A stretch of DNA of 59,682 bases, taken from assembly GCF_014284155.1 (NCBI RefSeq), contig NZ_JACOFZ010000013.1, forward strand, positions 1 to 59,682, written 5' to 3'. Position 1 is the first letter of the stretch. Each line of letters starts with the position of its first letter. Below are positions 1 through 59,682 of this stretch, piece by piece. Source of the DNA: Affinundibacterium nitidum. Its GTDB lineage: Bacteria; Pseudomonadota; Gammaproteobacteria; Burkholderiales; Burkholderiaceae_D. A model generated the notes under the pieces. It was not told the origin of the DNA, did not search any database, and saw nothing but the letters and a program-made list of their open reading frames with translations. Position numbers and translations under genes: made by a program.

Positions 1-118
1 CGCAATCGACAGCATCCATTGATCAACCCAACATTCAATGCGCAAGTTTTGTCGGGCGAGTTGTCATGCCTATCTCTACACTGAGTATCAGGTCAACCGA
101 CCCGACTAGGAGAAGCCC

Positions 119-1042
119 TTGAGTAACAACAGCAAACGTGACGACAATTTGAGTTCCATCGAACAACGATTGCGTACAGTCTTGCAGTTTATCGATCAGC
201 ATCTGGATGAAGATCTGTCAGTCGATACCCTCAGTGCGGTGGCACATCTATCACCGTTTCACTTTCATCGATTATTTTCATCACGATTTGATATCAGTGT
301 GTTTCAGTACGTGCAGTTGTGTCGCTTCAAAAGTGCGTCTTACCGTCTTGCTTATCGACCTCAAACTCAAGTGATTGATGTCGCTTTGGACCACGGTTAT
401 GACGAACCTGAGAGCTTCGCACGGGCCTTCAAGCGGCATCTTGGTCAATCTCCGTCTGCCTTCCGTCAATCACCAGATTGGCGGCATTGGTATGACTTCC
501 AACAGCCACTGAAAAACCTGAGGAATCAGCACATGACACCTACGCCACAAGAAATCGCCAAGACTGAAATCCGCTGCATTGATTTCGGCGAAACCTCTAT
601 CGCTGCTTTTGAACATCGAGGTGATCCAGCTCTGATCGGACAATCCATACGGCAGTTTATCGAATGGCGTCGTGGTCAAAAGCTTTCACCACAATGCTAC
701 GCAACCTTCAATATTTTGTATGACCATCCTGAACTTGTCGCGGTGAAGGATTTTCGCTTCGACATCGCCACAGCGATCGACGGTCGTGATCACCTTGAAC
801 TACAACAGAGCTTGGTGAAGAACATCGTCATGAAGACCATCCCAGCAGGTCGTTGTGCTGTGATGCGGCATTATGGATCAGACGACAATCTCGAACTGTC
901 GATACGACGATTGTATGAAGAATGGCTACCGCAAAGCGGAGAGGAGCTACGCGACTTCCCCCTATTTTTGCAGCGTCGGAATTTCTTCCCTGAAGTGCAT
1001 GAGGATGCGTTGGAAACTGATATTTTCTTACCAATTCAATAG
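119..1042 (+). CDS. AraC-family regulator with GyrI-like ligand-binding domain
   Basis: A 307-residue transcription factor. Residues about 15-110 form an AraC-type double helix-turn-helix (HFHRLF, then DHGYDEPESFARAFKRHLG and the SPSAFR end), and residues about 150-305 match the GyrI-like effector-binding domain that usually binds small amphipathic ligands. This is the SoxS/Rob/SbmC-like arrangement with the DNA-binding part first. The start is TTG, placed by an AGGAGA ribosome site at 108-113. The gene stands alone and converges on fadH. The target regulon and ligand cannot be read from the sequence. Family assignment is secure; the function is inferred from the family. Confidence 0.88.
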   Translation: MSNNSKRDDNLSSIEQRLRTVLQFIDQHLDEDLSVDTLSAVAHLSPFHFHRLFSSRFDISVFQYVQLCRFKSASYRLAYRPQTQVIDVALDHGYDEPESFARAFKRHLGQSPSAFRQSPDWRHWYDFQQPLKNLRNQHMTPTPQEIAKTEIRCIDFGETSIAAFEHRGDPALIGQSIRQFIEWRRGQKLSPQCYATFNILYDHPELVAVKDFRFDIATAIDGRDHLELQQSLVKNIVMKTIPAGRCAVMRHYGSDDNLELSIRRLYEEWLPQSGEELRDFPLFLQRRNFFPEVHEDALETDIFLPIQ

Positions 1043-1053
1043 AAGCGCGAACG

Positions 1054-1086
1054 CCATGTCAGCGTCGTAAAGGCGAGCTGACATGG
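1054..1086. terminator. Hairpin between convergent genes
   Basis: A perfect 10-base inverted repeat (CCATGTCAGC at 1054-1063 and GCTGACATGG at 1077-1086) with a 13-base loop lies between the convergent ends of the AraC-family gene and fadH. Neither side carries a clear T-run, so this is either a non-canonical bidirectional terminator or an mRNA 3'-end stabiliser. Confidence 0.45.
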
Positions 1087-1105
1087 ATAACCGAAGATTC
1101 GATCT

Positions 1106-3163
<2,058 letters not shown>

Positions 3164-3360
3164 TCAGGCAAGAATACACAAGCTTGCTCAAAATAGCGAA
3201 ATTTTGACTAGTTGATAGTCTCTAAACTGTCTCGTAAATGTTTGTAAGAAAAACTGGGCGAATTCGTAACAAATGTAAATGTCTTTGGTTTTTGCCGCTC
3301 GGCAAACTACTCTACTTTAAAGTATGCAAGAACTTCTACTGTGACTGCTCGCTTAAAATT

Positions 3361-4011
3361 ATGAACCGCACTTTATTTCTAGGAATTGATAACCAAGAGA
3401 CATCAAACTCTCTCAGGCAATTGTTCGCCGACTTAGAGTATATCGGCCATATCAAAAAATATGGCAATTGTTGCCTATTTATCAGCACCTTAGTTCAACG
3501 CATTCTGCAGGCACAAGGCGTGAATGTCGAACTGAAGACTTGCAATGCAATTGTTGAAAGATCGGAAGTACGCTTCCTTTTGGGCGGCAAACAATTCACT
3601 AAACCCGGCCAACTTGCAACCCATGTCGTTTGTATCGTCGACGGTAACATTTTGATTGATTTTGGATTAGGTAATGTAAGACGCTACTTCTATTCTGACT
3701 TTTTCCAAGCGGTGGTGTTGCCATATAACTCCGCTGCTGAAACGTTAAGCAGTGCGAAGTTGGATCAAAGCACAAGTCTTTACTATATTCATGACGCGAT
3801 ACCAGAAGAGCTCGCAAGCGAGCAGAGCTTTCAGGAACCCACAATGCAACAGGCCTTGCAAGAATATACCCAATATCAAAAAAACCGATTTCGCTTCTCG
3901 TTAGCAAGAGCGTTTCGTTGTATGGGATTTCGAACAAAGACTAAAAAGCCAATTCTCAATACTGGACTACACGCAGTACAAGCCAAATTCGACGACACAT
4001 TTTTTTCATAA
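3361..4011 (+). CDS. Transglutaminase/NAT-like papain-fold protein, hypothetical
   Basis: A 216-residue protein of unknown function. It shows an ordered Cys-His-Asp set: YGNCCLF (about residue 38), ATHVVCIV (about residue 90) and ILIDFGLG (about residue 100). This is the pattern of the papain/transglutaminase/arylamine N-acetyltransferase fold. No signal peptide is seen, so it is probably cytoplasmic. The reading frame extends upstream to 3238, but that part is Cys/Lys-rich and non-protein-like, so the ATG at 3361 is preferred; no strong ribosome site supports either start. Substrate unknown; protease, amidase and acyltransferase are all possible. Confidence 0.6.
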   Translation: MNRTLFLGIDNQETSNSLRQLFADLEYIGHIKKYGNCCLFISTLVQRILQAQGVNVELKTCNAIVERSEVRFLLGGKQFTKPGQLATHVVCIVDGNILIDFGLGNVRRYFYSDFFQAVVLPYNSAAETLSSAKLDQSTSLYYIHDAIPEELASEQSFQEPTMQQALQEYTQYQKNRFRFSLARAFRCMGFRTKTKKPILNTGLHAVQAKFDDTFFS

Positions 4012-4040
4012 GCGATGAATGCTGACGGCAAAAATAGCCT

Positions 4041-4442
4041 TCATGCATAAAAACGCAAGATCTCAAGCGCGAGATCTGGATCCTTTTGGCAAAGCTGTAA
4101 ATCCTGCGTTAGGTAGCTTTGGAAGCGAGGGTTTTTCGCAGCTTCGCTCTCCTGCAAATGTTTGAATCCCATATTCCAGTGAGAAAAACTACGCTCCTGA
4201 ATCGGTTTATCGGCTAACAGTGTGACGTGATCATGACGCGAGTCATCTCTGATTTTCTCGTAAGTATGATGAACATCTTTGCGCTCACCTTCCAATACCT
4301 GTAGAAATCTGCCCTGCGCGAACAATAGCATTCCCGTAACAGTAAGGGCAGTATTGTTGCGCACCGCATGGCTATGAATGGAATTCAATACTGATTCGTC
4401 GGTCGTAATTTGACTCATATACACTAATTGATGCAGTCCCAT
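4041..4442 (-). CDS. Stand-alone BLUF-domain blue-light sensor
   Basis: A 133-residue FAD-binding photoreceptor consisting of a BLUF domain and a short C-terminal tail. The residues that define BLUF photochemistry are visible: Tyr in LVYMS near the N terminus, Asn in RNNTALTVTGML, Gln in GRFLQVLEG and Trp-x-Met in SHWNMGF. No fused EAL, cyclase or other output domain is present, so it probably signals through a partner protein. The ATG at 4442 has AAGGAG eight bases upstream; a GTG at 4451 would overlap that ribosome site. The partner is not evident among the neighbours. Confidence 0.92.
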   Translation of the reverse strand: MGLHQLVYMSQITTDESVLNSIHSHAVRNNTALTVTGMLLFAQGRFLQVLEGERKDVHHTYEKIRDDSRHDHVTLLADKPIQERSFSHWNMGFKHLQESEAAKNPRFQSYLTQDLQLCQKDPDLALEILRFYA

Positions 4443-4545
4443 CGCACACACTCCTTGTAGGCAGTTACCTCTTCCAACAGTCTAGAACTTTATCTGGACA
4501 GGATCAAAAAAATTTGGCGCGGCTTTGCGCTGCATCGAAGTCCAT

Positions 4546-7053
4546 TTAAATTGGTGCACCCGGCGGAATCGGTGGCAATCCACGTAGTTTCACACTACTC
4601 GGATCACGTAGATACCTCGTAATGAGTTCTGCCGCTTGTTGTCGACTTCCTGCTTGTGCGCCCTTGCTTGGATTTTTCTGTAACCAAATAGCGAGCTCTT
4701 GTAACTGCTGACGGACCTGCGCTTGCACCTGTGGATGCAAACGACCACTATCAAGCATTGATAAGGTCGCATCCAGCACCACCCAGTTCGCTGCAAGCTG
4801 AACGGCCTCACCGGCTAGAACTTTGCTGGCAATAGCGTCGCGTTTCCAAGTATTTGCAAAACTTTGTTGAAGAACTTCCTCTACACTCAATTGCTGCGGC
4901 TCACGCGCTTGTTGCCATGCCAAGCGATTAAACCGCGCGGCATCAAACAGAAACAAACTAGTCTGCGCTGCAGCTGCTTCAACTGCAGAGAATGCATCAA
5001 AGGCAACGCTCATACGACTACTAAAATATTCTGGCGTGCGTTCATAACCTTCGCTCTGTGGAGTAAGGGCGTCGATCAGACTTGCTGGCAAAGCGAGTTG
5101 TTCAGCACGTACACTACTCAACAACTTTTGTAAGGCCGCTCGTTGCGTTTGAGCAGGCACGGTCTTGATACCTGGCTGTACGCGGCCTTCATTCGCATCT
5201 TGCGCGAGGCCATATTCATATTCACCGCCGCCGATCAAACGCGCCACTGCTTCTGTTTGATAACGATGTAGTAAGTAGACGGGCACCAAACGTGCCTCCA
5301 ATTCACCTAACTGACGTTGCGCTGGTAAAGCAGCTAAAGAAAAATGGTCTAAGGCATAACGGCGGATTGCCATCAATTGATCGAAAGTTTTCAATGAATC
5401 AGCGCCGTAATCCCATAACAAACCATTGGGATGCATTGACGCCACTGGACGTGAATCAGCGTCTCCCACATATTGCAAACCCGCTGCTTTTGCTTTGATG
5501 CGCAACTGAGCGAGGGCCTGTTGTTCGTCTTGGCCAGGGAAAGTACCGTACAGATGTTGAATCACAAAATCATCCCACGGCCCGACTCCGACACCATAGG
5601 CGTCATTGACTTGCGGCTCGCCTTTCGCATTCAGGCTCAACATGGGATGTGGATAATCCATGACCGAACCATTTCCCAAACGGCTAGGTGCGAAATTATG
5701 GGCGATTCCTAGGGTGTGCCCCACTTCATGGGCGGCTAACTGACGTAAGCGTGCCAAGGCCATTTGTTCTGCTGCTTTTTTCTTGTCAGCTGCACTCATT
5801 TTTCCATAGGGTGCCAACAAACTTTCAGCAATCAAAATATCCTGTCGCACTCGTTGGGAACCCAGCGTCACAGTACCTTTGATAATTTCACCCGTACGTG
5901 GATCGGTAATCGCATTACCATAGGACCAGCCACGCGTTGCACGATGCACCCACATAATGGTGTTGTATCGTACGTCCATAGGGTCAACCCCTTCCGGCAA
6001 AAGCTCCACGCGATAGGCATCTTTGAAACCGGCCTTTTCAAATGCACTACTCCACCATCGCGCGCCATCCAGCAAAGCAGAGCGCACTGGCTCTGGTGTG
6101 CCACGATCCAAGTAATACACAATTGGTTTCTTCACCGCACTCACAGCAGCATTCGGATCTACCTTCTCTAGCCGATGTCTTACCTGTAGGCGAGTGACAA
6201 TGCTATCAGCCAAAGGCGTACCAAAATCCATTACCTCATTATCGAAACCACCGGAAAATGGATGATAGGTGCGTGTTTGATAATGCTGAGGCAGACGCAC
6301 CATGCTGATGTGCTGGTGCATACGCAAACTCTTGGGGTCGGCGGCAACTTGGCGCACAAATTGCCCCTCTCCTGATCCCGCAAAATTGAGCATCGCTTCT
6401 AGTTCGGTGTTATCAGGGAAGCTTTTTGCTTGCTGCGTTAACACTGCACTGCGCTTTTCATCGACCGTGTAGTTTCCCTGACGGCTGCGACTTAGACTAT
6501 CAATCACACCATGACGATCGCTCAAGAGAAATGAGGAGAAATCGACCAAGAATTGCTGATTTTCAGTCGCGAGAATATCTCCCGCCCATAACACTGCACC
6601 AGCGAAGGCTTCACGCACCGAAGCAGACTCATCTGTGCTATCGGAAGTGGCGATAAATCTGGTGTTTTCTTGGATCAAAAACAAGCGCTTACCGTGCCGC
6701 TCAAAATGGACCAGCTTGCTCGCGCCTGCTTGTCCACGATCGAGACCAATATCATTGGAACCCAGGGCTTGTGGCAAAGAAGAAAATAGAATGAAGGCGC
6801 CTTGCTGTTCCGGCACAGCCAAATATAGTTTTCCGTGGTCATGATGCGTGTAGACATCAAAAAAGCCTGGGTTCTTTTTAAAACCCGCTAACTGCGAAGC
6901 AAAACTTGGAAGTGCCATGGAGGCGGCAGGTGCAGAGACTTGCCCGCTGGCAGACTGTGCATTGGCAGTCACTGCGACACTCGACATAAAACCAACAACC
7001 AGGGTTTGAACTATTCGTTTTAATACCAAATTCGGTGCTGCACGCATCTTCAT
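4546..7053 (-). CDS. Secreted zinc-dependent metalloprotease (metzincin type)
   Basis: An 835-residue exported protease. The N terminus is a signal peptide ending near VTANAQS. Around residue 440 is the extended zinc motif HEVGHTLGIAHNF, followed by a Met-turn-like SVMDYP, which together define a metzincin-type site. The architecture fits the large bacterial zinc-dependent metalloprotease family with DUF5117-like N-terminal and DUF4953-like catalytic regions. The reading frame runs 82 codons further upstream, but ATG 7053 is chosen because GGAAGGA precedes it and a signal peptide starts there. It is divergent from the solute-binding-like gene at 7326. Natural substrate unknown. Confidence 0.87.
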   Translation of the reverse strand: MKMRAAPNLVLKRIVQTLVVGFMSSVAVTANAQSASGQVSAPAASMALPSFASQLAGFKKNPGFFDVYTHHDHGKLYLAVPEQQGAFILFSSLPQALGSNDIGLDRGQAGASKLVHFERHGKRLFLIQENTRFIATSDSTDESASVREAFAGAVLWAGDILATENQQFLVDFSSFLLSDRHGVIDSLSRSRQGNYTVDEKRSAVLTQQAKSFPDNTELEAMLNFAGSGEGQFVRQVAADPKSLRMHQHISMVRLPQHYQTRTYHPFSGGFDNEVMDFGTPLADSIVTRLQVRHRLEKVDPNAAVSAVKKPIVYYLDRGTPEPVRSALLDGARWWSSAFEKAGFKDAYRVELLPEGVDPMDVRYNTIMWVHRATRGWSYGNAITDPRTGEIIKGTVTLGSQRVRQDILIAESLLAPYGKMSAADKKKAAEQMALARLRQLAAHEVGHTLGIAHNFAPSRLGNGSVMDYPHPMLSLNAKGEPQVNDAYGVGVGPWDDFVIQHLYGTFPGQDEQQALAQLRIKAKAAGLQYVGDADSRPVASMHPNGLLWDYGADSLKTFDQLMAIRRYALDHFSLAALPAQRQLGELEARLVPVYLLHRYQTEAVARLIGGGEYEYGLAQDANEGRVQPGIKTVPAQTQRAALQKLLSSVRAEQLALPASLIDALTPQSEGYERTPEYFSSRMSVAFDAFSAVEAAAAQTSLFLFDAARFNRLAWQQAREPQQLSVEEVLQQSFANTWKRDAIASKVLAGEAVQLAANWVVLDATLSMLDSGRLHPQVQAQVRQQLQELAIWLQKNPSKGAQAGSRQQAAELITRYLRDPSSVKLRGLPPIPPGAPI

Positions 7054-7325
7054 TTCCTTCCGTCTTGAATGTGACTTTTTGTGTGACAAGCTAGCATTTC
7101 TCGTCAACTTGACTAGACTGACTATGACGCTGATTCTCAGAAAAAAGTTGCTTGAATAATCAACAAAGTCAGGATCGCACAGGATATGGACTTTGAACAG
7201 GCTTTTTCGCCATCCTGAGACAGCAGTTGCGAAATCCAACTGATATGCTCTCCAAGTTTGAAATCGTAGAAAGATGTTACAAACCATTCTAGGTAACAAA
7301 TTCCTTCATCAAAGACAGGTTTGCT

Positions 7326-8093
7326 ATGAAGTCAACTCATCTTTTCGTATTGCTTTCTGTACTTTGTCTTATACCTCAAGTCCAAGCGCAGGAAAGAGAG
7401 CGTGTTCGCCTTTATACGATAGCTGAGTTTGATGCCATCGGAAAAGAAGTTCCGCTATCTAAGCCTAACTTACACTTACTCGACTACTTAGAAAAACAAC
7501 TTCATATTCAATTTGATCTACGCCGAGTACCATGGAAACGCGCTATCGAAAATGCATTGAACGGTGACGGCATATTAATGGGGATGTCGGTCACGAAAGA
7601 AAAAAGTATGAAATTTGCCTTTTCTGAACCCATCAACGGCAATGGCAATTGGTTAGTGACCTTATGTGATCGTCGCTTCAAATTCGAAAAACTTGAAGAT
7701 CTTAAAGGTCAAACCATAGGAATTGTTTCCGGCACCAGTGTGGGCGAAGACTTTGATGGTCAAGCGAATCAATTATTCAGAGTGGAGCACGATACAGGTG
7801 CTGGCATAGCTCGACTGCAAAAACTGGCACTCAAGCGGGTCGACGGCCTGATTTGGTATGGAGGAATTAGCAATGCCAAAGAAATCGAAGAAACGATCAA
7901 CCATAACTTCGATATCAAAAAGGATAGAGAGACTCCCGTGTTTTGCGTCCAAAGCAAACCTGTGTCAATTTTGACCAATCATTTTGCTATGAAAATAGAC
8001 CCGAATAAAAACCAAATTCTGCAACGCATTAGTGCTGCCATTTTGAAAGGCCGAAAAGACGGCAGCCTGCCAACTTTAATGATCCCAAACTGA
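7326..8093 (+). CDS. Periplasmic solute-binding-like protein (family 3)
   Basis: A 255-residue exported protein with signal peptide MKSTHLFVLLSVLCLIPQVQAQ. The rest follows the bacterial extracellular solute-binding family 3 fold: PWKRAIENALNGDGILMGMSVTKE, FSEPI, then LKGQTIGIVSGTS, where lobe 2 begins. No ABC permease or ATPase gene is nearby, so it may be an orphan sensor or scavenger rather than part of a transporter. Two similar orphans lie at 13021 and 51962. Ligand unknown; polar amino acids are typical of the family. Confidence 0.8.
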   Translation: MKSTHLFVLLSVLCLIPQVQAQERERVRLYTIAEFDAIGKEVPLSKPNLHLLDYLEKQLHIQFDLRRVPWKRAIENALNGDGILMGMSVTKEKSMKFAFSEPINGNGNWLVTLCDRRFKFEKLEDLKGQTIGIVSGTSVGEDFDGQANQLFRVEHDTGAGIARLQKLALKRVDGLIWYGGISNAKEIEETINHNFDIKKDRETPVFCVQSKPVSILTNHFAMKIDPNKNQILQRISAAILKGRKDGSLPTLMIPN

Positions 8094-8138
8094 TACACTA
8101 CGGCATTTACACCCGCTCTAAATCACACGTCTAATTCA

Positions 8139-9497
8139 ATGGCCACAGCTGCTCAAGTCAAAACACTCCAAGGAAAATTTGTCGAAGGTTCTACCATGCG
8201 TCATGTGATTAACATGACAGCGACTGGGTCCGTCGGGCTCATCGCAGTATTTTTGGTCGACGTATTAAACCTGCTCTATATTTCACAGCTAGGACACCAT
8301 GAATTAGCGGCTGCCGTAGGCTATGCTAGTACTTTATTATTCTTCCACACTTCAGTATCAATTGGATTGTCCATTGCTGTGACGGCGACAGTTTCTCGCG
8401 CGATCGGGAGTGGAGACTTTCCTTTAGCCAGACAATTTGCAGCAAGCTCCATGTATCTGATTGCGGGCATCAGCCTCGTTATGGTGTCCTTAACTTATCC
8501 GGCGCTCGACCTGTTGTTACAAGTGCTCGGGGCGCAAGGAGAAACCGCTCGGCTCGCGGCACGTTTCTGCCGTCTTGTACTCCCATCCATTCCTTTACTC
8601 GCCTTCGGCATGGCACTCAGTGCACTGCTGCGCTCAGTCGGTGACGGCAAACGTGCAATGTTTGTCACACTCGGCGCTGCCGCTGCGACGGCAATTCTTG
8701 ATCCACTGTTTATTTTCGTCTTTGGTTTAGGGCTAGACGGTGCGGCTTACGCCAATATTTGCGCACGTATCGTGTTGGCGGGCGTGGGCTTTTATGGTGT
8801 GCTCAAGGTTCATCAACTCTACGCCAAGCCAAGCAAAGAAGTCTTCCAACGCGGCGCGAAGGCTTTTGCGAGCATAGGAATTCCCGCCATTTTGACCAAT
8901 GTCGCCACCCCCGTCGGTAACGCAGCAGTGACGACCGCGATCGCCGCCTATGGTGATCAAGCGGTCGCTGGTTGGGCTGTCGTCTCTCGCTTAATTCCGA
9001 TGGCTTTTGCGGGCTTGTTTGCTTTATCTGGCGCAATAGGTCCGATTCTTGGACAAAACCTTGGTGCCAAACGATTTGATCGCTTGCGTTCCACCATGCG
9101 TGATAGCCTCAAATTCACTTTGATTTACGTCAGCATCGTATGGATCTTATTGGCCATCTTTAGCCACCTCATCGCCCGCGCTTTCGATGCAACTGGCATG
9201 GCGGAGGATGTCATCGTTTTCTTTTGCATGTTTGTCGCTGGCAGCTTCCTCTTTAACGGCAGTTTGTTTGTCGCCAATGCGGCGTTCAACAATCTCGGTT
9301 ATCCCTTATATTCGACCGTTCTCAATTGGGGGCGTTCAACCATAGGCGTGATTCCATTCGTCTATTTTGGTGGTCTGTGGTTCGGCGCTCGCGGCGTGAT
9401 GGCGGGTTATGGATTGGGCGTGGTATTTTTCGGGGTCTTAGGCGTTTGGTTGTGTTTCCGCGTCTTACATCGTATCGAACAACATCAGCATCACTAA
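8139..9497 (+). CDS. MATE-family multidrug/toxin exporter
   Basis: A 452-residue inner-membrane protein with about twelve hydrophobic segments in two six-helix halves, the usual MATE length and layout. The N-terminal FVEGSTMRHVINM matches the conserved start of the family, which supports the ATG at 8139 although its ribosome site is weak. MATE proteins export cationic drugs or metabolites in exchange for sodium ions or protons. The gene lies 45 bases after the solute-binding-like gene and 30 before the DUF6624 gene, so a shared transcript is possible. Substrate not predictable. Confidence 0.92.
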   Translation: MATAAQVKTLQGKFVEGSTMRHVINMTATGSVGLIAVFLVDVLNLLYISQLGHHELAAAVGYASTLLFFHTSVSIGLSIAVTATVSRAIGSGDFPLARQFAASSMYLIAGISLVMVSLTYPALDLLLQVLGAQGETARLAARFCRLVLPSIPLLAFGMALSALLRSVGDGKRAMFVTLGAAAATAILDPLFIFVFGLGLDGAAYANICARIVLAGVGFYGVLKVHQLYAKPSKEVFQRGAKAFASIGIPAILTNVATPVGNAAVTTAIAAYGDQAVAGWAVVSRLIPMAFAGLFALSGAIGPILGQNLGAKRFDRLRSTMRDSLKFTLIYVSIVWILLAIFSHLIARAFDATGMAEDVIVFFCMFVAGSFLFNGSLFVANAAFNNLGYPLYSTVLNWGRSTIGVIPFVYFGGLWFGARGVMAGYGLGVVFFGVLGVWLCFRVLHRIEQHQHH

Positions 9498-9527
9498 TTT
9501 TCACACTTTCATTCGCTAAGGTCGCAC

Positions 9528-10901
9528 ATGAAAAAATGGATACTTGCTGCATCAATCGCTCTCGCATTTTCCACCACGCAGGCGCAAAGTTATAGTGACT
9601 ACCTATTGCAAGCACGCAGCGCGCTCAATAACAAAGACTACAAAACTGCCACCGCCCAGTTTAAACAGGCGTTCTCCCTGAAACTAGGCAGCTACGCCGA
9701 CCTATATGATGCCGCTTGCGTCGCCGCTTTGACTGGCGACAAAGACAGTGCGTTTAAATGGCTAGAGCAAAGTATTGCGCAGGGCTGGTTTAACCTGGAT
9801 CATTTAACCACCGACAGCGACCTCATCTCGCTGCATAAAGACAAGCGTTGGGCCCCTACCCTCAAAACCCTCAAGAGCAAACTCGTAGCGCAAGAGAAAA
9901 ACTACGATCACAAGCTCAAAGCACAACTCGAGAAAATCTATAGCGAAGACCAAGATCTACGTAAGAAGTTGATCGCGATGGAACAGAAGTTGGGGGCAGA
10001 TTCCGCAGAAGTGAAGGCGCTCTGGCAACAAATCGACGACAAAGATGAGCACAATCTCAAGCAGGTGGAATCAATCATATCTGAAAATGGTTGGCTGGGG
10101 TCAGATCAAGTCGGACCGAAAGCGAGCCAAACTTTATTTTTAGTCGTCCAGCACGCAAGGCCAGAGATGCGCCTCAAGTATGTCAGCTTGTTGCGCGCCG
10201 CGGTGAAGGCCAAAAAAGCCGATGCAGCTTCGTTGGCTTTAATGGAAGATCGAATGGCCACTGAGGCAGGCGATAAGCAGTTATATGGTAGCCAACTGCG
10301 TCGCGTGAATGACCAAATGGAATTATTCCCTATCGCCGACCCCGATCACCTCGATGAACGGCGCGCTAGTATGGGGCTGCCGCCGATTGCAGAATACGTG
10401 AAAATTTGGAAGCTTGATTGGGATTTAGCGAACTACAAAAAACAACTGGAAAAATACGAGGCAGAGCAACGCGTGCGTGTCGAAGACTTAGCCCGCATTA
10501 GCGATGTGTTATGGCGCGGACAGCTAAGCTATCTCGACTATGGTAAAAACGTTTGGGTCGATATCCCCTCAAATTTACGCGTCAGCAAATCTGAACAAGA
10601 GGCCTCAACTTGGCTATGGAGTTATGGCTACGACGATGAACCACACGCCAACGCCAAAGATGGTATTCGCCTATCAGAAGACGGAAAGAAGCTCGGCCAA
10701 GAAGAAGTAATCTCGCGCGAATTACGGCCCAATGGCGCCTTAAGAATTGTGACGACGATGCCTGGCGAAGACGATCGTCGTCCAGCGCAGTTTAGATTCA
10801 CCTATACGATCACTGCGGACAGTTTTGATCGTAAAAAAGAAGTCAAATTAGTCGGTAGTGAAGACTATTTTGTGCGGCATGTGTATGCCTGGAAAAAATA
10901 G
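9528..10901 (+). CDS. Exported TPR-like protein with DUF6624 domain
   Basis: A 457-residue protein with signal peptide MKKWILAASIALAFSTTQAQ. Residues about 20-125 form TPR-like repeats (YKTATAQFKQAF; DKDSAFKWLEQSIAQGW) ending in the common LHKDKRW element. Residues about 140-300 match the DUF6624 pattern: ENGWLGSDQVGPKASQTLF, then KQLYGSQL and DERRASMGLPPIAEY. A beta-rich C-terminal part follows. Probably periplasmic. No biochemical role is established for DUF6624. It ends four bases before the convergent rep gene. Confidence 0.75.
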   Translation: MKKWILAASIALAFSTTQAQSYSDYLLQARSALNNKDYKTATAQFKQAFSLKLGSYADLYDAACVAALTGDKDSAFKWLEQSIAQGWFNLDHLTTDSDLISLHKDKRWAPTLKTLKSKLVAQEKNYDHKLKAQLEKIYSEDQDLRKKLIAMEQKLGADSAEVKALWQQIDDKDEHNLKQVESIISENGWLGSDQVGPKASQTLFLVVQHARPEMRLKYVSLLRAAVKAKKADAASLALMEDRMATEAGDKQLYGSQLRRVNDQMELFPIADPDHLDERRASMGLPPIAEYVKIWKLDWDLANYKKQLEKYEAEQRVRVEDLARISDVLWRGQLSYLDYGKNVWVDIPSNLRVSKSEQEASTWLWSYGYDDEPHANAKDGIRLSEDGKKLGQEEVISRELRPNGALRIVTTMPGEDDRRPAQFRFTYTITADSFDRKKEVKLVGSEDYFVRHVYAWKK

Positions 10902-10905
10902 GATT

Positions 10906-12936
10906 CTATTCCTTACTGCGACTCAACAAAGCCTTCAAACTCGCTAATCGATTTTTCGGCGTAATCACCTCATCTTCTTTCGGTGGTGCATCACCTTCAT
11001 CGAGTTTCATTTCTTTGATAAAGCGTGAAGGATCGCAGTGAATCGATTCGCCAGCACGTTTGCGTTTCTTGCACCAAGTCACATGCAAACTACGCTGGGC
11101 ACGCGTAATGCCGACATACATCAAACGACGCTCTTCTTCGATACGCGCAGCTATGGTTTCGACAGGCGCATCGGGGTCACCTTTATGCGGCAAGATCCCT
11201 TCTTCAACACCAACCAAAAATACGTGCGGGTATTCCAATCCTTTCGACGCATGTAAGGTCGACATACGCACGGCATCGGGATCTTCATCTTTGCCTTCCA
11301 TCATGGTCATGAGCGCAACCATTTGTGTGAGGTCGAGCAGACTGCGATGATCGTCAGTACCATCTTTACCGCCACTGCCTTTTTGCGACAGCCATTGCGT
11401 AAAATCGAGTACGTTTTGCCATTTCGCTTGGGCGGCCTTGTCATCGAAGCTATCGTAGAGATAACTTTCGTAATTGATTTCTTTCATCAACTCAGCCAGC
11501 AATATTTCTGCGTGCCCTTCACGATGGGCATGTGCTTCCACATTATTAATGAAGGTACAGAATTCGCGCAGAGGTCGTAGTTGTCTATCGGTGAGAATCG
11601 CTTCGATCCCACCCTTGAACACTGCCTCGAACAGTGAACACTGCCATTTACCTGCAAAGGAACCAAGCGCTTCTAGCGTTGCTTGCCCAACGCCTCGACG
11701 CGGCGTGGTCACGGCACGAATGAAAGCCGGATCGTCTTCCTCATTCGCAATCAAACGCAGGTAAGCAATGATGTCCTTAATCTCGGCTTTATCAAAAAAA
11801 CTCTGGCCACCGGAAATCGTGTAAGGAATGCGCTCCTTGCGCAAGGATTGTTCAATAATCCGTGCCTGATGATTCCCTCGATACAAAATCGCATAGTCTG
11901 ACCAGTTTGCACGTCGCTCAAATCGGTGCGCTGAAATCATAATCGCGACTTGTGCAGCCTCTTGCTCATCATCTTGCATACCCAACACTTTGACGGGGTC
12001 ACCCAAGCCATGTTCGGACCACAAAGATTTTTCGAATAGCTTAGGGTTATTGCCAATGACTGAGTTAGCTGCCTGCAAAATACGGGTGCTGGAACGATAG
12101 TTTTGTTCGAGCTTAATTACGCGTAAATTGGGAAAATCAACCTGCAAGGTTTTCAAATTTTCGATGGTCGCACCACGCCAAGCGTAAATCGCTTGATCAT
12201 CGTCACCCACCGCGGTGAACATCGGTTTTTTGCCAATGCCAGACACTAACAATTTCACCAATTCGTATTGGCAAGTATTCGTGTCTTGATACTCATCGAC
12301 TAAGAGGTAACGCAATCGACGCTGCCACTTATCGCGCACTTCCTCATTGTGACGGAACAGTTCCACTGGTAAACGAATCAGATCATCAAAGTCGACCGCT
12401 TGATAAGCAGACAGCGTCGCCACGTAGCTGCGATAAATACGTGCCGCTTGGGCCTCTTCTTCATCTTGCGCTTGCGCCAATGCTTGTTCAGGGTCGACCA
12501 AACCATTTTTCCACAGCGACATCGCGGTTTGAATCCGACGAATCAACTGTTTGTCGGTAGTGATTGCCAAGTCTTGCACTAACGAAAAACAGTCATCGCT
12601 GTCCATAATGGAAAAGCGGTCTTTCAAACCGAGGGCACGAGCCTCTTGCCGTAGAATTTTTACACCCAAAGAATGGAAAGTAGAAACCGTCAGTTGCTTT
12701 GCTTGTTTCGGCTCACGTAAGAGTTTAGCAATCCGTTCTTGCATCTCTAACGCTGCCTTGTTGGTAAAGGTCAGCGCCGCGATGTGTTTAGCATCATAGC
12801 CGTGGATCTCAATCAGATTTGCGATTTTTTGAGTGATAACGCGGGTTTTACCTGAACCGGCTCCTGCCAAAACTAGGCATGGACCATCCATATAATTGAC
12901 TGCATCGCGTTGGGGTTGATTGAGGCCGTGAGACAT
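10906..12936 (-). CDS. rep: ATP-dependent 3'-5' DNA helicase Rep (UvrD/PcrA superfamily 1)
   Basis: A 676-residue SF1A helicase acting at replication forks. Motif I is AGAGSGKT near the N terminus; others are VDEYQDTN (II), DDDQAIYAWRGA (III), QNYRSS (IV), STLHASKGLEYPHVF (V) and EERRLMYVGITRAQ (VI). The N-terminal LNQPQRDAVNYMDGPCLVLA matches Rep better than UvrD, and the length matches Rep (about 673). The ATG at 12936 is preferred over a TTG four codons upstream. It is a housekeeping gene unconnected with its neighbours. Confidence 0.93.
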   Translation of the reverse strand: MSHGLNQPQRDAVNYMDGPCLVLAGAGSGKTRVITQKIANLIEIHGYDAKHIAALTFTNKAALEMQERIAKLLREPKQAKQLTVSTFHSLGVKILRQEARALGLKDRFSIMDSDDCFSLVQDLAITTDKQLIRRIQTAMSLWKNGLVDPEQALAQAQDEEEAQAARIYRSYVATLSAYQAVDFDDLIRLPVELFRHNEEVRDKWQRRLRYLLVDEYQDTNTCQYELVKLLVSGIGKKPMFTAVGDDDQAIYAWRGATIENLKTLQVDFPNLRVIKLEQNYRSSTRILQAANSVIGNNPKLFEKSLWSEHGLGDPVKVLGMQDDEQEAAQVAIMISAHRFERRANWSDYAILYRGNHQARIIEQSLRKERIPYTISGGQSFFDKAEIKDIIAYLRLIANEEDDPAFIRAVTTPRRGVGQATLEALGSFAGKWQCSLFEAVFKGGIEAILTDRQLRPLREFCTFINNVEAHAHREGHAEILLAELMKEINYESYLYDSFDDKAAQAKWQNVLDFTQWLSQKGSGGKDGTDDHRSLLDLTQMVALMTMMEGKDEDPDAVRMSTLHASKGLEYPHVFLVGVEEGILPHKGDPDAPVETIAARIEEERRLMYVGITRAQRSLHVTWCKKRKRAGESIHCDPSRFIKEMKLDEGDAPPKEDEVITPKNRLASLKALLSRSKE

Positions 12937-13020
12937 GAAAACTACCAAAACAAGTTAAGCTCGTATTGTACTCTGTCTGCTAGGGCTATCGCGACACAAA
13001 ATCAAGCGAAAACCAAATGC

Positions 13021-13857
13021 TCAGGGACGAGTGTTCTTAGCAGGGATGGTAAATAGTAATGCTTTCGCCTCTTCATTTGAAAAGCGTTGGCTTAATATGT
13101 GCAGGATAGTCCCATCACTCAACATTGCACGTATCAGTGCTTGCCATTGTCTTGCTTGCTTCGCCGAGAAAGCTTTCTTCGAGAGAGCAAGCGAAGACAC
13201 CGATTTACTGCCGGGATCCCAATCCATAAAACGTATCCGACCATGAGGTGGATAACGTTCGAGATAATATCGATAGGCTAGCGGTGAGGCGATAGTGGCA
13301 TCGAAACGGCCATGTGCAAACATGCGATATAGAGTATCAATATCACCCACTTGTTCTAGCCTTCCAGTGGCGACCAAGCGCTCACTCCAGGCATCGTACA
13401 GAGGACTGTATTTGAACGATCGAACACCGCCTATCATCAACTTTTCGTCTGCAATAAATTGCTCCATTGTGGTGATAGCAGGTGGCACTTTTGGCCCCAA
13501 CAGCACATATTTTTTGTCTTGAAGGTAGGGCGCAAACCACGCATATTTATCGCGGTCATTTGTCTGCACCCCAGAGGCCAGCATATCGATACTACCTTCT
13601 TCTAGTTCGTACCAACTTCGGGCCCGAGGCAAGATCGACACAGTAAATGTGCAGCCACTTCGCTTAATCAACTCTTGGAGGAGATCCTCATCAATTCCCC
13701 CACTACCTTTGACATAGAGCGTTCCCATCTCGTAGTGGGCAAAACGGATGGGCTGGCGGGGACACATGTTTTTGTCGATCGACTGCGCTTTTACGGGCAA
13801 CAAAACCGCGCATAACAACACGCAAATTGTTAGAAATTTCCCGAGAATCGAACCCAC
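13021..13857 (-). CDS. Periplasmic solute-binding-like protein (family 3), second copy
   Basis: A 278-residue exported protein. The start is GTG, supported by AAGGTAAGG just upstream, and gives a clean signal peptide ending at LLPVKAQS. The mature part has the family 3 signature (GSGGIDEDLLQELIKRSGCTF; EEGSIDMLASGVQTNDRDKYAWFAPYL). Like the copies at 7326 and 51962 it has no transporter partners. It could be an amino-acid binding protein or a sensory protein; the sequence does not decide between them. Confidence 0.78.
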   Translation of the reverse strand: MGSILGKFLTICVLLCAVLLPVKAQSIDKNMCPRQPIRFAHYEMGTLYVKGSGGIDEDLLQELIKRSGCTFTVSILPRARSWYELEEGSIDMLASGVQTNDRDKYAWFAPYLQDKKYVLLGPKVPPAITTMEQFIADEKLMIGGVRSFKYSPLYDAWSERLVATGRLEQVGDIDTLYRMFAHGRFDATIASPLAYRYYLERYPPHGRIRFMDWDPGSKSVSSLALSKKAFSAKQARQWQALIRAMLSDGTILHILSQRFSNEEAKALLFTIPAKNTRP

Positions 13858-14089
13858 GCCTTACCTTTTAAAAATAGGCTCGCAGAGGTCGCCGTCTCTA
13901 TCGCGACACTATTGCCCATTGATCATAGAGCTACAGTATTCCCGAATTGGCGCTACCGATCAAACACTATCCGAGTTTTCGGATGAATATCCAACGCTTA
14001 AGGTTTTAAAGATCGGGAATCGAACGGCCAAATAAGACAGGCTTTGCATCTGCGCTTAACACTGTTAGCATAAGTTCATCTTAAAACCT

Positions 14090-14698
14090 ATGGCTGCCCA
14101 CATGAATCTGATCGAAAAAGCGAGCGTTCAAAGCTTCCACCGCCAACGCTTACAGGGATCCACTACACAAGCCTTGGGCTATCGCGATGAGTCTAGTCAA
14201 AAACTACGTTTTGAAGCGCTCCTATATTGGGGAGATCTTAGCAACAGCAGTATTCTCGATCTCGGTTGCGGCTATGGCGATTTACGACCATTTTTATGCG
14301 ATCACTTCAGCGACACTATCTATCTCGGGGTCGACTTTCTAAAAGAATTTATTGAAGCAGCAACGCAGACTTACGGGCACTTACCCAATACCCAGTTCTT
14401 TCAGAGTGATTTTCTGACCGCAGGCTTGCCTGAGGTCGATTTTGTCATTGCCTCCGGTAGTCTCAACTATAGAAGTGAGAACCAACTTCATCCATGGCAG
14501 AGCATCACTCGAATGTGGGAGATCGCCAATAAAGGCGTGATTTTCAATTTATTGGATGCGAACTCTTTTAGGCCCACATCGCTGCTGACGGGATATATGC
14601 CTGAGCAAGTGCTGGATTTTGCAAAGCAGCTCGACCCGCATGCAGAAATCCGTCACGACTACCTGCCCGACGACTTCACCATCTACATGCGGAAATAG
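14090..14698 (+). CDS. Class I SAM-dependent methyltransferase
   Basis: A 202-residue cytoplasmic protein with a Rossmann methyltransferase core: SAM-binding motif I ILDLGCGYGDLRPFL at about residues 59-73, an acidic YLGVDFLKEFI strand end (motif II), and FFQSDFL plus VDFVIASGSLNY further on. An alternative ATG lies four codons downstream; neither start has a good ribosome site. The substrate is unknown and the gene is isolated. It is the last gene before the contractile-system leader but shows no sign of belonging to that system. Confidence 0.82.
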   Translation: MAAHMNLIEKASVQSFHRQRLQGSTTQALGYRDESSQKLRFEALLYWGDLSNSSILDLGCGYGDLRPFLCDHFSDTIYLGVDFLKEFIEAATQTYGHLPNTQFFQSDFLTAGLPEVDFVIASGSLNYRSENQLHPWQSITRMWEIANKGVIFNLLDANSFRPTSLLTGYMPEQVLDFAKQLDPHAEIRHDYLPDDFTIYMRK

Positions 14699-15202
14699 AC
14701 CGCGTGCGCCTTTAGAAGACTCTCCCGCGCTTCAATCTACGCCACCCACATTCGTCATTCATATCGTTAAGTGGTATTAACTGAATTTTCCCTCTTTGCG
14801 GATAGGCTCAGTGCTATGAGGTCATCACCTGGTCACATGACTCCACTTAAATAAAGCATAGCGTTCACTGTCTTTCATAAGTTGAAGCTTACATATAAAA
14901 AACACCATTTACATGTAAAAATGTGAATTTCGTGTACTTTGAATATATTTAAACAGTAGATGCATGCTGTTACTAGCAATGTTAAATTTTTCTATAGGAT
15001 CTTTAACACATTAAGAGCACATAGAAAAGGCATATCATCAGCCTGTTGCAAATCGACCAAAGTAAAATTTGTTTATAACTTAACTTACTTGCTAATGTAG
15101 TAAACTAATTTCAATAGTACTTATCACTAGATAAAAACAGTAAAAAATCGTTCTACTGGTATTCCAATCGTACAAGCTGTAGAAATTTACTCGGGGTGAA
15201 TA
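14699..15202 (+). other. AT-rich gene-free leader of the contractile-system operon
   Basis: These 504 bases carry no credible gene. From about 14880 onward the sequence is clearly richer in A+T than its surroundings. It holds the palindrome described separately, and ends with GGGGTGA just ahead of the GTG start at 15203. No transcription terminator for the upstream methyltransferase gene is obvious. The most economical reading is a long regulatory leader driving the 25-kb block that follows. AT-rich leaders are often silenced by H-NS-like proteins, but that is only a possibility here. Confidence 0.6.
14908..14949 (+). promoter_or_regulatory. Candidate operator palindrome and -10 element
   Basis: TTTACATGTAAA at 14908-14919 is a perfect 12-base palindrome. 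TATATT at 14944-14949 is a good -10 match, and no acceptable -35 lies in front of it. If transcription starts near 14956, the palindrome is centred about 42 bases upstream, the place used by activators that overlap -35. This is inference from spacing only; the resulting leader would be about 247 bases. Confidence 0.25.
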
Positions 15203-15778
15203 GTGATCAACGCGGCCATCAGCCATCTTGCAAACCAGCTTAACCAGCAATTCAGGAACAACTTCCATTTGGTTGAAGATGTGGCGGTGGTTTCTAATTT
15301 GGTCGAGCTTGATGGTACGCCAGCCCCGAATGCCAATAACAAACTTGTTCTAACTCTGGTCAACATCGAAAAAGATACGATGCCCCACAGACCTGGCAAC
15401 GGTCGCCGCAACGTCAGTGATGCTTTCCTCGTTCAAAGTAGCCCCTTATTCCTGAATCTATACGTAATGTTGTCCGCCAATTTCGGTGCGGACAACTACC
15501 CCGGTGCCCTTCGCACATTGTCACAGGCGATCAGTTTCTTTCAACAGCAACCAGTCTTTGATCGACAAAGTAGCCCCGGCTTAGACCCAAAAATAGATAA
15601 GCTCATTTTGGATATGGAGAACCTGAATATTCCTGATTTGAATAATTTGTGGAGCTTAATGGGGGGCAAATATCTACCTTCGGCTTACTACAAGGTCCGA
15701 ATGATTACCGTCGATGCGAGAGCAATTGTGGGTCAAGCCCCAATGATCTCGGCACCGGAACAAGGTCTTGGGCGGTAG
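15203..15778 (+). CDS. eCIS tail terminator (DUF4255, Afp16/Pvc16-like)
   Basis: A 191-residue protein with the DUF4255 / Pvc16 N-terminal fold: an initial helix INAAISHLANQLNQQF, then VVSNLVELDG, NKLVLTLVNIE, and a conserved PLFLNLYVMLSANF followed by ALRTLSQAISFFQQQPVF. In Afp and PVC particles the homologue caps the tube and sheath at the end opposite the baseplate and fixes tail length. The start is GTG with GGGGTGA in front. It is the first gene of the block, seven bases before the next. Confidence 0.85.
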   Translation: MINAAISHLANQLNQQFRNNFHLVEDVAVVSNLVELDGTPAPNANNKLVLTLVNIEKDTMPHRPGNGRRNVSDAFLVQSSPLFLNLYVMLSANFGADNYPGALRTLSQAISFFQQQPVFDRQSSPGLDPKIDKLILDMENLNIPDLNNLWSLMGGKYLPSAYYKVRMITVDARAIVGQAPMISAPEQGLGR

Positions 15779-15785
15779 CTGATCA

Positions 15786-16589
15786 ATGGCACGATACTTG
15801 CCACTGTTTGCACTTCATATCGATCACGAATTTTTTGGTGATGGAGAAAATGCGCAGGTCTTCACGCCTCAAATAGAAGCGAGTAAAGCTTGCGCCGCGA
15901 AGATGGAGAAAGAGAGTTTACTGGTACGCACTGTAACGGGTGGCATTGAAGTGTGGCAAGAACAACTCGAATGGCGTGATACAAGCGAAGTATTTGACTT
16001 TGAATTTCTGGTCAGTTCGTCAGATCCAAACATCGACACCTACACCGCTTGGGATATCGCTAAACCGATTTGTTATCAGCTTGTGCAACAAAATGCAGAG
16101 CAAACTATTTCCAGTTTCGTCGCCAAAAGCGCAGAAACCGAAGACTTCGGTTTAAGTAGTTTTGAACGTCAGCGTCGCCCGATTTTGTTCTCGGTAAAGC
16201 TACCACACGCGCTGACACCGAGCACTGTTGGAGATGTAAAGAAATATCAGATTCAGTTGCGCAGTAAGCATATGCATTGGAAATATTACTTTTCTGGTGC
16301 GTTAGCAAAGAAGAAGTTAGAAATTGTTGATCTCGATGCAAACTCAGAATCGGATTATCGTTTTATTCCGAGTCGACAGGTCGTAATTGAGAACAGCCTT
16401 GCTTTTGTTTCAGAGGTAAAGCTACCAATGAGAAGCATACCGCCACAACGCTTTCAGCTGCGTGAAGAGGATGCCAATGGCAGAGTTTTAATGAGGCGGT
16501 TGCCAAACGCTAGCATTGACAAAATTGGCAAAGAGAAGGGTCCGGACGGGCAGTCACTGGTCGTTGCGGAAATTTATATTCATCAATAA
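15786..16589 (+). CDS. eCIS-associated protein of unknown function
   Basis: A 267-residue soluble protein that I do not recognise from characterised particles. It lacks a signal peptide or membrane segment and looks beta-rich. Its position between the terminator and sheath genes, its tight spacing (7 bases before, 17 after) and its C-terminal LVVAEIYIHQ, which looks like a buried final strand, suggest a structural part such as a collar, cap adaptor or neck protein. That is inference from context. No catalytic motif is visible, which argues against an effector. Confidence 0.5.
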   Translation: MARYLPLFALHIDHEFFGDGENAQVFTPQIEASKACAAKMEKESLLVRTVTGGIEVWQEQLEWRDTSEVFDFEFLVSSSDPNIDTYTAWDIAKPICYQLVQQNAEQTISSFVAKSAETEDFGLSSFERQRRPILFSVKLPHALTPSTVGDVKKYQIQLRSKHMHWKYYFSGALAKKKLEIVDLDANSESDYRFIPSRQVVIENSLAFVSEVKLPMRSIPPQRFQLREEDANGRVLMRRLPNASIDKIGKEKGPDGQSLVVAEIYIHQ

Positions 16590-16606
16590 TTTTCAAAGGA
16601 ACACAT

Positions 16607-18124
16607 ATGGCTGGCGCGTATAAAACCCCCGGTGTCTATATCGTTGAAAAGAATGCCTTCCCGAATTCGGTTGTTGAAGTAGCGACCGCGGTTCCGGCAT
16701 TTGTGGGTTACACCAAAATTGCCGATAACAAAGGCACGTCTTTGCACGAAAAACCATGGCGCATTACTTCTTTATCAGAGTTCAAAAACTATTTTGGAGA
16801 AGAGCCGGACGACAAATTTGAGATCGCAGAGAAAGCTGATAAAGAACATGCTGATTTCAAATCTGGCGAAAAGGAATATGTGCTTAAGCGCCCGAACGGT
16901 AAAGCTGACACCAAACGCTATTACCTCTATCGCGCGATGCAATTATTCTTCCAAAATGGTGGTGGCCCATGCTACATCGTTTCTATTGGAACTTACAGTG
17001 ACCAAGGCGTCGAGCGCAAACCACTCGAAAAAGGTATCGATATGCTCTTGAAGGAGCAAGAACCAACGATGGTAGTGATTCCTGACGCCGTAGCACTAGA
17101 AGAAGGCGATTGCATCGGCGTACAACAGTACTCGCTAAAACACTGCGGCTACCAGATGAAGAACCGTTTCGCCATTTTGGATATTCACAATGGATTCAAG
17201 GAACGTTCAGACAACGACCCGGTCGCCGCTTTCCGAGGCGACCTTGGCACGAATTTCTTGAACTACTCTGCGGCATACTATCCTTGGTTGAATACATCGA
17301 TCGTACAAACTACGGACCTCGGCTTCTCTAGTTTTGTTGACGTTTCGAAAGTCAGCGAATTGTTGTTAGCAGAAGCTGGTGGCGAGAATGCGCCACAGGA
17401 TTTGAAAGACATCTTGGCTCAAGTTGGCAAAGCCGACCGCGATCCAAAAGCAAAGACCTACTTATCTGACGATGAGTTACACAAAATATTGTTCTCTGTC
17501 TGCCCAACTTATTCCAAAATGTTATTGGCAATCAAGAACAAACTCAACCTCTTGCCGCCAGCAGCAGCGATGGCAGGCGTGTACACGATGGTCGACAATG
17601 CACGCGGCGTATGGAAAGCACCAGCCAACGTTAGCTTGGCTTCCGTAATTTCTCCCGCGGTCAATATCACACACGACGAACAAGAAGACCTGAACGTCAC
17701 TACAGCTGGTAAATCGATCAATGCGATCCGCAGCTTCATCGGCGAAGGCACTTTAGTCTGGGGCGCTCGTACACTCGATGGTAACAGCCTCGACTGGCGT
17801 TACATCAACGTACGTCGCACTATGATCATGCTCGAAGAATCTCTGCGTTTGGCAACGAAAGCGTATGTGTTTGAACCAAACGTCAGCAGCACTTGGGTAA
17901 CTGTGAAGAGTATGGCTAGCAACTTCTTGACGAGCATCTGGAAGCGCGGTGGTTTAGCTGGAGCGAGCCCAGAAGATGCATTTAGCGTCAGCTGTGGTTT
18001 GGGTGAAACGATGACGGCTGAAGATATTCTCGAAGGCTACATGCGCGTCACTATTTTGGTTGCTTTGAGCCGCCCAGCGGAATTCATTGAAATCACGTTC
18101 CAACAACAAATGCAGAAGTCATAA
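16607..18124 (+). CDS. Contractile tail sheath protein
   Basis: A 505-residue sheath subunit. The N-terminal TPGVYIVEKN is the classic sheath opening whose arm joins the next subunit. The C-terminal domain has the usual INVRRTMIMLEESL and LTSIWKRGGLAG elements, then ILVALSRPAEFIEITFQQ, the strand that takes part in the inter-subunit handshake. The sheath stores the energy for contraction around the tube. AAAGGA precedes the ATG. Only one sheath gene is present in the locus, whereas Afp has three. The residue 300-320 region is helical and probably surface exposed. Confidence 0.95.
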   Translation: MAGAYKTPGVYIVEKNAFPNSVVEVATAVPAFVGYTKIADNKGTSLHEKPWRITSLSEFKNYFGEEPDDKFEIAEKADKEHADFKSGEKEYVLKRPNGKADTKRYYLYRAMQLFFQNGGGPCYIVSIGTYSDQGVERKPLEKGIDMLLKEQEPTMVVIPDAVALEEGDCIGVQQYSLKHCGYQMKNRFAILDIHNGFKERSDNDPVAAFRGDLGTNFLNYSAAYYPWLNTSIVQTTDLGFSSFVDVSKVSELLLAEAGGENAPQDLKDILAQVGKADRDPKAKTYLSDDELHKILFSVCPTYSKMLLAIKNKLNLLPPAAAMAGVYTMVDNARGVWKAPANVSLASVISPAVNITHDEQEDLNVTTAGKSINAIRSFIGEGTLVWGARTLDGNSLDWRYINVRRTMIMLEESLRLATKAYVFEPNVSSTWVTVKSMASNFLTSIWKRGGLAGASPEDAFSVSCGLGETMTAEDILEGYMRVTILVALSRPAEFIEITFQQQMQKS

Positions 18125-18130
18125 TCCGGC

Positions 18131-18145
18131 GCTGACGGTGTCAGC
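18131..18145 (+). other. Intergenic hairpin between sheath and tube genes
   Basis: GCTGAC and GTCAGC (18131-18136 and 18140-18145) form a perfect six-base stem around GGT in the 83-base gap between sheath and tube. An alternative pairing of GTGTC with the downstream GACAC overlaps it. No T-run follows, so it is not a full terminator; it could act in RNA processing or attenuation that sets the sheath:tube ratio. Confidence 0.3.
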
Positions 18146-18207
18146 CTATAGGCAAAGACACTTTGTTCCGACAATTTTTAACTTATTTATTTTAGAAGAG
18201 GTTTGTT

Positions 18208-18666
18208 ATGGCAGATGACGGCTCAGCACAATCAAGCAACGTATGGCCTTTACCGAAGTTTTACTTCCGCGTGAAGTGGGACGCCAACGAAATGTCTTTC
18301 CAAGAAGTTTCGGGTCTCGATATTCAATCTGAAGAGATCAAATATCGTCATGGTAATAGCCCTGTTTTCTCAGTGATCAAAATGCCTGGTATGAAAAAGT
18401 ACGGCAATATCACAATGAAAAAAGGTGTATTCAAAGGCGACAATAAGTTCTGGGATTGGCTCAACCAGATCAAGATGAACACCATCAAACGTGTGCCTGT
18501 CACCATTAGTTTGCTTGACGAGCAAGGCAACGACACGATGGTATGGACTTTGACCAACGCATGGCCAACCAAAATTTCAAGTACAGACTTGAAATCTGAA
18601 GGCAATGAAGTCGCGATTGAGTCCATCGAAATCGTGCATGAAGGTTTAACGATCGACAATAAATAA
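18208..18666 (+). CDS. Tail tube protein 1 (T4 gp19 family, Afp1-like)
   Basis: A 152-residue inner-tube subunit. It opens with WPLPKFYFRVKW and carries the typical FQEVSGLDIQSEEIKYRHG, MKKYGNITMKKGVF, WDWLNQI and SEGNEVAIESIEIVHEGL elements of the gp19/Hcp fold, in which six copies form each tube ring. AGAAGAGG before the ATG is the strongest ribosome site in the block, fitting high demand for the main tube protein. The next tube gene follows after eight bases. Confidence 0.94.
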   Translation: MADDGSAQSSNVWPLPKFYFRVKWDANEMSFQEVSGLDIQSEEIKYRHGNSPVFSVIKMPGMKKYGNITMKKGVFKGDNKFWDWLNQIKMNTIKRVPVTISLLDEQGNDTMVWTLTNAWPTKISSTDLKSEGNEVAIESIEIVHEGLTIDNK

Positions 18667-18674
18667 TCAACACA

Positions 18675-19142
18675 ATGAGTGGTGAATATTTTGAGGGGGG
18701 TTATCCCCCTCCTGCGTTTTACTTTACCGTCACTTTTGGTGACGGCATGAAAGTGCCAGATGCTTCGTTCAGCGAAGTATCTGGCATTGGCATCGAAATG
18801 GAAACGGAATCGGTGGTCGAGGGCGGTGAGAATCGCTTCGTCCACCAACTTCCTAAAAGCATTAAACACCCGAATCTGGAATTGAAGCGTGGTATCTCTA
18901 CACTCAATTCACCGCTGGTGAAATGGTGTAAAGAGACCTTAGAAGGTGCTTTCATTAAAGCCATCGTTCCGCAAACAATTATTGTGAAACTCAATGGCGC
19001 TGAGGGCGAAGTTTTAAGGGCCTGGGCCTTCGTCGATGCTTATCCGATCAAGTGGGATGTAGAAGGATTCAACGCCACTAAAAATGAAGTGGCGATAGAA
19101 AAAATGACGTTTGCATACACGTATTCGAAACGTAGTAAGTAG
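18675..19142 (+). CDS. Tail tube protein 2 (T4 gp19 family, Afp5-like)
   Basis: A 155-residue paralogue of the preceding tube gene: FYFTVTFGDG, FSEVSGIGIEMETESVVEGG, LELKRGIST, KWCKETLEGAF and NATKNEVAIEKMTFAYTYS. In Afp and PVC the second tube protein forms the rings next to the baseplate and joins tube to spike, and the order here (tube 1, tube 2, then hub genes) supports the same role. The N-terminal FEGGYPPPAF is a distinctive Gly/Pro-rich arm. Confidence 0.9.
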   Translation: MSGEYFEGGYPPPAFYFTVTFGDGMKVPDASFSEVSGIGIEMETESVVEGGENRFVHQLPKSIKHPNLELKRGISTLNSPLVKWCKETLEGAFIKAIVPQTIIVKLNGAEGEVLRAWAFVDAYPIKWDVEGFNATKNEVAIEKMTFAYTYSKRSK

Positions 19143-19151
19143 GTTATAGCC

Positions 19152-19316
19152 ATGGCGATCGAGATCAAAGAACTTATCATCAAGACCAATATCGTAAGCC
19201 GCCCCGCGACATCGGAAGGCGAGACTTTGCTTGATCAACAGGCAATCAAAGAAGAAATTTTGGCTCAATGTAAGCAGATGGTACAAACCATGCTTCGTGA
19301 ACGGCGGGAGCGTTAA
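19152..19316 (+). CDS. Small DUF5908-type eCIS protein
   Basis: A 54-residue gene easily missed because of its length. It opens with MAIEIKELIIKTNIVS, then a short acidic linker and a charged helix ending in RERRER. This is the pattern of the DUF5908 small proteins found next to tube and LysM genes in many contractile injection loci. It lies 9 bases after the tube gene and 2 before the LysM gene, so it is surely co-translated. The role is not established; an adaptor or chaperone between tube and hub is plausible. Confidence 0.75.
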   Translation: MAIEIKELIIKTNIVSRPATSEGETLLDQQAIKEEILAQCKQMVQTMLRERRER

Positions 19317-19318
19317 TC

Positions 19319-19996
19319 GTGTCCGGTCAAAAGACTCTACTGAAAATTTCAGGCTGCAGTGTTGCCAAAAATGGGGCAATCAGCGTCGACGCTTCACGTC
19401 CAGTATTTCAAGCCTTGATGAATCCCAGCGGATACGGCCATGACTTCTCGATCAAATACGCTAAAAATCAAGCCCTAGGTCAAGCAGGAAATGAATCAAA
19501 ATTCCATGCCAGTCAACCAGAAAAACTGAGTTTGAAAGAACTGGTGCTTGATGGTACTGGCGTGGTGCCTGGCACGACCAAAACGGTCAAACAACAGGTT
19601 GAAGAATTACGCAACGCCGTATATACCTACGTCGGCACAAAACATGAAGCCCCTATTGTGCAGGTCGTGTGGGGTAGCTTGATTTTTTATGGCCGTGTTG
19701 AGGGGCTCAAATTTGACTACACACTATTCAAGCCCAATGGTGAACCGCTACGCGCCAAGATATCTCTTAATTTCGTTGAATACACCAGCGCCGCTGAAAT
19801 CGTCAAGGAAGAGAGCCGAAGTTCTCCAGACCTGACTCATCTAGTTGTTGTGAAAGCGGGAGATACCCTGCCCTTACTCTGCGATCGCATCTATCGCGAT
19901 AGCAACTACTATATGGAAGTGGCACGTATCAATGGCCTAAGTTCTTTCCGTCATCTTGAACTCGGCATGACACTGCGCTTCCCACCTTTAGCCTAA
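19319..19996 (+). CDS. LysM-containing baseplate hub adaptor (Afp7/gp53-like)
   Basis: A 225-residue protein that joins tube to spike in the baseplate. The first 160 residues form a tube-like beta domain (FQALMNPSGYGHDFSIKYAKN; VWGSLIFYGRVEGLKFDYTLF; RAKISLNFVEYTS). Residues about 175-225 form a LysM domain: HLVVVKAGDTLPLLCDRIY, then YYMEVARINGLSSFR and the closing LRFPPLA. In Afp7/Pvc7 the LysM module mediates contacts inside the baseplate rather than binding cell wall. The start is GTG, supported by GGGAG upstream. Confidence 0.9.
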   Translation: MSGQKTLLKISGCSVAKNGAISVDASRPVFQALMNPSGYGHDFSIKYAKNQALGQAGNESKFHASQPEKLSLKELVLDGTGVVPGTTKTVKQQVEELRNAVYTYVGTKHEAPIVQVVWGSLIFYGRVEGLKFDYTLFKPNGEPLRAKISLNFVEYTSAAEIVKEESRSSPDLTHLVVVKAGDTLPLLCDRIYRDSNYYMEVARINGLSSFRHLELGMTLRFPPLA

Positions 19997-20014
19997 CCGA
20001 ATAAGAAAAATAAA

Positions 20015-21805
20015 ATGGCAATCTCTCCTCTAAACGATAGTTCTGGCGTATTAAGTTTCACAGTCACCTGTGATGGCTCACCTATGCCCGATATCGTTCA
20101 GGTCGTCTCTATCGAAACCGTTCATAGTTTTAACCGCATTCCCAGTGCCATCATTACGCTACTCGATGGTGATATGCCGAACGGAGAATTCCCAGTTGCT
20201 GACACTGGCAATTTCAAGCCTGGGGTAAAGGTGGTGATTAGTGCGGGTTACGATAGCGTCGTGACGCCTATCTTTACTGGCGTGGTGATTAAACACTCAG
20301 TCAAAATCACTGGCGATAATTACGCTCGGTTAGTGATCGAGTGCCGAGATCCTGCCTTAGCCATGACCGTAGGACGGAAAAATGCGAACTATGTTGATAA
20401 GAAAGATAGCGACATCATTACCAGCATTATCGGCACCTACTCCGGACTCACTGCTAACGTCACTGCAACGACCGTGACTTACAAGGAGCTTGTCCAATAT
20501 TACGCCACGGATTGGGATTACGTAATGGCACGAGCTGAGATTAATGGCTTCTTGGTGAATATCGATGCAGGGACAGTCAATGTTAAAGCACCTGATACGA
20601 GTGGCAGCCCAGTGTTGACCCTCACCTATGGTAAAGATCTCATGGAGTTTCATGCCGATCTCGATGCTCGTTGGCAGCTAAGCTCAGTTTCCAGCACCAG
20701 TTGGGACCTGACTACTTTAAAAACGGTGGAAGCGAGTGCTGCCAGTATGCCGCTGACTGGACAAGGTGATATTAATTCAAGTACCTTAGCCCAAGTATTA
20801 GGCCTAAGCCAATTCGGGCTGCAAACAGCCGCACCACTAGAAATGGGTGCCCTGACAGCTTGGAGTAAAGCACAGCAGTTGAAAGCAGCGCTCTCGCGCA
20901 TTCAAGGGCGCATGCAATTCCAGGGTAGCGCGTTAGCAAAACCTGGCGCCATTCTCGAACTCGCAGCGGTTGGCAAACACTTTAACGGTAACGTCATCGC
21001 CAGCCAAGTCACACATAAAATCCAAGATGGTAACTGGACGACTGAAGTCGAATTCGGCATGCCAAGCTATTGGTTCACTGAAGAGCACGCACTACAAGCG
21101 CCCGAAGCAGCTGGCGTCACCGCAGGGATTAACGGCTTACACATTGGTATCGTGTTGAAACTCGATGCTGATCCCGAGGGGCAATACAAAATCAAGGTCG
21201 AAGTGCCTTTAATGAAAGCAGAGACAGTAGGCGTATGGGCGCGCCTGGCAAATTTCTATGCATCTTCTAGCTTTGGCAGCTTCATCATTCCTGAGATTGG
21301 CGATGAAGTTGTGCTCGGTTTCTTCAACAACGATCCTTCCTGTCCAGTCATTTTGGGTAGCTTGTATAGCAGCAAGCATTCGCCGGCCTATGAACTCACG
21401 GCTGAGAACAATATTAAAGCGCTAGTCACGCGTAGCAAGCTCAAAATGGAATACGACGATGGGAAGAAAATCATCACATTGATCACGCCTGCCAACAATA
21501 AAATTGTGATCAGTGATCAGGACAAGTCGATTCTCTTACAGGATCAGAACAATAATAAGGTCGAATTGAGCCCCTCTGGTATTTTGCTAGACAGCCCCAA
21601 AGACATCACTATCAAAGCCATGGGCAAAGTGGCCATCACAGCGACACAGAATGTTGAGGTCACAGCACAGATGGACGTCAAAACGACAGGGCTCAATATT
21701 ACCAACACCGCCAATGTCGGCTTTACCGCCAAGGGAACCGCTACAGCCGAGCTGTCTGCCGCTGGGCAAACAACGGTAAAAGGCGCCATGGTCATGATTA
21801 ACTAA
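20015..21805 (+). CDS. VgrG-like central spike (Afp8/Pvc8-like)
   Basis: A 596-residue spike protein combining gp27-like hub and gp5-like needle parts. The N-terminal half has the hub fold (SFNRIPSAIITLLDGD; DWDYVMARAEINGFLV). An OB-fold follows near residue 375 (GLHIGIVLKLDADPEG; VWARLANFYASSSFGS; IPEIGDEVVLGFFNNDPSCPVILGSLYSS). The C-terminal stretch of short repeating strands (IVISDQDKSILLQDQ onward) is typical of the trimeric beta-helix needle. It has no C-terminal toxin extension; the PAAR tip is a separate gene 12 bases downstream. Confidence 0.93.
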   Translation: MAISPLNDSSGVLSFTVTCDGSPMPDIVQVVSIETVHSFNRIPSAIITLLDGDMPNGEFPVADTGNFKPGVKVVISAGYDSVVTPIFTGVVIKHSVKITGDNYARLVIECRDPALAMTVGRKNANYVDKKDSDIITSIIGTYSGLTANVTATTVTYKELVQYYATDWDYVMARAEINGFLVNIDAGTVNVKAPDTSGSPVLTLTYGKDLMEFHADLDARWQLSSVSSTSWDLTTLKTVEASAASMPLTGQGDINSSTLAQVLGLSQFGLQTAAPLEMGALTAWSKAQQLKAALSRIQGRMQFQGSALAKPGAILELAAVGKHFNGNVIASQVTHKIQDGNWTTEVEFGMPSYWFTEEHALQAPEAAGVTAGINGLHIGIVLKLDADPEGQYKIKVEVPLMKAETVGVWARLANFYASSSFGSFIIPEIGDEVVLGFFNNDPSCPVILGSLYSSKHSPAYELTAENNIKALVTRSKLKMEYDDGKKIITLITPANNKIVISDQDKSILLQDQNNNKVELSPSGILLDSPKDITIKAMGKVAITATQNVEVTAQMDVKTTGLNITNTANVGFTAKGTATAELSAAGQTTVKGAMVMIN

Positions 21806-21817
21806 GCGAGCGTATCG

Positions 21818-22117
21818 ATGCCACCTGCTTCCCGAATCACTGACATGCACGTTTGCCCTATGGTCACGCCAGGCTTACCACCGATCCCGCACGTCGGCGG
21901 CCCGATCTCTGGTCCTTGCGTACCAAACGTACTGATCGGTAGTTTACCTGCGGCAGTGCTCGGCGACATGTGTGTTTGTGTTGGCCCTCCCGATAGCATA
22001 GTCAAAGGCAGTGCGACCGTATTAATTGGCGGTAAACCAGCGGCACGCATCGGAGATACCACGGCACATGGTGGCAATATCGTATTGGGTTTCCCCACTG
22101 TCATGATTGGTGGTTGA
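21818..22117 (+). CDS. PAAR-domain spike-tip protein
   Basis: A 99-residue protein made entirely of a PAAR domain: the start MPPASRITDMHVCPM, the Pro/Gly-rich VLIGSLPAAVLGDMC and VLIGGKPAARIGDTTAHGG repeats, and closing VMIGG. His and Cys residues are placed as in the zinc site that sharpens the cone. It caps the VgrG-like needle. Such proteins can carry effectors as extensions; this one has none. Confidence 0.93.
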   Translation: MPPASRITDMHVCPMVTPGLPPIPHVGGPISGPCVPNVLIGSLPAAVLGDMCVCVGPPDSIVKGSATVLIGGKPAARIGDTTAHGGNIVLGFPTVMIGG

Positions 22118-22144
22118 TTGAGATTGAACAAGGACGTAATTTAG

Positions 22145-22558
22145 GTGGATAAAGATATTTCATTTCTCGGCACAGGTTGGAGCTTTCCGCCTGAGTTTAG
22201 CAAGCGAGGCACCGTGCAGATGGTCAGCGCTGGGGAGGATATTCACCAAAGTCTAGGTATCATCCTCGCGACCAACCTTGGTGAACGCGTGATGCAACCG
22301 AGTTTTGGGTGTGGCATCAAAAGTCAGGTCTATGAAAATATCAACGAAAGCACAATGACTGTCTTAAAGGATTTGATCAGTCGTGCGATTCTATTTTACG
22401 AACCTAGGGTGAAATTAGAAGCAATTAATATGGACACTTCGTCTGCCTATGAAGGCAGACTCGACTTTCATATCATCTACAATATCATCGCCACCAATAC
22501 GCGACACAACATCGTCTACCCTTACTATTTGCGTGAGGGTACCGATGTTCAAATTTAG
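22145..22558 (+). CDS. Baseplate wedge protein (gp25-like, Afp9-like)
   Basis: A 137-residue protein of the gp25/Afp9 family, which templates the first sheath ring on the baseplate. Visible elements are WSFPPEF, EDIHQSLGIILATNLGERVMQPSFGCGIKS, in which Glu-Arg is the conserved EPR-like sheath-initiation feature, and the final beta strand region FHIIYNIIATNTRHNIVYPYY. The start is GTG at 22145. It is 28 bases after the PAAR gene. Confidence 0.93.
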   Translation: MDKDISFLGTGWSFPPEFSKRGTVQMVSAGEDIHQSLGIILATNLGERVMQPSFGCGIKSQVYENINESTMTVLKDLISRAILFYEPRVKLEAINMDTSSAYEGRLDFHIIYNIIATNTRHNIVYPYYLREGTDVQI

Positions 22559-22576
22559 ATCGGTAACAGGATCAAC

Positions 22577-25500
22577 ATGAAGTCGCAATGGATGATCAGT
22601 GATGGCCTCGCACAACATCAACGGCAATTACCTGCCCTGAGTGGGGACTACTTTCAGCTCGACGAATTACGCTTTGAACAATTGCTGACACTGGCGAATG
22701 AATACGCCCGCCTGATGCATTTCCATCAGTTAGATCTCAGCATTGAAGGAAACTGGCAACAGTTCTTCAGCGCCGACGAAAGTATTTTAATGGCGACGAT
22801 ACTGGCGCTAGATACGCAAAAATTAACTGAACGTTTTGAAAAAAGACTGTCGACTCAACCCAATTATCGTGACTGGTTCCGTGACGATATCGTGCGCAAG
22901 ATCGACCTTTCTTACCGTGATCAAATTGACTCACCATTGATGATTTTGCGGCTACTTGATCAATGGCTGCGCGCGCTCTCTACGCAGCAAAGTGCAGTAG
23001 CATTAGAATTAAGAAAACTCCTTGAAGGCATTTTGCGTGGACTGAAATGGGAGGTGCAGGCCCTCTGCGACGCAACGCCTCGCTTACTGCAGCCCTATAC
23101 ACAAAGATTATGCAGCACTAGCTTTAATGCCTTGGTCGATTGGCCACTACCGCGCGCCGCCGACCCTGCAAAGAAAACAGATGATAGGCAAGAACAAGTA
23201 CTTCACGGCGATGCAAAAAGTTTTCGGCATAGCGAAGTAAGGCACAATTTTCATACCCTGAATCAAGCCATACGGATACTTCAGAAAGGTGTAACACAAT
23301 TATTACCAAGCTCCCTAACCAGTGGCAAACATGATCCTGCGATCAGCTTATTACTGGGTTTCGCACAGATGTATCAAGGACTGCAAAGACGTCTAAATCG
23401 TTTCGCTGATAAGCATATCGATTTCTATTACCAGGACGTGCTTGGAATGCAGCAGAAAGCTCAACAAGCCGATAGCGCGTATCTCGTGATGCAGACCAGC
23501 CCAAATGCTCGGCAAGTGCTGGTCAACAAGGGGGCTGAATTTGTCGCTGGGCTCGACACGGATCTCAAAGAAATCATCTACACAGCCGATGAAAATGCTC
23601 AATTGAATAATGCCCGGGTCAGTTCTTTACACACTATTTATTTTCATCGACACCATCAAGAAACACGCTTACTCCGTACGCAAGCCGGGTATTACCACCA
23701 GATTGAAGTCTTACCTGATAACGCGGAAGCAGGCGCCCACGAAAAACTACCCCCTGTACCGCTGATGGGTGCGCCAAAACCGGGCGAACACTTACCTGCG
23801 GTGAGTGCAGCGCGCTTTGGCTTTGCCATCGCCAGCCACACCTTGCTGATGCAAGAGGGTGAACGTCATATCAAGTTGATGCTCAAGTTGCGTCACAATA
23901 CCCGCTACACCATAGAAAGTAGCTTAAAAGAAATCGCTGAACAATTACAGCAAAAACATAAAGGCGAACGCGATCAAGCCTCGGCATTACGTCTGAGCGA
24001 TGTCTTCGTCAAGCTCATGCGCTCTATGTTTAAGGTTTCGATTACCACCGCCACAGGGTGGTTAGTCGTTCCTGAATATAGGCCGGAGTACCGCGGTCTG
24101 AACCCTGAATTGGTCGAAAATTGTTTAGCTATTCACATTGTTTTGCCGGCGAGCGCGCCTGCAATTGTCGGTTTCGATGCAAAGCTTCATGGTCAAGACT
24201 TTCAAACGCAAACACCTGTGTTGCTGTTCGAGATGAATCGCAACGAGTATGCCTATCCGTATGAAGTTCTGACGCATTGGCTGCTTGAAGAAGTCGATCT
24301 CGAAGTTGAAGTCAAGTCTTGTCGACAATTGGTTTTGCATAATCAAATTGGTCAAGTTAGCGCCCTCGCCCCGTTCACACCATTTGGCCCATTACCCGAT
24401 CTGAGCTCGTACTTAATCCTTGGCTGTGAAGAGGTATTGGGTAAACAATTGCGCGACGCCTCAATCGATATCGAATGGGCCGGCCTACCAAACAGTTTGG
24501 GCGGTTTTCCTGAATACTATCGCGGCTACACTGAGCCACTCAGAGCGGATGCGGTGAAAGTAAAGCTATCGGTGCTGGTCGATGGTAAATGGAGCAAGAC
24601 CAGCGCCAATCTGCCGCTATTTGCCTACGAAAATAAGGAAGATGGTAGTCCAAGCAATCAAGTGATGCAGGAAAACCGTATCTCTTTGTCCAGTGTGATC
24701 TCCTTGTACAAACCGACACGTGCTTCTCACTTACCGCAAGACGGCCTGAAGTTCAGTTATACCTCTGGCACTATGAATGGGATGTTCAAATTGAGCTTAG
24801 ATGAACCAGTGGGCGCCTTTGGTCATCAAGAATTTCCCCAGCTGCTCACCCGTGTACTGACGCAAAACGCGCAAAAGAAGAAAGTCGGTTTAATGACGCC
24901 GCAACCGAATCCACCTTACACGCCACAGATTAGTCGTATCGTCTTCAACTATAAAGCTTACTCCACCATCAATTTCGACCAGACTCGAGCTGACGCCAAT
25001 ACAGAATCCAACGAACAGTTTTTGCATTTGCATCCCATGGGGACAAAGGTCATGCGCGCCAGCGAAAGCAAAATGATTCCTTTGGTGGCGCACTATCCTG
25101 CTGCTGGCAATCTTATGATAGGACTACAAGGAGATAAGCTTGGAGGTCCCCTAAGCTTGTACTTCTATCTGCGCGAAGATTCGCTCCCTATGAATAAAGC
25201 CGCACCCACAGGACTGCAGTGGTGGTATTTGAGTTCGAATCGCTGGAAGCGCCTACAACAGGCCAACATCCTTGATGATTCCACCCATAGTTTTATGACC
25301 AGTGGCATCGTGCAGCTTAACCTGCCCGACGATATCAATAAGGAACACACTGTAATGCCATCTGATCAGTTTTGGATTGGCGTTACGGCTGAGCGCGGCA
25401 TCGAACGTTTCTGCAGCTTGTATGGGGTTTTTGCACAAGCAATCAAAGTAAGTTGGTCCACTCATGAGGGGCAAAAACCAGAGCCCGTGTTACCTGCTCT

Positions 25501-26389
25501 CAGCATATCGCGAAGCCGCAGTCCGATCGCAGGGTTAAACGGTGTACTCCAAGTTCGCAGTAGCTTTAATGGCAAAGTAGCGGAGAGCAAAACGCAATTT
25601 CGTACTCGGGCCAGTGAACGTTTACGCCACAAGAATCGAGCGTTGACGGCAAAAGACTACGAAGCACTAATTCTTGAACAATTTCCGCAAGTATACAAAG
25701 TCAAATGCTTTTCGCATCTGACTTCGGAACAGAATCCGCAACACCGCATTCAACCAGGACATTTGTTGATCGTACCAGTCCCCCACCTGAACCAAGGTGG
25801 GCATGGCAATCAAAAACCTAACCTGAGTGGACATCTGATTCACGAGATTCAACAATATATACAGCAATTTGCTGCTGCCGATGTCAGTATTAGCGTCGAG
25901 AATCCGGTCTACGAAGAAGTTCAAGTACGTTGTACGGTGAAATTGAAAACGCCATTTGGTGCGGCTCGTATCAATAGTCAAATGAGCGGCCGCTATATCG
26001 AGCAGATCAACCAAGCTATATGCGAATATTTATCACCATGGAATCAACGGGGCTTAAATCATCACTTTGGTTGGTCCGTGCAACAACATAACGTCGTCTC
26101 TTTCCTACATGACCTCGATTACATCGAAGAAGTCACGGGCGTTTCTCTGTTGCAGGTATCGCCATTAGGTGACGTCAGCGATTTGCGCTTCGTACTGAAC
26201 GACAATGCGAAAGCAGATCGTTTGCAGAAAGATTTATCACCCAGTTATCCATGGAGTATTGCTGTTCCTATGCAAGAGCATTGGATCGTTGTCGCCGACC
26301 AGTTTGAGCAAAAACCGGCGAAGGCAATTGGCATTAACGAACTCAAAGTCGGCTCTACTTTCATTATTCCGGCAAGGAAACCAACATGA
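22577..26389 (+). CDS. Baseplate J-like wedge protein (gp6-like, Afp11-like)
   Basis: A 1270-residue protein that with the gp25-like and Afp12-like proteins builds the baseplate wedges. The baseplate J signature lies in the last third: FRTRASERLRHKNRALTAKDYEALILEQFP, KVKCFSH and the strand-rich tail FGWSVQQHNVVSFLHDLDYIEEVTGV. The long N-terminal part (residues 1-900) is the extension typical of extracellular systems and is much longer than phage gpJ. Its stop overlaps the next start by four bases, indicating translational coupling. Confidence 0.88.
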   Translation: MKSQWMISDGLAQHQRQLPALSGDYFQLDELRFEQLLTLANEYARLMHFHQLDLSIEGNWQQFFSADESILMATILALDTQKLTERFEKRLSTQPNYRDWFRDDIVRKIDLSYRDQIDSPLMILRLLDQWLRALSTQQSAVALELRKLLEGILRGLKWEVQALCDATPRLLQPYTQRLCSTSFNALVDWPLPRAADPAKKTDDRQEQVLHGDAKSFRHSEVRHNFHTLNQAIRILQKGVTQLLPSSLTSGKHDPAISLLLGFAQMYQGLQRRLNRFADKHIDFYYQDVLGMQQKAQQADSAYLVMQTSPNARQVLVNKGAEFVAGLDTDLKEIIYTADENAQLNNARVSSLHTIYFHRHHQETRLLRTQAGYYHQIEVLPDNAEAGAHEKLPPVPLMGAPKPGEHLPAVSAARFGFAIASHTLLMQEGERHIKLMLKLRHNTRYTIESSLKEIAEQLQQKHKGERDQASALRLSDVFVKLMRSMFKVSITTATGWLVVPEYRPEYRGLNPELVENCLAIHIVLPASAPAIVGFDAKLHGQDFQTQTPVLLFEMNRNEYAYPYEVLTHWLLEEVDLEVEVKSCRQLVLHNQIGQVSALAPFTPFGPLPDLSSYLILGCEEVLGKQLRDASIDIEWAGLPNSLGGFPEYYRGYTEPLRADAVKVKLSVLVDGKWSKTSANLPLFAYENKEDGSPSNQVMQENRISLSSVISLYKPTRASHLPQDGLKFSYTSGTMNGMFKLSLDEPVGAFGHQEFPQLLTRVLTQNAQKKKVGLMTPQPNPPYTPQISRIVFNYKAYSTINFDQTRADANTESNEQFLHLHPMGTKVMRASESKMIPLVAHYPAAGNLMIGLQGDKLGGPLSLYFYLREDSLPMNKAAPTGLQWWYLSSNRWKRLQQANILDDSTHSFMTSGIVQLNLPDDINKEHTVMPSDQFWIGVTAERGIERFCSLYGVFAQAIKVSWSTHEGQKPEPVLPALSISRSRSPIAGLNGVLQVRSSFNGKVAESKTQFRTRASERLRHKNRALTAKDYEALILEQFPQVYKVKCFSHLTSEQNPQHRIQPGHLLIVPVPHLNQGGHGNQKPNLSGHLIHEIQQYIQQFAAADVSISVENPVYEEVQVRCTVKLKTPFGAARINSQMSGRYIEQINQAICEYLSPWNQRGLNHHFGWSVQQHNVVSFLHDLDYIEEVTGVSLLQVSPLGDVSDLRFVLNDNAKADRLQKDLSPSYPWSIAVPMQEHWIVVADQFEQKPAKAIGINELKVGSTFIIPARKPT

Positions 26390-27204
26390 CCAGACGTACT
26401 CGCCATATGCTGCAAGAACAATTTCAGCACGGCAAAATGCCGACTGAAGAAGATTTCTCAGATCTCATTGAATCCATGTTAAACATGCTCGATGAAGGCT
26501 TTGATAAAACACCGGAAGCGGGTTTCAAGGTGGCGCAACTTCGCGATGGTAAGCTGATGAGTTTTTACAAGGATATCAATATCGGTAATCCCTTGTGGTC
26601 CATGGGCTTGGACAAAACCAACGACAACCTCAACCTGTTAGATGGCCGTAATCAAGCACTACTTACTTTGTCGAGCAGCACCGGCCCCGATGGCATACAT
26701 CGCAGTGCGGTTGGGATCCGTCAAAATCAACCACAACACGAACTTGATGTTGCCGGATGTATTGCCTCTTACGCACGTGTAGGACGTCAAGGAGAGCTCG
26801 CCATCCCTGCTGATGGCAACTGGTATGACATCACCGAAAATATGACAGGCTGCCAAGCTTGGGAAGTGATGGCTGGGGTCGGCGCCAAAGACAGTGAAGG
26901 TCGCTACGCCCTTACCCATGCATTCGTCATGAACGTATTTAATGGCAACAGCAGTATCGACTACCACCAAGCCTATTTTGGAAATAAATGTAGCCGCATT
27001 GAGTTACGTTGGGTCTCTGACGATGAAGACAAGCCTTTCGAATTTAAACTGCAAATGCGCGTCGGTTGTAGCTACGGTGACGACGTCTGGATCAAGTATC
27101 ACATGACACAGTTATGGCTCGATACCTTGATGTTAGAGAGCGATCAAAAACCTTTGCGCCAACCAAATCCACAATACGATGCTAAAGGTAAAGTGAAAAA
27201 ATAA
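26386..27204 (+). CDS. Putative fibre/adhesin-like eCIS protein
   Basis: A 272-residue protein with a helical N terminus (MLQEQFQHGKMPTEEDFSDL) like the baseplate-attaching end of short tail fibres. A middle stretch follows (NPLWSMGLDKTNDNLNLLD; SAVGIRQNQPQHELDVAG). The C-terminal beta domain holds the PADGNWYDITENMTGCQAWE, THAFVMNVFNG and RVGCSYGDDVWIKYHMTQLW elements that I associate with a conserved adhesin-like domain in contractile loci. It overlaps the baseplate J gene by four bases. It may be a short fibre or a baseplate-stabilising trimer. No adenovirus-like Afp13 fibre is present elsewhere in the locus. Confidence 0.55.
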   Translation: MTRRTRHMLQEQFQHGKMPTEEDFSDLIESMLNMLDEGFDKTPEAGFKVAQLRDGKLMSFYKDINIGNPLWSMGLDKTNDNLNLLDGRNQALLTLSSSTGPDGIHRSAVGIRQNQPQHELDVAGCIASYARVGRQGELAIPADGNWYDITENMTGCQAWEVMAGVGAKDSEGRYALTHAFVMNVFNGNSSIDYHQAYFGNKCSRIELRWVSDDEDKPFEFKLQMRVGCSYGDDVWIKYHMTQLWLDTLMLESDQKPLRQPNPQYDAKGKVKK

Positions 27205-27205
27205 A

Positions 27206-27499
27206 ATGGCGTTCCAAGAGATAGCATTACAACTGAGTCTGAATCAAGGCAACCTCATCTTGGAGGCCTTGGCTGAACGCCCATTTAAGCAAGTATTCGA
27301 ACTAATTGGGCAGCTCAACCAACAAGCGTCAGCACAATTTGATGCGCACGCGACAGCTGAAGCCATGGGCGTATTTGTGATCAGTGCTGGGCAACTACGA
27401 TTAATCATCGAAGCGCTAGGTGAACTTCCTTACAACCGCGTCGCCCGTCTGCTGCAACAACTGCATCAACAACTGCAAGAGGCGCACGAACGTGTCTAA
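27206..27499 (+). CDS. Two-repeat small helical eCIS protein
   Basis: A 97-residue protein with no recognised family. It is built of two copies of a helical unit: LILEALAERPFKQVFELIGQ (about residues 17-36) and LRLIIEALGELPYNRVARLL (about residues 66-85), each preceded by a short strand-like lead and followed by QLNQQ or QLHQQ. The Leu/Ile spacing predicts helix pairs that could dimerise. It is one base after the fibre-like gene and overlaps the Afp12-like gene by eight, so it is tightly coupled to baseplate synthesis. A linker between fibre and wedge is a guess from position. Confidence 0.6.
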   Translation: MAFQEIALQLSLNQGNLILEALAERPFKQVFELIGQLNQQASAQFDAHATAEAMGVFVISAGQLRLIIEALGELPYNRVARLLQQLHQQLQEAHERV

Positions 27500-30026
27500 G
27501 GTCGATCACATCAAACGTCTTCAGGCCGATCCTGACGGGCTCGACTTTGATGGTTTGCGTCGTCAAGGCATAGAATTATTGCAGGCACTTTCGAGCGGGC
27601 GCTGGACTGACTACAACCTACATGATCCAGGTGTAACTTTACTCGAGCTCTTATGCTACGGCTTGACCGACCTCGTGTATCGAACCGATTTTTCAGTGGC
27701 TGACTTTCTCACCGGCACTGACGGCTACATTGACTATCACGCACAAGCGCTGTACCCACCGCAAGAAGTTTTCCCGAACCAACCTGTAACCGATCTGGAC
27801 TTTTGTAAGCTCATCTATGACCGCCTGCCTTCCGTAGAGGATGTATGGGTACACACCCATAATGAAGACCATAGCGTTCGCGGCCTACTTAGTGTCTTCA
27901 TTAAGCCTCACGAATCCTTATTTAAACACAGCGATACAGAGCTACAACAGTTCCATGAAAAGCTACGTCAAGATGTGTTTAGTTTGCTATCAGCACAACG
28001 TAACCTGTGCCGCGATATCGCTCAAATTCAAATAGTTCAGCCGCAGGCCTACACCCTCGGAGGAGAAGTCGAGATTGATGATAGTCGACCGCGTGCTGAA
28101 ATTTATGCAGATATCTACTTTCGCTGTGCAAAATTGATTAGCTCGGGTAGCCAAATTACGCGTTTCGAGGATATGCGTCGACAAGGTATGTCATGGGAAG
28201 AAATTTTAACTGGGCCACTCACGACACATGGTTATATTGATGAACGTAGCTTTTTGCAGGAGAGCTATGACATTGACGTCGTCAAACTCATCACCCTGAT
28301 ACGCCATATTCCCGGTGTCAAGAATGTACACTCGCTGCACCTCATCGATGAGCAAGGTGCAGTACACGAACACTTGGAATTTGATCATCATGATGCAAAT
28401 TGCCCTGTTTTACACTTTATTAAAACACCAGAGAAAATTCTCGATCTACGACTCCAACATAGTCGCGGCAATAGCGTCAACGAAAAGAATGTCACCGAAC
28501 AATTAGACCACGCGCTATCAGCCAAATCACAGCGAGAAGTTCTCGCCTTCGGAGAACAAGTCGCGTTATTTTTGAAAAAGCATGAATTTTCACATGATGC
28601 TTTCCGTCGCAACCAAGGCGACATCAGCGATATTGTGACACTACCGCAAGGACAGCATCGAGAGTTCAATCATTACACCTCGCTTGGAGAAAATCTTCCT
28701 GCGATTTATGGCATTAACCATTTCGGCGTGCCACGCTCAGAGCCAGATGAGGTACATGCAAAAGCCAAACAGCTAAAAGCCTATTTGTATCCGTTTGAAC
28801 AAATCATGGCGAACTATCTGCACTCATTGCAGCATGCGAGAGATCTGTATTCAATCGACCCTGAACTTGACCGCACCTACTTTGCACGCTTTTTAACGGA
28901 CAAACAGATTTCGAACATCGCGCCTTTGTATGCAACTCACGCTGACCAACAAGAAGTCGATGCGATCTTACGAGAACAAGATCATTTTGAACAACGTCGT
29001 AACCGAGTACTTGATAGCCTTTTGGGTCTATATGGTGAAGTTTTCCCTGAAATAGAACTTCGTAGGCATGATTACTATCACGCTGACCAAATCGAACAGC
29101 ATTTGATCGACTGCAAAATTCAACTGTTACAGCACCTGTGTGAATTGAGTGCTGGCCGAGGGAGTGGAAGAAATTTGCAACTGGCGAGCTCGCATCTGTC
29201 TCGTCTAGAGCAACGCATCCGCATTCTGATAGGCAGTTATTCTGATGCCGTATCGAGCTCCCTGGTCACTCCCTTGCAAGGTCAAATCAAGCATGTGAGT
29301 AATACTCGCTATCACGAGCGCTTGCTCAAACAAATTAACGTTCCGAGCGATTTAAGCTTAGATAAATTGGAGTTGATCGCGCAGACCCGAGAGATGCAAA
29401 AAATTCATGACTTTAGACTGCCACATGGACAACTATGCGACTCACTGCTGCAAAACGGGATAACAAGAGAGAACTACCGTATGTTCCGCACCAGCGAGCA
29501 ACATGCTTGGGTTTGCTTGGTCAATAAAGATGAAGAAGTTTGGCCATTCGCGTTACTGCCTATCGAAGAAATAAGCGACTATGTACAGCAGATGATTGAT
29601 GCCATCGCTAACGTGTCGCTAGCATGCGAGGGTCTGCATGTATTGGAGCATATCCTGTTGCGCCCGCGCCAAGCACAAACTGACAAGCCGTTAGACAGAG
29701 CTATCAGCCATGATTTCTATACGCATAGAGTCAGTATCATTCTGCCTGCTTACACTGCCCGCTTTGCAGATCTCAAAGCGCGTTTTTGGATCGAGAGTCT
29801 CATCTCAGAACAATTGCCAGCGCATATTTTGCCTGACTTCTATTGGTTAGATTTCCCTTTCCTTGCTCAATTTGAAGTACGCCAAGAGAAATGGTTGGGC
29901 CAAATGCGCGCGTTCGCTGAAGGAAATTATAGTGGTGACGCCAGCGCTCTCGATCAAAGTTCCTTAGAGCTGATCGAATTTCTAAAGAAAAACCGCCATC
30001 CACAGTCGTCACGATACTGGATCTAA
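27492..30026 (+). CDS. Baseplate protein, Afp12/Pvc12-like
   Basis: An 844-residue wedge partner of the baseplate J protein. The N terminus has the family hallmark WTDYNLHDPGVTLLELLCYG (residues about 40-60) and FSVADFLTG, and the C-terminal part has GLHVLEHILLRPRQ. The GTG at 27492 is chosen because it overlaps the previous stop by eight bases and restores the family N terminus; the frame stays open for 24 more codons upstream, but those are only the shadow of the preceding gene. In Afp and PVC this protein forms the outer baseplate and is the place fibres attach. Confidence 0.85.
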   Translation: MSKVDHIKRLQADPDGLDFDGLRRQGIELLQALSSGRWTDYNLHDPGVTLLELLCYGLTDLVYRTDFSVADFLTGTDGYIDYHAQALYPPQEVFPNQPVTDLDFCKLIYDRLPSVEDVWVHTHNEDHSVRGLLSVFIKPHESLFKHSDTELQQFHEKLRQDVFSLLSAQRNLCRDIAQIQIVQPQAYTLGGEVEIDDSRPRAEIYADIYFRCAKLISSGSQITRFEDMRRQGMSWEEILTGPLTTHGYIDERSFLQESYDIDVVKLITLIRHIPGVKNVHSLHLIDEQGAVHEHLEFDHHDANCPVLHFIKTPEKILDLRLQHSRGNSVNEKNVTEQLDHALSAKSQREVLAFGEQVALFLKKHEFSHDAFRRNQGDISDIVTLPQGQHREFNHYTSLGENLPAIYGINHFGVPRSEPDEVHAKAKQLKAYLYPFEQIMANYLHSLQHARDLYSIDPELDRTYFARFLTDKQISNIAPLYATHADQQEVDAILREQDHFEQRRNRVLDSLLGLYGEVFPEIELRRHDYYHADQIEQHLIDCKIQLLQHLCELSAGRGSGRNLQLASSHLSRLEQRIRILIGSYSDAVSSSLVTPLQGQIKHVSNTRYHERLLKQINVPSDLSLDKLELIAQTREMQKIHDFRLPHGQLCDSLLQNGITRENYRMFRTSEQHAWVCLVNKDEEVWPFALLPIEEISDYVQQMIDAIANVSLACEGLHVLEHILLRPRQAQTDKPLDRAISHDFYTHRVSIILPAYTARFADLKARFWIESLISEQLPAHILPDFYWLDFPFLAQFEVRQEKWLGQMRAFAEGNYSGDASALDQSSLELIEFLKKNRHPQSSRYWI

Positions 30027-30032
30027 AAGCCT

Positions 30033-33000
30033 ATGACGACCCATGCCATTCATGCGCTGACCTTTGATCTGTCTGTCGATACGACCGACAGAGATGGTGC
30101 ACGCTATGCGCACTGGATACAGTCGATGCTGCTGCCAATTATCGATGAAGTAGTGGCACAACAAGCATTGCAAGCAAACATAGACCAACATCACATCGCA
30201 CGCATACAAAAACTCGAACTAGACCTTGGCGATGTAAGTGTTGAAATGTCTGAAATGGAAATTGGTCGACGCCTCCGCGCCCAATTGAGCGCTGCGCTAT
30301 TTGAGCAACTAGGATTGAATCGCCAAGCGAAGGAACGAGTCGCCGAAGAAATGGATGAGAGTCAAAACGAATTACTTCAATTTCTCAAAGAAGGTCGCAT
30401 TAGCTGGGAAAAGAGTGGCAATTCGCGACACGGACACAAAAGCTTAGTACAAGAGGCGATCAATTCGCCGCGTTTTACAGAGTTATTAGATGGATTGTCG
30501 CGTCAACCGCAACAGCTACTTCGCTTGGTGCGGCAATTCGATCATAGCGATCTTTTTTTACTACTGCGGCAAAAGATGCGAACGTGGGCGAACGAAGAAA
30601 AAGAACTCTGTCTTGATTGGCTCAGTCTCGAGCTGAGTATGCATGACCAAAAGCCGTCCTACATTGAGAATCTATGGCTTTTTATGTTCCAACGGGACAC
30701 CTCAAATCGTTCTCGCTTCAACGAACTCAGCAAAGACTGGTACCAACAACTTGGTCAAGATCCTGCGAAAACCATGTCTGACTATGAAACCACAATCGAT
30801 CAAGCGCAAACTTTAACGCGATTAGGTCGCTTGGGTGAACAAGAATGTAAAGAGACTCTCCGTAAACTGCACCAACACCTTAAGGTCTATGAACCGAAGC
30901 GCTCGAATCAACCTACCGCTGTTGACTTGGCCGTGGACAGTTTACAAAGCATTTTCAGCGCCTTAAACACGAATGATTTTGCCAGTTTGCGCACACATTG
31001 GTCTGCTATTCTTTACCATCTTCCTCAAACTTTACGAAGTCTCCACCAAAGTCATTGGCCATCTTGGTTGCATCACCTCGATACAGTATCTGCATTAGAA
31101 CTAGTCTCAGTCTTGCAGCCGCAATGCCAATGGGTGGTCGAGAAGTTGGTAGCGCAAGCGAAAACGAAATCAAGCCCTGACGAGTATCAGGCATTGGTAC
31201 AGTATGCCTTACCGATGCCTGCAGATAGTTTGAACGCCACAGACCTAATCAGTGTATGGGAGGAAGCACTACAATCGCCGTTGGCCTTAAGACTGTTAAA
31301 TAACCAGCTGCAAGCTTTTGCAATTGAGTTTGCTGAGGAGCACCGACACGCCCCTGCAACAAACGCACAACTTACTCAGAATCAAACTCAAGCAGTTTCA
31401 GACGAGCTTATCCAGGCAGAGGCGAGTCGAGCAGAAATCAAACAAGCAATTGCGCAGTTCGGCAACCGCCAGTGCGAGCGTCTCGCAAGCTCGGTTGATA
31501 ACGCAACACTGCTGAAATGGTCATCGCTTTTATTACCCCACTTGAACGCACTACTCACGGATTTGTTCGGAAATAAGCAAACGATTGCCACGATTTTAGG
31601 GGTCAAGGAATCTGATCTATTGAATTTAGTATGGCGAAACGCACTAGCCCATAATCAGGAATTCGTATCGGCGCAGCACATGTTGACTGCGGTCCTACAG
31701 CTGAATAAAGTGCATCAACACTTTGATGACGAGACACGCCGCCAACAGGCGATGATCGCTAACTTGCAAACGGCACTTACTTCCACTTCGCAGCAATTCA
31801 AGGAAACGCTCAACAATTTACAGTTAGCGTCGCCAACACCATTAACCGAATCAGCAAAGACCATACTTGCCTCGATTAAACAGTTCCAGAATTTAAGCGC
31901 CTCAGAGCGTCTTGATTTGGTAGCAAAACTGAATCTAGAGCAGAAACTCGCCATCGTCGACACTCTGAGGCCAGATTTAGCGAAAGTCTTAAGAGAACTT
32001 GTTCGACATCCTGAGCTCTTACGGGAATGGTTAAGAAGCGCGTTACCGAATATAGACAGCAGCACGCTAGAACTACAGCACGGTCTCCTTCATTACGTTC
32101 TCGCGCACCCAACCCAACAACGAAGACATATTGGGCGTTCGAACATCCGCGAAGAGATCACATCGGCTCTCGCCTCAGTTACACGTCTAAATAATAACTC
32201 CATAAATGAGGCCTTCGAGCTTGCGCCTTCATCATCTTTAGAAGAGCGTTTACGCAAAGCATTGCCAACCGTACTGCCGATTGTGCAATCAAGCGGATTG
32301 GACCGAGCGAGTTCACGCATCAATGATCACTCAGACATCAACACTACTAATCGAGATTTTGATTCGCTGGTCAAGCCTCAGGTCAGGCCTCAGTTGCTTA
32401 GAGATTTCCGAGACTGGCAACAGGGCCGATTGAGTTTGCAAGAACTTGCTCTCGAAGTCCAAGAATTAAGGCAAGTCCTGCAATGGTGGGTGAATCAGGC
32501 ATCAAATCTGACGGACGAACTCCGGGCCAGCTTTCTCGATCAAGCATTCAATGCTTGTGATCGGTGTTATTCACCGACTCGATTGTTGGAAAGCATTTTG
32601 GAAACGGTTCGGTCACGAATGGACCTTAGTATCAGCGAACTCGAAGAATTGTTGGCATGGGAACTAAATACACAACAACAGGCAAGTAGGATCGACCAAC
32701 TACGAAGCCAATCGCCGTCGAATCTCAGTGCAAGTGAGTTCGACTTTCTATTAGATGATGAATTCATTGTCCCCAACAACAAGGCACAGACGGCGGCAGC
32801 AGGAACAGATTCAGATCGCGCATTAGAGGTCGACCTAGCGCGTATCGAACAAGAATGGGCAACCGGCATAAGTTGGTTGGACATAAAAAAATCAATACAG
32901 GCGCTCTTATTCTCTGCAAATGCTGAACAACTACATGTCGATGATCTGCATCGCTTACTAAAACTCTACGGCCAGCGTGCCATGCAAGCGCACGAGTATG

Positions 33001-35771
33001 CTGAGGCCTTCTTACACAGTGTAGAGAAGCACGCGCTCAGAGCGTCAAATCCACGGCAATTTCTGCATCTAAGTTTGCAGTGCTTGGTGTCGGATCAAGA
33101 GATCGATTTGGAAGAAATGTTGTTTCGCGATCAGTTCAAAACAGATACGAAAAGAGATACAACCAGCTCCGCTAGAAATCTCCTCCAAAAACTGGAAGAA
33201 TTACTTGCAGTCAGCAAAGTTGATGATGCCGCCGATCAGCATTTCCGAGCATGGATGCGCTTCCTGCAACAAGATAACGTGCGTCGATACTTAGATTTGT
33301 ATTTGAGTGATGTTATACAGCGCGTCCAAACCTCAAGTTTGTCATTCTCCGAGTTGCAGCGATCGATCATCGCTCAAGAGACGCGAGCCCATCTGATGCA
33401 GGCAAGTCCAATTCAGATTCTCGCTCTGTTACGTGCAGTCGTCCAGTATGAAGCTCAGCACCAAACGGAAGTCGTCGCTCCACTATTGCTGAGTCACTTT
33501 GGCCTTACTCCAGATTTACTCCCCTACTTACTTGAAGACACCGACAATCGCCGGGCGCTAAAGCAAGCCCTCGAGTTAGGTTTGGATCGCACCGACCAAA
33601 CAAAACAAGTACATGCGCCCAATACGACGATGCAGGGGAAAGACGCTACTACATCAATACATTCGCCACTACCGAAGGGCTGGCGTGAAGCCTTGCCACA
33701 ACTACTTGCGGAAGCTTTTCTTGCGGCTAATTTGAACAAACTTGACCTCGTGTGGCAGGAATTAACTCGTCACCATCAGCAAGACCTACTGCAAGCGCAG
33801 AAGCGTTATTTACATCAGACGAATACTAGAGATCGTTTATTGCGATCCGAGTCGCATGAAAAATTACTTGATTTGGTCGCTGCATTTTCATTGCCTGTAA
33901 AGGAGCTGCTGATCGATCTGCGTGCCGCTGGCAGCAGCATGATCAAAATATGGAGACTCAGCCTATCAGAGGAACAACTATTTTCTGCACTCCTCAACAA
34001 GACCTATCATGAGCTGTTCACCACACAGCTCGTACAAAAGACAACAGCACAGCATCTCGTTCACCTTCTACAGGCGATGCGCTTCTGGCCTAAAGAAACT
34101 CAGACTCAAGCACTTTATTTACGTGCGCTGTACTTCAGTTTAGGCGATAGCAAAACTTCACTTCTCTATGAAAGCTTAGGCTCGCTTTGCCATCAAGATA
34201 GAGTAGCTTCCTTACTTACGATATCCAAAGCCCAGTATGACGATCACGATGCCTCATTTAAGCAGATTGAAGATAGCAAAATCTCGAATCAGATCTTAAC
34301 GAGTACTTTGATCGACGGTGACAATACAGCACCAACACAAAATTTATTCACCTCACCTTGGGAGGCTTTGGAGGCGACATTCCAGGCTGAACTGGAAACA
34401 ACATCACTGCTACAAACCCAATCCTTTTCTGTCGATAGTCTACTCAATCAAGCGGTTGCTGCAATCTCATCTTCGTTTGATGCGGATGCTCGTACCCTGA
34501 TGTGGAGCAAACTCGCTAAGTACTTGAGTAGTGAAGAGGAAACGGTGGATAACACAGAGGCTGGTTTGTATCTGGCCGAGCAAATGAGGTCCCTCAGAGA
34601 AAAACGAGAAGCGCAAGGTGATCCGAGTGCAGCTGATAGTGCCCTCACAGTAGACGCTACCGCACCAAATTCGCAGCTGGAACGCTTAGCTATTCTGTTA
34701 CGCAGTAATGCTCCATTACTGCAAACTGAAAAGCTTTGGATACGCCTTTGCATCGAGCACATAATAAGTTCCTCAGCTCAAGTGCTACACCGCCTTGAAA
34801 AATTATTGTCAGAAAAAGCAGTTATTGAACGCCTGGTCGAAGCTGTAGACACCGTCAATTTGGAGTTTCTTTTCCATCGATGTCATCCGCGACTCCATCA
34901 GCATGTCCACGCCTTGTGTCGCGCGATCGAAGAGACGCAACAGTGGAAGTTATACGAAGCGAATGGCTTTCTCAGTACACAAGCATGGCGGGCGATTTAC
35001 TGGGCTATGAAGGAACCGGGAGCAAGCCAGTCTGCGCTATCTTTCAGCAAAGGCGTGTTAAACACATTGAGTGAGAACGATGATGCGGCTAACACAAATA
35101 CTGAAGGGCTCGACACCAAGCAGCGACTGCGTGATCTGCTTGCTTATGCAAAAGAACAAAGGGCGCAGGAAATTCGCAAACGCTTAGCTGAAGAAGAGGA
35201 AAAGAAACGGGCGCTACAATCAATCAAAAAGAAAGCGCGCCTGTTAGGCGAGGAAGAAGAAATACCATATGGCGAAAGCAATGTTCTCAATGCTGGCATG
35301 GTCATCATCGCACCGTATATTCAGCGCCTGTTCAACATCCTCGAGCTGACACGCGATGGGACCTTTGTCAACGATGGTGCAGCCGAGCGAGCAGTCCATA
35401 TTTTGCAATACGTAGTCACTGGAGAACAGGCTACACCTGAATATCGCTTAGCACTAAACAAGCTCTTATGTGGCATACATGGCGGCGTCCCTATTATTGC
35501 AAGTATCGACATCACGGATCACGAGATAAATGTTACAGAACAAATGTTAATGGGCGTGATTGCCAATTGGAGTGCATTAGGTAAGACCTCAATTGCTGGC
35601 TTGCGCCAAACTTTCTTGGTGCGCGAAGGCCAGCTGAGTTTCGTCGACGAAAGCTGGCAACTCAGAATACCAAGTTCAAGTTTTGACATGTTACTCGACA
35701 GACTACCGTGGAGTTTCGCCATGATCAAATTTCCTTGGATGCGCGCTCCTTTACACGTCACTTGGCGTTAA
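30033..35771 (+). CDS. Giant CIS tape-measure-family protein (Afp14-like)
   Basis: A 1912-residue helical protein. It has the N- and C-terminal signatures of the contractile injection system tape-measure family: ITRIQKLEL-like HHIARIQKLELDLGDVSVEM with RRLRAQLSAALFEQL near residue 60, and NAGMVIIAPYIQRLFNILEL with VHILQYVVTGEQ and YRLALNKLLCGI near the end. Between them are many degenerate helical modules, and around residues 1700-1740 a strongly charged coil (QRAQEIRKRLAEEEEKKRAL). In Afp14 the homologue is thought to set tail length from inside the tube. At 1912 residues it is far longer than Afp14. Confidence 0.8.
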   Translation: MTTHAIHALTFDLSVDTTDRDGARYAHWIQSMLLPIIDEVVAQQALQANIDQHHIARIQKLELDLGDVSVEMSEMEIGRRLRAQLSAALFEQLGLNRQAKERVAEEMDESQNELLQFLKEGRISWEKSGNSRHGHKSLVQEAINSPRFTELLDGLSRQPQQLLRLVRQFDHSDLFLLLRQKMRTWANEEKELCLDWLSLELSMHDQKPSYIENLWLFMFQRDTSNRSRFNELSKDWYQQLGQDPAKTMSDYETTIDQAQTLTRLGRLGEQECKETLRKLHQHLKVYEPKRSNQPTAVDLAVDSLQSIFSALNTNDFASLRTHWSAILYHLPQTLRSLHQSHWPSWLHHLDTVSALELVSVLQPQCQWVVEKLVAQAKTKSSPDEYQALVQYALPMPADSLNATDLISVWEEALQSPLALRLLNNQLQAFAIEFAEEHRHAPATNAQLTQNQTQAVSDELIQAEASRAEIKQAIAQFGNRQCERLASSVDNATLLKWSSLLLPHLNALLTDLFGNKQTIATILGVKESDLLNLVWRNALAHNQEFVSAQHMLTAVLQLNKVHQHFDDETRRQQAMIANLQTALTSTSQQFKETLNNLQLASPTPLTESAKTILASIKQFQNLSASERLDLVAKLNLEQKLAIVDTLRPDLAKVLRELVRHPELLREWLRSALPNIDSSTLELQHGLLHYVLAHPTQQRRHIGRSNIREEITSALASVTRLNNNSINEAFELAPSSSLEERLRKALPTVLPIVQSSGLDRASSRINDHSDINTTNRDFDSLVKPQVRPQLLRDFRDWQQGRLSLQELALEVQELRQVLQWWVNQASNLTDELRASFLDQAFNACDRCYSPTRLLESILETVRSRMDLSISELEELLAWELNTQQQASRIDQLRSQSPSNLSASEFDFLLDDEFIVPNNKAQTAAAGTDSDRALEVDLARIEQEWATGISWLDIKKSIQALLFSANAEQLHVDDLHRLLKLYGQRAMQAHEYAEAFLHSVEKHALRASNPRQFLHLSLQCLVSDQEIDLEEMLFRDQFKTDTKRDTTSSARNLLQKLEELLAVSKVDDAADQHFRAWMRFLQQDNVRRYLDLYLSDVIQRVQTSSLSFSELQRSIIAQETRAHLMQASPIQILALLRAVVQYEAQHQTEVVAPLLLSHFGLTPDLLPYLLEDTDNRRALKQALELGLDRTDQTKQVHAPNTTMQGKDATTSIHSPLPKGWREALPQLLAEAFLAANLNKLDLVWQELTRHHQQDLLQAQKRYLHQTNTRDRLLRSESHEKLLDLVAAFSLPVKELLIDLRAAGSSMIKIWRLSLSEEQLFSALLNKTYHELFTTQLVQKTTAQHLVHLLQAMRFWPKETQTQALYLRALYFSLGDSKTSLLYESLGSLCHQDRVASLLTISKAQYDDHDASFKQIEDSKISNQILTSTLIDGDNTAPTQNLFTSPWEALEATFQAELETTSLLQTQSFSVDSLLNQAVAAISSSFDADARTLMWSKLAKYLSSEEETVDNTEAGLYLAEQMRSLREKREAQGDPSAADSALTVDATAPNSQLERLAILLRSNAPLLQTEKLWIRLCIEHIISSSAQVLHRLEKLLSEKAVIERLVEAVDTVNLEFLFHRCHPRLHQHVHALCRAIEETQQWKLYEANGFLSTQAWRAIYWAMKEPGASQSALSFSKGVLNTLSENDDAANTNTEGLDTKQRLRDLLAYAKEQRAQEIRKRLAEEEEKKRALQSIKKKARLLGEEEEIPYGESNVLNAGMVIIAPYIQRLFNILELTRDGTFVNDGAAERAVHILQYVVTGEQATPEYRLALNKLLCGIHGGVPIIASIDITDHEINVTEQMLMGVIANWSALGKTSIAGLRQTFLVREGQLSFVDESWQLRIPSSSFDMLLDRLPWSFAMIKFPWMRAPLHVTWR

Positions 35772-35790
35772 CAGATAAGAATTTAAGAGA

Positions 35791-37140
35791 ATGAATAACA
35801 CCATCATCGATACCAGCGCACTAGAACAAGAAATCACTTGGCTTACCAATGTGTGTGAGCGACGTTTCGAATCTTACTTTCAGCATAATGAACAAGATGT
35901 TGATCTGTCCGAGCTATGTCCAGCTCCCAAACTCGATCCAGCACAGAGCCCCTACGCCAAAGTGGTTAGCGACTATAGTTTTGGCTTCTCGGAACGCATC
36001 GTATTAATGCTGGCACTGATGCCACATATTCGACCACAAGTCCTCGATTTGTTTTCATTGCAAAATGCTGCACTCGGTCGAGCATATAGTGAAATTGGTG
36101 GTTGGCGAGGAAAGTCACATATAGGCTTCTTGCCTACGTGCGAAACGGCATCCTTTATTTTAGCTGGCAGCAATTTAAGTAAACGCTTCGCGGTTGCACG
36201 TCTGTTTAAGGAAGGGCACACCCTGATTCGTAACGGCATCATCAAACTAGACCAACAAGCCAGTGGAGAACCCATCTTCAGTGCCACGCTGCAGCTGAGC
36301 CATGAATTTTTACAGTTGCTAGCTGATGGTGAAGTCCACAAGCCAGACTTTAGTGCAAACTTTCCGGCCAAGTTAATGCAAACCCAGCTTTCTTGGTCTG
36401 ACCTTGTTTTGAATCCAGAGGTCATGGACGAAGTCAACAATATCGTCACCTGGCTGCGCCAACCTCAAGAAATTTTGCGTAACTGGGGATTGGAAAAATC
36501 TCTCAAGCCTGGCTATCGCGCTATGTTTTATGGCCCCCCTGGTACAGGTAAAACACTTACGGCCAGTCTCATCGGGAAAGCGCTCGCACTCGACGTCTAT
36601 CGTATCGACCTGTCGATGGTGGTATCAAAATATATAGGGGAGACCGAAAAAAATCTTGCCGGGGTATTTGATCAAGCGCAGAACAAGAATTGGATACTTT
36701 TTTTCGATGAAGCTGATTCACTATTTGGCAAACGTAATCAGGCAAGTAGTTCGAACGATAGGCATGCAAATCAAGAGATTTCTTACCTCTTGCAGCGCGT
36801 TGAAGACTTCCCTGGCGTCGTTATTCTGGCGACTAATCTTAAGGCAAATATCGACGCCGCATTTGCGCGACGCTTCCAGAGCGAAGTGTATTTCGCGATG
36901 CCCGATGCAATTCAACGAGAACGTCTATGGAAAGGTTTATTCGCCAACACTGACAAACTCGACAAAGACGTCAATTTTCGCGAAATCGCGGAACGCTATG
37001 AGCTCGCTGGCGGTGCCTTATTGAATGTTGCACGCTATGCCGCCATTCGCGCAGTAAAAAATCAACGCAATTTGATTACACAAGATGATTTGCTTGCCGG
37101 TATCGGCAGAGAATTAATGAAGGATGGGAAAACACTGTGA
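35791..37140 (+). CDS. AAA+ ATPase of the eCIS (Afp15/Pvc15-like)
   Basis: A 449-residue cytoplasmic AAA+ protein. The C-terminal half is a single AAA module: Walker A GPPGTGKT at 248-255, Walker B ILFFDEAD at about 302-309, sensor 1 LATN at 346-349 and arginine fingers ARRF at 359-362. The N-terminal 210 residues are the family-specific substrate-recognition part. In PVC the homologue is needed for effector loading or late assembly, so its presence implies cargo even though none is seen here. Its last codons overlap the next start (GTGA), meaning translational coupling. Confidence 0.93.
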   Translation: MNNTIIDTSALEQEITWLTNVCERRFESYFQHNEQDVDLSELCPAPKLDPAQSPYAKVVSDYSFGFSERIVLMLALMPHIRPQVLDLFSLQNAALGRAYSEIGGWRGKSHIGFLPTCETASFILAGSNLSKRFAVARLFKEGHTLIRNGIIKLDQQASGEPIFSATLQLSHEFLQLLADGEVHKPDFSANFPAKLMQTQLSWSDLVLNPEVMDEVNNIVTWLRQPQEILRNWGLEKSLKPGYRAMFYGPPGTGKTLTASLIGKALALDVYRIDLSMVVSKYIGETEKNLAGVFDQAQNKNWILFFDEADSLFGKRNQASSSNDRHANQEISYLLQRVEDFPGVVILATNLKANIDAAFARRFQSEVYFAMPDAIQRERLWKGLFANTDKLDKDVNFREIAERYELAGGALLNVARYAAIRAVKNQRNLITQDDLLAGIGRELMKDGKTL

Positions 37141-40100
37141 AACGATTACTCAAGTTCAATTCCAACTCGCTTGCATTGGCATGCCTATTGGCCAGTACCT
37201 TGCTCTGCACAAGCCAAGCCTATGCTGCGCAAATCGAAATCACCACTGCGGCGAGTGGCGCAGCCAGCTCAAGCAAGGCGAGCAGCAGCAGCGCTGCCGG
37301 AACGTCTAGTGCAGATGGCGATGCTAAACCTAAAGCAAAAGCTGTTAGCAGCCGCACCGTCAACATCGTGGGCTATAACCGCAATATCAAACAAGAACAC
37401 TTCAAGGGTCTGAGCAAAGAAGTCGTCTTGAAAATGCAAAAACAGCTCGAGTCTATTTATCGTTTACTCCCAGATTGGCAACATGATTATGCGCTCAAAG
37501 GTGATCCGCTCAATGACGGCATCGTGGGCCCGATCACGCTCTCATGGTTACAACGCTTTGGCTTCAGTTTTAAGGTCATTACCGAAGGCGACTATGCTGA
37601 GAAGCTCGCGCAAAACGTTGATCGTATAGCTCTATTTGCTGCCAAACATAAGGATGAACTTACGATTTTGATGAGCCCAGAGTTTGAAGCATGGGACTTC
37701 ATGCAAAACGAAAAACAAAAACAGGCGGATTTCCAAGTGCGACGTCAAGGCAGCGATAAGGAATTGATCGACTTAGTCAATCGTTTCCGCGGTCAGCGAA
37801 AAACAGCACCACGTGCCGCACCAAAACCAGTGCTCGACGAAAGCGCCTTTTTCTACTACAAGCTGAATCAAAACGACCTCGATATTTTAGGCGGGAAGGA
37901 CCAGGTAGTACAGATTCTGACTACACTCAAAGACAAAGAATTCAACTCGAGTGAAGCTCTTCGTGTTGCGGTGAAACAGGCGCTTGGTGGACGCGATCAT
38001 TTGGTCAATCAAATTTGGCCGCTGATCGAACGCAATGCTGCTGATTTTGATGGCTTCCTTATTAATGAAGCGGCATTACAAAGACTCAAAGAAACCAGCG
38101 AATTTCCAACGGCTGTAATTGATGAATTGCGCTTACAAGGTACTGTCTACTTCAAAACTCGTGAATTATTCGATTCCTTTATGACCGAAAAATTTGCAAG
38201 TGAAACACTATTACTGACAGAAGACGATCGTGAAGCAGTGGCCGAAGCATCACGCGTGTTTGATAACATCCACCTTACCGCGCAAGCCATCGCAAACATC
38301 AAGGTTCAGTTAAAGGGACAAGTGCAAAATACCGGCATCCCCGCTGTCCTAGTTCGCCTACTGGGGGAGATTAAAGACGTCAGCTACCCTGAAATTAGTT
38401 TGCTTCGGCACGCAGCGATATCGAAAATGATTATGGGTATCGGTGCTTGCAAGATGAATTCACCGACTAGCAATCCCTATGTTGCGAGCCTGCGCATGCC
38501 CGACGAGGAGTTTGAGCTATTGGTCAAAGATATCTCTGCACTGCAGCCCCAAACTATAGACGGCAAAGTCGACCTCACTTTTGACCTGAAGAAAGCCTTT
38601 GACGAACTTCGTCGGCTGCGCTTGCAAGTCAGTCAATGCGACAAGCCAACCTTACAAAACAGTCGGCGCTTGATCTCCGACATCTATCTCAATTATCTGG
38701 CGATTGCGATTGAAAATATGGCCAAGAAGCGCATCCCAGATGAGATTGCACCGATCACACTAAAGGGCGGAGATTGCGGCTGTGCACTCGATGATTTTGC
38801 GGGTGTTGTATATGGTTTCTATCCGTATTGGAATAATCTAAAAACACCGCAAACCATGAACTTTCATGTGCTCAATCGCGTTGCCTACTACGGCTTGAGC
38901 GTGGACAACGTGGGTGACCTGCGACTAGGCCAAGTACCATTTGATGTCAAAGACGGGTCTGCTGAACAAAATCAATTCATTCGTCTTGCGCATCAATACA
39001 ATTCAAAAGTCGATTGGTTGATCCAAAAGAATGATTGGAATGGAGATTGGAAGCGCTATTCACGTGAGAACAAACAAGCTGTGTTGAGGAAGTTGGTTAG
39101 CAACATCAGTCACTTATTGCGTACTCGTTTGAACGATACAGGATCGCGCCTCCGTCCTATTTTCACACTAGGTATGTCGGCACCAATGACGCGTGGCGAT
39201 GGAGTATCAATATACTTCCAGAATTATCCAAATGATGCGGATTCAGCCTTATTGTTTAATGAATTCTTTATGACGCTTCGTAAAGAACTGGCCAAGGACA
39301 AAGTCTGGATCAACATCGTGGTGGCACAAGACGTATTAAACGATGAATCTGATGGCAAGCAAGGCGCATTTTCACTTTCAAATCTCATCAAACTCAAAAA
39401 GATCGCGCCTCAGCAGGGAACCACAGTTAATCGAGAAGCGATCGATGAATATTTACTGATCTTGCTCAACGAACCGAGTACAGATGCTAAAAAACAGTTG
39501 CGCGCTAACATTGAAAGTGAACCTGGCTTGCATGGAAATGCACGCGCGGAATTCTTACGTAGCGTGGTTCCTGTGATGCAGTTCGATAATCATAACTGGC
39601 AGCAGTTCGAAGACGACGTGGTATACGCCAGCGATAATTTTGGTGGTATCGGTTTATGGGCGCCCGATTTCGACAATATCGCGATCTCAAGCACTAACCT
39701 CAACGAGTCGTGCTATCGCGGCAAGCAAATCTCACTCTGTATTTTGCGTAATTTCCGTGATTCCAATCAAGTTGGCAATTTACCTTCTCCGCTTGCGCGT
39801 TTCGCCTGTGTTAATCGATGGTATTTACAGCTGGCATTAACAGCATTCCTACTGATCGCCATCGTGCTCGCCTTTTTGTTTGCGAAGTACTGTGAAGTGC
39901 AAACACTCGTCAAACGCTATTTCTTGTGGGTATTGGCTTTTAATGTTGTGCCACCCTTGCTGATCTTTTTGCTCTTACTGTTCTATGATCCCTACCTCAC
40001 CAGTCTTTCAAAGGGAAACCTACCTTTTATCGTTGCGATAGGTATTATTTTCTTCGGCATTATTGCAGGCTATTTATATCTGCGTTCTCAACGCGATCTG

Positions 40101-40529
40101 CCACAACGTCAACGTGCACTACCGCAACGTCAAGGCTTGGGCTTTCCTATCATAGGTTGGACCATCGAGATCGATGAGCATGGCTTCCGCTGGCTCATTC
40201 GTAATCGAGGAACAGGCTACGGTATTATCAAGAAGATTGAAATTTTACTTGATGGCCAAGCGGTGGCAGACGCCAAGACAGCACTGGAAGCGGTCTTAGG
40301 CCCAGATAAAAACTTAGTCTGGAAGAGCTTGCCTTTGGTTGGGCAAAAAGTCATGCCTGGCGAAACAGTGATTGGCATTTCCATCACTGACCCAGATTCC
40401 GCATTGGCCTTTGATAAGAAGCTCCGTGATCATCAACTTCAAGTGATGATTACTTATTTCTCAGCCAATAATGAGCACTGGATTAGCGATGGTAAAGAGG
40501 TTTCCGCTATTGGTGCTGCGTCTTACTAA
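37137..40529 (+). CDS. Exported membrane-anchored GH18-like protein coupled to the eCIS
   Basis: An 1130-residue envelope protein of unknown function. It starts at a GTG inside the ATPase stop. Domains in order: signal peptide (about 1-30, ending AYAAQ); Ser/Ala linker (37-65); a peptidoglycan-binding-like helical unit (about 85-145, DPLNDGIVGPITLSWLQRFG); a long helical region; a GH18-like barrel from about 555 (VVYGFYPYW; LNRVAYYGLSVD); three membrane segments at about 895-915, 927-947 and 960-980; and a soluble C-terminal domain (about 1010-1130). Where GH18 enzymes have DxxDxDxE, this has GDGVSIYFQNYP (about 686-697), so the acid/base Glu seems to be Gln. Predicted topology puts the large domain in the periplasm and the tail in the cytoplasm. 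It may anchor or release particles. Confidence 0.7.
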   Translation: MKRLLKFNSNSLALACLLASTLLCTSQAYAAQIEITTAASGAASSSKASSSSAAGTSSADGDAKPKAKAVSSRTVNIVGYNRNIKQEHFKGLSKEVVLKMQKQLESIYRLLPDWQHDYALKGDPLNDGIVGPITLSWLQRFGFSFKVITEGDYAEKLAQNVDRIALFAAKHKDELTILMSPEFEAWDFMQNEKQKQADFQVRRQGSDKELIDLVNRFRGQRKTAPRAAPKPVLDESAFFYYKLNQNDLDILGGKDQVVQILTTLKDKEFNSSEALRVAVKQALGGRDHLVNQIWPLIERNAADFDGFLINEAALQRLKETSEFPTAVIDELRLQGTVYFKTRELFDSFMTEKFASETLLLTEDDREAVAEASRVFDNIHLTAQAIANIKVQLKGQVQNTGIPAVLVRLLGEIKDVSYPEISLLRHAAISKMIMGIGACKMNSPTSNPYVASLRMPDEEFELLVKDISALQPQTIDGKVDLTFDLKKAFDELRRLRLQVSQCDKPTLQNSRRLISDIYLNYLAIAIENMAKKRIPDEIAPITLKGGDCGCALDDFAGVVYGFYPYWNNLKTPQTMNFHVLNRVAYYGLSVDNVGDLRLGQVPFDVKDGSAEQNQFIRLAHQYNSKVDWLIQKNDWNGDWKRYSRENKQAVLRKLVSNISHLLRTRLNDTGSRLRPIFTLGMSAPMTRGDGVSIYFQNYPNDADSALLFNEFFMTLRKELAKDKVWINIVVAQDVLNDESDGKQGAFSLSNLIKLKKIAPQQGTTVNREAIDEYLLILLNEPSTDAKKQLRANIESEPGLHGNARAEFLRSVVPVMQFDNHNWQQFEDDVVYASDNFGGIGLWAPDFDNIAISSTNLNESCYRGKQISLCILRNFRDSNQVGNLPSPLARFACVNRWYLQLALTAFLLIAIVLAFLFAKYCEVQTLVKRYFLWVLAFNVVPPLLIFLLLLFYDPYLTSLSKGNLPFIVAIGIIFFGIIAGYLYLRSQRDLPQRQRALPQRQGLGFPIIGWTIEIDEHGFRWLIRNRGTGYGIIKKIEILLDGQAVADAKTALEAVLGPDKNLVWKSLPLVGQKVMPGETVIGISITDPDSALAFDKKLRDHQLQVMITYFSANNEHWISDGKEVSAIGAASY

Positions 40530-40570
40530 GAGAGTGACTAGCTAGAATCGTCTTTTAACTAGTCAAAATG

Positions 40571-40604
40571 AAAGAGATAGCCGATCAAGGCTATCTCTTT
40601 TTTT
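40571..40604. terminator. Strong bidirectional terminator closing the eCIS operon
   Basis: A perfect 12-base stem (AAAGAGATAGCC at 40571-40582 and GGCTATCTCTTT at 40589-40600) with a six-base loop is followed by a T-run on the plus strand and matched by A residues on the other side. It lies 42 bases after the last contractile-system gene and overlaps the stop region of the convergent doxX-like gene, so it can serve both. Confidence 0.9.
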
Positions 40605-40992
40605 ATTCCGCTTTAGCAGATGCACCATGGACTACGACCATCAACAAACCACCGGCAAGCGCCAAGTTCTTCATGAAGTGAATCATTTGATTTTGCATTT
40701 CATCGGCTGGCATCGCCCAAAAATTGTGGAAGATGAAGGCAGCTACTACCGTGAACCCCGCCAACAAGAATGCCGCTAAACGAGCGCGGTAGGCAAACAC
40801 CAACATCAGACCACCACCCAGTTCAACAATAATTGCCATGACTGCGGCGATACTCGCCAATGGCAAACCTTTACTTGCAATATAGCCGACGGTGCCGTCG
40901 AAGCTAGCGATCTTGCTGGCGCCGGAGAGTACGAAGATCAGCGCAATCAAAATACGGGCGAGAATAGGGAGAGTTTTTTCTATGGTTTTCAT
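40603..40992 (-). CDS. DoxX-family membrane protein
   Basis: A 129-residue inner-membrane protein with four hydrophobic helices and the DoxX opening LARILIALIFVLSGASKI. DoxX-like proteins are associated with oxidative-stress and thiol or quinone metabolism, but their reaction is not settled. AAGGAA precedes the ATG. It follows the pirin gene on the same strand after 132 bases and probably belongs with it and the azoreductase in a redox-stress set. Confidence 0.9.
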   Translation of the reverse strand: MKTIEKTLPILARILIALIFVLSGASKIASFDGTVGYIASKGLPLASIAAVMAIIVELGGGLMLVFAYRARLAAFLLAGFTVVAAFIFHNFWAMPADEMQNQMIHFMKNLALAGGLLMVVVHGASAKAE

Positions 40993-41069
40993 GTTCGTTT
41001 CCTTCCAAAATGGAGTCTAAAGTTTGTGTTGTTGATTCGTTTCAAAAATGCGGGCGTAAATTCACCCAC

Positions 41070-41088
41070 GAGCATCACGAGGATGCTC
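41070..41088 (-). other. Hairpin between pirin and doxX-like genes
   Basis: GAGCATC and GATGCTC (41070-41076 and 41082-41088) form a perfect seven-base stem with a five-base loop in the 132-base gap. It lacks a clear T-run, so it may be a partial terminator or processing site that lowers doxX-like expression relative to pirin. Confidence 0.35.
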
Positions 41089-41124
41089 CTTGGTTTTGCT
41101 GCCAGTTCGTTTTGGTGAGACTTG

Positions 41125-42027
41125 CTAAATGCCTTGTCCCAGATTGGTGGTGATCGTATCGACCAAGCGTCCGTGACGGAAGTCATCAATTGCTTTGAAG
41201 ATTTCCTCTTGCGAGTTCATCACGAAAGGTCCGTATTGAGCGATGGTTTCACCCAAAGGACGCCCAGCAACCAAGATCAAACGGGCATCATCGCTCGCCG
41301 TGATGGTGACACCATCCGCCATCGGCCATTTCTTCAAGATCGCCATTCTTTGCAAAGGCACTTGTTGTTGACCGATTTTCACTTCTCCGCGATACACATA
41401 AATGAATGCATTGAAGTCAGCAGGAATCGCTTGGGTGAAACTTGATTCTGCTGGCATATGCACATCGAGATAGATAGGCTCGGTTGTGACGCGATACATG
41501 GCACCAGCAACGCCGTGGCTTTGCCCCGCGATCACACGGGCAACCACGCCAGCAGATGTTTCGATTTCAGGAATGTCTGCTGCCTTAAAATCGCGATACC
41601 ACGCTGGTGTCATTTTGTCTTTGGCTGCCAAGTTCAACCACAACTGAAAACCTTCCATACGGCCATGTTCTTGCTCAGGCAGTTCAGAGTGAATCACACC
41701 ACGACCCGCCGTCATCCATTGCACGCCACCGTTCTCCAGCAACCCCTCATTGCCAGCACTATCGCGATGACGCATGCGACCTTCTAGCATATAAGTAATC
41801 GTTTCGAAGCCACGATGCGGGTGGTCGGGAAAGCCAGCGATGTACTCATCTGGATTATCACTACCAAAGGCGTCGAGCATCAAGAAGGGATCGAGGCGAT
41901 ACTGGTAAGGCTGTGTTAGGACACGAGTCAACTTCACGCCAGCGCCATCGGAGGTGGCCTGACCCACCACCAATTGCTCAACTGCGCGCGATTGTTGGAT
42001 GATTTCTGAAGTGACGACGGTTTTCAT
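41125..42027 (-). CDS. Pirin-family bicupin protein
   Basis: A 300-residue cytoplasmic bicupin. The N-terminal cupin holds the metal ligands: HPHRGFETITYML (two His), RHRDS (His) and HSELPE (Glu), with the pirin glycine motif VQWMTAGRGVIHSE. Bacterial pirins may open quercetin-like flavonoids or act as redox-sensitive regulators. The C-terminal cupin includes GRPLGETIAQYGPFVMNS. It is part of the azoreductase-pirin-doxX-like direction transcribed away from a LysR gene, suggesting joint control by aromatic or quinone compounds. Confidence 0.93.
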   Translation of the reverse strand: MKTVVTSEIIQQSRAVEQLVVGQATSDGAGVKLTRVLTQPYQYRLDPFLMLDAFGSDNPDEYIAGFPDHPHRGFETITYMLEGRMRHRDSAGNEGLLENGGVQWMTAGRGVIHSELPEQEHGRMEGFQLWLNLAAKDKMTPAWYRDFKAADIPEIETSAGVVARVIAGQSHGVAGAMYRVTTEPIYLDVHMPAESSFTQAIPADFNAFIYVYRGEVKIGQQQVPLQRMAILKKWPMADGVTITASDDARLILVAGRPLGETIAQYGPFVMNSQEEIFKAIDDFRHGRLVDTITTNLGQGI

Positions 42028-42084
42028 GGTACTACTCTCTTTCTGTTGTGATGTTTTGGCCAGCGCAAAAGTCTGGCCAACTAA

Positions 42085-42684
42085 TTATGCAACCAAGGCT
42101 TCAATCTGCGATTGTGCTTCGCTAATGGCGCGTTGTTCACCTTCGGTGCCCATCGCCAAGCCTTCAGCGTAAATAAATTCCACATCGGTCATGCCGAGGA
42201 AAGCAAAGAAAGCTTTCAAGTATGGCATTTGCGTATCGTTCGGTGTGTTGCGATACAAGCCACCGCGGGTTAACACCACGTACACTTTTTTACCTTTCAG
42301 CAAACCTTCTGGGCCAGTGGCAGTGTAGCGGAAAGTGACGCCTGCTCGGGAAATCGCATCAATCCAGTTTTTTAATTGTGATGAGATACCAAAGTTATAC
42401 ATCGGCGCACCAATCACCAACACGTCTGCGGCTTGGATCTCTGCAATCAAAGCATCATCCAATGCAACGCGAGCCGCTTGTTCTGGACTACGTTTATCTG
42501 CTGGCGTGAACAATGCTTGTAAGGCTGTTTCGTCCAAAGCTGGTTGAGGCGTAATCGCTAAATCGCGCAGTTTGAAATTGGCGTTGGCATGTTGTTCCTG
42601 CAAACGTGCACTGACTTGATTTGCCAAGTTAGTGGAATGGGAACCGGCTACGCGGGCGCTGGAATTAATTTGCAAAATGTTCAT
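42085..42684 (-). CDS. azoR: FMN-dependent NADH:quinone/azo oxidoreductase
   Basis: A 199-residue flavodoxin-fold enzyme that reduces quinones and azo dyes with NADH, limiting semiquinone stress. Visible parts are the FMN phosphate loop ([14 protein letters not shown]), [20 protein letters not shown] and the VVLTRGG loop, all typical of AzoR. The ATG at 42684 is chosen over a start eleven codons upstream because AAGGAG lies just before it and the family N terminus MNILQINSS begins there. Divergent from the LysR gene. Confidence 0.92.
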
Positions 42685-42790
42685 GGTGTCGCTCCTTGTC
42701 GTTAATTCAGCGATCACTCATTTGGGTCGCTGCGTTGAAAGTAAGCACACTTTATACGTTCCAAAAACTATGCGGAAGACTATAAAATGG

Positions 42791-42807
42791 ATATGATTGT
42801 TCCATAT
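42791..42807. promoter_or_regulatory. Candidate LysR operator in the divergent gap
   Basis: ATATG and CATAT flank seven bases (42791-42795, 42803-42807) in the 143-base gap between azoR and the LysR gene, about 20 bases upstream of the LysR start. The position suits autoregulation together with control of azoR. The spacing does not exactly fit the T-N11-A rule, so this is tentative. Confidence 0.35.
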
Positions 42808-42827
42808 TTGAACCAATAAGGAAGACC

Positions 42828-43751
42828 ATGCAACTCGACCCCAACGACTTATTGCTGTTTGCCCGTGTGGTGCAAGAGGGCAGCTTCAGCAAAGCAGCAC
42901 AACGATTAGCCATTCCAAAGTCCACACTCTCGCGCCGCATGAGTGCCTTAGAAACCCAGCTAGGGGAGCGCTTACTTCTGCGGACAACCCGTAAGCTCGT
43001 AGTAACTGATTTCGGCAATAGCGTGTTAGCCCATGCTCAACAAGTCACCGAAGAAGTCGAAGCGACGCTCGCCTTAACCCAGCTTCGGCATTCCGAACCC
43101 AGTGGTCGTTTGCGTGTTTCGATGCCAGCCGACTTCGCCAACAACACCATGACCTCGTTACTCGTACGCTTTATGCAGAAGTATCCGGCGATTACTTTGG
43201 AAATGGATCTGACACCGCGACGCGTCGATATCATCGGTGAGAATTTCGATTTAGCGATTCGCATGGGCACCCTACCCGACGACGCTTCTCTAGCGGCCAA
43301 ACTCTTAGCGGTGTTTTCAGCCAGTCTGTACGCGGCACCGAACTATCTAGCCCAGTTTGGTGAACCTGAAGAACCGGAAGCACTAATGGAACACAAAACT
43401 TTACGATTACTGGCGCGTAATGGCGACCCCGCGGTTTGGAAACTCAAGTCAGGAGATCAAACTTGGGAAGGTGTGCCGCCCGGCATTGCTACTGCTAATT
43501 CTCCAGAAATGCTACGAAGACTAGCGCTCGAGGGTATGGGCATTGCACTTTTGTCTGAGCAATTCGCGCGCTGTCATGTGCATGACGGAAGTTTGATCCG
43601 CATCCTACCGCAATGGCATTCTCCCGAGTTCAACGCTTGGGCCGTGTTTCCAGGCAGACGCCTTATGCCAGCCAGAACCCGTGTGTTTATTGATGCGATG
43701 ATGGAAGAGTTGAATGGCGGTGATTCTGAGCCCTGCAGTAAAGGTATTTAA
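42828..43751 (+). CDS. LysR-family transcriptional regulator
   Basis: A 307-residue regulator with an N-terminal winged helix (LLLFARVVQEGSFSKAAQRL; IPKSTLSRRMSALETQLGER) and a periplasmic-binding-like effector domain (SGRLRVSMPADFANN; FDLAIRMGTLPDD). It is closest in style to the CrgA/DmlR group that controls adjacent oxidoreductase genes. Divergent placement next to azoR, pirin and doxX-like genes makes it their likely regulator. The inducer is not predictable; quinones or aromatic electrophiles fit the set. Confidence 0.92.
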   Translation: MQLDPNDLLLFARVVQEGSFSKAAQRLAIPKSTLSRRMSALETQLGERLLLRTTRKLVVTDFGNSVLAHAQQVTEEVEATLALTQLRHSEPSGRLRVSMPADFANNTMTSLLVRFMQKYPAITLEMDLTPRRVDIIGENFDLAIRMGTLPDDASLAAKLLAVFSASLYAAPNYLAQFGEPEEPEALMEHKTLRLLARNGDPAVWKLKSGDQTWEGVPPGIATANSPEMLRRLALEGMGIALLSEQFARCHVHDGSLIRILPQWHSPEFNAWAVFPGRRLMPARTRVFIDAMMEELNGGDSEPCSKGI

Positions 43752-43895
43752 CCTGAGTAAACATTTGCATAAATTTGATCAAAAAGCTTGTCTTTTTATT
43801 TATTTACATGTATTTTTTGCATCCTTAAACATGTAGAGTCTCAGCAAATGCGAACTTAATCGGCTGCTGACTCGCTTTGTAGAATAGGCCAGCCA

Positions 43896-44342
43896 ATGAT
43901 TACCTCTGCAATTTTATTTCTCACCCTAGCTTCCACTCCATCACCCAACACAAATCGTGACAGTACGATCAAAGAAATTGGTGTTTCAAAAATCGTGCAG
44001 GCCATGATAGGTCGAGACAAAGAGCCGGAAAATATCAATTACAGCATTCAAGTGAAAACCGACGATGCTGCTGATAAAGAAAAATTTTGCGCGCTCATCA
44101 AATCCGAAATTGAGCTGACGTGTGCCCCCTCAAAACCGTCGGTGGCGAAGGTCAATGGCAAGACCCACGATACACCTCAAAAACTGATCACCTTAATTGA
44201 GAAAATCGAAACTGAATTTTCACGAAAAGGAAAATGGAAGGCAAAGGTTCACACCGGGATCACACAGCAATTCCTGACCATGGAGGTCGATTTTGCACGG
44301 CAAACGGTCAACAGTGAGAGCAAGGAAACAAACGCAAAATAG
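43896..44342 (+). CDS. Hypothetical protein
   Basis: A 148-residue protein I do not recognise. A short hydrophobic N terminus (MITSAILFLTLAS) may be a weak signal peptide. The rest is Lys/Glu/Thr-rich with a predicted helix (PQKLITLIEKIETEFSRKG) and two Cys residues about 15 apart (KFCAL; LTCAPS) that could pair if exported. It lies 49 bases before another small exported-protein gene, so the two may be co-expressed. The upstream 144-base gap holds two ACATGTA copies 23 bases apart. Confidence 0.5.
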   Translation: MITSAILFLTLASTPSPNTNRDSTIKEIGVSKIVQAMIGRDKEPENINYSIQVKTDDAADKEKFCALIKSEIELTCAPSKPSVAKVNGKTHDTPQKLITLIEKIETEFSRKGKWKAKVHTGITQQFLTMEVDFARQTVNSESKETNAK

Positions 44343-44391
44343 GGCGGCTGAAGCTTGAACAATTTGGTCTCTCAACCTACTAGGTAAAATA

Positions 44392-45045
44392 ATGAATCTA
44401 AAGAATCTTGCCGTCGCATTGATGTTCGTTCTTGCACCCGTCCAAGCAAGTTTGGCTGCTGATGCCGATCCACTTTGGACCAAGGTCATCGCCTCCAACC
44501 AAGAAACAAAAAAGTGGGCAGCGAAAGACGTGGAGCAGCTTATTCATGCGACCAAAGACGGTGATCCTACAAAGACCATCACGATCAAGAAACAACTCAG
44601 TGGATGGGAAAAAGGAAAGGCACAATACACCGTCCTGAGTATTACGCCGCCGCCAAAAGATGCGAGCAAAAAACCAGTCGCCTTCGACCTCGAAGAAATG
44701 TTTGCGCCAGCTGAAGCAGAATTTTTCTCCCCGAATGCGAAATTCAAACGTAGTGATAATCAATCGCTCAACGGCAAACCCAGCGTTGTTTTCGAAATCA
44801 CGCAATCCGCGGGTACGCTTAGAATTTGGGCCGATCCTGCAAGCGGTTCGATTCAAAAACGCGTACTTGAAATGAGCATGCCCTTAGCATTCGAAGGAAC
44901 GATCACCACGCTCTATCAAATGGAAGCAAATAGCCCGAGCTTGCCAATCGAATCCGAGAGCAAAATCGATATCAAGATCCCTTTCAAGAAAGCTAAATTA
45001 GAAATGAAAGATAGCTTCATGAATTGGGTACCACAAGCAAAATAA
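44392..45045 (+). CDS. Exported protein of unknown function
   Basis: A 217-residue protein with a clear signal peptide (MNLKNLAVALMFVLAPVQAS, cleavage near LAA). The mature part is beta-rich with alternating short strands (TITIKKQLSGWEKGKAQYTV; GTLRIWADPASGSIQKRVL) reminiscent of LolA-like or outer-membrane-lipoprotein-sorting folds, though no signature settles it. Probably periplasmic. It converges on the large lipoprotein gene. Confidence 0.55.
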   Translation: MNLKNLAVALMFVLAPVQASLAADADPLWTKVIASNQETKKWAAKDVEQLIHATKDGDPTKTITIKKQLSGWEKGKAQYTVLSITPPPKDASKKPVAFDLEEMFAPAEAEFFSPNAKFKRSDNQSLNGKPSVVFEITQSAGTLRIWADPASGSIQKRVLEMSMPLAFEGTITTLYQMEANSPSLPIESESKIDIKIPFKKAKLEMKDSFMNWVPQAK

Positions 45046-45056
45046 AGTTTATGCCA

Positions 45057-45146
45057 GATCTGCACTCAGTGCGCAAATGCAGATCAGCATCATCGTGGCT
45101 ATTCAGGTTTCTACCATGATGTTGAAAATGCCTCTTCAACATCATG
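45057..45146. terminator. Two hairpins between convergent genes
   Basis: Two perfect inverted repeats fill the gap between convergent genes: GATCTGCA/TGCAGATC (45057-45064, 45078-45085) and the longer CATGATGTTGAA/TTCAACATCATG (45115-45126, 45135-45146, loop of eight). Neither has a strong T-run. Together they probably stop or trim both transcripts. Confidence 0.5.
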
Positions 45147-45160
45147 CACTCACAAAAACC

Positions 45161-48100
45161 TTACTTCGCTCCCTTTGTGCATCGTTGAATATAGGGGAAA
45201 GAATCAGTAATCATGTAGTAGTAAATGCCCTTCGGAAATTCAGGTGTGACACCGAATCGACCGTTACACTCATCAAGATCTCCTAATCCAGACACATACT
45301 CATAATCAGGCGTGAAGGTACCCATAGGGAAAATGTTTGTCGATGGGCGCCCTGCATCTGGTGTTGACTTCTTACGATAACTTGAGGCCAAGACCTTGAT
45401 TCCCGAATTACTATCGTTACTGTTGATGTACCCATATCTCGCATAGATAGGGAAACCATCCACCGCGAAACCCACCAGACTCATCGCCGTGCCTTTATTA
45501 AGTTTATTCAAAATGCCTTCTGGCATGCCGTGATAATGATATTGTCCGTTGGGCTGCACGTGCGCATTGCTTTCATCCGTACCAAACACGAACGCACCGC
45601 CTATTGCTTCCAAAATCCAAGGCCCACTTCCCCCCACCATCACGCAACCACCATTGTTTGCGGTAGAAGTTGCGGTCGATGAACAAGAACCAGCCGTCGC
45701 AGGATCGAACTTCACACTATTGTTGGCATAACCTATGATCGTCGTTGGCGTTTTGGTCGCAAGGACGGGCGCTATCGGCATTGTGACGTTAATGTTTTGC
45801 GCGGACATCGGTGTCGCAAAATTACCGGTAGTGACCGCATGATCTGGAATGTCATTACCCGACAATATTCGCTTGCTGTCGCTACAGCTCCAGTTATAGA
45901 TACTGTTGGCATTAACCCTAGTACTACTATTGAAACCAGAATAGCTGAGATTACAGCCAACACCTTGCGTAGAACTAGTGCCACTCACCACACTAACTGG
46001 AGCAATCGTGTAACTAAACGCCACGCTACCATTCGTTTTACCTACGCCCTCATCGGCTGGCAAATAAGTCCGTACGTAGTCTACTTTCACACCAGAGGTA
46101 GACACATTGACTCGGGTGTAACCTGAATTCGGAAATTTATCGCCGGACAAGAATGACGATGAAAATTCAGAAAAGTTGTAGTTAGGGTTCGCTGGCTCTG
46201 ACAAAGTTTGGTAAGTCACTCCATCTAACTGTTGACGTACCCACACATGATCATGTCCTTGGAAGAAGGCGGTCACTTTATTCGCCACCATCAATTGGTG
46301 AATCGGTAAGGACCAAGTAGGTCTTTTCTGCGCAAATTCGTTCACACCGTTTTTATTGTATCCACCCCACTCTGCTAAGTTGGCAACTTCTACCCCACCT
46401 CGGTTAGCACCCATCACGTGGTGAGCGAACACAAACTTGTATTTTGCTTTGCTTTGTTCCAAGGTCGCCTTCAACCACTGGTATTGCGCGTCGCCATGCG
46501 TTACTGCCCAAATATCAGTGTTAAGTGGAGTATTACCAAAAATGGTGGCGAGTGGCACGGTTGATGGCAAGTAGGGATCAATGGCGACAAAGAGAGCATC
46601 GCCCCAAGTCCAAGAATAGTAATTTCGTGGCTGTCCAATGAACGGTAAAAATTGAGTATTCCCACTATAAAAATTATTAGGTGCAGGTTGCGTGTAGTAC
46701 ATATTGCGTGCATTTTGCGCCCATACTGCGACATTGTTTTCGGTGCCATTCAATAAGTAGCCAGCAGATTGCTCATGATTGCCGTTGACCAAAAACACCG
46801 GCGAGGAACGTCCAATGAGACCTAAATACGGACGTTGCAAGGTATAACGTTCAACGACCTGAGCCTTAGTTACGGTTGCAGGATCTAAAGTGTCGACACT
46901 AAAATCATCGCCAAGGGTGATATGAAAATCAGCTTGGTCAGCAGCCGCTGTTTGCAAAGTGCGTGTGTACAAGCTACTGCTAAATTCGCTTGGTCTTTCA
47001 GGATGCGAGTCGCCCTGAATCGTAAAGCTAAAACTGGACCCAATTGAGCGCGCCGTGTGGAAGCGACTTTCTGAGGTCGTTCCAATTTCAACGTTGCTAC
47101 TATTGAGTAGATGCAGTCGATAAAAATAAGCACTGTCTGCGGCCAAGCCTTCTAAATTGATTTCGGTTGGCACGCCAGCTAACAAGTTACGAATCGATGT
47201 TTTCTTTTCGTAGGTGCCGCTGATTCGCCCGTAAGAAACGATGACATTCCAATTTTCAGTCGGAGAGAGAACGTTAGCGATGACCGCTTCGTTAGTCGGA
47301 GCTCCTAGCACGACATTGCCTTTAAATTCGACCAAACTGGAAAACGCTGTCGGTGTCCCAATCGCAGGTACAGAAGCCGTCCCTAAAATAGTGCCACTGC
47401 GGCTATTCAGCGTACACGCATAGGCCACACCATTGACCAGACCTGTGACACGGATGAGGCTACTACTACCGCTCGCACTGACTGTCTTTCCTGCAGCTGA
47501 GCAATTGATGACATAAACACTTCCACTATTGTTCGCCGCTAAAGACGCATCAAACAAGACCGACAATACGCCGTCACCTTTACCGAGTGCGATTATCTTA
47601 GGTATATCGGTACGACTTGGCAACAAAGAAAAGTCATCTTGTCCTAAGCCAACCAAGGATAAGGCTTTACTCGTATCGTCTTTAGTAATTGCTGCGATCA
47701 CGGCCATAGATTTACTAATATTATCGCTATCGTTCAGATAACTTATTCCCTGCTCGACGGACAAATATCGCCCAATATTGACCTTGTTATTGAGTAGCGT
47801 AGTAACCCATCCGTATTCAGGATCTTTGGCAAAAGTACGCGCAGACACCAGCATCGCGTTGATGACAGAGGCTTTTGTAAAACGTCCGGCGCTAACTTCA
47901 TTTGCCCAATAATTGACTTCGCTATCGGTAGGCGCAGTGGACCCTGTTCTACCCAATACGTTCTTATACACCACTCGAATAAACTCCTGCGGGTTCATCG
48001 TTTCTGAATACCCTGTCAACTGCGGATAGAGTTTCCCTGCTTCATAAAAGCTCTCTGCAATTCGCTCCAGACTCCCTCCGGCCTGCATGGTTTCCATCCA

Positions 48101-48490
48101 ATACGCCAAGCCATCAGCATCAGGGCTTCGATTAAAGAAAGCGATATAGAGTTCGATTAAGGACTGTAAATTCGCCTCGGACATCTTCTGAGCGATGTCG
48201 CCAACGCGCAAATTGATGCTCATATCGGCGAAATTCAACTTGCTCGCATCAGTCAGCGTTTGGCTTCCGGTACTTCCAACGAGATCCGTCACCGTAATTT
48301 GGTTACCCATTTTGGTGAGCGCATAGTTTGCACGCGGCGCAGGGAAATTCGCCGTATTAGTCACAGAGGCTGGCGCTGGGGCGAGCGCAATCGTTGCTGT
48401 ACTAACACTCTGTTCAGTACCACCACAAGCTGTTAACACCGGTATCGCGCACAGTAAGCAAAGTACTAGTTTGAAGTAATTCTTTTTCAT
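45161..48490 (-). CDS. Lipoprotein with DUF4214, metallophosphoesterase and YHYH domains
   Basis: An 1109-residue surface or periplasmic lipoprotein: signal peptide with lipobox LTACG. Residues about 100-260 form DUF4214 modules (LIELYIAFFNRSPDADGLAY; VYKNVLGRTG), common in S-layer-like or matrix proteins. A fibronectin-like stretch leads to a calcineurin-type phosphoesterase with metal motifs GDSH, GDDF, VNGNHEQ, FAHHVMG and QGHDHVW. The C-terminal 280 residues carry the YHYH signature (NGQYHYHGMPEG) and DGFPIYARYGY. The ATG at 48490 is chosen because the lipoprotein signal begins there. The substrate of the phosphatase is unknown. Confidence 0.85.
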   Translation of the reverse strand: MKKNYFKLVLCLLCAIPVLTACGGTEQSVSTATIALAPAPASVTNTANFPAPRANYALTKMGNQITVTDLVGSTGSQTLTDASKLNFADMSINLRVGDIAQKMSEANLQSLIELYIAFFNRSPDADGLAYWMETMQAGGSLERIAESFYEAGKLYPQLTGYSETMNPQEFIRVVYKNVLGRTGSTAPTDSEVNYWANEVSAGRFTKASVINAMLVSARTFAKDPEYGWVTTLLNNKVNIGRYLSVEQGISYLNDSDNISKSMAVIAAITKDDTSKALSLVGLGQDDFSLLPSRTDIPKIIALGKGDGVLSVLFDASLAANNSGSVYVINCSAAGKTVSASGSSSLIRVTGLVNGVAYACTLNSRSGTILGTASVPAIGTPTAFSSLVEFKGNVVLGAPTNEAVIANVLSPTENWNVIVSYGRISGTYEKKTSIRNLLAGVPTEINLEGLAADSAYFYRLHLLNSSNVEIGTTSESRFHTARSIGSSFSFTIQGDSHPERPSEFSSSLYTRTLQTAAADQADFHITLGDDFSVDTLDPATVTKAQVVERYTLQRPYLGLIGRSSPVFLVNGNHEQSAGYLLNGTENNVAVWAQNARNMYYTQPAPNNFYSGNTQFLPFIGQPRNYYSWTWGDALFVAIDPYLPSTVPLATIFGNTPLNTDIWAVTHGDAQYQWLKATLEQSKAKYKFVFAHHVMGANRGGVEVANLAEWGGYNKNGVNEFAQKRPTWSLPIHQLMVANKVTAFFQGHDHVWVRQQLDGVTYQTLSEPANPNYNFSEFSSSFLSGDKFPNSGYTRVNVSTSGVKVDYVRTYLPADEGVGKTNGSVAFSYTIAPVSVVSGTSSTQGVGCNLSYSGFNSSTRVNANSIYNWSCSDSKRILSGNDIPDHAVTTGNFATPMSAQNINVTMPIAPVLATKTPTTIIGYANNSVKFDPATAGSCSSTATSTANNGGCVMVGGSGPWILEAIGGAFVFGTDESNAHVQPNGQYHYHGMPEGILNKLNKGTAMSLVGFAVDGFPIYARYGYINSNDSNSGIKVLASSYRKKSTPDAGRPSTNIFPMGTFTPDYEYVSGLGDLDECNGRFGVTPEFPKGIYYYMITDSFPYIQRCTKGAK

Positions 48491-48712
48491 TCTTAATCCT
48501 AGCGAAAGTTTTGTAAAAGGATTCTCATCACTACACAACGATAAGAAAGGGCCTTATTGGTGAGCCAGTTTGCAAAACAAATATGAAGAAAAAATGAAGA
48601 AAATGAATACTTACAATCGCTTACATCTTCACAACAGTCATGAACGGGAATTCATATTTCCTACACATTGTTTGAGCAAAATCTACAAGGTCTACTTTTA
48701 CCGTTTCACAAT

Positions 48713-49801
48713 ATGAAGACTTTGCTAGTTCGCACCCTTTTTCTAAGCTTATTTTTTAGCCAATATGCTTTCGCACATCTGATGCCGGCACAACAAGGAA
48801 GTATCAATATCCAAGGAACATCGGCCTTCGTGGCGATAGCGCTTCCTGTATCGGCGCTCAAACAAGGCGACCAGAATGGGGATGGCAAACTATCTCCCTT
48901 GGAAGCTTCAGTCTACCAATCGGCGATAGCCCAGCAAGTCGGTGAGAGAGTTCAACTATTCGATGGGACTCAAGCGGGAACGATTGATTTCATACAAATC
49001 AATGCAGAGAGTGAAGACAAGCACAGCCAAGAGAACATTGGCAATACCAACGATGGTGCACGTTTTTTTCTGGTGCTCATCAAATTTTCGTTTACAACAG
49101 CACCGCAAGCACTCGAGATTAAGGCCAATTTTTTTGGAAAGCGAACTGGAGAACAGCAATTAACAATCAAGGCAATCCGTGATGCGGAACAAGAGATCGT
49201 TATCTTGCGCCCAGGTCACCTACAACACCGTTTTTTTCGCGAGCCACATCAAGTTCTGGTTGATTTCATCAACACGGGGCTACACCATATATTAACGGGC
49301 TGGGATCATTTGGCCTTTTTACTGAGCATCGTTGCAGTCGCCGCGACTTGGCGTCACATGCTGTTGGTAACAACTGCATTTACACTTGCTCACAGCGCGA
49401 CTTTTATACTGTCTTTAATGGACGTGATACCAACGTCGACGCAATGGTACGAGCCTGCGATTGCCGCCAGCATTGTATTCATGGCGAGCCTCAATTTGAT
49501 TAAAAAAGAGTTACCGTCAAACTTTCGTTTAATCGCAGTGTTCTTTTGTGGTCTCTTTCACGGGCTCGGATTTGCATCGAGTATCAGCGATATGGTTATC
49601 AATAGCCATCACCGCTGGTGGAGCCTAATCGGATTCAATCTCGGTATTGAGCTAGGCCAGCTACTCTTTATTGGCCTATGCATCAGCGTTTTCTGGATGT
49701 TGAAACACCTACAAAATGAGCAAGAAAAAACGCCGCTCTACTACCGCGGCGCTAATGCATTCGCCCTAGTAATCGGCGTCTATTTTCTATTCCAATTTTA
49801 A
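48713..49801 (+). CDS. HupE/UreJ_2-like membrane protein with EF-hand-like loop
   Basis: A 362-residue protein: signal peptide (to AFAHLM), an exposed N-terminal domain with a calcium-loop-like DQNGDGKLSPLE (about residues 54-65), then seven or so membrane helices with the HupE/UreJ_2 signature LHHILTGWDHLAFLL and AHSATFILSL, and GLFHGLGFAS. His and Asp in the helices could bind metal; family members are linked to nickel/cobalt uptake or to membrane processes not yet defined. No hydrogenase or urease genes are nearby. It is divergent from the phosphoesterase lipoprotein and overlaps the convergent GH109-like gene by four bases. Confidence 0.82.
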   Translation: MKTLLVRTLFLSLFFSQYAFAHLMPAQQGSINIQGTSAFVAIALPVSALKQGDQNGDGKLSPLEASVYQSAIAQQVGERVQLFDGTQAGTIDFIQINAESEDKHSQENIGNTNDGARFFLVLIKFSFTTAPQALEIKANFFGKRTGEQQLTIKAIRDAEQEIVILRPGHLQHRFFREPHQVLVDFINTGLHHILTGWDHLAFLLSIVAVAATWRHMLLVTTAFTLAHSATFILSLMDVIPTSTQWYEPAIAASIVFMASLNLIKKELPSNFRLIAVFFCGLFHGLGFASSISDMVINSHHRWWSLIGFNLGIELGQLLFIGLCISVFWMLKHLQNEQEKTPLYYRGANAFALVIGVYFLFQF

Positions 49802-51192
49802 GCAATAATTTTCAAAGGATGGGTGCGCTTCCAGTCGCCGCGCGTGAAATCGGGGAAGACTTGTGAGCTACCGTCCTCAGCTACCGACTTCTCACTCAAT
49901 GGCCCCACTGCTGACCAGAAAGCGCCTTCGTACACGTTTTGGTCGAGCGCCTCGCCATTACGTAAGCATTCGATAATGCGATATAACATCAAAAAGTCCA
50001 TGCCGCCATGGCCACCCATCTTCGTCGCCAGCTCACCTAGACGGACGTACAAAGGATGCTCATACTTTTGTGCGATCGCTTCCCAATCTTTGCCTTCTGC
50101 CCACTTGTGATAGTTGCTGGTAATGCCTTCCACCGAAATACGATTGGGGAACCCTGCTAACACGCCATTCACACCTTGTATCATATTGTGACGGGTGTAT
50201 GGGCGTGGTGTGGTTTCATCCCATTGCACCATGATGGTACGCCCGAGCTGCGTCTTGATAATCGAAGTATTGATATCGCCACCTTTGAAATCGAGCTCTT
50301 TGAATTTGGGTGAAGTCAGTTTTGTCGACTTCTGTGCATAAGCGGCACGGCCTTTGGCGGGCGATGAGAATGAAGTGATACGACCGAAGTTATCTTCACC
50401 ACGCGCTAAGTTCATGTACTGAGCGACTGGTCCCAAACCATGGGTAGGATACAAATTGCCATTGCGTTTCGCGTATTCGAAAGTACGCCAAGAGCCTGTC
50501 GAATCTCCATTTTCCATCTGAAAGCGCAATGCATGGATATAGGCAGCTTCTGCGTGCAACAAATCACCTAGCACTCCTTGGCGCACCATATTTAGGTACA
50601 ACAATTCCTCACGCCCGTAGTTAACATTTTCCATCATCATGCAATGACGACCAGTCGCCTCAGAAGTATCGACCATCTCCCACAAATCTTTGATGGTAGT
50701 TGCCATCGGCACTTCGACAAAAGCATGGGCGCCAGCTTTCATGCTGGCGATGGCCATCGGTGCATGCGTATTCCATGGCGTCGCGATAAACACGGCATCT
50801 GGTTTGGTTTCTGCCAACATCGTGCGCCAGCCGTTCTCATCGCCAAAATAAACTTTAGGTGTATGTCCAAATTTTGCGACTGCAACTTCAGATTTGCGTG
50901 CGCGTGCCTCCACCACATCAGCAATACCGACGAACTGTACCCCTTCGATCTCAGCAAGCTGGGAAGCATGGCCTGATCCTCGCGCGCCGACACCAATGAT
51001 GGCGACTTTCACTTTGTCGAGCTTAGGCGCAATGAAGTCTCCCATGTATTTACCGCCTTTAGGGCGAGTCAGAGCACCAGCACCGGCTTTGCCCTGCGCC
51101 TGTACTTGTGTTGCACCAAATGCGGCAAGACCCGCGCTCAGGCCACCGAGAGTTTTTAGGAATCCACGACGCATAGGTTTTTGGTTGGACAT
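49798..51192 (-). CDS. Tat-exported Gfo/Idh/MocA protein, GH109-like
   Basis: A 464-residue exported protein. A twin-arginine signal (MRRGFLKTLGGLSAG) is followed by a Rossmann NAD-binding motif (IIGVGARGSGHASQL) and a Gfo/Idh/MocA catalytic half (EVPMATTIKDLWEMVD; HCMMMENVNYGREELLYL; TRHNMIQGVNGVLAG). These elements resemble GH109 alpha-N-acetylgalactosaminidases, which use bound NAD in a redox-assisted cleavage. Export with folded NAD bound explains the Tat route. The ATG at 51192 is chosen since the Tat signal begins there. Other oxidoreductase activity on sugars cannot be excluded. Confidence 0.8.
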   Translation of the reverse strand: MSNQKPMRRGFLKTLGGLSAGLAAFGATQVQAQGKAGAGALTRPKGGKYMGDFIAPKLDKVKVAIIGVGARGSGHASQLAEIEGVQFVGIADVVEARARKSEVAVAKFGHTPKVYFGDENGWRTMLAETKPDAVFIATPWNTHAPMAIASMKAGAHAFVEVPMATTIKDLWEMVDTSEATGRHCMMMENVNYGREELLYLNMVRQGVLGDLLHAEAAYIHALRFQMENGDSTGSWRTFEYAKRNGNLYPTHGLGPVAQYMNLARGEDNFGRITSFSSPAKGRAAYAQKSTKLTSPKFKELDFKGGDINTSIIKTQLGRTIMVQWDETTPRPYTRHNMIQGVNGVLAGFPNRISVEGITSNYHKWAEGKDWEAIAQKYEHPLYVRLGELATKMGGHGGMDFLMLYRIIECLRNGEALDQNVYEGAFWSAVGPLSEKSVAEDGSSQVFPDFTRGDWKRTHPLKIIA

Positions 51193-51388
51193 AGTGCACT
51201 CACAAAGTAAGAATAGGTTTAAGGCATAATGAGGAACATAAAGCATTTCCCCGAAAGTGGCTAGAAATAGCACGAGGGCTGCTGCAACAATCGATCAATA
51301 AATTCTACAGAAACTTAAGCACAGAGCGCGTGATTAATATTCAAGGCGTCCTTAAGTTTTTATAAATGAAGGACGGGAGCACAACACC

Positions 51389-51799
51389 ATGATGCAAATT
51401 GAAGCTATGCAAGCCTTTCTTGACCGCGAATTCCCGCAAAGCACGGTCAAGGTCGTGTCCTTAGGGGATAAGAGCACCACTGTCAGGCAAGATATTAGCG
51501 ACGCCCATTTGCGTCCGGGCGGCACGGTATCAGGCCCGGTCTTGATGACGGTCGCCGACGTTGCCATGTATGTCGCGGTACTCAATGAAATCGGTATCGT
51601 ACCCTTAGCCGTTACCACCAATTTGAACATCAATTTTCTCCGCAAACCCTCAGCGGAATGCGCGATCATTGGCGTTTGCCATTTACTTAAAGTAGGCAAG
51701 AGTTTGGCTGTTGGTGAGGTGGGTTTGTATTCGGAAGGCAGTGAAGATGTCGTCGCGCATGTCGTCACAACCTATGCGATTCCGCCAAAGCGGGACTAA
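51389..51799 (+). CDS. PaaI-family hotdog thioesterase
   Basis: A 136-residue single-domain hotdog protein. The family core LRPGGTVSGPVLMTVADVAM carries the helix with the catalytic Asp, and TTNLNINFLRKP forms the adjoining strand. PaaI-like enzymes cleave acyl- or phenylacetyl-CoA thioesters in the cytoplasm. GGGAG precedes the ATG. No pathway partner adjoins. Confidence 0.88.
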   Translation: MMQIEAMQAFLDREFPQSTVKVVSLGDKSTTVRQDISDAHLRPGGTVSGPVLMTVADVAMYVAVLNEIGIVPLAVTTNLNINFLRKPSAECAIIGVCHLLKVGKSLAVGEVGLYSEGSEDVVAHVVTTYAIPPKRD

Positions 51800-51961
51800 T
51801 TTAACCACCCGCTCTACTTTACCTTGTTGATTAGTCTTATTTCCTAGGCTTTCTATTTTATTCATAGAAGTAATTCTTTTTGACAAGTCGACAACGACTT
51901 CGTATGCTGTGGTGAGTTTGTGTAAGTACACAACATAGTTTCAACCAACGGTGATGAAGAT

Positions 51962-52696
51962 ATGTGGAAATGGTTTGTCCCACGAGCGCTTATATTATGT
52001 GCCCTCAATGCTTGCTGGCAAGCCAGTCACGCGACGGAACCACTCAAACTCTTATACGAGACCCGCGAGCCTTTTGTCTTTAAAAATCCACAAGGAAAAG
52101 TGACTGGTGTACTCGCTGAAACAGTAGCACGCGCTTTCACTAAGGCAAACATCCGCTTTGAATGGGTTGAAACCCCTTTCAAACGACAATTAAGTGTGGT
52201 CGAACGCAACGATCAAATTAGTTGTGCCCTAGGTTTATTTAAGAATTCCGAGCGCGGTCGCTACGCGAAATTTTCTGAAGCGATCTTCCACGACCAGGAT
52301 CGTCCATCGATCATGCTAGCCCATCGCGATTTCCAATTGCCGCCTTCGCTTGATCTATTACAAGCTTTAAGCCAAAGCGGCGGACGCCTATTGAAGAAAG
52401 AAACAGCTTCCTACGGCCAGACTATTGACGATGCCATCGCTAAATCTAAAGTCCAAATCGTTACGACCACGGCAGAGTCTCGCAACATGGCCAAGATGAT
52501 TGTGGCGCGACGCGCAGACTTTATTTTCGTTTCGGTCGAAGAGGCGCAACGATTGATCAAAACCACCCCGAATGGCGAACAACTGTATATCTATACGCCA
52601 AGCGGCATGCCGCAAGTACAAGATCGTTACCTGATGTGCAGTCAACGCGTTTCGGATGAGGTACTGAAACGTTTCAATCAAGCGATTAGCTTTTAA
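51962..52696 (+). CDS. Periplasmic solute-binding-like protein (family 3), third copy
   Basis: A 244-residue exported protein (signal peptide to ASHATE) with family 3 solute-binding elements: ETREPFVFKNPQGKVTGVLA, ISCALGLFKNSERGRYAKFS and YLMCSQRVSDEVLKRFNQAI. It is the third orphan of this type in the window, again without a permease gene. It is followed after 15 bases by an exported hydrolase gene, so the two may share a transcript. Confidence 0.78.
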   Translation: MWKWFVPRALILCALNACWQASHATEPLKLLYETREPFVFKNPQGKVTGVLAETVARAFTKANIRFEWVETPFKRQLSVVERNDQISCALGLFKNSERGRYAKFSEAIFHDQDRPSIMLAHRDFQLPPSLDLLQALSQSGGRLLKKETASYGQTIDDAIAKSKVQIVTTTAESRNMAKMIVARRADFIFVSVEEAQRLIKTTPNGEQLYIYTPSGMPQVQDRYLMCSQRVSDEVLKRFNQAISF

Positions 52697-52711
52697 TTCT
52701 TACCAACGACA

Positions 52712-53500
52712 ATGATGCGCCATGTATTGATCTTTCTCATCTTCAGCATCACTTCATTCACCGCTCTCGCTAGCGAAATTACCCGACTCAATACGCGCGA
52801 TGGTGTCAGCGTGCCACTTATTTATGTCAAACACCCGAAGGCGAGAGCCAATCTGATTTTATTGCCCGGTGGTGCAGGTGGATTTGGAAAGATGCAAAAC
52901 GGCGAACCTGACGGCCGCAATTTTCTAGTGCGTTCTTACCAATACTTCCTCAACGCAGGGTTTAATGTTGTGATCATGGGGAAACCTTCTGATATCAACG
53001 ATTTAGATTATGCCGATCGCATCGCTGCACCTCACCAACAAGATATCGCTGCGGTTGTCGAGATGGTCAGCAATGACACTTCTTTACCCGTCTGGTTAAT
53101 TGGCACCAGCCGCGGAACGGTTTCAGCAACAGCAGCAGCCATCAATTTAGGTCCAAATAAATTGGCGGGTATAGTTTTAAGTTCTAGCATCGTATCAAAC
53201 CGTAAGCCCGGCGCCATTCCATTCCAAAACCTACAAGGGATAACACTTCCGGTTCTATTGGTACATCATCAAAATGACGCCTGCCAAGTATGTACACCTA
53301 GCCTTGTGCCTTCCATACTTGAACGACTGAGCAACACGAAAGACAAGCAACTCATTTGGATGCAGGGGGGACAAAATCCGCAAGGCGACGCTTGTGAAGC
53401 TTTGCATTTCCATGGCTACATCGGTATCGAAGCTGAAACAGCCAAGCAAATCACAGATTGGATTCACCAGCACGACCCATCAACAAAATCGAAAGAATAA
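52712..53500 (+). CDS. Exported alpha/beta hydrolase
   Basis: A 262-residue protein with signal peptide (MMRHVLIFLIFSITSFTALA). The oxyanion strand ANLILLPGGAGGFG, the nucleophile elbow GTSRGTVSA (Ser), an acid near HHQNDACQVCTP (Asp) and a C-terminal ALHFHGYIG (His) make a full alpha/beta-hydrolase triad. Cys residues in NDACQVCTP could form a disulfide in the periplasm. Substrate unknown; an esterase is most likely. The Rid-like gene starts one base after its stop. Confidence 0.8.
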   Translation: MMRHVLIFLIFSITSFTALASEITRLNTRDGVSVPLIYVKHPKARANLILLPGGAGGFGKMQNGEPDGRNFLVRSYQYFLNAGFNVVIMGKPSDINDLDYADRIAAPHQQDIAAVVEMVSNDTSLPVWLIGTSRGTVSATAAAINLGPNKLAGIVLSSSIVSNRKPGAIPFQNLQGITLPVLLVHHQNDACQVCTPSLVPSILERLSNTKDKQLIWMQGGQNPQGDACEALHFHGYIGIEAETAKQITDWIHQHDPSTKSKE

Positions 53501-53501
53501 A

Positions 53502-53888
53502 ATGACTCGTCAACGCATTAGTTCAGGCTCTACCTTCGAAGAAACCATAGGCTACTCGCGTGCCGTCGTCCATGAGAACTGGGTCTTCGTTTCGGGCACG
53601 ACCGGTTTTGACTACAGCAATATGACGATTTCCGACGATATCATCACGCAGACTGACCAGTGTTTACGCAATATTGCAGCAGCGTTAACACAAGCTGGAT
53701 CAAGCTTGGCGGATGTGGTTCGGGTCAACTACGTGGTGCCAAATGCAGACGAGTTTCCTTTATGCTGGCCCACCTTGCGCCAGTATTTCGGGGAGGTTCG
53801 CCCCGCGGCAATGATGATTTCGGCAGGCTTGGCGGACCCGCGCATGAAGATAGAAATTGAAGTTACCGCCATCAAGGGCTCTGCCTAG
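53502..53888 (+). CDS. Rid-family (YjgF/YER057c/UK114) protein lacking the usual arginine
   Basis: A 128-residue trimer-forming protein. The fold signature is present (FVSGTTGFDY; ITQTDQCLRNIAAALTQAG; VVRVNYVV; IEIEVTAIKG). In enamine deaminase RidA the key Arg sits in PARSxVEV; here the aligned stretch is RPAAMMISAGL, with Ala in that place. It therefore falls in a Rid subgroup unlikely to have the canonical imine/enamine deaminase activity. The ATG at 53502 directly follows the hydrolase stop. Confidence 0.88.
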   Translation: MTRQRISSGSTFEETIGYSRAVVHENWVFVSGTTGFDYSNMTISDDIITQTDQCLRNIAAALTQAGSSLADVVRVNYVVPNADEFPLCWPTLRQYFGEVRPAAMMISAGLADPRMKIEIEVTAIKGSA

Positions 53889-53974
53889 GTTTTTTGGAAT
53901 TTAGCCGACATTTAGGTGACAATCGGTTTCGGGTGTAAACTAGCGGCTTAGTTTAGAACAACAGAGCAAATGCA

Positions 53975-54457
53975 ATGAAATTTGAACACCTCGTTGAAAT
54001 CAACGACCTTGAGAACCCGATGATCGAAGTCATCACTCGCGAACAATTGTGGCGTGGCTTGGTGCTGCGCGCTGAATCTCCAAAGATGTTTGTTTCGTAT
54101 ATCGACCAATGCGCGATTACTGATCGCACTGAGGTGTCGATGACACGCGAAATCCAATACGGTAATTTGCTCGTTAAAGATCATGTCAGCATCGTTCACA
54201 ATGACCACGTTCATTACCAAGTACCGGCGCAAAACGATATCAAGGCATCTTCACTGCGCATGAGTATCGAAGAACCTGAGGCAAATCGCTTATTTGTACG
54301 TTTCTGCTACGACGACGGTCACACCGCTGAAGAAGATGAAACCAATAAAATGTACGACGATTACCGCCGAGCCGCTTATCATGAAGCAGATGTGGATACC
54401 GTGCGTATGATCCGAGAACTAGCCGAAGGCGGTTTACTCAATGCCCTGATGAATTAA
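53975..54457 (+). CDS. DUF1857 (SRPBCC-fold) protein
   Basis: A 160-residue cytoplasmic protein of the AtaL-like DUF1857 family, which has the SRPBCC/Bet v 1 cavity fold. Family elements are FEHLVEIND at the N terminus, LTREQLWRGLVLRAESPKMF-like ITREQLWRGLVLRAESPKMF, TREIQYGNLLVKDHVSI and YRRAAYHEADVDTVRMIREL. It probably binds a small hydrophobic ligand; the ligand is unknown. Isolated gene. Confidence 0.8.
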   Translation: MKFEHLVEINDLENPMIEVITREQLWRGLVLRAESPKMFVSYIDQCAITDRTEVSMTREIQYGNLLVKDHVSIVHNDHVHYQVPAQNDIKASSLRMSIEEPEANRLFVRFCYDDGHTAEEDETNKMYDDYRRAAYHEADVDTVRMIRELAEGGLLNALMN

Positions 54458-54528
54458 GCGCTGCATTCAACGAGAACCCATAAGAATGGCCGACTATCGG
54501 CTTAACCACCTAATTCCAAGAGAACTAT

Positions 54529-55575
54529 ATGTCCACAACACCAGCTCCTTTCCTCGCCAAGAAACTCAAACGTAAGCAATTTGCTTGTACGGGCGATGCC
54601 CATATTCAAGGTGATTTGCAAATTACAAATCAAGTCATCGTTGGCGGCGACCTCTTAGTCGATGGTCACTTAGAGGCGGAAGAAGTATTTTGCCTCGGTA
54701 AGTTGACCGTTACGGGTGATATTCGCGTGCAATCTTTGTATGTGGGGCAAGCGCTCGATTGCGCCGGCGATATCGATGTGGAACACATGCTCAAAACCGG
54801 CGCGAATGCCGAATGGATGGCGCGTTTGTTAGAGCTTGACCAAGCCAAACCAGCCAAAGACGGCAGCTCGTTTATCGATAAGCTGGTACACCCAAGTATT
54901 TTGAAACGCGATGCCCATCACGAGACATTTGGAGGCTACGGCGATATCCAAGTGCTCGGCTATCTGGCTTGCGACGTTTTAGATTGCCACGGCAATGTGC
55001 AACTCGATGACGTGCTCGACGTCGGCGAAATTCAATACGTCGGTGGCCATTTGAGCGCGATTGCGATTGCTGCCGATGGCGACATCAACATCAAAGGTGA
55101 ATTGTTTTCTGAAACCGACATCGCCGTGCATGGCGGCATCTACGTCGGCGAGATTATTTGCCAAGGTAACTTGCAAGCAGACTCTATCCATAGCAATGGC
55201 GATATCAGCGCCTGGGGCACCATTCGCGCTGTTGGCCAAATCACTAGCCTCAACGGCGAAATCCACAGCGGTCGTTGGATCGCGACTAAAGGCACCATCT
55301 ACGCAGCGAAATACATCAAAGCAGGTGAAGCGGTCGTGGCAGAAAAAGGTCTGACCTGCGGTGCCGACTACGGCATCCTCGCCGCAACCACCATGAAACG
55401 TTCCTTGTGGGAAGAACGCGGTTACGTCTCAGCACCGACCAAACCGAAATTGCTGTTGTCAGGCAAATTCGTTGAAGGCAAAAAGCTCAAGCATATCGAC
55501 AGCTTAGAGAAAAAACGTGACTGGGAGCTAGATTGGGAAGTACCACGTCGTTTGGCGCGGGATATGATCAACTAA
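54529..55575 (+). CDS. Bactofilin-like polymer-forming protein
   Basis: A 348-residue protein made almost wholly of short hydrophobic turns with glycine/aspartate corners (IQGDLQITNQVIVGGDLLVD; LTVTGDIRVQSLYVGQALDC; GNLQADSIHSNGDISAWGTI), the pattern of a beta-helix as in bactofilins. It is longer than usual bactofilins (about 150) and has a helical insertion (about residues 88-125) and a charged C-terminal tail. It may polymerise in the cytoplasm as a scaffold. The 140-residue unknown gene starts one base after its stop. Confidence 0.72.
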   Translation: MSTTPAPFLAKKLKRKQFACTGDAHIQGDLQITNQVIVGGDLLVDGHLEAEEVFCLGKLTVTGDIRVQSLYVGQALDCAGDIDVEHMLKTGANAEWMARLLELDQAKPAKDGSSFIDKLVHPSILKRDAHHETFGGYGDIQVLGYLACDVLDCHGNVQLDDVLDVGEIQYVGGHLSAIAIAADGDINIKGELFSETDIAVHGGIYVGEIICQGNLQADSIHSNGDISAWGTIRAVGQITSLNGEIHSGRWIATKGTIYAAKYIKAGEAVVAEKGLTCGADYGILAATTMKRSLWEERGYVSAPTKPKLLLSGKFVEGKKLKHIDSLEKKRDWELDWEVPRRLARDMIN

Positions 55576-55576
55576 G

Positions 55577-55999
55577 ATGCTCACGAGCGTCGAATATCGA
55601 TTTAAATCCTCTCTATTTCGAATAGAAACAGGTGAAGAATTAGAAACGAACCCAAAGTGTTTCGGAAGGGCGCTCGCTCAGTGGATGCTAAATCAGCTGA
55701 GCGCATCTGGTCTGACGATTACTGAGGATATCGCCGCGGAAGATTGGGGCTGGTTGGTCGCAGTGCAGCGTAAGCCATTCCACTTATGGGTGGGGTGCGT
55801 GAGTCAAAAGGACGACGACTATAGAAGCATTCCCGACGCTTGGTGCGTATTCGTCTCTGCTGAACCAAGCTTTATACAGTCAATTTGGAGATCAAAAGAA
55901 GTCCAAGACTCATTGGCTGGAGTGATTAACAAGGTTGAGCACATTTTGCGTACGAATGCGCAGGTATTCGAACTACATGTGCAAGCCGCTCCAAACTAA
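55577..55999 (+). CDS. Conserved hypothetical protein
   Basis: A 140-residue soluble protein without signal peptide. It contains Trp-rich strands (EDWGWLVAVQRKPFHLWVGC) after a helix (GRALAQWMLNQLSASGL), and ends in a helix (AGVINKVEHILRTNA). I recognise the GxALAxWL...EDWGW pattern as recurrent in bacteria but know no function. It begins one base after the bactofilin-like stop, so the two are co-translated. Confidence 0.6.
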   Translation: MLTSVEYRFKSSLFRIETGEELETNPKCFGRALAQWMLNQLSASGLTITEDIAAEDWGWLVAVQRKPFHLWVGCVSQKDDDYRSIPDAWCVFVSAEPSFIQSIWRSKEVQDSLAGVINKVEHILRTNAQVFELHVQAAPN

Positions 56000-56026
56000 A
56001 ATTCAAGTAAAGGGTGTTCTTTTCCT

Positions 56027-56314
56027 ATGGGAACAAATGTGTATCCATTCAAAAAGAGTATTCCAGTCGAAGCTCTGCAAGAAATTTCTTTGCTGGTTGA
56101 AGATGGATATGTCGTCCACAAAGAGTGGGCAAACGGAGTCGAACTAAGAAAAGGAAAAACCTTTCGTGTTTGGCTACTTGCATTTCACTTGCTGCTCTTG
56201 CCAGTGCTTTTATTTCCAGGTGTTATTCGAAGTATCGTGGATAATTTCTTTGGTTATAAACACCGGGTTTTCGTTCGGTGTGATGAAGCTGAGTGCGATA
56301 TTCATTTTTGTTAA
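56027..56314 (+). CDS. Small membrane protein, hypothetical
   Basis: A 95-residue protein with one long hydrophobic stretch (VWLLAFHLLLLPVLLFPGVI, about residues 49-68) that may form one or two membrane passes and a short Cys-containing tail (VRCDEAECDIHFC). No family recognised. It follows the previous gene after 27 bases and is probably co-transcribed with it. Confidence 0.5.
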   Translation: MGTNVYPFKKSIPVEALQEISLLVEDGYVVHKEWANGVELRKGKTFRVWLLAFHLLLLPVLLFPGVIRSIVDNFFGYKHRVFVRCDEAECDIHFC

Positions 56315-56851
56315 TTATTTTAGACTGCCAAGATATGCATCTGTTGGCCTGTTCATACATCAAAACGCGTTGTCACTGTAACCACAAAAATTCAAATTTC
56401 CCACAGTAAAAAGCACGACCGTCCGAACAAAATACCGTGCCATTTTTGCCACGAAAAATACCAGTTAGAGTGTTAACTCTAATTCTCACTCTTACCCTCG
56501 AAAATGCCTACTCCCAGAGGGTAGACCAGTCAATTTTTCTTTCTTTTTAGCGCCCCTTCTGAAAACAAGATGTCATTCTGTAATTGAATTGTCACATCGC
56601 TGTGTCAGGCTTCGTTTGTTTGCAAAACAAACATACAAAAAGTATTGATCTCAGGCAAAAAAAGCAGCTCCAAAGCGAGCACCAAATGCATCCTAGTCGA
56701 TACCGAAAAATTATTTTTATAACTTAGAAATGGCGATTCAGCACTGCGCATAAACACGATTTATTCGACATCGCGCTGCGTCATCAGTTCGCAAAGACCA
56801 TGTTTGGTGCGGGACACACTGCCCAAACCAAAACATGTGGGAGAGGAAACC
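56315..56851 (+). other. Gene-free upstream region with several inverted repeats
   Basis: No credible gene lies in these 537 bases. They hold three perfect inverted repeats: TTAGAGT/ACTCTAA (56465-56482), TACCCTC/GAGGGTA (56493-56523) and GTTTGTTT/AAACAAAC (56614-56632), plus three TGTCA motifs (56571, 56590, 56603) whose spacing (19 and 13) does not fit a PhoB box. The first two may end the upstream transcript; the rest probably belongs to the promoter of the secreted protein that follows. Confidence 0.5.
56799..56837 (+). promoter_or_regulatory. Leader stem-loop ahead of the PHP/Ig-like gene
   Basis: CATGTTT-GG-(3)-GGG pairs with CCC-(3)-CC-A-AAACATG across an eight-base loop, ending five bases before the GAGAGG ribosome site of the gene at 56852. 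Such a hairpin beside the ribosome site may influence translation or mRNA life. Confidence 0.35.
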
Positions 56852-59647
56852 ATGGTTCACCTGAAGAATATCCGGCGCAAGTCCGGAGCAATCGGCTTGT
56901 TCGCGCTCAGCGCACTCACTTTCACCGCAAGTTCCACTGTTTATGCGGCGATCTCAGATCACCACGAATTCGAAGCGAGCTTGCACGTGCCGTACCGCGC
57001 AGCAGCCAGCGCACGTGTTGGTGACGAGTCTCGTACTTTCACCTTGGATTTCAGTTTTCCGCTGAACCAAAAAGAACACACAGTTGCTTGGAAACTTGAG
57101 CTGGTCACACCTGGCGGCCGCGTTGTACAAACCTGGAATGGTGCAGAAAAATTACCAAACCAAGCATTGGTCAAACAGATTTTCTGGGCAGGCCGCACAG
57201 CAGCGAATGCGAGTGCCTTACCTGATGGCGTCTATCAATTGCGTTTAACCGCTGCCGCAGTCGAAACGAGAGAAATTCCAAATGCGGCAAGAAAGCCAGC
57301 TCCGCAATTAGTTAATGAAGTTTTGCTCCACAATAAAGCAGAAGTAACTGAACAATCTTGGCCTATGCAAATTGGTGCAGCTAGTCAAGTAGCGATGCCA
57401 GCGTTCGCGCCAATGAACACGGGCAAGAACCCACGTAAAATGAGTGCACCGCCAGCGGCAAAAACCGCGATGGCACCTGCCGTACCAGCAACGAACTCAC
57501 TACCGTACACGGTCTACTACGGCAATCTGCATAGTCAAACCAACCATAGCGATGGCGGTGGCAATTTGAGCTCTTGTACAGGTGCACAGAATCCACAGTC
57601 AGCGGCATTTGGCCCGACTGATGCTTACCAATACGCATTGAACCGTGGTCTCGATTTCTTGATGACATCAGAACACAATCATATGTATGACGGTTCTGAT
57701 GCCACCAACGCAAGCGCTGATCCAGTCACCGCTAAGAATCTTTACCAATCAGGTTTGACAGCAGCCAGTAGCTTTAATTCCAGCCACCCTAACTTCTTGG
57801 GCATCTATGGCATGGAATGGGGTGTGATCAATAACGGCGGTCACATGAATATTTTCAACGCCAATGAATTATTGGGTTGGGAATATAACAGCAGCAATCA
57901 ACTGATCGCTGATACCTTGACCACCAAAGGCGACTACGCTGCCTTGTACACTTTAATGCGCCAACGTGGCTGGATCGGTCAGTTCAATCACCCAGCAACA
58001 ACCGGTCAATTCCAAGTCAATGCTGTACCACTGGCCTATACCGCTGACGGTGACCAAGCGATGGTAGCTTGCGAAGTGTTGAATACTTCAGCATTCTCAA
58101 CCAACACCACTGAAACAGAAACCGGTCGCAGCAGCTATGAGTCTGCGTGTAATAAGGCTTTGGAGGCAGGTTACCACGTTGCCTTTACGACCAACCAAGA
58201 TAACCACTGCGCGAACTGGGGTGCTTCATACACCAACCGCAACGGTGTCTTGATTCCAAATGGTCTGCCGTTAAATAACGCCAACTTTATCGCAGCTTTG
58301 AAAGCGCGTCGTGTATTTGCCACTATGGATAAGAATTCGCAATTGGTATTGACTGCGAATGGTCACATGATGGGCGAACGCTTCAGCAACTCTGGCGCTC
58401 TAACCTTAACGACGAATTTCGCCAACAGCGCTGGACGTACTGTCAGCACGGTCCAAATTTTCGAAGGTGTACCAGGCCGTAATGGCACTGTCACTCAGTT
58501 GAGCAATACAGCGGTGACAACAATTACTCCAGCATCTGGCGAACACTTCTACTACGCGAAAGTGACACAAGATGACGGCAATATTTTGTGGTCCGCACCG
58601 ATCTGGGTGAGCCAAGGTACAAGCGCTGGCGACACGACAGCACCGACTGTGACAGCAACCGAAACAGGTACGAGCGGCACGATCACTTTAAATGCGACAG
58701 CGAGCGACAACGTTGGTGTCAGCAAAGTAGAGTTCTATGTGGACAGCGTGTTGAAGGGAACGGCAACTACAGCACCTTACAGCTTAGCGATTAACTCGAC
58801 AACGCTGGCGAATGGCGCACACAGCTACGTGGCGAAAGCCTACGATGCAGCGAATAACGTGGGCAGCTCAAGCGCGGTTAGCTTCAGCATTAACAACCCA
58901 GTTTCTGACACCACAGCACCAACTGTCAGCGCCAGCGAAAGTGGCACTAGCGGCACCATTACCTTAAGCGCTACGGCGAGTGATAACGTTGGTGTCAGCA
59001 AAGTAGAGCTATATGTCGACGGCACCTTGAAGTCGACATTGACTAGCGCTCCTTACAGCACAACCTTGAACTCGACGACACTGGCCAACGGCAGCCATAC
59101 TTTGGTCGCCAAAGCCTACGATGCAGCCAATAACATCGGCACATCCTCAAGTGTGGCGTTCAGCATCAATAACACCGTATCGAAGCAATTGATCTTGAAC
59201 GGAGGTTTTGAAAGTGGCTCCACTTCTTGGACAGCGACTAGCGGCGTGATCAGTAATGACACCACACAAGCATCACGTGCTGGAACTTATAAAGCTTGGC
59301 TCAATGGTTACGGTGCAGCCCATGTCGATAGTTTGTATCAACAGATTGCAATTCCAAGTACGAGCACTTCAACGACCTTGAATTTCTGGTTGAAAGTAGT
59401 TTCTGATGAAACTACAACAACTCAAGCGTATGACACATTGGCCGTTCAAATTCGTAATAGCAGTGGCACGGTTCTCAGCACACTTGCGACTTACTCCAAC
59501 TTGAACAAAGGCACGACCTACATCAGCAAGTCTTTCGACTTGAGTGCTTATAAAGGTCAAACAATACGTATCTACTTCTTGGGTACTGAAGGATCGGTCA
59601 CAGCGACATCGTTCTTGATCGATGATGTCAGTGTCGTGACGCAATAA
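56852..59647 (+). CDS. Secreted PHP-like metallohydrolase with Ig-like and C-terminal beta domains
   Basis: A 931-residue exported protein with signal peptide (VHLKNIRRKSGAIGLFALSA to VYA). A beta N-terminal domain leads to a PHP-type domain from about residue 215 (YYGNLHSQTNHSDGGG; TSEHNHMYDG; GMEWGVINNGGHMN; FNHPATTG). Two 92-residue Ig-like repeats and a C-terminal jelly-roll (LNGGFESGSTSW; FLIDDVSVV), resembling carbohydrate-binding modules, complete it. The first motif reads H-S-Q where canonical PHP sites have H-x-H. GAGAGG supports ATG 56852 over a TTG sixteen codons upstream. Phosphoesterase activity is likely but not certain. Confidence 0.8.
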   Translation: MVHLKNIRRKSGAIGLFALSALTFTASSTVYAAISDHHEFEASLHVPYRAAASARVGDESRTFTLDFSFPLNQKEHTVAWKLELVTPGGRVVQTWNGAEKLPNQALVKQIFWAGRTAANASALPDGVYQLRLTAAAVETREIPNAARKPAPQLVNEVLLHNKAEVTEQSWPMQIGAASQVAMPAFAPMNTGKNPRKMSAPPAAKTAMAPAVPATNSLPYTVYYGNLHSQTNHSDGGGNLSSCTGAQNPQSAAFGPTDAYQYALNRGLDFLMTSEHNHMYDGSDATNASADPVTAKNLYQSGLTAASSFNSSHPNFLGIYGMEWGVINNGGHMNIFNANELLGWEYNSSNQLIADTLTTKGDYAALYTLMRQRGWIGQFNHPATTGQFQVNAVPLAYTADGDQAMVACEVLNTSAFSTNTTETETGRSSYESACNKALEAGYHVAFTTNQDNHCANWGASYTNRNGVLIPNGLPLNNANFIAALKARRVFATMDKNSQLVLTANGHMMGERFSNSGALTLTTNFANSAGRTVSTVQIFEGVPGRNGTVTQLSNTAVTTITPASGEHFYYAKVTQDDGNILWSAPIWVSQGTSAGDTTAPTVTATETGTSGTITLNATASDNVGVSKVEFYVDSVLKGTATTAPYSLAINSTTLANGAHSYVAKAYDAANNVGSSSAVSFSINNPVSDTTAPTVSASESGTSGTITLSATASDNVGVSKVELYVDGTLKSTLTSAPYSTTLNSTTLANGSHTLVAKAYDAANNIGTSSSVAFSINNTVSKQLILNGGFESGSTSWTATSGVISNDTTQASRAGTYKAWLNGYGAAHVDSLYQQIAIPSTSTSTTLNFWLKVVSDETTTTQAYDTLAVQIRNSSGTVLSTLATYSNLNKGTTYISKSFDLSAYKGQTIRIYFLGTEGSVTATSFLIDDVSVVTQ
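58631..59180 (+). repeat. Tandem Ig-like repeats, 276-base period
   Basis: Two copies of a 276-base unit, beginning at 58631 and 58907, encode Ig-like modules that start DTTAPTV and share SGTITL, ASDNVGVSKVE, TLANG and VAKAYDAANN. DNA identity is high enough to allow recombination that would change the copy number. Confidence 0.85.
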
Positions 59648-59682
59648 TTGTGACTTAAAATGGCGCATCGATAAGATCGCGC

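Follow-up and report, generated by a model that had tools for sequence, protein, structure and literature searches.

A contractile injection system operon in Affinundibacterium nitidum whose last gene encodes a predicted envelope protein with a degenerate chitinase-like fold

Results and discussion

A complete operon and its surroundings

Contractile injection systems (CIS) may act outside the cell that makes them, at the producer's membrane or inside the producer, and the site is open for most lineages. The question is raised again by a block of seventeen plus-strand genes (15203-40529) that forms an operon for a full CIS in Affinundibacterium nitidum and ends in a gene for a large protein that had been without an assigned role. 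The window analysed is the entire contig of 59,682 bp, which leaves no adjoining sequence in which further genes of the operon could lie. A first-pass annotation had described the block as complete, and this held, as the parts it listed are in frame and each exceeds a curated Pfam cut-off or matches solved CIS subunits; the count of seventeen is correct when it takes in the 54-codon Afp6-like gene (19152-19319).

Sixteen of the operon proteins were scanned with Pfam (all except the 54-aa protein) and eleven matched, comprising Pvc16_N, the sheath C-terminal domain, two gp19-type tubes, a CIS_tube hub, a spike OB domain, PAAR, gp25, baseplate J, CIS_TMP and AAA+. The 267-aa, 272-aa, 97-aa, Afp12-like and 1130-aa proteins had no Pfam match. 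The operon occupies the gap between a helicase and a pirin gene, a gap that in a congener is without the operon, and the conserved neighbours suggest that it is chromosomal. Its gene order is kept in relatives and is therefore not due to chance. A terminator-like stem-loop lies behind the last gene (40570-40601, plus strand), its 13-pair stem leading into a T run. A promoter scan upstream of the operon did no better than shuffles, no tRNA was found in this DNA, and Rfam gave no match at gathering thresholds. A candidate nuclease cargo sits on another contig, as does the only eCIS_core match of the genome.

Structural genes

The first gene (15203-15778) encodes a 191-aa Pvc16_N or Cis16A-type tail terminator (PF14065, E 5.5e-37) that would form the cap. 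It is followed by a 267-aa protein (15786-16589) for which a single-sequence PDB search returned nothing, while a five-sequence profile (A3) matched 9r9n_C at E 1.5e-14 ("SalCis16b - cap") and gave a weak match to All3326 (E 0.001), which points to a cap adaptor of the Cis16B type. PF04984 has one match in the genome, the 505-aa sheath (16607-18124), which matched the 9r9h sheath at E 7e-194. Two inner tube genes follow (18208-18666, PF06841, E 1e-48; 18675-19142, PF06841, E 7e-37), the second being a tube or initiator protein, and then the small Afp6/DUF5908-like ORF of 54 aa (19152-19319), which is conserved in place and sequence in relatives. A DUF5908 gene is also annotated before the hub in an Aureibacter CIS locus.

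The 225-aa hub (19319-19996; PF19266, E 6.3e-41) had been called a LysM hub; the Pfam scan gives CIS_tube only and lists no LysM domain. Downstream are a 596-aa VgrG-like spike (20015-21805; 9rce_F, E 4e-168; All3320, E 1e-152), a 99-aa PAAR tip (21818-22117; PF05488, E 1.5e-23), a gp25-like sheath initiator or baseplate wedge (22145-22558; PF04965, E 3.3e-22) and a 1270-aa baseplate J or Cis11 protein (22577-26389; 9rce_A, E 5e-115; All3317, E 6e-94; 7aeb, E 3e-88) of the long form, the matched chains having 1323, 1231 and 1050 aa. The Afp12/Cis12 baseplate protein (9rce_B "SalCis12", E 1.7e-60; Algo12, E 6e-57) most likely starts at 27492 (27492-30026, 844 aa) rather than at 27420, since the 868-aa frame reaches back into the 97-aa gene. 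A 1912-aa tape-measure protein (30033-35771; PF19268, E 3.7e-85, best stretch 1573-1911) and an AAA+ ATPase (35791-37140; PF00004, E 8e-29), assigned to the Pvc15 type by place and class, precede the last gene.

The 272-aa protein (26386-27204) is a predicted short tail fibre with an N-terminal baseplate anchor of the Cis13 type, beta domains and an end that weakly resembles T4 gp9. Here too a single-sequence PDB search gave nothing and a profile was needed for the match to tail fibres. The fibre is 35-38% identical to its counterparts in the relatives G242, G071, G201 and G206, against 30-37% for baseplate J and 60-65% for the sheath. The adjacent 97-aa protein (27206-27499), with two halves that look similar by eye, has no Pfam, PHROG or NCBIfam match and was recognised in some relatives, G242, G071, G201 and G206 not being among them. 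It alone is left of four genes listed beforehand as lacking a clear role, the 267-aa, 272-aa and 1130-aa products being assigned here as cap, tail fibre and predicted envelope protein.

Injection system, phage tail or type VI system

Judged by its genes, the locus belongs to the eCIS superfamily as a complete CIS and is neither a phage nor a tailocin, with Pvc16_N, CIS_tube, CIS_TMP, AAA+ and Afp12 genes alongside the sheath, tube and baseplate genes. Some of this would be shared by a defective prophage tail or R-type tailocin, as sheath, tube and baseplate have common ancestry with phage tails and the sheath was matched by 190 phage records. None of the 190, however, aligned to 80% of the sheath in a single place, and the Streptomyces phages among the matches listed were 33-35% identical over 39% of it. 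The sheath scored 648 bits with SalCIS, 375 bits with 7adz of AlgoCIS, 340 bits with All3325 of Anabaena, 26.0 bits with R-pyocin and 25.6 bits with T4 gp18. In the sheath phylogeny that had been proposed as a check, the sheath grouped with CIS of Bacteroidota and proteobacteria, away from the Afp-type sheaths and from three sheaths of phages, and its closest group held Aureibacter, Persicobacter and Parabacteroides sheaths (support 100/99), in a tree of 24 rows with open forks and long phage branches that left out the AlgoCIS, tCIS and SalCIS sequences. With this position and the Pvc16_N, CIS_tube, CIS_TMP and AAA+ genes against it, a phage or tailocin origin is extremely improbable.

The reported absence of phage head and lysis genes was borne out, with none of the capsid, portal, terminase, holin and endolysin families listed by Pfam for the 16 operon and 27 flanking proteins, a set that excludes the 54-aa protein, two overlapping minus-strand ORFs at 51352-51931 and shorter ORFs. 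Twenty-two of the flanking proteins match cellular families and five match nothing. The type VI families TssK (PF05936) and TssC/VipB (PF05943), the two searched, had no match in the genome, while E. coli, one of 14 control genomes, was positive for both.

The last gene

The last gene (37137-40529) encodes a protein of 1130 aa, here u1130, that domain, hydropathy and fold predictions mark as an envelope protein with a degenerate chitinase fold. A signal peptide was judged by eye at its N-terminus and lies below the hydropathy cut-off used. The N-terminal region is peptidoglycan-binding-like; PG_binding_1 is listed for five of 44 family members, the window's u1130 not being one of these. Residues of about 550-877 are predicted to form a GH18-type TIM barrel. 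Active GH18 enzymes carry the catalytic motif DxxDxDxE, and at this place u1130 reads DGVSIYFQ, with Gln695 and Tyr693 in place of catalytic acids, so that it would not be expected to be an active enzyme. Across 83 members the Glu is kept in 15, an Asp at the column of residue 693 in five, and both in one. Three TM helices are predicted at 894-987, with an invariant proline shortly behind them, although in the 13 members that extend past it the aligner may have picked the proline. In this genus and Solimicrobium about 140 residues lie beyond it. PDB 9r9a is homologous to u1130 by a weak match of 52 bits and was not among the best 50 matches in either of two u1130 fold searches.

In the sampled genomes u1130 was present in 16 of 36 with a CIS cap gene and in none of 383 without, the scan being for a single peptide pattern and members lacking that pattern falling outside these counts. 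It goes with one sheath clade in 15 of the 16, the remaining one being interrupted by a contig end. Seventy-three of 80 named relatives lie near a CIS ATPase, the rest being five at contig ends and two shortened orphans, and eCIS_core-like cargo ORFs occur near 46 of the 80. By record titles the u1130-type CIS clade spans Nitrospirota and the Alpha-, Beta- and Gammaproteobacteria, and gene sets resembling it occur in Bacteroidota. Among the latter, GH18 proteins of Aureibacter and Persicobacter were grouped with u1130 by CIS setting, Pfam GH18, N- and C-terminal hydrophobic segments and a final proline rather than by a direct match, and tblastn of u1130 against a plasmid collection that included records of both found no match. 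The catalytic motif of the Persicobacter protein is apparently intact. No u1130-like partner was found described in literature on contractile injection with GH18 or chitinase, including the available parts of PMC8213781 and PMC12961389, and no literature was found on eCIS in Undibacterium. The available text of PMC8213781 gives the Dickeya eCIS-associated toxin EAT3 as "Chitinase?".

A proposed role at the producer's envelope

The proposal is that the locus builds a CIS of sheath, tube, baseplate and two-part cap, that cargo loading is probably assisted by the AAA+ ATPase, and that u1130 would be exported by its signal peptide as the cell-envelope partner of the CIS. Its periplasmic part, the peptidoglycan-binding-like region and the barrel without catalytic acids, would lie against the wall, the three helices would span the inner membrane, and the terminus that carries the invariant proline would face the cytoplasm. 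At the inner membrane, the membrane domain or the cytoplasmic end may capture either the baseplate or the tail fibre, and u1130 could then permit or trigger firing in response to wall damage or envelope stress that it senses outside. We give even chances to this whole explanation, in which u1130 docks or triggers the CIS at the producer's inner membrane in a CisA-like role with a different make-up. The label "extracellular" given to the system beforehand is an assumption. As the last gene encodes a predicted envelope protein that goes with this CIS clade, the system is no less likely to act at the membrane of its producer than outside the cell.

The genetic linkage of u1130 fits docking, release or self-protection alike. 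The system could be a classical released eCIS with u1130 as a wall-remodelling release factor that opens the producer so that particles escape. Against docking stand the tail fibre and the eCIS_core-like cargo ORFs, both of which released particles typically have, as well as the intact-looking motif of the Persicobacter protein, which fits wall cutting there. In u1130 and most of its family, however, the catalytic acids are replaced, and a lysin needs neither three TM helices nor a conserved end, so that a release factor is rather unlikely and the envelope docking or trigger role is favoured over it. That u1130 might instead be an envelope protein for self-protection or cargo handling, outside docking or release, agrees with eCIS_core-like ORFs often coming after it in relatives, but u1130 is far more constant than the cargo, given its tie to one sheath clade, and the sole eCIS_core match here lies away from the operon; we regard this as improbable. 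Fibre conservation is a weak argument for docking, since hub, sheath and tube are kept equally well or better among relatives and fibre identity is like that of baseplate J and far below that of the sheath.

Going beyond this locus, we propose tentatively, at somewhat less than even chances, a CIS clade with a dedicated one-protein chitinase-fold envelope anchor for docking and firing at the producer's inner membrane. This suggests that some loci classed as extracellular may not be so, and one envelope protein linked to one sheath clade offers a direct genetic handle on docking, firing and release.

Comparison with known systems

The overall gene set resembles the antifeeding prophage and PVC, which differ in having several sheaths (Afp2-4, Pvc2-4), and the Serratia and Mycetohabitans Afp-type sheaths were placed apart in the sheath tree. 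By sheath score ranking, tree group and a two-part cap with Cis16B, the operon falls in the same lineage as AlgoCIS, thylakoid CIS and the deposited SalCIS. Among solved structures, SalCIS (PDB 9r9h, 9r9i, 9r9n, 9rce) gave the best match for sheath, spike, baseplate J, Afp12 and cap adaptor. That 9r9h and 9rce belong to it is suggested by the entries they share and by how their chains are named, and the neighbouring PDB codes suggest the same for 9r9a. No paper on SalCIS was found under its names or PDB codes, and PMC12998442, considered as a source, deals in its available text with another CIS. AlgoCIS of Algoriphagus is the second- or third-best match for sheath, baseplate J, Afp12 and spike, with a lower sheath score than SalCIS (375 against 648 bits), and its parts as given in the available text of PMC13314943 include the cap adaptor Alg16B, Alg19 tail fibres, a caged baseplate and a PAAR-like Alg10. 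The single sheath and separate PAAR tip noted in the first-pass annotation are both present and do not seem unusual for this lineage, because the sheath and the spike have their best matches in SalCIS, AlgoCIS and Anabaena CIS and Alg10 is PAAR-like according to the same portion of PMC13314943.

The thylakoid CIS of Anabaena (All33xx) shares the two-part Cis16A/B cap, a fibre N-terminus that resembles the 272-aa protein and, as proposed here, a membrane-anchored mode. Its anchor is a TM helix within the fibre Cis13, according to the part of PMC8894136 available, whereas the 272-aa fibre is without a hydrophobic segment (top 19-residue hydropathy 0.61) and the predicted helices are in a separate protein. 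Streptomyces CisA is an operon-linked membrane protein on which contraction depends, by the available text of PMC12237407. Likewise u1130 is operon-linked with hydrophobic segments, while CisA, compared by its description in the accessible text, is bitopic with a periplasmic-binding-like domain and u1130 is GH18-like with three predicted helices. If the proposal is true, this clade would add a third way of anchoring a CIS at a membrane, after the trans-envelope complex of type VI systems and the fibre anchor of thylakoid CIS.

Operon content and lineage of the contractile system

Seventeen closely packed genes occupy the plus strand at 15203-40529, with a terminator-like stem (40570-40601) behind them. 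The seventeen-gene block described in the first-pass annotation was borne out once an Afp6-like gene of 54 codons starting at 19152 was counted as the seventeenth. Pfam matches (E < 1e-5) to contractile-system or AAA+ ATPase families were obtained for 11 of the 16 operon products scanned; the products of 267, 272, 97 and 1130 residues and the Afp12-like product, whose gene most likely starts at 27492, had none. The 97-residue protein (27206-27499) has two halves that look alike by eye, and some of the relatives have it too, among them Nitrosomonas, Herbaspirillum and Pandoraea. A further 27 window proteins were scanned and assigned to cellular families (22) or to no family (5), and the reported absence of phage head genes held among them, the window being one entire contig. 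A bactofilin-like protein also matching FapA is encoded at 54529-55575.

Solved-structure searches with the sheath, spike, baseplate J and Afp12 proteins ranked SalCIS chains (9r9h/9rce) first, followed by AlgoCIS or Anabaena contractile injection system (CIS) chains and then PVC and Afp, and the sheath scored approximately 26 bits against each of R-pyocin and T4 gp18. In a sheath tree of 24 rows, the window sheath clustered with those of four syntenic proteobacterial loci and of Parabacteroides, Persicobacter and Aureibacter (support 100/99), separate from the Afp-type and three long-branched phage sheaths; the first reading of the block as a CIS and not a phage was upheld. None of 190 matching phage records covered 80% of the sheath in one place, and the TssK and VipB families were absent from a family search of the genome. 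Based on these four results the system is a CIS of the AlgoCIS/thylakoid CIS/SalCIS lineage. A Parabacteroides distasonis plasmid stretch (L133:571-4462) carries DUF4255, sheath and two tube-type genes, the remaining operon genes being absent from the stretch shown.

Genomic site and distribution of u1130

The operon lies in the gap between UvrD-type helicase and pirin genes (12948-41128) and occupies this site, with the identical pair of neighbours, in the same-genus genomes G420 and G426 as well, while in G428 the two genes adjoin with approximately 130 bases between them. No integrase was found among the window proteins scanned. In comparisons within the genus (L142-L145), identity to the window was 95-96% in tube 1 and far lower in the cap adaptor (15786-16589; 44-45%) and the tape measure (30033-35771; 30-42%, in pieces).

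The last operon gene (37137-40529) encodes u1130, a predicted envelope protein present in four of the eight same-genus genomes in the family sample. It was found in 6 of 274 genomes of the class sample, each among the 19 with the cap family Pvc16_N, by a single-sequence search that may miss distant members, and in 11 of 146 genomes of the family sample, each among 18 with Pvc16_N, by profile search (Fisher tests 5e-8 and 3e-12, respectively, across related and so non-independent genomes). In ten of the eleven family genomes, including that of the window, a single contig carried the cap gene and u1130 at a distance of 23-27 kb, and in G278 they were on separate contigs. Sheath identity was at least 59% in every piece in 15 of 16 u1130 genomes; in the sixteenth (G128) the operon is truncated by the end of a contig, and the locus (L042) opens within the tape-measure gene. 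This level was reached by none of the 20 cap-gene genomes lacking u1130, where the best full-length identity was 53% (G327, G310) and the G069 sheath had 58% over its C-terminal 191 residues and 38% ahead of them. Second sheaths were seen in two family genomes already carrying the operon (G405:C12:178399-179970, 46% identical; G380:C3:186578-188134, 45%).

A scan of named genomes with one peptide pattern identified 100 u1130 relatives, 80 of which underlie the counts here. Hosts included Undibacterium, Solimicrobium, Nitrosomonas, Herbaspirillum, Collimonas, Pandoraea, Duganella, Massilia, several Gamma- and Alphaproteobacteria and four Nitrospirota-type MAGs. A CIS ATPase was encoded in the same stretch in 73 of the 80; of the other seven, five start at a contig edge and two (L091, L103) are shortened orphans. 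CIS loci of the Bacteroidota Aureibacter and Persicobacter contain GH18-annotated genes whose products have hydrophobic segments at both termini and end with a proline, with no direct sequence match to u1130.

Candidate cargo

The single eCIS_core match in the genome was on contig C65, away from the operon contig, in a 451-residue protein (L130:8448-9803) with a sub-threshold Endonuclea_NS_2 match, directly followed by a 224-residue WHH/colicin-DNase-like nuclease (L130:9845-10519). No immunity gene was recognised by eye beside them. Both are candidate cargo and, if they are carried by the CIS, would be supplied in trans, far from the operon. A profile from three sequences detected an eCIS_core-like ORF in the compared stretch of 46 of the 80 u1130 relatives, with upstream matches at L094-L097.

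Proposed role of u1130

Replaced catalytic residues, a conserved end and a fixed partnership with the CIS favour a reading, to which we give about an even chance, in which u1130 would dock or license the particle at the inner membrane. Particle release by wall cutting is less likely in our view, but keeps some probability given the tail fibre in the operon, the cargo genes close to u1130 relatives and an apparently intact Persicobacter enzyme (motif DGLNIDFE) that may be active. That u1130 shields the producer or handles cargo is more doubtful still. A role in cargo loading is described for the Pvc15 ATPase (PMC11495950). Fibre identity was high within the genus, at 85% to G426 and, for the two pieces aligned to G420, 81 and 90% (baseplate J, 61-62%), and would support docking only weakly since it falls to 35-38% in four more distant genomes, the level of baseplate J there (30-37%).

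The CIS itself is a member of an already known lineage. Its envelope partner u1130 is, as far as searches can tell, undescribed in the open-access literature, including the available portions of PMC12923769 and PMC8213781, and a description may exist elsewhere because a homologue has been solved (PDB 9r9a). Precedents for docking or licensing are the Streptomyces operon-linked membrane protein CisA and the thylakoid CIS, as described in the portions available of PMC12237407 and PMC8894136, respectively.
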